37,107 nucleotides of DNA from Myxococcales bacterium (GTDB lineage Bacteria > Myxococcota_A > Polyangia > JAHFDS01): NCBI GenBank assembly GCA_023248855.1, contig JAHFDS010000022.1:1-37107 (forward strand), written 5' to 3'. Every line of letters starts with the position of its first letter. Position 1 is the first letter of the stretch. Below, one piece after another: positions 1 to 37,107 of this stretch. The notes below the pieces were generated by a model. That model was not told the origin of the DNA. It saw nothing but the letters and a program-made list of their open reading frames with translations, and ran no database searches. Made by a program: the position numbers and the translations under genes.

Positions 1-273
1 CGCGCGCTCCTCGAGGACCTCAAGGTCCAGGCCCAGGCGCTGTCCAAGAACCTGGATGGTCGCGAGGAGGACCTCATCACCCGCATCGAGGCGGGCGCCG
101 AGATCGTCGGCGACCTCCGCCCGACCGTCCGGATCGCCTCGCGCAAGTCGATCAGCTGGCAGAGCGCGCTGGCGGCCCTCGCGAAGCGCGTCGGCCTCGA
201 CGACAAGGAGGAGATCCGGTTGGTCAAGGACCAGGCCCCGGTCTCGTTCCAGAAGGAACTGCAGATCCCGTAA
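1..273 (+). CDS. C-terminal end of an unrecognised protein (5' end outside window)
   Basis: The first reading frame is open from base 1 to a TAA at 271-273 and gives the last 90 residues of a protein whose start lies to the left. The fragment is charged and looks mostly helical; it begins RALLEDLKVQ and ends KELQIP. Its codons are GC-ended like those of the next genes, so it is probably real coding. I recognise no family. It sits directly upstream of the primase gene on the same strand, so it is probably another gene of the same replication or phage-like cluster; a role in DNA handling is only a guess from position. A 9-bp hairpin lies between it and the primase. Confidence 0.6.
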   Translation, partial: RALLEDLKVQAQALSKNLDGREEDLITRIEAGAEIVGDLRPTVRIASRKSISWQSALAALAKRVGLDDKEEIRLVKDQAPVSFQKELQIP

Positions 274-285
274 CCCCTGGCGGCA

Positions 286-312
286 GCGTGGCCCTCCGAG
301 CGGGGGCCACGC
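286..312 (+). promoter_or_regulatory. Perfect 9-bp hairpin between the first gene and the primase
   Basis: GCGTGGCCC (286-294) and GGGCCACGC (304-312) form a perfect 9-bp stem around a 9-nt loop. It lies 12 nt after the stop of the upstream gene and just before the primase start. No T-run follows, so it is not a textbook Rho-independent terminator. It could be a weak terminator, an RNA processing site or a translational control hairpin. Confidence 0.45.
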
Positions 313-331
313 CGTGCCGAAGGGCGCAGCC

Positions 332-1360
332 ATGCGCGTCGCGGCCTTCGATCTCGCCGCCTACCTCGGCGAACGCGCGCCCGCCGCGCGGGCCTCCGAT
401 CCCACGGGCGAGTGGTGCCTGCCATGCCCGCGTTGTGGCGGGCGGGAGCACCTCTACGTCAACGTCGAGAAGCGCTGTGGCCACTGCTTTCGGTGCGACT
501 GGTCACCCGGGCTTATCGATTTCCTGGCCGAGCTCGAGGGACGCCCTCGCACGGAGATCGCGCGACGCATCGGGGCACGCGACGAGGCCGCGGCACCGTC
601 GAACCTGGCCAGCCTTCGCGACCGGGTCCGCGCCCTCGGCGCACGCGCCATCTTGCCGCTGCCGAGCGCCTCCCCGATACCCCTGCCGGAGGCGTACATC
701 CCGCTCGCGCCCCGCCACAGCGAGCCCACAGAACACGCGCTTGCCCCGTTCCGGGCGTACCTCGCCAAACGCCGCATCTCACCCACCGCGGTCGGTGAGC
801 ACCGTATCGGGTGTGCGCTCCTTGGCCGCTATGCCGGCCGGGTGGTCTTCCCCGTGCTCGCCGGCACGGCGGTCGTGGCCTACCAGGCGCGCGACATCAC
901 GGGCCGCTCCCGCCTCAAGTACTTCGGCCCCGAAGGCCAGCAGCTCGGCCGGGTCCTCTTCAACCTCGACCGCGCGCGCGAGCACGACCGCATCGTGGTC
1001 TGCGAGGGCATCATCAGCGCCCTCTGCGCTGGCACTGACGCCGTCGCCAGCTTCGGCAAGACGCTCAAACCCAGGCAGGTCGCGCTCCTCGCCGCAGCAG
1101 GGCGTCCTGTCGTGGTCCTCTTCGACGCAGCGAAGGCCGCCACTGGCGCCGGAGACGCGGACCGCGAGGCCGAGGAGGCCGCAAGCCGGCTGCACCGTGC
1201 CGGAGTGCAGGCCTTCGTTGCCCGCCTCGAGCACGGCGACCCGGCCGATAACGCCCCCGAGGTCGTGCGTCGGGCTATCGACCGTGCGGCACCCTTCGAT
1301 TCGCTCTTCGGGCTGCGCCGGCGCCTGCTCGCCAGGCCGGACGATTGGGCCGGCCGCTAG
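332..1360 (+). CDS. DnaG-like primase with zinc finger and TOPRIM domain
   Basis: This 342-aa protein has the layout of a compact phage- or plasmid-type DNA primase. A CHC2-like zinc-binding segment lies at residues 29-55 with cysteines at 29, 32, 35, 49, 52 and 55. A TOPRIM domain follows at about 215-320: the conserved glutamate is E225 (VVCEG) and the acidic positions are D265 (LFDA) and D275/D277. Primases of this type make the RNA primers for replication of a mobile element. I chose the ATG at 332, with AAGGG about 8 nt upstream; an in-frame GTG at 314 is the alternative. It is much shorter than chromosomal DnaG (about 600 aa) and I see no C-terminal helicase-binding domain, so it is more likely an element-encoded primase than the host enzyme. 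The first copy of the 26-nt repeated motif overlaps its 3' end. Confidence 0.8.
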   Translation: MRVAAFDLAAYLGERAPAARASDPTGEWCLPCPRCGGREHLYVNVEKRCGHCFRCDWSPGLIDFLAELEGRPRTEIARRIGARDEAAAPSNLASLRDRVRALGARAILPLPSASPIPLPEAYIPLAPRHSEPTEHALAPFRAYLAKRRISPTAVGEHRIGCALLGRYAGRVVFPVLAGTAVVAYQARDITGRSRLKYFGPEGQQLGRVLFNLDRAREHDRIVVCEGIISALCAGTDAVASFGKTLKPRQVALLAAAGRPVVVLFDAAKAATGAGDADREAEEAASRLHRAGVQAFVARLEHGDPADNAPEVVRRAIDRAAPFDSLFGLRRRLLARPDDWAGR

Positions 1361-1368
1361 CGGTCCGA
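1343..1368 (+). promoter_or_regulatory. 26-nt repeated upstream motif, copy A
   Basis: This copy begins GATTGGGCC and ends TCCGA. It overlaps the stop codon of the primase and ends 26 nt before the CobS-like start. It shares 16 of 26 columns, with no gap, with copies at 2788-2813, 7418-7443 and 8012-8037: columns 1-7 (GATTGGG), C9, C13, C15, G18, G20, T22 and CGA at 24-26. It could be a promoter or operator; no known sigma-factor consensus fits. Confidence 0.6.
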
Positions 1369-1394
1369 GACGGGGCAAGAGCTGGAGCGAACCC

Positions 1395-2378
1395 ATGACG
1401 ACCCCCGCAACCGTTTCGATTGTCCCGTCCCGTCCACCGCGCACGCCCCTTCCGGCCGCGCGCGAGCGCAAGCAGTTCTCGGTTCGCGACACGTTCGGCA
1501 TCGACGTGTCCGCGAGCTACACGATCGACGGCTATGCCGCACCCGACCGCGAGACGCCGGCCATCGATCCCGGCTACGTGTTTCCGCGCGAGGACACCCT
1601 CGCGTTCCTGCTCGGCCTGCAGATGGGCGACCGGATGCTCGTGCACGGGCACACCGGCACGGGCAAGACCTCCCTCGTCGAGCAGGTGGCGGCTCGGCTC
1701 GGCTACAACGTCGTCAAGATCAACTTCGACGGCGGCATTGGCCGCGACGACCTCATCGGCACGCACGTCGTGCGCGGCGGCGAGGTGGTGTTCCAGTACG
1801 GCGTCCTGCCGCGTGCGTACCGGGACTTCGAGGGCTGCTTCGTCCTGCTCGACGAGTGGGACAGCATCGGGGACGAGTGCGCGTTCGTCCTGCAGCGCCC
1901 GCTGCAGAAGGACGACGGCAAGCTGCTCCTGCTCGAGAATGGCGGCGAGGTGCTGCCGCTACCCATCGGGCACCACCTCATCGCGACCGCGAACACCTGC
2001 GGCCAGGGTGACGACACCGGCCTCTACTCGACCGGGACGCGCGTGCAGAACTACGCGCAGCTCAACCGCTTCGGCACCACGATCAAGCTCGGCTACCTCG
2101 CCCCCGCGGACGAGACCGCGATGCTGCTCAAGCGCTTCGCGGCGACCGGCTTCCAGAAGGTCGAGGCCGACCTGTTCGTCCGCATCATCGGCAAGGTGCG
2201 CGAGGGCTTCGCGGCGGGGACGCTGTCGTCGCCGCTGTCGAGCCGCGACCTCATCAACTGGGTCGAGAAGTTCCTCAAGATCGGCGATGCCGCCAAGGCC
2301 GCCAAGTACGCCTTCCTCAACCGCATGGCACCCGAGGATGCCCAGGCGGTCGAGGGACTCATCCAGAGGGGTTCGTAG
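1395..2378 (+). CDS. CobS-like MoxR-family AAA+ ATPase
   Basis: This is a 327-aa AAA+ ATPase of the MoxR/CobS group. The Walker A is GHTGTGKT at residues 85-92 and the Walker B is VLLDEW with D153/E154. The N-terminal lead-in (DTFGID ... GYVFPRED) and the full length match CobS-type proteins, which are about 330 aa. True CobS works with CobT and CobN to insert cobalt into the corrin ring. Here there is no CobN or cobalamin gene, and the pair sits in a mobile-element context, so I infer a MoxR-VWA chaperone or remodelling machine as in phage-borne cobS/cobT homologues. Its partner is the VWA protein at 2822-4873; the WGR protein lies between them. The ATG at 1395 follows the 26-nt motif by 26 nt and has GGAGCG about 7 nt upstream. 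Confidence 0.85.
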   Translation: MTTPATVSIVPSRPPRTPLPAARERKQFSVRDTFGIDVSASYTIDGYAAPDRETPAIDPGYVFPREDTLAFLLGLQMGDRMLVHGHTGTGKTSLVEQVAARLGYNVVKINFDGGIGRDDLIGTHVVRGGEVVFQYGVLPRAYRDFEGCFVLLDEWDSIGDECAFVLQRPLQKDDGKLLLLENGGEVLPLPIGHHLIATANTCGQGDDTGLYSTGTRVQNYAQLNRFGTTIKLGYLAPADETAMLLKRFAATGFQKVEADLFVRIIGKVREGFAAGTLSSPLSSRDLINWVEKFLKIGDAAKAAKYAFLNRMAPEDAQAVEGLIQRGS

Positions 2379-2380
2379 CC

Positions 2381-2785
2381 ATGTCCGCCAAGAAGAGCAC
2401 CTCACCGACGGCGGGAGCGTTGCGCCGCGTGCGCATGGAGAACCACAGCGCCGCCTCCGACAAGCTCTACGAGGTCAGCGTGGAGGCAGACCCTGCCGTT
2501 CCCGGTAGCTTCCGGTGCCGCGCGGTGTGGGGCCGCATCTCCGCCAGCCACCGGAGCGAGCAGGTCAAGCACCAGGGCTCGGCGGCAGCGTGCGAACGCT
2601 CTCTCGAGGGCCTGGTCCGCGAGAAGCGCGGGCGCGGCTACCAGGTGGTCGAGGACCAGCGGGGCGAGCCTGCGGCGTCGGTGGCTTCCCCTCCGAGCAG
2701 CCCGGTCGTAGAGCTGGCTCCCGAGCAGGAAGGACTCGCCGGGCTCCTGGCCCGACGCAGGCGCGAAGCCTCCTGGTCGTTCTGA
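2381..2785 (+). CDS. WGR-domain protein
   Basis: This 134-aa protein starts 2 nt after the CobS-like stop. Residues about 17-90 form a WGR domain, with the name-giving W50-G51-R52 followed by a basic, helix-rich stretch. WGR domains occur in PARPs and in bacterial MolR-like proteins, where they bind nucleic acid. The C-terminal 45 residues are Pro/Ser/Ala-rich and probably disordered. Placement between a MoxR ATPase and its VWA partner suggests that it is the DNA- or nucleic-acid-binding adaptor of that machine. The domain call rests on the motif and surrounding pattern, and the role is inference. Confidence 0.7.
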   Translation: MSAKKSTSPTAGALRRVRMENHSAASDKLYEVSVEADPAVPGSFRCRAVWGRISASHRSEQVKHQGSAAACERSLEGLVREKRGRGYQVVEDQRGEPAASVASPPSSPVVELAPEQEGLAGLLARRRREASWSF

Positions 2786-2787
2786 TC

Positions 2788-2813
2788 GATTGGGCCAGGC
2801 ACAAGGGATCCGA
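2788..2813 (+). promoter_or_regulatory. 26-nt repeated upstream motif, copy B
   Basis: This copy begins GATTGGGCC and ends TCCGA, in the short gap between the WGR gene and the CobT-like start, 8 nt before the ATG at 2822. It is the most diverged copy in its centre (columns 16-21) but keeps all sixteen invariant columns and the exact spacing. Confidence 0.6.
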
Positions 2814-2821
2814 CGGTGGGC

Positions 2822-4873
2822 ATGGAAGCCAAGACCACCCTCCGCGACGCCCTCCTGACCGGGATCGACAGCAGCGATAAGCCCTCGGCCGCCTGGGCCG
2901 CGGTGTTCGAGAAGATCGCAAAGCTCCTGTCCGACCGCTGGGGCATCCAGGTCATCATGCGCGGCACCGACGCCTACACCGACGGCCGCCGCATCGTCCT
3001 GCCGGTGGTGCCGGACAACGCGCCGGCCGAGCTTGTCGCCGCCGTGCACGGGACCCTCGACCATGAGGCCGGGCACGTCATCTTCAGCGAGTTCTTCGCG
3101 ATCCCGGACCCTCTCGAGAAGCTCCTGACGAATGCGCTCGAGGACGCCCGGGAGGAGGCACGCCTCATCGCGCTCTGGCCCGGCTGTGCAGCCAACCTGC
3201 GCGCGTGCACGGAGTTCTTCTGCCAGCGGCTCGATGGCATCGGCTGGCCGGTGACCCCGTTCACGAAGTTCGCGATCGCGCTCTACCTGTCGCAGCGCTA
3301 CGGCGACGACCACTGGTTCCTCGAGAAGTGGGTCGACACCTGCGTCGAGATCCAGCCCCACCTGTGCGCCGCGAAGGAGATCCTCGAGCAAGAGCCCGCC
3401 GTCTCCTGCGCGACCACGACAGAGGTGCTCGCGCTCGCCCGCAAGATCCTAGCCGCCGTGCGGGCGCTGGCCGCACCGCCGCCACCCTCCGAGGCGCCCG
3501 AGCCCTCCGAGGAGTCGGAGCACGACACCTCCGACAGCGACGAGACCGATGCGCCGCCGGAGCGCCGGGAGCCTGACGGTGCCCACAGTGGTAGCAGGCC
3601 AACCGAGGACGACTCGAAGCCGGCAGACCGTGCAGCTGGACCCCATGCGGGCCCGGATTCGTCCGACGACGACACCGCTGCCGGCGACGCGGCCTCGGAG
3701 CCCAGCACCAGCGCCAAGGACGACGCAGACGGAACCGACGTAACGACTGGCGGTGGCGAGGAGGAGTCCGACGCACCGCGGGATACCGACGACTCGGCAG
3801 CCACGACCGCCGGCGCCCCGCTGACCCCGGACGCGAGCGCGGCGACCTCGTGTGAGGACATCACCGACGTCACCCCGGCCGAGCTGCGCAGGGACGAGGA
3901 GTGGTCGGTGCAGCGCTTCCTGTCGGAGAAGGCCCGCGAGGCGCTGGCAGCGGGCGATGGCGCGTACGTCGCCTTCACGACCGAGCACGACACGGTGGAC
4001 AAGGCCCCCGAGGGCGATCGCGCCGCCTACCGTCGCTCGATCCAGGCCGTGCGCGGCGAGGTGGCCACCATCCGCCGCACGCTGGCCCGCACTCTCCTCG
4101 CCAGCCGCAAGGCGCGCTGGGAGCGCGGCCAGAGCCGCGGCAAGGTCGACCCCTCGGCCCTGCACAAGATCGCGCTCGGTACCGACGGCCGCGTGTTCCG
4201 CAGGCGGGAGATCGCACCCGCGTTCAACACCCGCGTCGCGCTGCTCGTGGATCACTCGGGCTCGATGATGGGCTCACGCATTCAGCTCGCCGCGCGTGCC
4301 GCCTCGGTGTTCTCGGAGGTGCTAGCGCAGCTGCGCATCCCGTTCGAGGTTCTCGGGTTCACGTCCGGCGCGCACGACGACGGCCAGCATCGGTACCTCG
4401 CGGCCCGCGCCGAGGACCGGGCCCTCTTCGCGCGCTGGGGCGCCCTGCGCACGATCGTCTACAAGGACTTCGACGAGGACTTCCAGCGCGTCAGCGGTCG
4501 CTTCGACAGCATGGCGCGCTTCGGCAAGGGCGAAGCCAACTACGACGGAGAGTCCCTGCTCCTGGCCGCGCGTCGCCTGGCTGCGTCGGCCCGTCCCGGC
4601 GAGCGCCGCATCTTGTTCGTGTTCTCCGATGGCTGCCCCGCGGGGACGGTCACGACCGGGCAGCTCTGGCAGCGCCAGATCCGCCACCTGCACGAGGCGG
4701 TCGCCCAGGTGCGCGGAGCCGGCATCGAGCTGTTCGGCATCGGCATCGAGTCCGACAGCGTCCGCACCCACTACGCCGAGCACGTGGTCGTCAACTCTGC
4801 CGCGGATCTACCGCGCGAGACGATGCGAGCCCTCGACCGGCTGCTTCGCCGTGGCCTGCTGAGGCGGGCCTGA
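2822..4873 (+). CDS. CobT-like protein with HExxH segment and C-terminal VWA domain
   Basis: This 683-aa protein is the partner of the CobS-like ATPase. The N-terminal part holds HEAGH at 81-85, a zincin-type HExxH, followed by NALEDAREE at 104-112, which could supply the third metal ligand. Residues about 215-345 are a low-complexity acidic Asp/Glu/Ser/Thr linker. The C-terminal third is a von Willebrand A domain; its MIDAS is DHSGSM at 477-482, with a downstream FSDG. This layout matches CobT-type proteins. VWA proteins act as metal-dependent adaptors that bring substrates to MoxR ATPases. I infer a protein-remodelling or protease role for the mobile element rather than cobalamin synthesis. 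The ATG at 2822 is chosen; a GTG at 2816 would add two residues. Confidence 0.8.
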   Translation: MEAKTTLRDALLTGIDSSDKPSAAWAAVFEKIAKLLSDRWGIQVIMRGTDAYTDGRRIVLPVVPDNAPAELVAAVHGTLDHEAGHVIFSEFFAIPDPLEKLLTNALEDAREEARLIALWPGCAANLRACTEFFCQRLDGIGWPVTPFTKFAIALYLSQRYGDDHWFLEKWVDTCVEIQPHLCAAKEILEQEPAVSCATTTEVLALARKILAAVRALAAPPPPSEAPEPSEESEHDTSDSDETDAPPERREPDGAHSGSRPTEDDSKPADRAAGPHAGPDSSDDDTAAGDAASEPSTSAKDDADGTDVTTGGGEEESDAPRDTDDSAATTAGAPLTPDASAATSCEDITDVTPAELRRDEEWSVQRFLSEKAREALAAGDGAYVAFTTEHDTVDKAPEGDRAAYRRSIQAVRGEVATIRRTLARTLLASRKARWERGQSRGKVDPSALHKIALGTDGRVFRRREIAPAFNTRVALLVDHSGSMMGSRIQLAARAASVFSEVLAQLRIPFEVLGFTSGAHDDGQHRYLAARAEDRALFARWGALRTIVYKDFDEDFQRVSGRFDSMARFGKGEANYDGESLLLAARRLAASARPGERRILFVFSDGCPAGTVTTGQLWQRQIRHLHEAVAQVRGAGIELFGIGIESDSVRTHYAEHVVVNSAADLPRETMRALDRLLRRGLLRRA

Positions 4874-4938
4874 TCGGACGCTTCGCAGCGCGTCGATGGG
4901 TTGCGGGGCAAATGCGACGGCAAGTTGCGCCGGTCAGG

Positions 4939-4957
4939 CATGTGTCCGAACATGTGT
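4939..4957 (+). promoter_or_regulatory. Direct repeat CATGTGT upstream of the DUF5131 gene
   Basis: CATGTGT occurs at 4939-4945 and again at 4951-4957. The starts are 12 nt apart, about one helical turn, and the second copy ends 15 nt before the ATG at 4973. The 99-nt gap is otherwise featureless. The repeat could be a regulator binding site or chance; TTCAGTG at 4957-4963 also occurs in the palindrome upstream of the second TcmP. Confidence 0.3.
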
Positions 4958-4972
4958 TCAGTGAGCTAGGGG

Positions 4973-5704
4973 ATGGCAACCAAGATCGAGTGGACCGACG
5001 AGACGTGGAACCCGGTTACCGGCTGCGTGAAGGTGTCGCCGGGTTGCAAGCACTGCTACGCCGAGACGTTCGCCGAGAGGTTCCGCGGCACCATCATGCC
5101 GAGCGGAAAGTTGCACCCGTTCTTCCCTGGATTCGATCCGACGTTGCGCCCGGAGCGGCTCGACCACCCGTTCGGGTGGAAGACGCCGAGGCGCGTGTTC
5201 GTCAACAGCATGAGCGATCTGTTCGGCGAGTTTGTCCCTGACGAATTCCTCGCGCGGGTCTTCGACGTGATGCGGCGAACGCCGCAGCACACCTATCAGG
5301 TCCTGACGAAGAGGGCTGGCAGACTCAGGGAGTGGACCTCGACCCAAGGCTGGCTGCGAAGCGCGCATCACATCTGGCTGGGCGTATCCGTTGAGGACCA
5401 GAAGCATGGCGTGCCCCGCATCGCCGAGCTGCAGCATGCCATCGCAGCAGTGAAGTTTCTATCCGTGGAACCGCTGCTTGAGCGGCTCGGGCCCCTCGAC
5501 CTCAGGCAAATCGACTGGGTCATCGTCGGAGGCGAGAGCGGCGTCGGCGCGCGCGAAATGGATCCCACTTGGGTGCGCGAGCTTCGGGACCAGTGCGTCG
5601 AGGAGAACGTCGCGTTCTTCTTCAAGCAATGGGGCGGCATACGAAAGAAGATCACTGGCCGCAAGCTCGACGGCCGGACGTGGGATCAGTTCCCTGGGCC
5701 CTGA
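4973..5704 (+). CDS. DUF5131 (phage gp37/gp68-like) three-Cys protein, copy 1
   Basis: This 243-aa protein belongs to the phage gp37/gp68 (DUF5131) family. The signature is [13 protein letters not shown] near the N-terminus, then C18-x6-C25-x2-C28 and YAE. Later family blocks are [39 protein letters not shown] and FFFKQWGG. The three cysteines resemble a radical-SAM cluster with altered first spacing, so an Fe-S/SAM enzyme is plausible but the reaction is unknown. Such proteins are usually paired with a TcmP partner, and the next gene is one. The family is common in phages and islands. The ATG at 4973 has AGGGG immediately upstream. A second, diverged copy lies at 10226-10993 on the other strand. 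Confidence 0.85.
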   Translation: MATKIEWTDETWNPVTGCVKVSPGCKHCYAETFAERFRGTIMPSGKLHPFFPGFDPTLRPERLDHPFGWKTPRRVFVNSMSDLFGEFVPDEFLARVFDVMRRTPQHTYQVLTKRAGRLREWTSTQGWLRSAHHIWLGVSVEDQKHGVPRIAELQHAIAAVKFLSVEPLLERLGPLDLRQIDWVIVGGESGVGAREMDPTWVRELRDQCVEENVAFFFKQWGGIRKKITGRKLDGRTWDQFPGP

Positions 5705-5707
5705 GGT

Positions 5708-5714
5708 ACGGAGG
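5708..5714 (+). promoter_or_regulatory. Shine-Dalgarno site that fixes a TTG start
   Basis: ACGGAGG ends 8 nt before the TTG at 5723. No ATG or GTG in the right frame has a better site, so this site decides the rare TTG start of the TcmP gene. Confidence 0.6.
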
Positions 5715-5722
5715 CATTCCCA

Positions 5723-6598
5723 TTGGCACCTGCTGAGACCTGCAAGGAGGGGGGACCAACGCTCGCCAACGGGAACTGCACGAACCCTGGGCCCGATGGG
5801 CTCCCCGTGCAGTGTGTCGGCCCCTGGGCAAAGGACAAACACGACTACCTGGGCCGGTACATCGAAGCGACCCACGGCCCGCGCAGCAAGTACCTCGTTG
5901 CTGACGGCGGACGCCCCGCCGGAGGTGCCGCCTTCGTCGATCTCTTCGCAGGCCCTGGTCGAGCTCGCGTGCGCACTACGGGCGAGATCATCGACGGCAG
6001 CCCGCTGGTCGCCGCGCGTCACGCGGACGCTCCCTTCACGAAGCTGATTCTTGCGGATCTCGCCCCGGAGAACGTGGAGGCACTGGGTCAACGCCTTGAC
6101 CAGGATCAGACGAAGAGGGCCAAGCTCATCGTCGGCGACTGCAACGAGACCATCGACGAGATCGTCAAGCACGTCCCGCCGTACGGCCTGAACATCGCGC
6201 TAATCGATGCTTTCAAGCTGCGGCCCCTCTCGTATCAGACGATCGCGAAGCTGGCACGGGTGAAGCGAATGGATCTCGTCATCCACTTCCCGACGATGGA
6301 CATCAAGCGCAACTTCGCTGAGCACGAACCGTTCATCACGCGGTTCCTCGGCACCGATGGATGGAAGCAGCGCGTGAGGTCAGCGCAGCAGGCCGTCGGC
6401 CTCATCGACGTGTTGAAGGAACAGCTCGGCGCGTTTGGCTACAAACAGGACAAGGTCCGCTCCCTCGAGATCAAGAACACCACGGGCAACGTCCTCTACC
6501 ACCTCGTTTATGCGACCAAGGATCCACTCGGAAGCAAGATCTGGCAGAGCATCGCCAAGACGACGCCGTCTGGTCAGCGAAGCCTCTTCGGAGACTGA
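5723..6598 (+). CDS. tcmP: Three-Cys-motif partner protein TcmP, copy 1
   Basis: This 291-aa protein is the usual partner of a DUF5131 protein. It has cysteines at 7, 19 and 31, then a methyltransferase-like Rossmann pattern: FVDLFAGPGR at 71-80 (SAM-binding loop type), ILADLAPENVEAL, VGDCNE and ALIDAF. The fold resembles a class I SAM-dependent enzyme, so the pair may modify a nucleotide or nucleic acid; no substrate is known from the sequence. The gene starts 18 nt after the DUF5131 stop and uses TTG with a good Shine-Dalgarno site. It ends just before a hairpin between convergent genes. A distant relative is encoded at 10993-11925, but there the partner order is reversed. Confidence 0.75.
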   Translation: MAPAETCKEGGPTLANGNCTNPGPDGLPVQCVGPWAKDKHDYLGRYIEATHGPRSKYLVADGGRPAGGAAFVDLFAGPGRARVRTTGEIIDGSPLVAARHADAPFTKLILADLAPENVEALGQRLDQDQTKRAKLIVGDCNETIDEIVKHVPPYGLNIALIDAFKLRPLSYQTIAKLARVKRMDLVIHFPTMDIKRNFAEHEPFITRFLGTDGWKQRVRSAQQAVGLIDVLKEQLGAFGYKQDKVRSLEIKNTTGNVLYHLVYATKDPLGSKIWQSIAKTTPSGQRSLFGD

Positions 6599-6603
6599 CT
6601 GAC

Positions 6604-6626
6604 TGAGGCGTGGCGCCACCGCCTCA
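6604..6626. terminator. Hairpin between convergent genes, possible bidirectional terminator
   Basis: TGAGGCG (6604-6610) pairs perfectly with CGCCTCA (6620-6626) around a 9-nt loop that itself contains GGCGCC. It lies 5 nt past the TcmP stop and 33 nt before the stop of the opposing gene, where a shared terminator is expected. No T-run is present on either side. Confidence 0.5.
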
Positions 6627-6658
6627 TGCGAACAGGAATCCAGATGCCGCTGGATGCC

Positions 6659-7330
6659 CTATCGAGCGGCATGCTGCCGCATGAACGCGTAGCCAAAGCC
6701 CCCAGCGAACATGACGAACTCCTTGCACAGGTCGTTTGCCCACCCTTCCTTCTCGATGGCACGCGCCGGCGCATCACGATCGAGGGGGATGCCCCAGATG
6801 CCTTTCACGACGGCCACGTCCATCACGTCGTCAGCGACACCGAAGCGCCACTTGCGCGGGTCGGTCGCGAGGGCGAAGTAGTTCATCCTCCCGTGCTTGC
6901 GAACACCCGCTTCCGCGAGAGCGCTCGCAACGATGTCGGGATCATAGTGGAAGCCCGTCTTGTCTCGAATGTTCCCGACGGTGTCCCGAAGCATCTTGCG
7001 CTCCGCCGCTTGTGCGGCCACGAGCCGATGGAAGGCCGCCCGATCCCAACTCTTGCACTTCTCGAGCAGGGCGTGCAGCTCGGAGTCCAGTCGGATCTCA
7101 CCGATGATCTTTAGGCCTTCGCTCAAGTGTCCGCACTGAAGTCGAACAAGGTACTTGAGGGCGGCCTGCCGTTGACGCACGTCGGTCTCGTGGTCGACGT
7201 AGAGAGACATCGTCCGGTTCGCCATGAGGATGTCGTTTGCAGCCATCAACAGCCGGACAACGACTGCGCCGCGGCTCCCAGCACTGGCGACCGAGGCAAG
7301 GTCGATGGAAAGCATGAAGGTTCGAGTCAC
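6659..7330 (-). CDS. Unrecognised reverse-strand protein (223 aa)
   Basis: This reverse-strand frame gives a 223-aa protein with balanced, non-repetitive composition, unlike the Arg/Ala/Pro-rich shadow frames around it. The first half is helical (RLLMAANDILMANRTMSLYVDH ends at about 45), and the second half carries DKTGFHYDPDIVASAL and ATDPRKWRFG. I recognise no family, signal peptide or membrane segment. The annotated start is a GTG at 7330; an ATG at 7315 is the alternative, and neither has a strong Shine-Dalgarno site. It converges with the TcmP gene and diverges from the HARE-HTH-like gene at 7465, so its promoter must lie in 7331-7464. Confidence 0.65.
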   Translation of the reverse strand: MTRTFMLSIDLASVASAGSRGAVVVRLLMAANDILMANRTMSLYVDHETDVRQRQAALKYLVRLQCGHLSEGLKIIGEIRLDSELHALLEKCKSWDRAAFHRLVAAQAAERKMLRDTVGNIRDKTGFHYDPDIVASALAEAGVRKHGRMNYFALATDPRKWRFGVADDVMDVAVVKGIWGIPLDRDAPARAIEKEGWANDLCKEFVMFAGGFGYAFMRQHAAR

Positions 7331-7417
7331 GCCTCATGATGCTCTGGTGAGCTGACACATGCCGAGCCCCCCTGGAATAGCCGCACTCGGGCGTAGGATC
7401 GTCGTTCCTCTCAGCAC

Positions 7418-7443
7418 GATTGGGTCGGGCACTCGCGATGCGA
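7418..7443 (+). promoter_or_regulatory. 26-nt repeated upstream motif, copy D
   Basis: This copy begins GATTGGGTC and ends GATGCGA. It keeps all sixteen invariant columns of the motif and lies 21 nt before the ATG at 7465. Its presence across an in-frame ATG at 7438 argues that 7438 is not the true start of the downstream gene. Confidence 0.55.
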
Positions 7444-7464
7444 GATGCGTTGGAGGACATGAGA

Positions 7465-8004
7465 ATGCAGGCACGCGTGACGACCCATCCGCCTTGCTTC
7501 GGAACCAGCTACTTCCTGCCCGGCGATGGCCCTTGCGAGACCGGCTGCCGGCTGGCCCAGGACTGCCGGGCGGCCTACCTCGTGCGGTCCGGCGAGGCGC
7601 TCGCGGCGAACCCGGCTGCCTTGGCCACGGACGAGCGCGTGTACGTGCTCTCGCACCGCCCGCACCCGCACCTGGTCGCGCTGCCCGGCGGAGACTCCGC
7701 CGAACCCGACGTGAGCACTCCAGCGCCGGCTCCCAAGTCCACGCGAGCCCGGTGGACGGCCGACCATCGCCGGCCGCTGGCGTCCTTCTCGGCACGCAGC
7801 GTGCCGGCGATCGTGACCGAGGTTCTTCGTACCGCCGGCCAGCCACTACACGTGCGCGAGGTGGCCGCTGAAGTGCTCAGCATGGCCGCCGAACGGGGCG
7901 TCCGCATCGGGGGCAAGACGCCCGAGGCCACCGTGGGCCTCGCGCTGCGCCAGGTGCGCGAGATCGAGCGAGCCGGCCGCGGCACCTACGTCTGGCGAGG
8001 CTGA
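7465..8004 (+). CDS. Protein with N-terminal cysteine cluster and C-terminal HARE-HTH-like domain
   Basis: This 179-aa protein has cysteines at 11, 24, 28 and 34 (PCETGC then DC), a possible small metal site. A Pro/Ala-rich middle is followed by a winged-helix-like C-terminus (about 108-179): VPAIVTEVLRTAG, LHVREVAAEV, then RQVREIERAGRGTYVW. That order fits the HARE-HTH domain, which binds DNA and is often attached to restriction, helicase or chromatin proteins. I infer a regulator or DNA-binding adaptor. GGAGG at 7452-7456 is 8 nt before the ATG at 7465, which is why I prefer it to upstream ATGs at 7438 and 7459. It precedes the HTH/integrase pair on the same strand. Confidence 0.7.
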   Translation: MQARVTTHPPCFGTSYFLPGDGPCETGCRLAQDCRAAYLVRSGEALAANPAALATDERVYVLSHRPHPHLVALPGGDSAEPDVSTPAPAPKSTRARWTADHRRPLASFSARSVPAIVTEVLRTAGQPLHVREVAAEVLSMAAERGVRIGGKTPEATVGLALRQVREIERAGRGTYVWRG

Positions 8005-8011
8005 GCCCGGA

Positions 8012-8037
8012 GATTGGGCCGAGCGCTAGCGTTCCGA
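8012..8037 (+). promoter_or_regulatory. 26-nt repeated upstream motif, copy C
   Basis: This copy begins GATTGGGCC and ends TTCCGA, 8 nt before the GTG start of the HTH protein. It is nearly identical to copy A through its centre (GCTAGCG in both). The end of the motif runs into the Shine-Dalgarno stretch GAGGAGGAG at 8036-8044. Confidence 0.6.
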
Positions 8038-8045
8038 GGAGGAGC

Positions 8046-8477
8046 GTGACTCAAGACTCACGCTCTCTCCTGGCGATGCGACGGGAGGCTGGCATCACTC
8101 GCGGCCCCACGCTCCTGACCGTCCACGACGTCGCGGCGATGCTGCGGCTGTCGCGCGCGACGGTCTACGGTTGGGTGGCGAACCGTAAGATTCCCCACCT
8201 CCACGTCAACAGCCTGGTGCCCTTCGACCTCGAGACGCTAACATCGTGGATCGGGAGAACGGCGCGTGAGTCCTCTACGGAAGGGGCTCCCGATGCCGGT
8301 AACGAGACTTCGCAACAAGTGGTACGTGGACACCTGGCTCAACGTCCCAGGGGAAGGCCGCCGAAGACTTCGGCGGCAGAGCCCTGTCCAGACGCGCCGG
8401 GGGGCGGAGCTGTACGAGCGCCAGCTCGTGGAGGCCGCCTTATCGACCTTGCCGCGCTACGAGGAAAGGAGGTTTGA
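8046..8477 (+). CDS. Excisionase-like helix-turn-helix protein, overlapping the integrase
   Basis: Residues about 22-72 form a MerR/excisionase-type HTH (LTVHDVAAMLRLSRATVYGWV, then IPHLHV and FDLETLTSWI). Such proteins bias integrase direction or regulate the element. The GTG at 8046 is preceded by GAGGAGGAG; an ATG at 8076 is the alternative. As read, the gene is 143 aa and overlaps the integrase by 185 nt in another frame. Everything after about residue 75 is encoded by the integrase N-terminus in a shifted frame and looks like a shadow (Pro/Arg/Gly-rich). No earlier in-frame stop exists, so either this tail is really made or the frame has been altered. The domain call is firm; the 3' end is not. 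Confidence 0.65.
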   Translation: MTQDSRSLLAMRREAGITRGPTLLTVHDVAAMLRLSRATVYGWVANRKIPHLHVNSLVPFDLETLTSWIGRTARESSTEGAPDAGNETSQQVVRGHLAQRPRGRPPKTSAAEPCPDAPGGGAVRAPARGGRLIDLAALRGKEV

Positions 8478-9390
8478 CGAGTACGCCGTCGAGTTCCTGA
8501 AGACCTACGCTGTTACCAACAATAAGCTGTCGGAGGTCGAGTCGAAGGAGTCGATCCTGCGGCTTCACCTGATCCCGTTCTTCGGCCGGCTCCTGATCAG
8601 CGAGATCGGGCGACGCGAGATCGAGCGCTACAAGGCGGCCAAGTTCGCCGAAGAGCTCTCGCCCAAGTCGATCAACAACCACCTCACGGTTCTGCGAAGG
8701 CTCCTCGCCGAGGCAGTCGAGCGCGACGAGCTCGAGCACGTGCCGCCCATCCAGTGGATGAAGGTGCCCAAGCCCAAGTTCTACTTCCTCGGGTTCGAGG
8801 AGGCCGATCGCCTCGTGCTCGGGGCCGCTCCCGAGTGGCGCACGATCATCAAGCTCGCGCTCAAGACCGGCCTGCGCATCGGCGAGCTGCTCGCGCTCCG
8901 CTGGTTCGATGTGGACCTGGTGGCCGGTCGCATCGTGGTTCGCCGCGCGGTCGCGCGCGGCAAGGTGGGCACGCCGAAGAACCACCGGGAGCGCGAGATC
9001 CCGCTGTCTCGGGACACGATCACCTTGCTCAAGGCTCACCGTCACCTGCGCGGCGAGCTCGTGTTCTGCACGGAGGGCGGGGAGATGCTCACCCGCGGCG
9101 AGCTCAAGTGGCCGCTCTGGCGAGCGTTCCGCAAGGCTGGCCTCTCCACGGTGGAGAAGACTCAGCTCGGCTGGCACGTGCTACGGCACTCCTTCGCCAG
9201 TCACCTCGTCATGCGGGGCGCCTCACTCAAGGCGGTGCAGGAGCTGCTCGGTCACAGCACGATCGAGATGACCATGCGCTACGCGCACCTGTCGCCGGCG
9301 GTCCGGCGCGATGCGGTGGAACTCTTGGATCGGCCTGGGATCCTATTGGGATCATCCGAACAGGCAAAAACGGAAGGTGGTGAAATCTAA
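8293..9390 (+). CDS. int: Tyrosine-type site-specific recombinase (integrase)
   Basis: This 365-aa protein has an N-terminal DNA-binding region (KWYVDTWLN, then a SAM-like core-binding domain at about 60-150) and a C-terminal catalytic domain. The catalytic residues are visible: R195 in TGLRIGELL, H295 and R298 in HVLRHSF, H321 in LLGHS and the nucleophile Y330 in MRYAHLS. It should integrate and excise the element by strand exchange at a tRNA-type attachment site. Such a site starts 8 nt after its stop codon. AAGGGG at 8281-8286 supports the ATG at 8293; a GTG at 8266 is possible. It follows the excisionase-like gene, with which it overlaps. It looks complete and functional. Confidence 0.93.
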   Translation: MPVTRLRNKWYVDTWLNVPGEGRRRLRRQSPVQTRRGAELYERQLVEAALSTLPRYEERRFDEYAVEFLKTYAVTNNKLSEVESKESILRLHLIPFFGRLLISEIGRREIERYKAAKFAEELSPKSINNHLTVLRRLLAEAVERDELEHVPPIQWMKVPKPKFYFLGFEEADRLVLGAAPEWRTIIKLALKTGLRIGELLALRWFDVDLVAGRIVVRRAVARGKVGTPKNHREREIPLSRDTITLLKAHRHLRGELVFCTEGGEMLTRGELKWPLWRAFRKAGLSTVEKTQLGWHVLRHSFASHLVMRGASLKAVQELLGHSTIEMTMRYAHLSPAVRRDAVELLDRPGILLGSSEQAKTEGGEI

Positions 9391-9398
9391 CTGGAAAA

Positions 9399-9430
9399 TG
9401 GTGGAGGCGCCGGGAGTCGAACCCGGCCGG
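9399..9430 (-). other. Attachment site: 3' end of an alanine-type tRNA or tmRNA (fragment)
   Basis: Read on the minus strand this is the 3' part of a tRNA-like gene. The T-stem CCGGG (9426-9422), the loop TTCGACT (9421-9415) and the T-stem CCCGG (9414-9410) are followed by the acceptor strand CGCCTCC (9409-9403), discriminator A (9402) and CCA (9401-9399). U70 and A73 are the alanine-acceptor pattern shared by tRNA-Ala and tmRNA; tmRNA (ssrA) is a common island target. The 5' half is missing in the neighbouring bases, so it is a fragment. Its position 8 nt after the integrase gene marks it as att DNA. Confidence 0.75.
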
Positions 9431-9477
9431 ACGAGCAAGCCGCTGCTGCCCCCGACGCTCTCTCGGAGCAGGTCGTC

Positions 9478-9660
9478 ATGGATTCTGGTGGCTTGCCAGC
9501 CGGCCCTGGAGCGAGCGAGGTGCCCACGCAGCCGGGGCTGCGTGAGACCGGTAGTATCGTAGTAATCCGCGTGCGCGAAGCGCTCGCGTCCCTCGAGCGG
9601 GGCGACGCCCAGAGAGCTCGGGTGCTCCTGGTCGAAGCGCTGCAGGCGCTGACCGACTGA
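9478..9660 (+). CDS. Possible small protein (60 aa), unrecognised
   Basis: A 60-aa frame starts with an ATG at 9478, with GGAGCAGG about 8 nt upstream. Its C-terminal half (IRVREALASLERGDAQRARV) would form an amphipathic helix pair like many small island proteins. It is the only candidate gene between the attachment site and the convergent gene at 9670. Composition is plausible but so short a frame could be chance in GC-rich DNA. No family is recognised. Confidence 0.4.
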   Translation: MDSGGLPAGPGASEVPTQPGLRETGSIVVIRVREALASLERGDAQRARVLLVEALQALTD

Positions 9661-9669
9661 AGCTGCTCA

Positions 9670-10182
9670 TCAGCGCCTCCCCTCAGGCCAGATGACGCGC
9701 CGGGCGCGGGCGTTCACCAGCTCACGCAGCGCCCTGCGCTCCGCGTCCGAAGGCTTCCAGTGACTGAGGTTCTCGAGGCGCCTCGGCGCGAACCGGTGAC
9801 CGGCCTCGATGATCCCTGGCTCGGCCGCCACGCCGATCATGGGACCGGAGATGACCTCGGTTGCGGTAGCCATCACGTCGAAGAGGTGGTCCCGGTCGAA
9901 CTTGCCCTCGGCCGTGACGCGGTGCTTGAAGAAGCCGACCCGCCCGATGTCGACGGCACGCCGGTTCTCGAGCTCCACCACCACCTGCGCGTACTCGACG
10001 AAGCCGTCGGGGCCAGGCGCCATCGGCTGGTCGCCCCGAGAGAAGGCCTCGAAGCGCCGCAGGGGCCAGGGGCGCAGCTGGCCCGGCCGGACTCGGTGGA
10101 AGAACCAGACCGTGACCCCCACGCCCAGAGCATCCATCAATTCAGACAGCGAGGCGAGCACGTCTCGCGGCTTCGTGTGCAC
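9670..10182 (-). CDS. Unrecognised reverse-strand protein (170 aa)
   Basis: This 170-aa protein has normal composition with clear strand and helix patterning (VTVWFFHRV, EYAQVVVELENRR, IGRVGFFKHR, KFDRDHLFDVM, RRALRELVNARARR). I see no known catalytic motif, signal peptide or membrane segment. The start is a GTG at 10182; a downstream ATG at residue 17 is the alternative. It lies 43 nt after the second DUF5131 gene on the same strand, so it may be the last gene of the TcmP-DUF5131 operon. It converges with the small ORF ending at 9660. Confidence 0.65.
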   Translation of the reverse strand: MHTKPRDVLASLSELMDALGVGVTVWFFHRVRPGQLRPWPLRRFEAFSRGDQPMAPGPDGFVEYAQVVVELENRRAVDIGRVGFFKHRVTAEGKFDRDHLFDVMATATEVISGPMIGVAAEPGIIEAGHRFAPRRLENLSHWKPSDAERRALRELVNARARRVIWPEGRR

Positions 10183-10225
10183 GGATGAGCGCCTGCGGAT
10201 CCGGCGCCACCCATGCCTGGGACAC

Positions 10226-10993
10226 TCAGGCCACGACAGGTAGGGCGCGCGTCCGCGTGGAGCGCGCCGACCGAGTCAATTCCGATAGGGTCGGCATCTC
10301 GTCCCAGGTTCGTCCGTCGAGCATGCGACCGGCCTTCTTCTTGTTCTTGCCGCCCCACTGCTTGAAGAAGAACGCGACGCCTGCCCGCGCACACTGGTCG
10401 CGGATCTCGGTCACCCACGCCGGGTCCATTGGGCGCGCTCGATGACCGGATTCGCCGCCGACGATCACCCAGTCGATGTTCTTCAGCTTCAGCTTCCGTA
10501 GCGGTCCGAGGAGCGGCTCGAGCGAGAGGAACTTCACGTGCGCGCCCGTCGTCCGCAGGTCGTCGATGCGGTCGAAATAGTCCGCATTCTCGACGCTCAC
10601 GCCCATCCACACGTTCTCCGGCCAGTCGATATCAGGGCTCAGCTCGGCGAGCCGATCGGCGCGCTTCGTGAGCACCTGGAAGCGATGCCAGTGCGCGCGT
10701 CGCATGACGCCGAACACGCGCTGGATGTACTCGGGCGGCACGTCCTTGTGGAACAGGTCGCTCATCGAGTTCACGAAGATCGTCTGCGGCCTCTTCCAAT
10801 GGAGCGGAAGTTCCAGCATCTGCGGCTGCAACGTAAGCTCGAAGCCGTTTCGGTAGTTCGGCTGCCCCATCGCCTGAAGCCGTTCCGCCATTCGCTCGGC
10901 GTAGCAGTACTTGCAACCGGGGCTGACCTTGTTGCACCCCGTGACGGGATTCCAGGTGGACTCGGTCCACTCGATGCCGGAGCCGAGCGCCAT
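10226..10993 (-). CDS. DUF5131 (phage gp37/gp68-like) three-Cys protein, copy 2
   Basis: This 255-aa protein is a second DUF5131 member. It has C20-x6-C27-x2-C30 within [16 protein letters not shown], then [39 protein letters not shown] and FFFKQWGG. It is clearly diverged from the copy at 4973 in between and in its tail, so it is not a recent duplicate. The ATG at 10993 shares its A with the TGA of the upstream TcmP gene (TGATG). An exceptionally good Shine-Dalgarno site, AAGGAGGTG at 11007-10999, lies 5 nt upstream inside the TcmP end. The long in-frame extension upstream of 10993 is shadow of TcmP. Role as for copy 1: probable Fe-S/SAM enzyme acting with TcmP. Confidence 0.87.
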
Positions 10994-11925
10994 CAGCGCA
11001 CCTCCTTGAGTAGATGGTTGGCGATGCGGAGCGCGATGTCCTTGCCGCGCTCGTTGCCGACCGCGAAGCAGAGGAGGTACAGCGGGTTGTTCGCTGAGTT
11101 CCAGAGCACGCCCGGCTCGTCGACGACGCCCGCGAACACCTCCTTGAGACGGTTGTTGAAGTAGCGAGCCATCACCTCCATCGACGCCTTCACCTGGACC
11201 TGGTGATCGCCGAACAGAGTGGGCTTCGTCTCGACCTTGTAGAACTCGTCGTACCAGTCCGTCGTGCCGAGGAAGGCGTCCATACGCTGACGCCACGACT
11301 CGGGCAGCTTGCCCGACTTCGGCGCCAACCGGTTCATCCCCATGCCCAGCGGCACCAGCAACCAGAGGTCGATCGCCTTCGTCGCTGCGACAGCCTCGAT
11401 CGTCTTCCACTCGACTTGCATGCCATAGGGATCGAGGAAGAGCACCGCACGGCGCGACTTCCACGCCTCGAGCGGCGCGCAGAGCTTCTGGATCACCTCG
11501 TTCGCCTCGCCCTGCCGCACGTCGATATCGTCGGCCAGCGCGGGGAACTCCTGCTTCAACGTCTCGAGCTGCTCGCAGCGCTCGGGACTTCGCTCGATGA
11601 AGATGTACTTCTCGAACCGGGGCTCGACCTGCAGTGCGAGCTTCGCCGAACCGTCCAGCAGCTTCTGCGGCGCGGGCTCGTTGAGGTCGGGGAAGAGCAG
11701 GTTGCCCGGGTCGCTGCTCGTCCCGCGCTCGCGCGCCGCGCGCGAGCCGGTGCCCGCAAACGCGTCAATGTACGCTTTGCGGAACGCCTCCGTGGGCGTC
11801 GGCTTGTCCTTCAGCGCCTTCGTGTATGCGGCCAGGTAGTCCTTGAGCACGCCCAGCTTCGTCTGGGTCCAGTCCCCTCCGAAGCGATGGGCCTTGCCCT
11901 TTGATGTGGATCGCGGCCTCGCCAT
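10993..11925 (-). CDS. tcmP: Three-Cys-motif partner protein TcmP, copy 2
   Basis: This 310-aa protein is the partner of the DUF5131 gene that follows it. A methyltransferase-like Rossmann pattern is visible: YIDAFAGTG at 52-60, FIERSP at 109-114, GEANE at 139-143 and LFLDPYG with D165. This fits a class I SAM-binding fold; the substrate is unknown. I chose the ATG at 11925 ([10 protein letters not shown]) because the extension to 11982 would run through the palindrome and -10-like sequence upstream. A TATACT hexamer lies 20-25 nt before this start inside a 16-bp palindrome. Partner order (TcmP first) is the reverse of copy 1. It diverges from the HTH gene of the defence operon. Confidence 0.8.
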
Positions 11926-11940
11926 GGAACTGCTCGTGCG

Positions 11941-11956
11941 TTCAGTATACACTGAA
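11941..11956. promoter_or_regulatory. 16-bp palindrome with a -10-like core
   Basis: TTCAGTATACACTGAA has perfect 6-bp arms (TTCAGT/ACTGAA) around a near-symmetric centre. On the minus strand it contains TATACT, a good -10 hexamer, 20-25 nt before the TcmP start. It stands out as the most AT-rich spot in the region. It is probably an operator over the TcmP promoter, and being in a divergent gap it might also touch the defence operon. No convincing -35 is visible. Confidence 0.5.
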
Positions 11957-12066
11957 GCCACGCCTTCGCCCCCAAGGTACATGAGGCCCCGAAAACACCG
12001 AACTATTGGCTCGAAGCCCAGAGCCGCTACGACGAGGGACCATCACGCGGACGATGTTGCGGACAG

Positions 12067-12087
12067 GACGGCCCTCGCCGGGCCGTC
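12067..12087 (+). terminator. Strong GC hairpin with T-rich tail in the leader of the defence operon
   Basis: GACGGCCC (12067-12074) and GGGCCGTC (12080-12087) form a perfect 8-bp stem with a 5-nt loop, followed on the plus strand by TTCGGTCTTCTC. The shape is that of an intrinsic terminator reading toward the defence operon, about 100 nt before its first gene. No forward-strand gene precedes it for more than 2 kb, so it may insulate the operon from read-through or act as an attenuator if transcription starts upstream. Confidence 0.45.
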
Positions 12088-12184
12088 TTCGGTCTTCTCG
12101 ACTTTGGTCGACTCTTGTTGGGAACGCCCGATCTGGATACCGTGTCCTGGTGCACAGTGGTCCTGGTCTGCCCGGAGCGCGCCG

Positions 12185-12391
12185 ATGACGACGACAGAGC
12201 CGTGGGCTTCGGTTGAGGACGTCGCCAAGCATCTCGGAGTGGCGAAGGACTCCGTGTACCGGTGGATCGAGGCGCGGAAACTCCCGGCTCATCGCATCGG
12301 GCGGCTCTGGAAATTCAAGCTCTCCGAGGTCGACGAGTGGGTTCGGGCGGGAGGCGTCAAGGAAGACGACGGAGGGGGCAACCAGAGCTAG
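12185..12391 (+). CDS. Small helix-turn-helix (excisionase-family) DNA-binding protein
   Basis: This 68-aa protein is almost entirely one MerR/excisionase-type [24 protein letters not shown], then [13 protein letters not shown] and EVDEWV. The tail is acidic and glycine-rich. Proteins of this kind are either recombination directionality factors or small transcriptional regulators. It is the first gene of the long operon, and its TAG ends 2 nt before the next ATG, so I infer a regulator of the defence genes, perhaps acting at the palindrome upstream. The ATG at 12185 has GGAG about 7 nt upstream. No integrase is next to it, which argues against an excisionase role. Confidence 0.8.
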
Positions 12392-12393
12392 CG

Positions 12394-15300
12394 ATGATGC
12401 CGGCCGCCCAACCCAGAGATGAACGACCAGTCGAGCCGGCGAGCGCGCTGCGCGAAATCGCACACGCCGAGCGGTTCGACGTGCTTCTGCGTTTCGGCGT
12501 TGCGGCCGAGGCCTCGCGTTACTTGCGCGCACTCACCAGCCTGCTCTTCGGCGGGAGCACCAAAGTCACCGCGACGCTGACGACAGGCGCGCCGCGCGAG
12601 GACCTTAACGCCGAGGAGATCGCCGACCGGCTGTCGCGTGGCGCCATCGACAAGCTGCGGTTCGCGCTTCGGCTTGGCGAGCGCTCGCTGCACATTGAGC
12701 TTGCGCTCCCGGCCTCCGAGTGCGGCGCCGTCGCGCTTTGCGCTCCGTTCACGAACGGCCCCGTCATTTCGCGCCTCTGGCTCCAGACCGACACCGACGT
12801 CGTCGCCCCGATCCCGGCGCTCGCGCTCCCGACAACCGCCGAGGGGCTCGCCATCGACGCCGCGCACGCGCTCGTCGGGCTTGCGATCCGGTGTGGTGGT
12901 TTCCATGTCGCCGAGCTCGTAGGCGAGCATCTGCTCACCTGGAACACGACGAAGCCGCACGACGACGCCCAGCCGGTGCACAGCACGCTCCGCGACGCCG
13001 TGTGGAGCACCGGCAACTCGGAGGGCGCGGTCGCGCTGTGGGTCACCGGCCTTCCGCCCTCGCCGAAGCCTCCCACGCCCGAGCCCGGCTGGTGGGAGCA
13101 GTACGACGTGCTCACGCGCAGCCCGCGCGAAGCGCGGACCGAGCTGCATACCCACCTCGCCGCGCACTTCGACATCCCGTTCGCGTGGGCCATCGTCGAC
13201 AAGACCGCTGCGCCCGAGGGCACCTTCGTCGTGCAGCCCGAAGCCAGCGCCATCGCGCGCCTCGTGCCGGAAGCCGATCGCGTCGTCGTCGCCGTCGACA
13301 TGGAGCAGCCCGCCTCACTGATCGCCGAGATGCTGCTCCACCTCTGCGCGCACCTCACGCTCGGCCACGTTCGCCCGGGCGATGCGTGGGGCCATTGGGA
13401 CACGCAAGCCTCGCTTTCGCCGACGCCGCACCGGCAATGGGACCGCGAAGCGCGCGCCTTCGTCGACGCCCACTTCGCCCGCCCCGTGCGCCGCGTCTCG
13501 TCGCTCGAAGAGTGCAACCCGCGCGAGAAGGCGTGGCTCGTGTTGCTCGATCACATCGGTCGCATGGTCGGCCAGACGCGCACGCTGCACCCGAAGACGG
13601 AAACCTACCAGGCCGCCGCCTACCAGCGTCAGGCTGCGCAACGCCTCGTCGCGCAGCTCGAGGAGTACGGCGGCGCGATGCTCTGCGACGGCGTCGGCCT
13701 CGGGAAGACCTACGTCGCGACCACCGTCGCCGTTCACTACGCGAACCAGTGGCGAGACCAGCTCGCCGACACGAAGCGCTCGGCCATCGACGACCCGTTC
13801 CGCATCACGGTGCTCTCGCCCAACTCGGTGGTCAGCACCTGGCAGCGCGAGGCCATCGCGCCGCTCGCCGCGCATGGCGTTCCGCTCGCCACCATCCGCG
13901 TCATCTCGCACTCGAAGCTCTCGCGCATCGTGCCGTCGAGCGACATCCTCACGCGCGGCCGCGCGGGCATGAGCGACACGGAGCACCTGCTCCTGTCGGA
14001 CCTGGTGGTCGTCGACGAGGCGCACAACTTCCGCTCCGTCGGCGCGCGCCGCACGACGGTGCTGCGTGACCTCTTGCGCCTGCAGCCGCGCAAGGACCTA
14101 CGCCGCAAGGTGCTGCTGCTCACCGCGACGCCCGTCAACAACAGCCTCGAAGACTTGCGCCAGCAGGCGGCGCTCATGTTCGGCAAGCCGCTCTTCTTCA
14201 ACGACCACCTCACGCCCGACAAGTACCGCTCCAGGGTCTTCAAGGACATCGAGGAGCGCGTCGGCAAAGCCACCAGGGGCAAGGGCGCGGCCGATGTCGC
14301 GGCGTTGCTCGTTCACGGCGACGCCTCGGCGAAGTTCGCCTACGCGCCCGACTTCCGCGATGACGTGCAGTTCGGCGTGCAGGTGCCGCGCGTGGGCGAC
14401 TACCTCAAGGAGCAGGAGAAGCGCCTCGTTGCGCAGCAAGCGACCGTGCGTGCCGCCATCCAGAGCGGGCAGCCGCCCACCGATGCACCCGCGCGCATCG
14501 CGGGCGAGCTCCTCGACCGCGTCGTGGTCCAGCGCTCGCGCGCGCTCTGCAAGCAGATCGAGCGGGAGCAAGGCTCGAGCGCGCGGCTCCTGTTCCGGCC
14601 TGACGCGGCCACGCCCGAGAAACTGGTCTACGAAGACGTCTACGACGACACCCGCGACGTGCTCGCGCGCTTCCTCCCGCTCTTCGAGACCGAAAAGGAG
14701 GCAACGGACAAGGGCACGCCGCCGCTCTCGCTCAAGGTCTACATGTGGGCCGACGTTCGCGACGGCATCCGCGACGCGGGCGAGGTCTCGTCGGTGGTCG
14801 GCCTCCAGCGCGTGCTGGTGCTCAAGCGCCTCGAGTCTTCGCCGGTCGCGTTCCTCATCACCTTGCTCCGGCTGCTGGCGCTACATACGCATCGGCTCAG
14901 GCAGCTCGTCGAGCTGTGCCGCGAGGTCGGCGATAAGAAGCGCGAGAAGGCGCTTGCCGCCGAACTCGCTGACCTCATCGACCAAGTGAGGCCCGTCGAG
15001 CGTGAGCGCATCGACGCGTTGCTCACCGGCAGTACCAGGACAAAGTCGCGCGCGACCGACTTGCTCGAGCGGTGGAGCAACGCGCACATGAGCGCAAAGG
15101 CGGCCGCCGACACCGACGATCCGTTGCCGCCTCAGCTCGACCTGTTCGGCGAAGACGAGAAGACGGTGGAACGTCGCGAACAGCTCGATCGTCTCTGGAG
15201 CCTCCGTGAAAGCCTCGCGCGCGATTTCGCGACGCTCCTGCGCATCGCGCCCAGCCTCGCCGACATCGTCTTCGGCCGCTTCGCAGAGTCCGATTGGCCT

Positions 15301-16782
15301 CAACGCTTCATCAACGGCGGTCAGGAGGTCGACTGGCCGACGTCGGCGGTGTGGGCGATGCGCATCGTGACCGACGCCAAGCTGCAGCGTCTCGTGGCCC
15401 GCTTGCTGCGCGCGCGCAAGGACGGACAGAAGGTCATCGTTTTCTCGCAGTTCACCGACACGCTCGCCTACCTCGACTCGGTACTCCGCGCAGCGCCCGT
15501 GCTCCAACGCAACGAGTGGAAGAGGGTGCTGCGCGAGCTCTCCACCGGCGCGGGCCACATCGTGTCGAGAGAAGAGGTGCTCGACCTCGTCAGTCGCATC
15601 GCCGTCGTGAGCGGCGAGACCGAAGAGCGCGACGCCCTCATCCATGCCTTCGCGCCGTTCTACCGGCTGGGACCCACGCGCCCGCGCTTGGCTGGCGTGT
15701 CGCCGCTCGAACAGCGACAGCTCGACGCGCTGTGGATCGACGGTTGGACGCAGGCCCTGAAGCAGCCCACCGATGTTCTCTTCGCCACCGACGTTCTCGC
15801 GGAAGGCGTGAACCTCCAAGACGCGGCGCTGCTCATCAACTTCGACGTCCACTGGAACCCGGTGCGGATGATCCAGCGCGCGGGCCGCATCGACCGCCGC
15901 CTGAACCCCGCCATCGAGGAGGCCTCGGGCTTCCCCGACCTCGAAGCGCTGGCGCGCGACCTCGGCGTCGCGCTGCCACGCTACTGGTGGCACACGCACG
16001 CCGGAGCCGCGCCCGTCACGGTGAACCTGCTCCTGCCCGACGAGCTCGAGGCCGAGCTGCAGCTCCGCGAGCGCATCGCCAACAAGACGCTCGCCATCGA
16101 CTTCACCCTTGGCCTCGAACAGGGCACCGGCGCCGAGGCGGACTGGATGGCCGAGTACCGCTACCAGGGCATCTCGGCGCTCAACGCCTGGCAAGGCGAT
16201 CGCGCCATCGAGCAGATCGCAGGTTACCAACAGCGCCTGCGCCGCCTGATGAGCGAGCGCGGCATCGACGCCGAGTGGCTCGCCTTGTGGAGCGGCTGGC
16301 TACGCGAGGTCGGCGGGCGCGAAGACGATTGCATCCTCGCGTGGGCGCAGCTCGGACGCAAGGGCGGCGAGACCACCGTCTACACGCGGCAACTCCACCC
16401 CCGCGTTGTCGATGGTGTTCCGCATTGGCTCTGGACGACGGCGAAGCCCGCCGACTCGCTGCTCAACTTCTGGCTCTCCCTCGACAGCAAGACCTTTCCG
16501 GCGGCAACCCGCACGGGCCTCGCCTTCTCCGAAGGCGCCTCGCGGCCCATCACGGCCGAGGACCTGCTTGCCGCCTCGCGACGCCTCGTCGACGAAGACA
16601 CCGCGCTCGAAGAGCTGGGCGACATGCGCCGCCCGCTCCTGCAGGGCGCCTCGGCCATCTCGGCTGGCTTCCTCGACGCAGAGCCCGACCGGCGCGCCAT
16701 CGCCGTCAGTGGATTTCGACTCCTTCAGCTTCATCGCATCGACGAGGCTGCGCCTGTGACATCGAGTGAGGCCGAATGCTGA
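12394..16782 (+). CDS. SNF2-family helicase, DISARM DrmD-like, with degenerate zincin segment
   Basis: This 1,462-aa protein is a superfamily 2 SNF2-type translocase. The Walker A is DGVGLGKT at 432-439, DEAH is at 541-544, LLTATPVNN starts at 575, a VIVFSQF block marks the second RecA lobe, and QRAGRIDRR is at 1161-1169. The nearest known defence protein type is DrmD of class 1 DISARM, also an SNF2 helicase next to an adenine methyltransferase. The N-terminal 400 residues hold an ImmA/IrrE-like segment, [10 protein letters not shown] at 316-325, with E352 in REARAF as a possible third ligand. The catalytic glutamate of HExxH is replaced, so it is probably an inactive, structural domain. The ATG at 12394 follows the HTH gene by 2 nt. 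Its end overlaps the methyltransferase start by 7 nt. It probably moves along invading DNA in the complex. Confidence 0.85.
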
Positions 16783-19700
16783 GCAAAGAAGACTTCGTCC
16801 GCCGCATCCTCGACGGCGCTGCCCCGACGCCCAAGAAGGCGTCGAAGGCCGCGTCGTCGACCGCCACCTTCAGCGCAGATGACGTCTTCGGCAGCGACGA
16901 CACCACGCCGGCCTCGATCCCGCCGCCCGCCGACACACGCTTCGCGCAGCTCCTCGTCGAGGAGGTCTTCGGCCCCGGTGAGGCGAAGAGCCGCGACGAG
17001 ATCGTCCTTGGCGACCAGAGGACCAGCAGATTCCTCCCTATCGCGGGCAGATACTGGGCCCCGAAGCCCAACGAGCGGCCGTTTCACATCGTGCTCTTCG
17101 AACTCGACAAGAAGGGCCGCGAGCTCCTCGACGACTCGTTCTTCAACAAGGGTGACCAGCTCGAAGATGCGCTCCATCGCATCATTCAAGACGTTCTCGA
17201 TGGCTTCGAGAGGAAGCGCGTAGCTTCTGCGGTGAAGGGCCCGCAGACGGAGACCCTCTGCGTCGTCTCCGTCGTCGACGACCGTGCCTCCAAGTCTGGC
17301 TGGCAGCTCGTCTGCTTCGGCACCAAGAGCACAGAGACCAAGGCCCTCGAAGTGTTCACGCTTCGCGAAGAGGTCCACGACTGGGACCGCCCCCTGGCCG
17401 AGGAGCACCTCGACCAGCTCTTCAGCCGCCATTTCGAGAAGCTCGCGAGCGGAGCCAAGTGGCAGGAAGCATTCATCACTGGGCCCGAACGCAAGAAGAT
17501 CCAGGCACTACTGGAAGTCTGCACCCAGCAGAGCCTCCTCGGAAGCGCCGAAGAGGAACTGCGCAAGAAGCTCCGCGACCTGCTCGACGAGATCGCGGGC
17601 TCCTTCGGCATCAACAAGAAGGCTGCCATCGGCAATCGCCGCCTCGACATGATCGAGCTGCCGGTCAACCACCGCATCGGGGCCGACCGTGTCGAGTCGC
17701 AGAAGCCGGGCTTCAAGAACCCGCTCCAAGGCGTACGCATCTACGACCGCAACGAGCGTCTCCTCGGCTTCGTCGTCTACGTCGCTTCGACCAAGGCGAA
17801 GGCCGAGGTGCTGCATGATGCGCTCGCGACGAACAACCACTTTCATAATGTCCTCGTCATCTACCCCCACAGCGCCGAGCCCGAGCTGGAGCTGTGGCAA
17901 GGCCACACGCCGCTACGTGGCCGGCTCACGCGCGGCCCCAAGCGGACGCAGTTCGACGGAGAGGGTGGCGTCGTGCAGCTCCTCTCGCGCTTCTTCGTCG
18001 TCAGCAAGAGCGCCATCGAACAGCCCAAGCAGCTCGCCAAGGAGCTGGCGTGGCGCGCCCAGGACCTGAAGGACTTCGCCGTCGAGGAGCTGAGGAAGGA
18101 GATCGCGAGCGGCAACGACAAGGGTCCGCTCAAGAAACTGTTCGACACCTTCAACGCTGCGCTCGCCACGCTGACGGTCGAGAAGTTCGCCGACGCCTAC
18201 GCGCAGACAATCACCTACGGTATGCTGGCCGCACGCTGGCTCTCGAGCGGCGAGCAGAGCCTGCTATTCACGCGCAAGAACCTCGCCGAGCTGCTGCCGT
18301 CGACGAGCGCCTTCCTGCACGACCTCTTCCAGAGACTCGTCAACTCCAACTTCGACAAGAATCTATCGTGGCACCTCGACGACATCACGAGTCTGCTTGC
18401 GCGGACCTCGGTCGCAACCGTGTTTCGCGACGTCACGAAGGATCCGTCGATACACTTCTACGAAGACTTCCTCGACATCTACGACCAGCAGGTCCGCAAG
18501 GACCAGGGCGTCTATTACACGCCCGACGAGGTGGTCTCGTACATCGTACGGACCGCGCACGCGTCGCTGCAGAACGACTTCGGTCTTCCGCTCGGCCTCG
18601 CCGACACGACGACGTGGGCGGCCTTCGCCAAAGCAAAGACACTCAAGGTGCCCGAGGGTGTCGACCCGAAGGCGCCATTCGTCCAGGTACTCGACCCGGC
18701 GCTCGGCACGGGCACGTTCCTCCTGCGCGTCATCGAGGTCATCCACGAGACGATGCAGGCCGAGTTCAAGAAGCAAGGGCTCGACGACGAGGCAGCGAGG
18801 AAGGCGTGGGTCAGCTACGTCCGCAAAGACCTGCTCCCCCGCATCAACGGCTTCGAACTGATGATGGCACCATACATCGTGAGCCACCTGCGCCTCGGCC
18901 TCGCGCTGCAGGAGACCGGCTTCACGTTCACGAAGAACGACCGCCTGCGCGTGTTCCTCACCAATTCCCTGGAGCCGCACACGGCGGCTCAGCTCTCCTT
19001 CATCGGAGAACAGGTCGCTGAAGAGGCTAAGGAGGCAGAGCGTGCCAAGGAGTCCATCCGCGTAACTGTTGTGGTGGGCAACCCGCCTTACGCCGGCCAC
19101 TCGCAGAACAATGGCGAGTGGGCACGAGCCCTTGTCGAACCGTACCGGAGTATCGACGGCAAGGCGCTACGGCTCGCTCAAGGAAAGTGGCTCCAAAACG
19201 ACTACGTGAAATTCATCGCGTACGCAGAGCGCCGACTCGCTACGACTGGGTTCGGCGTCCTCGGGTTCATCACCGACCATAGCTACTTGGACGGCGACAC
19301 GTTCCCGGGGCTGAGGCATCACCTCCTGGCCACTTTTTCGGACGTTGACGTGCTGAACTTGCACGGGAATCTCGCCCGCCGCGAGGCTCCACCCGATGGC
19401 GGAGCTGACGACAACGTCTTCAACATCATGCAGGGCGTTGCGATCTTGTGCGCAAGGCGTACGCCGGACGCAGCCGGCGGGCTGGCGACGTTCCGAACCG
19501 CTGACTTGTGGGGTGCGCGCGGACCGAAGCTCCAACGGCTCCATGCGGCCTCGGAAGGCGTCGTCCCCATCGCCTGGCTCACCGGCGTCCAGCACGACGA
19601 ACGCTTCCTCTTCATCGCTACTCGTTCAGGCACCGATGCGAGCGTGGAGTTCGCGCAGTTCGATGCCATCGACGCGGTGTTCTCGCCCAATGGCAGACCC

Positions 19701-20804
19701 GCGCCTGGCTTCTTGACCACGCACGACGACTTCGCAATTGCGTTCACTCGCGAAGAAATATCCGACAACGTGACCACGCTGCTCGCCACAAAATCCGAAG
19801 CGGACGCGCGCGACCAGTTCAGGCTTTGCACGCAGTCGCAGTGGCAGTACGCCAACGCGAAGAAAGTCCTGGCTACCGGCGGATGGCGAAAGCAGTTGGT
19901 ATCGTGCCTGTACCGTCCCTTCGATGAGCGCTGGACGGTTTACGACCCGAGCGTCCTTGTTCATCGCCGAGAGCGCGTGAACGCCCATCTCTTGGAACCG
20001 GGAAACGTCGCCCTCCTCACGACCCGAATGACTAAGGGAGACGACTTCAGCCACGTCTTCTTGTCCGACAAGATCACGGAGGTCATCAGCCTTTCGTCGA
20101 AGACTTCGGCCAACGCGTTCGTGTTCCCGCTGTTCCTCCGCGATCCCGACGGACTCGCGAAGCGCAACCAGCCCAACATCGACCGCCAAGTTGTGGGCGC
20201 GTACACCGAGATCGCGGGGAAGGCGGCCACGCCAATGGCGATGTTCGAGTACTGGTACGCGGTACTCTCCAGCCCGTCCTATCGACGGCGGTACAACGAA
20301 CTCCTCATCCGGGAGTTCCCGCGCGTACCTCGCCCTTCGTCGGCTGAGGTGTTCAAGGCGCTTGGCGAGCACGGGAAGCGCCTCATCGAACTGCACCTGC
20401 TGAAGACTTCACCGAAATCGCTCGGGGCCAACGACGGACTCCTGGGAAAGGGGGACCGAGTCGTCGCGCCCGGGATGCCGAAGTTCGACGCCAAGGAAGG
20501 CAAGATCTGGATCAACACGAAGCAGTGGTTCGCTGGAGTCTCCGCTGCTGTCTGGGGATTCAAGATCGGTAGCTACGAGGTCTGCAAGAAGTGGCTCTCG
20601 GCCCGGGCCCGGCGTGGACGCTCTCTCTCGAGTGATGAGTCCCGTCGGTTCGCATTGGTGCTCAACGCTCTCCGAGAAACGATCGAAGAGCAGGGCAAGA
20701 TCGATCGCACCATCGAGTCGTACGGCGGGTGGCCGCATGCCTTCCGCCTGGTCGGAGGCGCGGTGGCAACTGCGAGCGTCTCTACCGAGGAAGACGATGA
20801 GTAA
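16776..20804 (+). CDS. Giant adenine-specific DNA methyltransferase (DrmMI / type ISP-like)
   Basis: This 1,342-aa protein carries an N6-adenine methyltransferase core: SAM-binding DPALGTGTF at 640-648 and catalytic NPPY at 769-772, the gamma-class order. The core is preceded by a helical connector ([17 protein letters not shown] at about 575), as in type I and type ISP enzymes. Residues 900-1,340 probably recognise the target sequence. The N-terminal 500 residues are unrecognised; I see no clear PD-(D/E)XK or helicase motif there, so it is probably a methyltransferase only, unlike full type ISP enzymes. In class 1 DISARM a comparable enzyme (DrmMI) marks self DNA, and that is the likely job here. 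The ATG lies inside the end of the SNF2 gene, and its own TAA overlaps the McrB start. Confidence 0.85.
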
Positions 20805-22728
20805 CGCCCGCTTCTGGTTCGCACCCCTCAAGGACATCGCGCCCGCCGAGCAGAAGGCCCAGCTCGCCGCGAAGGACGAGGTGCGCGAAAGCGACCTGCC
20901 CGCGTCATTCAACGTTACGTCGAAACTATATCAAGAGGGCATCCGCGCCGGCCACGTGCTCGCTTTGCACGACGGCGACACCGTCACGGCGCTCGCGCGC
21001 GTGCTGGCGCTCGACAGCGCGGGCACGCTGCACTGGTTGCGCCTTCCGATGGTGGAGGCGCCGGAGCTGTCCGCGACACCAGAGCTGCGTGAGGTCACGG
21101 GGAAGGAGGCACAGCAGTTCAAGCTCGGCATCGACGCCGTCCTGCGCGACGTACCGACGAGCACCGTGGCGACGACAACGCCCGCGAGCGCGACGGCCGC
21201 ATCTGGAGTCCGCTACTGGAAGGTCGCGCCCGGTCGGAACGGCATCGCGTGGCCCGAGTGGCGCCAGCGAGGCATCGCCGCCATCGGCTGGCCGGACCTC
21301 GGCGATATCTCCAAGCTGTCCGAGGCCGATTTCCAGGCCCGCTCAAAGGCCAAGTACGACAAGGACAAGCGCAGCGCGGGGCCGTATCAGGTGTGGTTGT
21401 TCCGCGCGATTCAGCCCGGCGACCGCGTCATCGCCAACAACGGGAGGACGTCGATCCTCGGCGTCGGTTCCGTCACCGAGGGCTACCGGTATCGGCCGGG
21501 CGAGCACACCGTCGAGGGCGAGGACTTCCCGCACCAGATCAAGGTGAAGTGGGACGACACCACCGCGCGCGACATCGACGATCAGTCCGATTGGGTGCGG
21601 ACACTCCGCGAGCTGCCGCAGGAGAAGTTCGAGACGCTCGTCGGAGGCAGCGGAGCGGCACCGTTCTCGGTCACCGATCCAAGCAACATCATCCTCTACG
21701 GCCCGCCCGGCACGGGAAAGACGTACAGAGTGCGGCGGCGCGCGCTCGAGCTGCTGGGCGACGCGACCGCCACCGACGCACCGAACGACCATGTGCAGGT
21801 CGAGTGGGAGCGGCTGCGGCAAGCAGGGCAGATCGTGTTCTGCACGTTCCACCAGGCCTTCGCCTACGAGGAGTTCATCGAAGGCCTGCGCGCCATCACC
21901 GACGACGACGGCGACGTCCACTACCGAGTCGAGCCCGGCATCTTCAAGCGCATCGCCACGACGGCAGCGCGGCAGCGGAAGGACGCCTTCGTGCTCGTCA
22001 TCGACGAGATCAACCGCGCCAACATCGCTCGCGTCTTCGGTGAGCTGATCACGCTGCTCGAGCCCGATAAGCGGCTTGGCCGCGAGAGCGAGCTGCGCGT
22101 GCAGCTCCCGGCGTCAAAGGAATGGTTCGGCGTGCCCCCGAACTTGCACCTGGTCGGCACGATGAACACCGCCGACCGCTCCATCGCGCTGATGGACGTG
22201 GCGCTGCGCCGCCGGTTCACCTTCGAGGAGATGATGCCGGACGCGGGCGAGCTGATCGACGCGCTCGCTGAGGCGAGCGTCAACGAGGCGCTGCGCACGC
22301 TTGTCGTGGGCGTGTTCACGAAGCTCAACGAGCGGCTCCGCTACCTCTACGACCGCGAGCACCAGATCGGGCACGCCTACTTCTTCGGAGTGCGTTCGCT
22401 CGATGGTCTGCGCGGCGTCTTCGCTGACCGCATCCTGCCGCTGCTGCAAGAGTACTTCTACGGCCAGTGGGACAAGGTCGCCCTCGCGCTCGGCTACCCG
22501 ATCAAGGCCGACGGCACGCCGAAGGAGGTGCGCGGTGCAGAGCACGTGAACGGCACCTTCCTCACCACGAAGAAGCTCGACGAGAAGAGCGTGCTCGGCT
22601 TCGATCACGACGAGTACGTCGACCAGGTCGCGTGGGATGTGCATCCGGCCTTCCGACCGCGCGGCAAGGCTGACGACGCGTGGCTCAAACAGGCCTTTGA
22701 CGAGCTGGTAGGAACCAAGGGGGCCTGA
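20797..22728 (+). CDS. mcrB: McrB-like AAA+ NTPase with EVE-like reader domain
   Basis: This 643-aa protein has three parts. Residues 1-115 are unrecognised. Residues about 139-282 (RYWKVAPG, WPEWRQRGIAAIGW, DRVIANNG, ILGVGSV) look like an EVE/PUA-type domain, a fold that binds modified bases. Residues 295-630 are the McrB-type AAA+ motor: Walker A GPPGTGKT at 302-309, Walker B VIDEINRANI with D403, and the McrB signature MNTADRS at 456-462 followed by RRRF. In McrBC the McrB ring recognises modified DNA, translocates with nucleotide hydrolysis and activates McrC. The start ATGAGTAA overlaps the methyltransferase stop by 8 nt. Swapped N-terminal readers are typical of McrB homologues; here the reader sits beside a methyltransferase whose mark it must not attack. 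Confidence 0.9.
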   Translation: MSNARFWFAPLKDIAPAEQKAQLAAKDEVRESDLPASFNVTSKLYQEGIRAGHVLALHDGDTVTALARVLALDSAGTLHWLRLPMVEAPELSATPELREVTGKEAQQFKLGIDAVLRDVPTSTVATTTPASATAASGVRYWKVAPGRNGIAWPEWRQRGIAAIGWPDLGDISKLSEADFQARSKAKYDKDKRSAGPYQVWLFRAIQPGDRVIANNGRTSILGVGSVTEGYRYRPGEHTVEGEDFPHQIKVKWDDTTARDIDDQSDWVRTLRELPQEKFETLVGGSGAAPFSVTDPSNIILYGPPGTGKTYRVRRRALELLGDATATDAPNDHVQVEWERLRQAGQIVFCTFHQAFAYEEFIEGLRAITDDDGDVHYRVEPGIFKRIATTAARQRKDAFVLVIDEINRANIARVFGELITLLEPDKRLGRESELRVQLPASKEWFGVPPNLHLVGTMNTADRSIALMDVALRRRFTFEEMMPDAGELIDALAEASVNEALRTLVVGVFTKLNERLRYLYDREHQIGHAYFFGVRSLDGLRGVFADRILPLLQEYFYGQWDKVALALGYPIKADGTPKEVRGAEHVNGTFLTTKKLDEKSVLGFDHDEYVDQVAWDVHPAFRPRGKADDAWLKQAFDELVGTKGA

Positions 22729-24104
22729 TGCTGCGCGTGACCGTCCTCGAGCGTGGCCGCATCGTGCGGTCTGACTCCGACGCTGACAGCGTCGAGCTCG
22801 GGACGCCTTCGCGCCGCGTGCTGCCCCGGCGCCTTTACGACCGGCTCGAGCACAGCGAGGCGGCCCGCGAGGACCGAGGCGAGGCGGCGGTGTTTCGCTG
22901 GCGGCGCAACCACTGCCTCGTTGGGCCGTGGGTCGGCGTCATGCAGATCCCCGGCTTGCAGCTCGAGATTCTGCCGAAGACCGACGAGAGCGCCTCGCTG
23001 GACAGCGAGCAGGAGATCCACGACATCCGCAGCAACCTGATGGAGATGCTGCTGCGTAGTGGCCTCTGCGCGGTGCGGGCGCGCGGCGTCGCCGACCTCA
23101 GACTCAAGCGCGGCACCCTCCACGACCAACTCGTCGCCGCCTTCCTCGATCGCACGCTCTTCGAGCTGCGGCGCGGGCTCGATCGCGGCTACGCCACCGA
23201 AGAGGACAACTTCGGGACGCTGCGAGGCAAATTGGTGCTCTCGCGGCATGTGGTGCTGAACGCCGCGCAGAAGACCCGCTTCTTCTGTCGCCACGACGTG
23301 CTCACCGAGGCCACGCAGATCTCGCTGCGGCTCAAGCAGTCGTGCCGCGTGCTCGCCGCCCGCGCGCTGCCTGTGGCGATGCTGGTCAAGTGCCAGCAGG
23401 TGCTCGCGCTGCTCGACGACGTGCCCGATCTGCCGTTCCGCCACCGCGAGCCCGACCCGGTGTTCACGCGTCAGAACGAGCGCTTCGCCGACATCTACCG
23501 CTTCGCTTGCATGCTGCTCGAAGGCCAGGCGCCCGACGCGCGCAGCGGCGAGGTCGAGACGTTCTCGCTGCTGTTCGACATGGAGCAGGTGTTCGAGCGC
23601 TACATCGCGGCGTTCCTCGCCTCCGAGGTCATGTACCGCTTCGCCGACGCGAGCCTCTTCCCGCAGGCCAAGGGGCAGCGACACAACCTCTACCTCGATG
23701 GGCAGGAGAAGGTGCTGCGCATGGCGCCCGACCTCGTGTTCGTCCACGAGACGGCGGGTGCGAGGAGGACACTGATCATCGACACGAAGTGGAAGCGGCT
23801 GTCCGAAGAGGAAGGTGGCCGCCCGAGCAGGCCGGACCTCTACCAGCTTTACGCCTACCTGCATCGCTACGATTGCCAGCGCGCGTGCCTGCTGTACCCG
23901 AAGGCGGTGGGCGCGCAAACGCGAGACCTCAATGCGCGAGGGCGCAACGACTCGGACGCGGGCACGGTCGGCGTGCGCTTCGTCGACTTGAACCGAAAGC
24001 TCTGGACGCGCGAGGGCAAGACGGCGCTGGCCGACGAGCTCGCGGTCCTCGTTCGTGAAGGCCTCGACCTCGCTGAATCCGCACCGATGGAGGCCACGGC
24101 ATGA
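22728..24104 (+). CDS. mcrC: McrC-like PD-(D/E)XK endonuclease subunit
   Basis: This 458-aa protein is the nuclease partner of McrB. The N-terminal half is the beta-rich McrB-contacting region, with GVMQIPGLQLEILPK at about 67-81. The C-terminal half holds the nuclease core: P334-D335 in APDLVF, and D352-x-K354 in IIDTKWK, with QLYAYLHRY behind it. That is a complete PD-(D/E)XK set, so the enzyme should be active. The start is TGATG, sharing its first A with the McrB stop, and the end overlaps the next gene by ATGA. Such coupling fits the fixed stoichiometry of McrBC complexes. Length is somewhat above E. coli McrC (about 350 aa). Confidence 0.9.
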   Translation: MLRVTVLERGRIVRSDSDADSVELGTPSRRVLPRRLYDRLEHSEAAREDRGEAAVFRWRRNHCLVGPWVGVMQIPGLQLEILPKTDESASLDSEQEIHDIRSNLMEMLLRSGLCAVRARGVADLRLKRGTLHDQLVAAFLDRTLFELRRGLDRGYATEEDNFGTLRGKLVLSRHVVLNAAQKTRFFCRHDVLTEATQISLRLKQSCRVLAARALPVAMLVKCQQVLALLDDVPDLPFRHREPDPVFTRQNERFADIYRFACMLLEGQAPDARSGEVETFSLLFDMEQVFERYIAAFLASEVMYRFADASLFPQAKGQRHNLYLDGQEKVLRMAPDLVFVHETAGARRTLIIDTKWKRLSEEEGGRPSRPDLYQLYAYLHRYDCQRACLLYPKAVGAQTRDLNARGRNDSDAGTVGVRFVDLNRKLWTREGKTALADELAVLVREGLDLAESAPMEATA

Positions 24105-26701
24105 CCCGCGCCTCCTTCGACGCACTCGTCACGCGCCTCGCCGAGTCGCCCACGACGTTCAGCGAGCGCGAGCTGCTCGAGCCCTCGCACTGGAGCCTCG
24201 GCGAAGACGCCCGCCTGCGCGAAGACCTGCGCTTCCGCGAGACGCCTTGGGGCCGCTGGATGCTCGCCGAGTACCTCGTGGTCAACGACCCGGTCTACCG
24301 CTGGCTCCACGCCGAGAAGCGCGGCTCGGTCGCGCTCGATGCCGCGCTGAAGCGTGCCTCTCAGGTGTTCGGTCGCCGCTGCGTGTTCTGCGCCAACGAC
24401 CCGCGCTTCGTCCTGCGTCACGACGAAGTCCACCTGGCAGCGAGCGAGCTGTCGCGCCAGCCGGTGGTCGAGGACAAGGTCGGCGACCTCGAGAAGTACC
24501 GAACGCACCTGCCGCTCCACAGCCTGAAGGCGGCGGCCGCCTCGGAGCCCGCCGGCGAGTGGGGGAAGCGCGCGCAGGACCAGGTGATCGAGACGCTCGG
24601 CTGGGTGCGCGTGACGCTGCCCGGGCGCCGCCTCAACGACCGCATGTTCATCGCCGCCATCGAGGGCCACAGCATGGACGACGGCAAGAGCGGCCTCGTC
24701 GACGGCGGCTACGCGGTCTTCGAGCTGTGGCCATCGGGGACCAAGCAGAACCTGAGCGTGCTGGTGCGCGGTGCCTTCTCCGACCCGGAGACCGGCAGCT
24801 ACGCGGTGAAGAAGTACGTGGCGGATCAACGTGACGCCGAGGGGCGCCACCACAAGGTCTCGCTCGTCTCTCTGAACCCGAACAAGGAGCGCTACCCCAA
24901 CATCGAGCTGCAGCCCGAGGAGGACGACGACATCACCGTCGTCGCCAAGGTGGTGCAGGCGCTCTTGACCGACGACTACGAGCGGCGCCCGAAGGCGAAC
25001 CGGCGTGTCGGCCGACGCAACCTCACCGGCGATGAGCAGGCCACGCGGCTTGGGCGTCGCCTGGTGTCCTTCTTCGACGGGACCGCGCCCGATGCCGACG
25101 ACGAGGACACGACCACGACGACCAGCACGGGCTGGCAGACGCGGCTCGTGTGCCTTGACGTGGTCGCTGGTGGGCTGCACCTCGAGGTCGGCCCGCTGGA
25201 TGGCCTACCGCTCTTCGCCAACAAGCTGAAGAAGCTCCGCGTCGTCGGCAGCGAATGGGACGCCTTCGTGCTAGCGGCAAACGCGAAGACGCGCCCAACG
25301 CGCGCGCCGGTGCGCCCTGGAACGGGCCCCTGGCGCTGGGAGGCCGTGGGCTTCGAGGAGGAACAGGAGCTCGGCCTCGACAAGCTCGCCCTCGCTGCGC
25401 TCGAGGTGACGGCGCCGATCGTGTTTCGCGTCGACGCGGACGGCGTGGGCCACTGCCTCAAGAGCACTACCCTCTCGCTCGGGCAGGCATACCGGCTCCT
25501 TCTCCCGCCGAACGTCGGAGACGACCTCGGCACCGAGCTGGATGGCGGCTGGCGCATCTGGTCGCTCGACCTGGCTGCACAGCTCTCGCCCACAACGCGC
25601 CAGATGCTGACTGCGCTTGGTCTCGACGTCGGCGAAGCGTGGCCGCGCCTCGAGTGGGCGCTGGGTCCGGCTTCGGCGTGGCGCACCAACGCGCGCGGCG
25701 AGAGCTACCCGGTCTTTGAAGCGGGCACGGACCTGTTCGTGAACGTGGGCGGCGTCTCGGTCGAAGAGGGGGAAGATGCGGTGCTGTTCCTCCACGGCCC
25801 CGCGGGCACCGAGCAACTGTCGCTGTCGGCGAACGGGCTCGTTTCACTCGGCACGCTCGTAGCGGGGCGGTGGGCCTGCGCGCTCATGCACTCGCGAACC
25901 AGCGTCCAGCCCGCGACACTCGTCTTCGCGGTCGCTGAGAACGCCGCCCAACACGTCGCCGCGACGTGGACGGCTGCCGCACCGGGCGGGCTCGCGTCGC
26001 TCGAAGCAACGGCGCCTCCTGCCTGGCCTGTCGCGCTGCGCTGGCGAGTCATCGCCTCGTACGAGGAGCCACTCGCGACGCTCTACGGCAACGACGACCG
26101 CACGCTGCCCGTCGAAAGCATCGCTTCGCTCATCGAGGCCCGCGCTGCCCGCGCGCGCATCGCCGATCTCGTCCTCGACTTCGGCGAGTTGGGCCGCCGC
26201 TTGATTCCTCATGACGGTCGCGCGTCGTTGAAGCAGGTGCGCGAGCAACTGACCGCGCTGTGGCAGGAGCGCTCGGGACTGGTGCAAATCCGCGTGGGCG
26301 CGTGGCTACAGCTCATGCCCACGTGGTTCGAACCGGTCACAGCGCTCTTCGGATACGGCCTTGAACCGCTCAGCATGCCGGCGGACGCGGATGCGCCCCA
26401 CGACCTCACGGCGTGGCTCCTCACGGTGGACGAGCGCATGGTTGGCAGCATTACGCGCTCGCCCTCGCGCGTCCTCGTGCTCACCACCGACCTCGACGCC
26501 GTGCTGCGCGATCGCCGAGCGTGGATCGACAGCGCCTGTTCAGCAGCAAAGGTGCGCGACGCGATCGTCACCGATGGCACGCGCTGGACGACGCACCGCA
26601 AGGGCAGCCAGCAGCTCAAGCAGCAGGTGTGGAACCTTGACCACGCCATCGGCCTCGGCAGCGTCGACGACATGCTGGGCGACCTCGCGGAGGGCTTGTG
26701 A
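24101..26701 (+). CDS. 866-aa protein with LexA-type S24 autoprotease domain
   Basis: Residues about 145-300 read as a LexA/UmuD/CI-type S24 peptidase. There is an Ala-Gly at 151-152 (EPAGEW) at the place of the self-cleavage site. S191 lies in EGHSMDDG (LexA has GMSM), followed by GLVDGGYAVFEL. K237 lies in YAVKKY, then VSLVSLNPNKERYP and ITVVAKVV, as in LexA. The spacings (40 and 46 residues) are close to those of LexA, UmuD and lambda CI. The N-terminal 140 residues contain a possible winged helix (ETPWGRWMLAEYLV) and a CVFC pair. Residues 310-866 are unrecognised, with an acidic/Thr linker near 330-345. I infer a damage- or ligand-triggered self-cleaving regulator or switchable effector. 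It is coupled by ATGA to McrC and TGATG to the next gene. Confidence 0.75.
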   Translation: MTRASFDALVTRLAESPTTFSERELLEPSHWSLGEDARLREDLRFRETPWGRWMLAEYLVVNDPVYRWLHAEKRGSVALDAALKRASQVFGRRCVFCANDPRFVLRHDEVHLAASELSRQPVVEDKVGDLEKYRTHLPLHSLKAAAASEPAGEWGKRAQDQVIETLGWVRVTLPGRRLNDRMFIAAIEGHSMDDGKSGLVDGGYAVFELWPSGTKQNLSVLVRGAFSDPETGSYAVKKYVADQRDAEGRHHKVSLVSLNPNKERYPNIELQPEEDDDITVVAKVVQALLTDDYERRPKANRRVGRRNLTGDEQATRLGRRLVSFFDGTAPDADDEDTTTTTSTGWQTRLVCLDVVAGGLHLEVGPLDGLPLFANKLKKLRVVGSEWDAFVLAANAKTRPTRAPVRPGTGPWRWEAVGFEEEQELGLDKLALAALEVTAPIVFRVDADGVGHCLKSTTLSLGQAYRLLLPPNVGDDLGTELDGGWRIWSLDLAAQLSPTTRQMLTALGLDVGEAWPRLEWALGPASAWRTNARGESYPVFEAGTDLFVNVGGVSVEEGEDAVLFLHGPAGTEQLSLSANGLVSLGTLVAGRWACALMHSRTSVQPATLVFAVAENAAQHVAATWTAAAPGGLASLEATAPPAWPVALRWRVIASYEEPLATLYGNDDRTLPVESIASLIEARAARARIADLVLDFGELGRRLIPHDGRASLKQVREQLTALWQERSGLVQIRVGAWLQLMPTWFEPVTALFGYGLEPLSMPADADAPHDLTAWLLTVDERMVGSITRSPSRVLVLTTDLDAVLRDRRAWIDSACSAAKVRDAIVTDGTRWTTHRKGSQQLKQQVWNLDHAIGLGSVDDMLGDLAEGL

Positions 26702-27684
26702 TGACGCTCGCCCTCGTCACTCGCGAAGACGCCGTGAAGCGGCTCACGCAGCTTCCTGGCGGCGTACCGGACGCCATCGAAGCCTTGAGCGATTTCGTGC
26801 GCGCCGAGGTTCACGCCCGACAGCACGCTCCTCGCGCGACGGTGCTCTCGCGCGTGGCGCGGCTGCTCGCACCAGCCCTGGTCATGGAAGAGGAGCGCAT
26901 CGACGCGGTGTGCGACGCGCTCGAGCGCGAGGGCGACGTGGTGCTCGCCCCGGGCGGACTCCTCTACGCGACACCGACGCGCGTGGTGGCCCTGAAGAAG
27001 ACCGCGCGCATCTTCAGCAGCGTCCCGACGCGCACGCTTGCAGCAGTGCTCGGGCGAGAGGTCTTCGCGAAAGCCGCGACGCGCGCCGTTGCCTCGGTTG
27101 ATGGTCTCGCCGAAGCGGTCATGACGATCGGCGGCGCGATGGTCACGCCCGAGGTGTGGGCGGGCTTCGATCGCACGCCGCCCGCCGACGCCGCGTTCCT
27201 CACGAAGCTCGAACAGCGACTCGAATGGCAGGCGCTGGGCGCGGGCTCGCTCGAGAAGGACGGCCCGCTCGAGTGGCGTACTTGGCAGTCCACGCCGGAA
27301 GGCATGCGATGGCGGCGCAGCCACGAAGGACGCCTCTGGTGGGCCCGCACGCGCTTCGGTGGCCATCATCGCGCGTGGACGGGGAGGGGCTCTCCTTCCA
27401 CGAGCCCATTCGTCGAGCTGAACCCCGATGACACCGACCGCGCCCGCTTCGCGCTCTCACGCGAGGTGGCCGGAGCCTCTGTGCTGCGCGTCGTGCGCTC
27501 CGGCAAGTGCGCGACCCTCGAACTTCCTGCGTGGCTTCCACGCCCCGAGTACCGCTGGCTCTCGATGCAGGCGGAGCCCTCGCCCGACACGAAGGGTCTG
27601 CGCTGGGAGGTCGCCGCGCACGACGAAGCGATGATCACGAAGCTGCTGGCCGAGCGTCTCGGGCTTGTCGTGGAGGCCACATGA
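26701..27684 (+). CDS. Unrecognised 327-aa defence-operon protein, possible winged helix
   Basis: I do not recognise this family. Residues about 45-95 (ATVLSRVARLLAPALV, ERIDAVCDALEREGDVVLAPGG, LYATPTRVVAL) have the helix-helix-strand-wing pattern of a winged helix. The rest is mixed: a Trp-rich stretch at 195-230 (EWRTWQSTPEGMRWRR, GRLWWARTRFGG) and a beta-rich C-terminus. No catalytic motif is visible. It starts TGATG at the end of the S24 gene (a GTG at 26698 is also in frame) and overlaps the next start by ATGA, so it is a fixed member of the operon. It may be a specificity or adaptor subunit of the S24 protein or the RelE-UvrD helicase next to it. Confidence 0.8.
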   Translation: MTLALVTREDAVKRLTQLPGGVPDAIEALSDFVRAEVHARQHAPRATVLSRVARLLAPALVMEEERIDAVCDALEREGDVVLAPGGLLYATPTRVVALKKTARIFSSVPTRTLAAVLGREVFAKAATRAVASVDGLAEAVMTIGGAMVTPEVWAGFDRTPPADAAFLTKLEQRLEWQALGAGSLEKDGPLEWRTWQSTPEGMRWRRSHEGRLWWARTRFGGHHRAWTGRGSPSTSPFVELNPDDTDRARFALSREVAGASVLRVVRSGKCATLELPAWLPRPEYRWLSMQAEPSPDTKGLRWEVAAHDEAMITKLLAERLGLVVEAT

Positions 27685-29747
27685 CGCGACGACAACTCAC
27701 CATCAAACCGAGCTGCATGCGGGAGATCGCGACGTTCCCAGCAGACCGCGCCGCGCTCCTCTGGGACAAGATCGACGCGCTCGTTTCGGACCCATTCCCC
27801 GACGGGAAGGTGAAGAAGAAGCTCAAGGGCGCCGACGGTGTGTACCGCCTCCGCGTGACCGACCACCGCGTGTTTTATCGCTTCGGCGAGGATTGGATCA
27901 GCCTGCTCGGCATCCGACGGCGCGCCGAGGACACCTACGACGGTGTGCCTGACGAGACCGCCGACGCTCCGGCGCCCGATGACGGCGACGACAACCTCGA
28001 CGCGCTCATCGCCGCGTCGCAGCCGAAGGTCTTTCAGTTCAAGACGACGGAGCCCGAGACCACGCTGCCCGAGCCCATCACGCAGGATCTACTGCGTGAG
28101 CTCAACGTGCCCGTCGCAGCGGTGCCTACGCTGTTGCGCTGCACGACGGAAGAAGCGTTGCTCGAAGCGCCCGTACCTCCGGACGTTCTCAGCCGAGTCG
28201 TTGACCGTCTGTTCCCGCCGACCATCGAGCGGCTCGACCAACAGCCCGACCTCGTAGTCGCCTCGACGAAGGACCTGGTCCGCTTCAAGGAGGGCGACCT
28301 GCTGGGCTTCCTGCTGCGCCTCGACGAGGACCAGCTCAAGCTGACCCAGTGGGCGATGAAGGGCCCCACGATGGTTCGGGGCGGCGCGGGCACGGGCAAG
28401 AGCACCGTCGCGCTCTACCGCGTGAAGGCGCTCCTCGAACGGCCCGGCGCCTCGGGCACGGAGCGCGTGTTGTTCACAACGTACACGCGCTCGCTGCTCA
28501 CCGTCACGCAGCAGCTCCTCGAGCAGCTCCTCACGCCCGACCAGCTTCGCCGCGTCGAGGTGGCGACGTGCGACCAGATCGCGTGGCGCATCATCGGCAG
28601 GGCTCGCAAGGTCGGGCAGCTCGAATCGGATGGCGATGCGCTGCGCAGGCTCGCCAAGCTCCGCCAGAAGCACGTCTCCGGCGGTTCGGCCTTCGAGTCG
28701 AAGCTGCGTGGGCGCGCGCTGGAGCGACTGAGCGACGCGTGGCTCCTCGAAGAGTTCGAGTGGATCATCGAGGGCCGCGGCCTCACGAGCCTCGCCGAGT
28801 ACCAGGCTGCGGCGCGTCCGGGACGCGGTCTGCCGCTCAACGAGCGCGCCCGAGTGGCGGTGTGGGAGCTGTACGAGGCGTTTTCGAAGGGCGCGGGCGA
28901 GCGATACCCGGCACTGCGACGCGAGGCGCTGAAGCTCCTCGCCGAGGACGTTCAGGCTGTCCGTTACGACTACGTCGTCGTTGACGAAGCGCAGGACCTC
29001 AGCCCCGTATCGCTCGCGCTCATGGCCGAGGTTTGCAAGACGGCCGAGGGCATCTTCTTCGCCGCCGACAACAAGCAGTCGCTCTACTCGCGCAACTACA
29101 CGTGGAGTTCGGCGCACCCGCGTCTCCAATTTCGAGGGCGCACGGCGCTGCTCTCACGCAACTACCGCTCCACCCGCGAGATCGATCGCGCAGCGTTTTC
29201 GGTTCTGTTGGCCGAGGAGGAGGACGAGCTGGTCGCCTCGAACAGCGTCCACGAGGGGCCGCTCCCGGTACTCGTGCGCGACATCGCAGCAGACAGGCAG
29301 GCCGAGTGGATCGCGCGCTTCGTTCGGCAGATGGCCCGCCACCTTCACCTGAAGGCGAGCGCCGCCGCCGTGCTGGTTCCCTCCGCCGCCGTGGGCGAGA
29401 CGATCGCCAAGGAGCTTCAGGCGCAGGGCGTCGATGCCCGTTTCTTCCCCGGACGCGACCTCGACCTCAAAGCCGACGTGGTGCGCGTGCTGACGTTGCA
29501 CGCGGCCAAGGGCCTCGAGTTTCCCATCGTCATCGTCGCCGGCCTCGAGAGCGGTGCGTGGCCCGTGCCCGAGGACTTCGAGGAGCCCGCCCTGTTTGCC
29601 GAGCGCGCGCGCCACGAGCGGCGCGTGCTCTACGTCGGGCTGACCCGCGCAATGCGAGGCTTGATGCTGCTTGTTCCCCCGGGATGCCGACATCCCGCCG
29701 TCGTCGATCTCGACGTCAACCACTGGCACGTGGAGAGCGCCCCGTGA
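27681..29747 (+). CDS. UvrD/Rep-type helicase with N-terminal RelE-like domain
   Basis: This 688-aa protein fuses two modules. Residues about 1-95 look like a RelE/ParE-fold toxin domain (KKKLKGADGVYRLRVTDHRV, then FYRFGEDWISLLGIRRR). The rest is a superfamily 1A helicase: GGAGTGKS at 234-241, DEAQ at 435-438, SRNYRSTREI, LTLHAAKGLEFPIV and YVGLTRAMRG. UvrD-like enzymes unwind DNA 3' to 5'. The RelE fold could be an RNA-cleaving toxin or, as in related fusions, just a nucleic-acid contact. No antitoxin gene is adjacent, which argues for a non-toxic or helicase-controlled domain. The start overlaps the previous stop (ATGA), and its stop overlaps the next start (GTGA). Confidence 0.85.
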   Translation: MTRRQLTIKPSCMREIATFPADRAALLWDKIDALVSDPFPDGKVKKKLKGADGVYRLRVTDHRVFYRFGEDWISLLGIRRRAEDTYDGVPDETADAPAPDDGDDNLDALIAASQPKVFQFKTTEPETTLPEPITQDLLRELNVPVAAVPTLLRCTTEEALLEAPVPPDVLSRVVDRLFPPTIERLDQQPDLVVASTKDLVRFKEGDLLGFLLRLDEDQLKLTQWAMKGPTMVRGGAGTGKSTVALYRVKALLERPGASGTERVLFTTYTRSLLTVTQQLLEQLLTPDQLRRVEVATCDQIAWRIIGRARKVGQLESDGDALRRLAKLRQKHVSGGSAFESKLRGRALERLSDAWLLEEFEWIIEGRGLTSLAEYQAAARPGRGLPLNERARVAVWELYEAFSKGAGERYPALRREALKLLAEDVQAVRYDYVVVDEAQDLSPVSLALMAEVCKTAEGIFFAADNKQSLYSRNYTWSSAHPRLQFRGRTALLSRNYRSTREIDRAAFSVLLAEEEDELVASNSVHEGPLPVLVRDIAADRQAEWIARFVRQMARHLHLKASAAAVLVPSAAVGETIAKELQAQGVDARFFPGRDLDLKADVVRVLTLHAAKGLEFPIVIVAGLESGAWPVPEDFEEPALFAERARHERRVLYVGLTRAMRGLMLLVPPGCRHPAVVDLDVNHWHVESAP

Positions 29748-32700
29748 GCAATGTGAATCTCCACACCTTCGCCGAGGAAGGTCGCCTCGTAGACACGGAC
29801 ATCGTGGGCTTCCTCCGCAGGAAGCTCGACAAGGGCGACAAGCTCGACTTCACCAGCATCGTCGAGGTCGCCGAGGCCGTGCTCGACGCCCTGTTCGACG
29901 GCTGGTCGCCCGAGCAAGCGGCGGACTCGATCGCCGAGCTGAGCCCCGCTGCCGACGCAGCGCTCGCTGCTTGGGCCGACCGCGCGGGCGGCAAGGTCAC
30001 GAAGGCAGAGAAGACGACGCGTAAGGTCACGGTGCGCAAGCCCGCTCCGTCGACGCGGCCGCCGTCGGTTCTCGAGCGAGATCCCGCGGGCGACGAGCGC
30101 TTCACGCCGACGCGCCTGGTCCGTCGCCTGCAGGAGGCCCTGCGCGGCTACATCGAGAGCGCGTATCCGCTCAACGATCCGACGCTGGTGCGCGCACGGC
30201 GGCGCCTCCTCGAAGAGGAGGCGGGAGGTCACCTCCTCGCGCAGGAGCCGTACATCGAGACCACGACGCGCTATGCGACATCGAAGGCGACGTACGGCGA
30301 CCTCGGGCTCTCGGCGCCGTTGGCGACGTTCTTCTCGAAGCTCGCCAAGACTGCGTCGGTTCAGAGCACTTCGGAGGAGGCGCGCACAGTGCTCTTCTCC
30401 TCGATGTACGTGCATCAGGAGCGCGCGTTCCGCGAGTTCCTCGTCGAAGGCAGGGACATCGTCGTCGCGACGGGTACGGGTTCCGGCAAGACCGAGTGCT
30501 TCCTCGTGCCGATGCTCGGCTCGCTCTACGACGAGGCAGTACGTTCGCCGAGGACCTTCGAGCAGCCTGGTGTGCGCGCGCTCATCCTCTACCCGATGAA
30601 CGCGCTAGTGAACGACCAGCTCTCGCGTCTGCGTCTGTTGCTCGGTGATCCGGTTGTTGCTGACGCTTTCAAGGGGCTGGGGAAAGACCGACGCTTCCCG
30701 CGCTTCGGCATGTACACCGGGCGCACGCCGTACCCCGGCCCGCGAACGACCGCGCGCGACGGCGAGCGTGTGAAGCCGCTGCTCGACTACTACTTGGGCC
30801 TCTCGCCCGAGGTCGAAGAGCGGCTGCGTCGGCTCGGTCGCTACCCGGCCAAGGACCTCCAAGCGTTCTACGCTCAGAACGAAGCGCGCCGCCGGACGTA
30901 CCAGAGCGGCAAGCGCGCCGGGCAGGAGTACACCGACCACAACTGGGAGCGGCGGCTTCACACAGGACCGAGCGATCGCGAACTGCTGACCCGGCAGGAG
31001 ATGGTTCACGGAGCCGGGAGCCGTCCGGGCCATGCGCCCGACGTGCTCGTCACGAACTACTCGATGCTCGAGTACATGCTGATGCGGCCGTTCGAGCGCC
31101 CCATCTTCGCAGAGACGAAACGCTGGCTCGACCAAGACGGCACGCAGCTCCTCCTCGTGCTGGACGAAGCGCACATGTACCGGGGCGCGAAAGGCGCGGA
31201 GGTCGCGTTCCTCATTCGCAGACTGCGTGCGCGACTCGGTATCCACGATCGCCCAGACAAGCTGCGGGTCATCGCCACCAGCGCCTCCCTCGGCGAGGGC
31301 GCAGCCGCCGTCGACGCCGTCAAACGCTTCGCCGCCGACATCTCCGGCAAGCGGCCGGAGAGCTTCGAAACCATCACGGGCACACGCGAGGTGCCGACGC
31401 CCGCCAGCCCGGCTCCGAAGGAGATCGCCGACACGTTGGCCTCGCTCGACCTCGACGGCATCAACGAGGCGCTCGATGCCCCGACGCTGCGTGAGAAGCT
31501 CGCGCCGTTGCTTCCGAAAAGCACGAACCCAAGCCCTTCGGAGCACGAGGTGCTCGCAGAGCTTCACGCTGCACTCAAGAACCAGCCGTGGGTGAACCAG
31601 CTCGTGAAGGAGGCGGCGGGGCAAGCCATCGCGCTCGGCGAGCTCGCGCCGCGCGTGTTCCCGGGACACCCCGATGCGCGCCGGGCGCTCGAAGCGTTGC
31701 TCACGGTATCGACGCTCGCGCGCAACAAGGCCGACGAGCCGGGCCTCGTGCCGACGCGCGTCCACGGCCTCTTCCGCGGCCTGCACGGTCTGTATGCTTG
31801 CGTAAACGCGCATTGCGAGGGGCGGCAGAGCGAGCCCGGAGATCCCGCCTTGCTCGGCAAGCTCTTCACCACGCCGCGAGCGGTGTGCGATGCGTGCGGC
31901 TGCCGCGTCTTCGAGATCGCGTCCTGCAGGAGCTGCGGATCCCCATACTTGCTCGCGTACTCGCAAGACGAGTCGCTCGACCGCCTCTCGTTCCTCTGGG
32001 GTGAGACCGAGGGTGCGCTCTTTCGGCTCGAGCTGCTCCCCAGCGCGCCGCGCTACACGGACCGCACCGAGCTCGTGCGGCTCCACCTCCGCACCGGCTA
32101 CCTCGACATCGGCAATCGTTTCCCGGACGACGAGGTGCGCGAGCTGGCGATCTGGCTCAATGGCGACGGCAAGCGCGAGGCATCGTTCGACCGCTGCGCC
32201 ATGTGCCAGCCCGCTGCGCCCGCCAAGAGCCGCATCTACGACTTCAGGACGCGCGGCGAGCAGCCGTTCACGGCGCTCATCGAGGCGCAGTTCGCTGAGC
32301 AGCCGCCGCAAAAGAAGGACCCGCGCCTACCGAACCACGGCCGCAAGGTGCTCGTGTTCAGCGACGGTCGGCAGAAGGCCGCGCGCCTCGCGCCCGCGCT
32401 CGAGCACAGCCACGCCCGCGACCTGTTCCGCCAGGTCGTCGCGCTGGCCGCGCACGAGCTGCGCGACAAGGGCGGGCTCTCGGCGATGCAGTACCTGTAT
32501 CCCGCAGTCGTCCATCTCTGCGCGCATCGCGGCTACGACCTGTTCCCGGCCGCCGACGAGGTCGAGTTCCACAACCACCTCGGGCAGGTGAAGGGCAAGA
32601 CGCTCCAGCAGACGATCGCGATGGCCAACAAGGGCTGGCTCCGTGCCACACGCTCGTTCGCGCAAGCGATCTTCAGCGAGCTGACGGACCGCTACTACTC

Positions 32701-35557
32701 ACTGCCCGCGCTCGCGCTCGCCACCGTCGAAGAGGACCCGGACACGGCCTTCATGATTTTCGACGATTTCCCGAACGTCGGCGTCGAAGCCGACGCGCAG
32801 AAAGTTCTGTTTCGCGCCTGGCTCCGGCAGCACCTCGAGCGACGCTCTTTCCGCCCCGATGGCGCCGAGACGCGCGAGCTTGGCGAGGGGTGGGCCCACC
32901 CGCAGGGCATCAACGCCGCGCGGCTCGAGCACGTGCTTCCCAACCGCTTCGACCAGTACCTGGCCCAGGTCCTCAGCGGCAACCTGGCCAAGGTCGAAGA
33001 AGTGAGCAAGTGGTTCCAGCATGTCGTGCGCGACAAGGGGCTGCTGCACTTCGAGAGCGACCTGTACTACCTGCAGCTCCAAGGCCTGAGCTTGAACCTC
33101 CGGCTCGACGCGAACTGGCTGCGCTGCCGCGACTGCGCGCGCATCCATCCCGAGGCCCTGGCCGACGCGTGCCCGGCGTGCCTCGGAGCGGTCGTCGAGG
33201 TGGACGCAGACTACCTCGACGCGCGCACGGGCTTCTACCGGCGCCAGGTGCAGCGCGCATTTGACGAGCGCGCTCTCGAACCGTTCGGCCTCTCGGCAGC
33301 GGAGCACTCCGCGCAGCTCACAGGCCAGCCCGACGAGAGCGCATTCAACAAGGTCGAGGAATACGAACTGCGCTTCCAGGACGTGCCGCTCGACAACCTT
33401 CCGCCGATCGACGTGCTGAGCTGCACGACGACGATGGAGGTCGGCATCGACATCGGCGCTCTCTCCGGCGTCGCGCTACGCAACGTGCCGCCGCACGTCG
33501 CCAACTACCAGCAGCGCGCCGGTCGCGCGGGCCGTCGCGGTCGCTCCATTGCGTCGGTCATCACCTACGCGCACGGCACCTCGCACGACGCCCACTTCTT
33601 CGACCACCCGGAGCAGATCATCTCGGGCGACGTGCGCGCGCCCGTTGTCTACGTCGAGAACCAGCAGGTACTCGAACGGCACATCCACGCCTATCTCGTG
33701 CAGCGCTTCTTCCACGAGCGGGTACCGCCGGACCCGACCAGCTACGACCTGTTTGGCTCCCTCGGTTCGGTCGAGCAGTTCCTCTCCGAGGCGCATCCGT
33801 GCTCGCTGCTGAAGCTCGAAGCGTGGCTCGATGAGAACGTCGGCCTCCTGCGTCGCGAGCTCGCGGGCTGGGTTCCCGGGTTCAGCTTCGGCCTCAACGA
33901 GCCCGTCGCCGAAGTCGAGGAAACGCTGCGAGGCGCCATCGACCGTACCAAGGCGCGCATCCGCGAGGTGTTGCCGGTGAACGAGTACGCGGCTCGCGAG
34001 ACGCTCGCTGACCTCGAGCGCGAGTCGCTGGAGCGTCGTCTGGAGGAGCCCCTTCTCGAGACGCTGATCGGACATGCCGTGTTCCCGCGCTACGCATTCC
34101 CGACCGACGTCGTCACGTTCTGGGTCTCGAAGCCTCGTCAACCCGGTGACGCCCCCGGCAAGCGCACCTTCGACTACGAGCCGCAGCGCGACCTGCAACT
34201 CGCGCTCACCGAGTACGCGCCCGGGCGAAGCCTCACCATCGACAAGTGGCGCTTCGAGTCAGCGGCGCTCTATTCACCCTACGAGCCGACGCCCGCGCAC
34301 ACGATCCAGCGGCAGCGCCCGTACACCTCCTGCAGCGACTGCTCGTGGGCGACAATGGATGCGTCGATGGCGCAGGCCACGCTGTGCCCGGTCTGCGGCA
34401 GCGATCATCTCACGCGCACCGCGTTCATTACGCCTGCTGGATTCGCGCCCGACCTCAACGCCAAGCGCGAAGTCGATCGCGGGCAGGCCATCAGTTACGC
34501 GGGCATGACCGACCGCGCGCGGCTCGAACCCCAGGACCCGACCTCGGCGTGGACCGAGGGCTGCGACAGTCGGCTGCTCCGGTGGACAGGCCCGCGCCGC
34601 CTCGTGATGGTCAACAAAGGCGTCGGCCAGCGGGGCTTCCGCGTGTGCCCTGACTGCGGCCGATCGGAGCCGGAGTACGGCCCTGGCTTCACCGCGACGA
34701 AGCTCATGAAGAACGGCGCCGCGACGACGCATCAGCACCCGCTCGAGAAGGGCGTCGTGTGCGCGGGCGTCGCCGACGGTCCCTTCTACCTTGGCCACGA
34801 GTTCCCGACCGATGCGCTGCTCTTGCGGCTTCGCGTAAAGGCCCCGGTTCAGCTCGGAGGGGCGAGCACCACGGGCTTGCTCACCCGCGCCTCGCGCATG
34901 GCGCTCTCGTCGCTGGTTGAGGCCCTGGGCCTCGCGGCGTCGCGTGTCCTGCAGATCGACGAAGGCGAGCTCTCGGGCTGGTGGACGCCCGTGATGGGCG
35001 GACGACCTGACGAGGCGCAGCTCTACCTCTACGACCTCTTGCCGGGCGGTGCGGGCTACGCGCGCGCCGTCGGCAACGACCTGCCGGATGTGCTCGACGC
35101 TGCCGACGCGCTTCTCGGCGGCTGCGACTGCCCGTCGTCCTGCTACCGGTGCATCCGCCACTACGGCAACAACTGGATCCACGCTTCGCTCGACCGCCAC
35201 GTCGCGCTCGCGCTCCTTCGCCACCTGCGCACGGGCGAGCTGCCGAGTCTCAGCGACCAGGACAAGGACCGCGCCCTCGTCGGGCTTCGCCAGCTCCTCG
35301 CGTTGCGTGGCATCACGTGTGAGGAGAACGCGATCCTCGGAGGCACGCGCGTCCCGCTCCTCATCCAACTGGCCAACTCGCGGGTGTGCCTCGACGTTCA
35401 TCATCCGCTGATCGATCCGCTCGCGCACGAGTCTCCGGTCGTCTCGGCGGCGCGCTCGCAGTTCCTCGAGGCCGTGTCGCTCGACGCGTTCGACCTCCTT
35501 CACGATCTGCCTGCCGCCGTGGCGCGCCTGAAGCTGCCGAGCGGAGCGGTGGGATGA
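29744..35557 (+). CDS. Giant DEAH-box helicase with C-terminal DUF1998-type cysteine cluster
   Basis: This 1,937-aa protein is a superfamily 2 helicase of the MrfA/DruE/DrmA-DrmB type. Walker A ATGTGSGKT is at 242-250, DEAH at 474-477, a TTTMEVGIDIG block follows, and QQRAGRAGRRGR is at 1256-1267. Between the lobes are zinc-finger-like pairs (CDACG, CRSCG; CRDC, CPAC; CSDC, CPVCG; CPDCG). The C-terminus carries LYDLLPGGAGY and then CDCPSSCYRC (C1794, C1796, C1800, C1803), the DUF1998/MrfA metal site. In DISARM the helicase (DrmA) and DUF1998 protein (DrmB) are separate; here both are one chain, as in Druantia DruE, which has similar size. The GTG at 29744 overlaps the UvrD stop; the longer upstream frame is shadow. 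It is likely the main DNA-translocating engine. Confidence 0.88.
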   Translation: MSNVNLHTFAEEGRLVDTDIVGFLRRKLDKGDKLDFTSIVEVAEAVLDALFDGWSPEQAADSIAELSPAADAALAAWADRAGGKVTKAEKTTRKVTVRKPAPSTRPPSVLERDPAGDERFTPTRLVRRLQEALRGYIESAYPLNDPTLVRARRRLLEEEAGGHLLAQEPYIETTTRYATSKATYGDLGLSAPLATFFSKLAKTASVQSTSEEARTVLFSSMYVHQERAFREFLVEGRDIVVATGTGSGKTECFLVPMLGSLYDEAVRSPRTFEQPGVRALILYPMNALVNDQLSRLRLLLGDPVVADAFKGLGKDRRFPRFGMYTGRTPYPGPRTTARDGERVKPLLDYYLGLSPEVEERLRRLGRYPAKDLQAFYAQNEARRRTYQSGKRAGQEYTDHNWERRLHTGPSDRELLTRQEMVHGAGSRPGHAPDVLVTNYSMLEYMLMRPFERPIFAETKRWLDQDGTQLLLVLDEAHMYRGAKGAEVAFLIRRLRARLGIHDRPDKLRVIATSASLGEGAAAVDAVKRFAADISGKRPESFETITGTREVPTPASPAPKEIADTLASLDLDGINEALDAPTLREKLAPLLPKSTNPSPSEHEVLAELHAALKNQPWVNQLVKEAAGQAIALGELAPRVFPGHPDARRALEALLTVSTLARNKADEPGLVPTRVHGLFRGLHGLYACVNAHCEGRQSEPGDPALLGKLFTTPRAVCDACGCRVFEIASCRSCGSPYLLAYSQDESLDRLSFLWGETEGALFRLELLPSAPRYTDRTELVRLHLRTGYLDIGNRFPDDEVRELAIWLNGDGKREASFDRCAMCQPAAPAKSRIYDFRTRGEQPFTALIEAQFAEQPPQKKDPRLPNHGRKVLVFSDGRQKAARLAPALEHSHARDLFRQVVALAAHELRDKGGLSAMQYLYPAVVHLCAHRGYDLFPAADEVEFHNHLGQVKGKTLQQTIAMANKGWLRATRSFAQAIFSELTDRYYSLPALALATVEEDPDTAFMIFDDFPNVGVEADAQKVLFRAWLRQHLERRSFRPDGAETRELGEGWAHPQGINAARLEHVLPNRFDQYLAQVLSGNLAKVEEVSKWFQHVVRDKGLLHFESDLYYLQLQGLSLNLRLDANWLRCRDCARIHPEALADACPACLGAVVEVDADYLDARTGFYRRQVQRAFDERALEPFGLSAAEHSAQLTGQPDESAFNKVEEYELRFQDVPLDNLPPIDVLSCTTTMEVGIDIGALSGVALRNVPPHVANYQQRAGRAGRRGRSIASVITYAHGTSHDAHFFDHPEQIISGDVRAPVVYVENQQVLERHIHAYLVQRFFHERVPPDPTSYDLFGSLGSVEQFLSEAHPCSLLKLEAWLDENVGLLRRELAGWVPGFSFGLNEPVAEVEETLRGAIDRTKARIREVLPVNEYAARETLADLERESLERRLEEPLLETLIGHAVFPRYAFPTDVVTFWVSKPRQPGDAPGKRTFDYEPQRDLQLALTEYAPGRSLTIDKWRFESAALYSPYEPTPAHTIQRQRPYTSCSDCSWATMDASMAQATLCPVCGSDHLTRTAFITPAGFAPDLNAKREVDRGQAISYAGMTDRARLEPQDPTSAWTEGCDSRLLRWTGPRRLVMVNKGVGQRGFRVCPDCGRSEPEYGPGFTATKLMKNGAATTHQHPLEKGVVCAGVADGPFYLGHEFPTDALLLRLRVKAPVQLGGASTTGLLTRASRMALSSLVEALGLAASRVLQIDEGELSGWWTPVMGGRPDEAQLYLYDLLPGGAGYARAVGNDLPDVLDAADALLGGCDCPSSCYRCIRHYGNNWIHASLDRHVALALLRHLRTGELPSLSDQDKDRALVGLRQLLALRGITCEENAILGGTRVPLLIQLANSRVCLDVHHPLIDPLAHESPVVSAARSQFLEAVSLDAFDLLHDLPAAVARLKLPSGAVG

Positions 35558-36708
35558 GCTTCTACGAGTTGCAGGGCCCCACCGCGTGGGCCGACCCGCC
35601 GTCCATGTGGAGCAGCACGAGCCTCGACGACGTGGAGGCGTGCCCCCGTCGCTGGCAGCTCCTCCGTTCGCGCTGGGGCGACTTCGACCGCTTCCCGGTG
35701 CGTCCGCACCCGGCGGCCATCGAGGGGCAGATCGTTCACGAGGCCCTCGACCGGCTCACGCGCGCGTGCGGCCAGCGAGGCAACCCGGCCTTCGGAAGCG
35801 CGGACTTCGCGGCGGCGCTGATCGATGCGGACTTCTTTCCGAGCTTCGCGCGCTCCGTCGCCGAGTGGCAGTCGCGGCTCGCGGCCCATCCCAGGCCCGG
35901 TCCCGCGTTCCGTCTGCGGGCGAGCGCCGAGGAGCTGGCCAACCGCGCCGTGCGCATGTTCCGCGAGCAGTACAAGCCCGGGGAAGATTCTGTATCGCAG
36001 GCCGCCGAACCAGTGTCCGCCGCTGACGGTATCGGGGCGCTCCTTCGGCGGAAGCGGGCGCTCTCGGAAGTGAGACTTGAACATCCAACGCTTCCGTTCA
36101 TTGGCGTCCTCGACCGCGTCCAGCTCGTGTCGGAGAGCGTGGAGATCGTCGACTTCAAGACGGGTAGGCCGAGCGCAAAGCACCACCAGCAGCTCCTGCG
36201 GTACGCTCTCCTCTGGTGGCGCGTAGCGGGCGACCTTCCGGTGCGGGTCATCGCGCAGTACCTCGATGGGATCGAATCATGGCCCGTCAAGGACGCACCT
36301 CTCGCCGAAGTTGAAGCGGACCTCGCGACGAAACTGCCTGTACTTGCGGGAGCATTGCTCGATCACCCAGCACCCGCGAAGGCAGGCGCTGGCTGCCTTG
36401 TCTGCCCGGTGCGTGCTCGCTGTGACCCTGGGTGGGCAGTCGGCGAGGAGGCGGCACGTCTCGATGGACGCGGAGATGCTGAGCTGGTTGTCACGGCGAA
36501 GGCGGGGGAATACGGGTTCCTCGGTCGGTCAGGGGCTGGTGCCGAAGTGGCGGTGACATACGACGCAGCTGTCGGCAGGCTTCTGCCGCCACTGGTCGAT
36601 GGTCGGACGGTTCGAATCCTGGAAGGCGTGTGGAAGGAACGGGAATCACAGCTGGAGATCAAGACATGGACCGAGATCTTCGTGGTGGCCGCCGCTCCTG
36701 CACGATGA
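35554..36708 (+). CDS. Cas4/AddB-like PD-(D/E)XK nuclease with Fe-S cysteine cluster
   Basis: This 384-aa protein is the last gene of the operon. It shows the RecB/Cas4-type nuclease set: H62 in GQIVHEAL, D187 in GVLDRV, D200-x-K202 in VDFKTG, and QQLLRYALLW. C30 (ACPRRW) together with C281, C284 and C290 (CLVCPVRARC) matches the four cysteines of the iron-sulphur cluster in Cas4 and AddB. Such enzymes are DNA exonucleases or end-processing nucleases. The last 75 residues are beta-rich and could be an OB-like nucleic-acid-binding domain. It occupies the place that the phospholipase-D nuclease DrmC has in DISARM. The ATG overlaps the helicase stop (ATGA). Its 3' end overlaps the convergent gene by 50 nt. 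Confidence 0.88.
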   Translation: MSFYELQGPTAWADPPSMWSSTSLDDVEACPRRWQLLRSRWGDFDRFPVRPHPAAIEGQIVHEALDRLTRACGQRGNPAFGSADFAAALIDADFFPSFARSVAEWQSRLAAHPRPGPAFRLRASAEELANRAVRMFREQYKPGEDSVSQAAEPVSAADGIGALLRRKRALSEVRLEHPTLPFIGVLDRVQLVSESVEIVDFKTGRPSAKHHQQLLRYALLWWRVAGDLPVRVIAQYLDGIESWPVKDAPLAEVEADLATKLPVLAGALLDHPAPAKAGAGCLVCPVRARCDPGWAVGEEAARLDGRGDAELVVTAKAGEYGFLGRSGAGAEVAVTYDAAVGRLLPPLVDGRTVRILEGVWKERESQLEIKTWTEIFVVAAAPAR

Positions 36709-37107
36709 CAGCGAGCTCCGTCGGCCCTTCCTCGGCTTCGCTGTCACGCGGCCCAGCGAGGGCGCCGCGCTCGATCGCCTGCGCGAGCGGCATGGTGGAG
36801 CCCACAGCGCGCCTGAACGCGTCCACAGCTGCAAGGTCGCCCGTCCTGGCCACCCGGATCCGCCCCTTGACGTTGCCCCAGCGGCGTCGTTGCGCCGGGG
36901 TCAGGGTGACCTTTTCGATGGCGGCGTGCTCGAGATCAAAGTAGAGGAGCACCTCTCGGACGCGCCCGCGGGCGCCTACCGTGAGCGACACTTTCCTTCT
37001 CCCGATGATCAGGGTGACCCTGCGTGTTCGGTGCGTCACCTGCACCGACCGCGGAACCAGCCGCAGGAGCTGGTCCAAGGTGACGTTCTTGGCGGTGGCC
37101 CGAAGGT
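36659..37107 (-). CDS. Unrecognised reverse-strand protein, 5' end outside window
   Basis: A reverse-strand frame is open from the right edge to a TGA at 36661-36659 and encodes at least 149 residues. Within the window a TTG at 37078 is the first possible start, but the frame stays open to the edge, so the true start may lie outside. The protein is rich in Arg/Val with clear strand patterning (VTLIIGRRKVSLTVG, VREVLLYFDLEH, then LTPAQRRRWGNVKGRIRVAR). No family is recognised. It converges on the defence operon with a 50-nt overlap of the two 3' ends, so it is a separate transcription unit and probably marks the operon border. Confidence 0.6.
   Translation of the reverse strand, partial: LRATAKNVTLDQLLRLVPRSVQVTHRTRRVTLIIGRRKVSLTVGARGRVREVLLYFDLEHAAIEKVTLTPAQRRRWGNVKGRIRVARTGDLAAVDAFRRAVGSTMPLAQAIERGALAGPRDSEAEEGPTELAVIVQERRPPRRSRSMS

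Follow-up and report, generated by a model that had tools for sequence, protein, structure and literature searches.

The window, by which we mean the whole stretch of DNA analysed here (37,107 nucleotides), is the whole of contig C582 in a Myxococcales assembly of 8.44 Mb (724 contigs, completeness 96.9, contamination 5.5). We observed that ten forward-strand genes, g1 to g10, occupy positions 12185-36708, separated by one gap and otherwise overlapping (Table 1). An earlier sequence-only reading of this DNA had described ten coupled genes on one strand, and both the positions and all nine junctions were borne out. The array is probably an antiviral defence operon. The left flank (1-11464) was phage-like, with Toprim, AAA_5 and two DUF5131 genes in addition to the flank features in Table 1. 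The CobT-VWA protein matched phage CobT-type proteins at 30-37% over part of its length (best 8 of the 32 listed), and a search for a plasmid match to it found none. The operon may be carried by an integrated element.

Table 1. Genes, gene junctions and left-flank features of the window
Feature	Position	Strand	Description and supporting match
tRNA-Arg(CCT)	2714-2800		left flank
CobT-VWA gene	2816-4870		left flank
Tyrosine integrase	8266-9387		left flank
g1	12185..12391	+	68-aa HTH_17/excisionase-type DNA-binding protein; PF12728 60.6 bits
g1/g2 junction	12391/12394	+	2-nt gap
g2	12394..16782	+	1462-aa SNF2-type ATPase; PF00271/PF00176; DEAH 541, QRAGRIDR 1161
g2/g3 junction	16776-16782	+	7-nt overlap
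g3	16776..20804	+	1342-aa Type ISP/IIG-like DNA methyltransferase; PF18135 211 bits
g3/g4 junction	20797-20804	+	8-nt overlap
g4	20797..22728	+	McrB-like GTPase; PF07728; McrB 124 bits
g4/g5 junction	22728	+	1-nt overlap
g5	22728..24104	+	McrC nuclease; PF10117 196.6 bits
g5/g6 junction	24101-24104	+	4-nt overlap
g6	24101..26701	+	866 aa; S24 domain ~123-288 and C-terminal region 294-866
g6/g7 junction	26701	+	1-nt overlap; 4 nt with GTG start 26698
g7	26701..27684	+	327-aa distant DruD homologue; hhalign profile-profile 97.8%
g7/g8 junction	27681-27684	+	4-nt overlap
g8	27681..29747	+	688-aa UvrD/GajB-like helicase, N-terminal ParE/RelE-like domain (20-84); PF00580/PF13361
g8/g9 junction	29744-29747	+	4-nt overlap
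g9	29744..35557	+	1937-aa YprA-family helicase, Druantia type I DruE group; PADLOC DruE1 1570 bits
g9/g10 junction	35554-35557	+	4-nt overlap
g10	35554..36708	+	384-aa PD-(D/E)XK nuclease; PF12705 72 bits; DruK 46, Cas4 21 bits

The catalytic motifs of the array proteins were intact on motif comparison. In g2, the likeness to DrmD and to ArmA was confined to the helicase motif regions. By sequence, g3 is nearest to the Type ISP/IIG enzymes: it scored 572 bits against the PADLOC REase_MTase_IIG profile, matched LlaBIII (PDB 4xqk) at E 6e-23, and has an NPPY motif at 769 and a Type_ISP_C recognition domain at 977-1286. A PDB sequence search with its residues 1-400 returned no match, as did one with residues 1-270 of g4. 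The latter protein consists of the domains D1 (1-135), D2 (~139-262) and AAA+ (290-640), with GPPGTGKT at 302 and NTAD at 457. D2 matched PADLOC PDC-S02; we take it to be EVE-like, and it is presumed to be a reader domain. The g5 motif PD(334-335)...DTK(352-354) was kept in all eight McrC proteins compared. The array thus has an McrB GTPase with NxxD and an McrC with PD-(D/E)XK, and the McrB/McrC pair that had been proposed is upheld by both profiles (Table 1).

At the rear of the array, g8 had near-full-length relatives at 34-35% identity, and its PF05016 match was at 23.1 bits for a cut-off of 23. One RelE-UvrD-type relative of g8 (34%, near-full-length) was seen in a Deinococcus plasmid BREX locus (L074:11980-14001), where it sits between BrxC and the methyltransferase. 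The MZB domain of g9 lies at 1726-1804. In blastp, g9 scored 890 bits against the DruE of Pseudomonas putida (35.7% over 1899 columns), 187 against E. coli DruE3 and 116-145 against three ArmC proteins. The P. putida locus has an annotated DruA, and its DruE-adjoining protein matches PADLOC DruD1 (386 bits). A helicase tree (27 rows, quick method) placed the window and ten relatives as one group inside an 18-row group with DruA-associated Druantia I helicases (SH-aLRT 100); three ARMADA II helicases fell elsewhere, type II being the confirmed ARMADA reference in this tree. Five long branches were flagged, of which one (a Deinococcus row) lay within the 18-row group and none within the eleven. 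The DruE-type helicase of the sequence-only reading is borne out by its PADLOC match. So is the Cas4-like nuclease, given the Cas4 score of g10 and its four invariant cysteines (30, 281, 284 and 290), whose spacing we take to be the iron-sulphur pattern of Cas4/AddB. These cysteines, together with D187, D200-F-K202 and Q213...Y217, were invariant in the eight loci compared.

The same reading had left two domains unrecognised, and we were able to place g7 and a part of g6. The g7 profile (11 sequences) aligned over columns 3-325 with columns 2-345 of a DruD profile, which was made from four helicase-adjacent proteins of DruA-bearing loci and includes two of the best single matches of g7. When the g7 profile was compared with 39 single proteins from Druantia-like and related loci, helicase-adjacent proteins ranked 1, 2, 3, 5 and 6 (96, 85, 83, 12 and 10%). 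Rank 4 (18%) was a protein not adjoining the helicase, and shuffled versions of the 39 proteins reached at most 0.5%. Two members of the DruD profile taken alone gave only 10-12% against g7. Neither tblastn of the window with P. putida DruD nor the PADLOC DruD profile against g7 (at E 0.01) gave a match, and the AlphaFold2 model of g7, from a 6-row alignment, had a pLDDT of 48. By profile comparison, g7 is a distant DruD. The DruD-like protein of locus G237 extends in frame by ~760 aa (L026:2242-5508), with segments matching the RNA polymerase alpha-CTD and sigma70 region 4.

We also searched for DruA. A tblastn search with three DruA/DUF4338 proteins found none in the window or in ten relatives; one of these queries did match loci G252 and G146. 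PF14236 was found nowhere in the window's genome, and the same search was silent in the control genomes too.

The g6 protein had no match in Pfam, PADLOC or NCBIfam. Its S24 part, however, matched PF00717-containing proteins in blastp at 7e-20 to 7e-14, and residues 123-288 were 32-39% identical to the S24 part found at the C-terminus of three restriction-helicase proteins, all matching PF00717. Ser191 and Lys237 line up with the S24 proteins hitting PF00717, so the S24 domain claimed for this gene was confirmed. In the same class, HsdR/ResIII-type restriction helicases carry their S24 domains C-terminally (L010, L011, L012). Further along, ~438-606 of g6 (120-155 aa) resembles three proteins of Druantia-like loci in hhalign (G223 77%, Nitrosococcus 67%, G252 22%). 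P. putida DruB and DruC gave no tblastn match, and the AlphaFold2 model of g6 (8-row alignment) had a pLDDT of 38.

An extra gene of ~1500 aa was present between g6 and g7 in four of eleven loci (G026, Ramlibacter, C12 and Xenophilus). Its N-terminus in G026 is TmtA/sacsin-like (196 bits; PF25794), and the other three start like it; TmtA is, we presume, part of Tiamat. The C-terminus of g6 is repeated at the end of all four proteins, with 67-71% identity to that of the window. The extra protein thus appears to be an added sensor tied to the rest of the operon through this shared part. The window lacks the gene, though its helicase sits among those of the four carriers. We looked for a clean crossover as the cause of this loss and did not find one: of 59 diagnostic sites in the window's g6, 12 have residues of the extra-copy type, and these are dispersed between 624 and 857. 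In four relatives, g6 has them at 0-5 of 64-69 sites. Our guess would be gene conversion before loss of the extra gene in the window lineage.

We next give the recurrence of the array. A g7 match was found in 12 of 317 genomes of the class, the window's own among them; four of the twelve were weak and partial (G058, G082, G099, G196) and were dropped, leaving eight. A genome-contig scan gave g7 in five loci, of which L035 was taken as G026. In a 399-genome sample of the Ramlibacter order, g7 was found in Ramlibacter and as one weak match only (G364, one of the two, dropped). The four matches in a 377-genome sample of the phylum were three known loci and one weak match (G982, dropped). Searches of plasmids and of viral contigs for g7 found none. 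Twelve loci were examined: the window, G026, G159, G228, G237, G284, G307, G316, Ramlibacter, Xenophilus, the MAG C12 and L037, a short contig. They were collected by g7, which is therefore present in 12 of 12 by construction.

These g7-marked loci in myxobacteria, Ramlibacter and Xenophilus bear out the expectation that the neighbourhood recurs in other genomes. Among assessable loci, we observed the g6 C-terminus in 11/11, DruE in 11/11 (partial in G228, interrupted in Xenophilus), g10 in 10/10 (cut short in G237 and G316) and SNF2 in 7/8. RelE-UvrD was present in 11 of the 12 loci and missing in G284. The DruD homologue and DruE adjoin, or UvrD alone lies between them. A methyltransferase precedes g6 in all ten assessable loci; it is Type ISP-like in eight (in G316, as read from a 456-aa fragment), HmaB in G228 and Type III in G284. 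McrBC or the S24 gene was not usually missing from otherwise identical operons, which would have counted against the earlier reading: a methyltransferase-McrBC front was found in 8/10 and the S24 Ser-Lys pair in 10/11. The array itself exists, but the constant set is smaller than the ten genes proposed, because g1 precedes g2 in only two of seven readable loci. g1 (MAD1-like score 64.5 bits, cut-off 80) is a probable regulator, optional in the array.

Most readable junctions were identical in ten relatives, whose starts were picked as those nearest to the homologous start in the window. The offsets were -7 or -4 at g2/g3, -8 or -4 at g3/g4 (exception G159, +1407), -1 in 7/7 at g4/g5, -4 or -1 at g5/g6 (exception G307, +1975) and -4 or -1 at g8/g9 (exception the interrupted Xenophilus copy). 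Since the junctions recur, a chance origin of the tight coupling is very unlikely.

A g7-independent search with a 500-aa piece of the helicase matched in 20 of 309 class genomes, at 22 places; five new ones were read and the weaker ten were left out. The eight matches at 54% identity or above were seven of the examined loci and G226, a 3.8-kb contig with UvrD and helicase only. Among the next four (39-41%), G252 proved to be a DruA-bearing Druantia I locus, and a DruA-like gene lies on the opposite strand in G146. McrBC, SNF2 and methyltransferase queries had no match in these four loci.

G026 is a Myxococcales MAG of the same class as the window; Ramlibacter and Xenophilus presumably belong to another phylum. 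Their helicases are 92% and 95% identical to that of the window (1365-aa piece), which suggests that the operon moved recently between the window lineage and these bacteria; mis-binning of the window's contig, as against transfer, may also account for it. The Xenophilus copy is probably inactive, since its UvrD is interrupted by an insert with a 280-aa ORF without Pfam match and its helicase by a DDE-transposase insertion (L053:2102-2941 and L053:8068-9153, both on the minus strand).

To follow how the parts evolve, we compared the identity of each with that of the helicase over pairs of eight loci, the pairs not being independent. The g6 C-terminus, g7, g8 and g10 track the helicase (rho 0.88-0.95, 28 pairs), as does g2 to a lesser degree (0.74, 21 pairs). 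The values were 0.71 for the S24 part, 0.5 for McrC, 0.49 for the intact whole methyltransferase, 0.36 for the McrB GTPase, 0.09 for the methyltransferase recognition domain and -0.09 for McrB D1. The methyltransferase N-terminus and catalytic part gave -0.17 and -0.12 (21 pairs). It is therefore the whole methyltransferase, beyond the recognition domain alone, that departs from the helicase. Two McrB architectures were seen: D1-D2-GTPase in the window, Xenophilus, G307 and Ramlibacter, and, in G026, C12, G159 and G316, D1-GTPase carrying an insert that separates Walker A from Walker B.

Locus G307 was a mosaic when compared in 300-bp DNA blocks. Identity to G026 is 94-100% at the end of its g2 and over the opening portion of g3 (earlier g2 blocks 70-89%). 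From there it is Xenophilus that is matched, at 96-100% over most of the remaining g3 and at 90-96% into McrB. Its McrC is at 67-77% and the alignable rear blocks at 67-82%. The remainder of g3 seems to form a single recombination tract with the 5' portion of McrB. The window, Xenophilus and G307 have a common recognition domain (94-98%), with D1 at 83-91% and D2 at 92-96%. Ramlibacter has another methyltransferase (39%) and a replaced D1 (23%) and keeps D2 (93%); because of this, a strict pairing of recognition domain and D2 was ruled out. In two loci the whole front differs. That of G228 is HmaB-HmaC (1341 and 965 bits) and that of G284 a Type III methyltransferase (990 bits); in both there is a 4-nt overlap with g6, by HmaC and by the Type III gene respectively. 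G284 also has an unlike McrBC (25-36% identity) nearby on the opposite strand. These comparisons indicated that methyltransferase and McrB sequences are exchanged, and that most rear genes evolve with the helicase. The proposal that the set is inherited as one unit is accordingly only partly true: the coupled junctions recur, but these sequences swap between loci.

We interpret the array as a composite anti-phage operon, in which a recognition front that works through methylation and can be exchanged is coupled to an effector chassis derived from Druantia type I; from the sequence comparisons, we give this reading a probability of about 0.58. As in Druantia type I, there is a DruE-group helicase, alike over nearly its whole length, and a DruD homologue; unlike it, the array has no detected DruA and has a methyltransferase, SNF2, McrBC, RelE-UvrD and a PD-(D/E)XK nuclease. 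The front resembles LlaJI, where McrBC-like subunits likewise share an operon with methyltransferases (PMC1459862), although LlaJI has two 5mC enzymes in place of the one Type ISP/IIG-like enzyme here. In LlaJI, DNA that is unmethylated is restricted by the McrBC-like subunits, and the McrB-like subunit sets the specificity (PMC1459862). Hma and Tiamat parts are absent from the window and occur only in relatives (HmaB-HmaC in G228, the TmtA-like N-terminus in G026).

In the composite operon, g3 would mark host DNA, its recognition domain choosing the sites; this activity is suggested by its motifs. By analogy with LlaJI, the g2 ATPase and the N-terminal domains of McrB would scan DNA, and phage DNA that lacks the mark or carries a wrong one would undergo GTP-driven cleavage by McrBC. 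The resulting ends, or stalled forks, may then be loaded onto g8 and g9, with g7 and g6 as candidate loading adaptors, and the DNA would be unwound by g8 and g9 and degraded by g10. The S24 domain of g6 could be a damage-responsive or structural switch in this loading or degradation step, and the TmtA/sacsin-like ATPase with the g6-type C-terminus a further sensor in the four relatives. LlaJI-type gating would in this way be joined to DruE helicase-nuclease action. A study on Druantia III describes its DruE as a helicase-nuclease engaging replication intermediates that contain ssDNA (PMC13192584).

The operon could instead be an ARMADA system with an acquired McrBC, its SNF2, methyltransferase, YprA helicase and RelE-UvrD corresponding to ArmA-D. 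According to Bell et al. 2025, ARMADA II has the same four functional classes together in an operon, each of the four genes being needed for protection, and a DISARM-like cassette with a YprA-like helicase is often found beside McrBC (2025 preprint, PMC12458937); Bell et al. 2024 likewise call McrBC prevalently associated with a DISARM-like system (PMC11090510). The RelE-UvrD is 26-28% identical to ArmD. Among the references, both the best SNF2 match (57% over 53 aa) and the sole methyltransferase match (E 1e-5) came from a possibly ARMADA-like Thermus locus that encodes SNF2, a methyltransferase, a YprA helicase and UvrD. However, g9 belongs to the Druantia I group, apart from the (type II) ArmC references; g3 had no blastp match to three ArmB proteins at E 1e-3; g2 matches ArmA around the helicase motifs only; RelE-UvrD precedes the YprA gene here and follows it in ARMADA; and DruD and McrBC are additional. 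We rejected the ARMADA II label on the helicase and g3, and consider the ARMADA derivation improbable. Still less can be said for a DISARM class 1 variant without DrmC, the label proposed earlier. An SNF2 ATPase, an adenine-type methyltransferase motif and a DUF1998/MZB helicase do co-occur, and DrmC is absent as stated, there being no PLD nuclease in the ten proteins. But DrmD reached 79 bits against a cut-off of 610 and PADLOC DrmMI 16 bits, a single fused helicase, placed in the Druantia I group, stands in place of separate DrmA and DrmB, and the nuclease is of the PD-(D/E)XK type. We therefore discarded this label, and the variant is very improbable.

The two other alternatives concern how the parts of the composite operon work together. 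McrBC could be a true Type IV enzyme acting on modified phage bases, the methyltransferase separately serving the SNF2/Druantia half as in BREX or DISARM. The canonical NTAD motif of McrB fits this, as does the swapping of its N-terminal and inserted domains, since GTPase inserts are likely specificity domains (Bell et al. 2024, PMC11090510). It is rather unlikely, however: the tract in G307 spans both methyltransferase and McrB sequences, and the window, Xenophilus and G307 share the recognition domain along with D1 and D2. Alternatively, a LlaJI-like restriction-modification system, a Druantia-like core and a GajB-like helicase could be independent systems on one transcript, a compact defence island without functional integration. 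Replacement of the front by HmaBC or a Type III methyltransferase would suit neighbouring systems, as would the absence of UvrD and the separate McrBC in G284, and the extra gene in only some loci. Against such independence are the small overlaps, shared at most junctions by loci of distant bacteria, the methyltransferase ahead of every assessable rear end, and the second g6 C-terminus that links the added sensor to the chassis; we regard it as unlikely.

Beyond the composite operon itself, we tentatively propose a previously unrecognised plug-in immune architecture, a generalisation that is possible but on balance doubtful. Its Druantia-derived chassis (g6 C-terminus, DruD, usually RelE-UvrD, DruE and nuclease) would accept interchangeable methyltransferase-based self-recognition fronts (Type ISP-McrBC, HmaBC or Type III methyltransferase), and sensors, S24 or TmtA-like, could optionally sit on the g6 C-terminal adaptor. 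It would be re-targeted, and spread between phyla, through recombination of methyltransferase-McrB cassettes. No account of this array came up in searches of open-licence full texts. To our knowledge, it is unexplained how Druantia type I discriminates self from phage DNA. A DruA-less branch with exchanged methyltransferase fronts makes that question testable, and raises the question of whether a swap of the front re-targets the same DruD-DruE chassis. The array loci also form a natural series in which the evolution of McrB domains and methyltransferases may be followed side by side.
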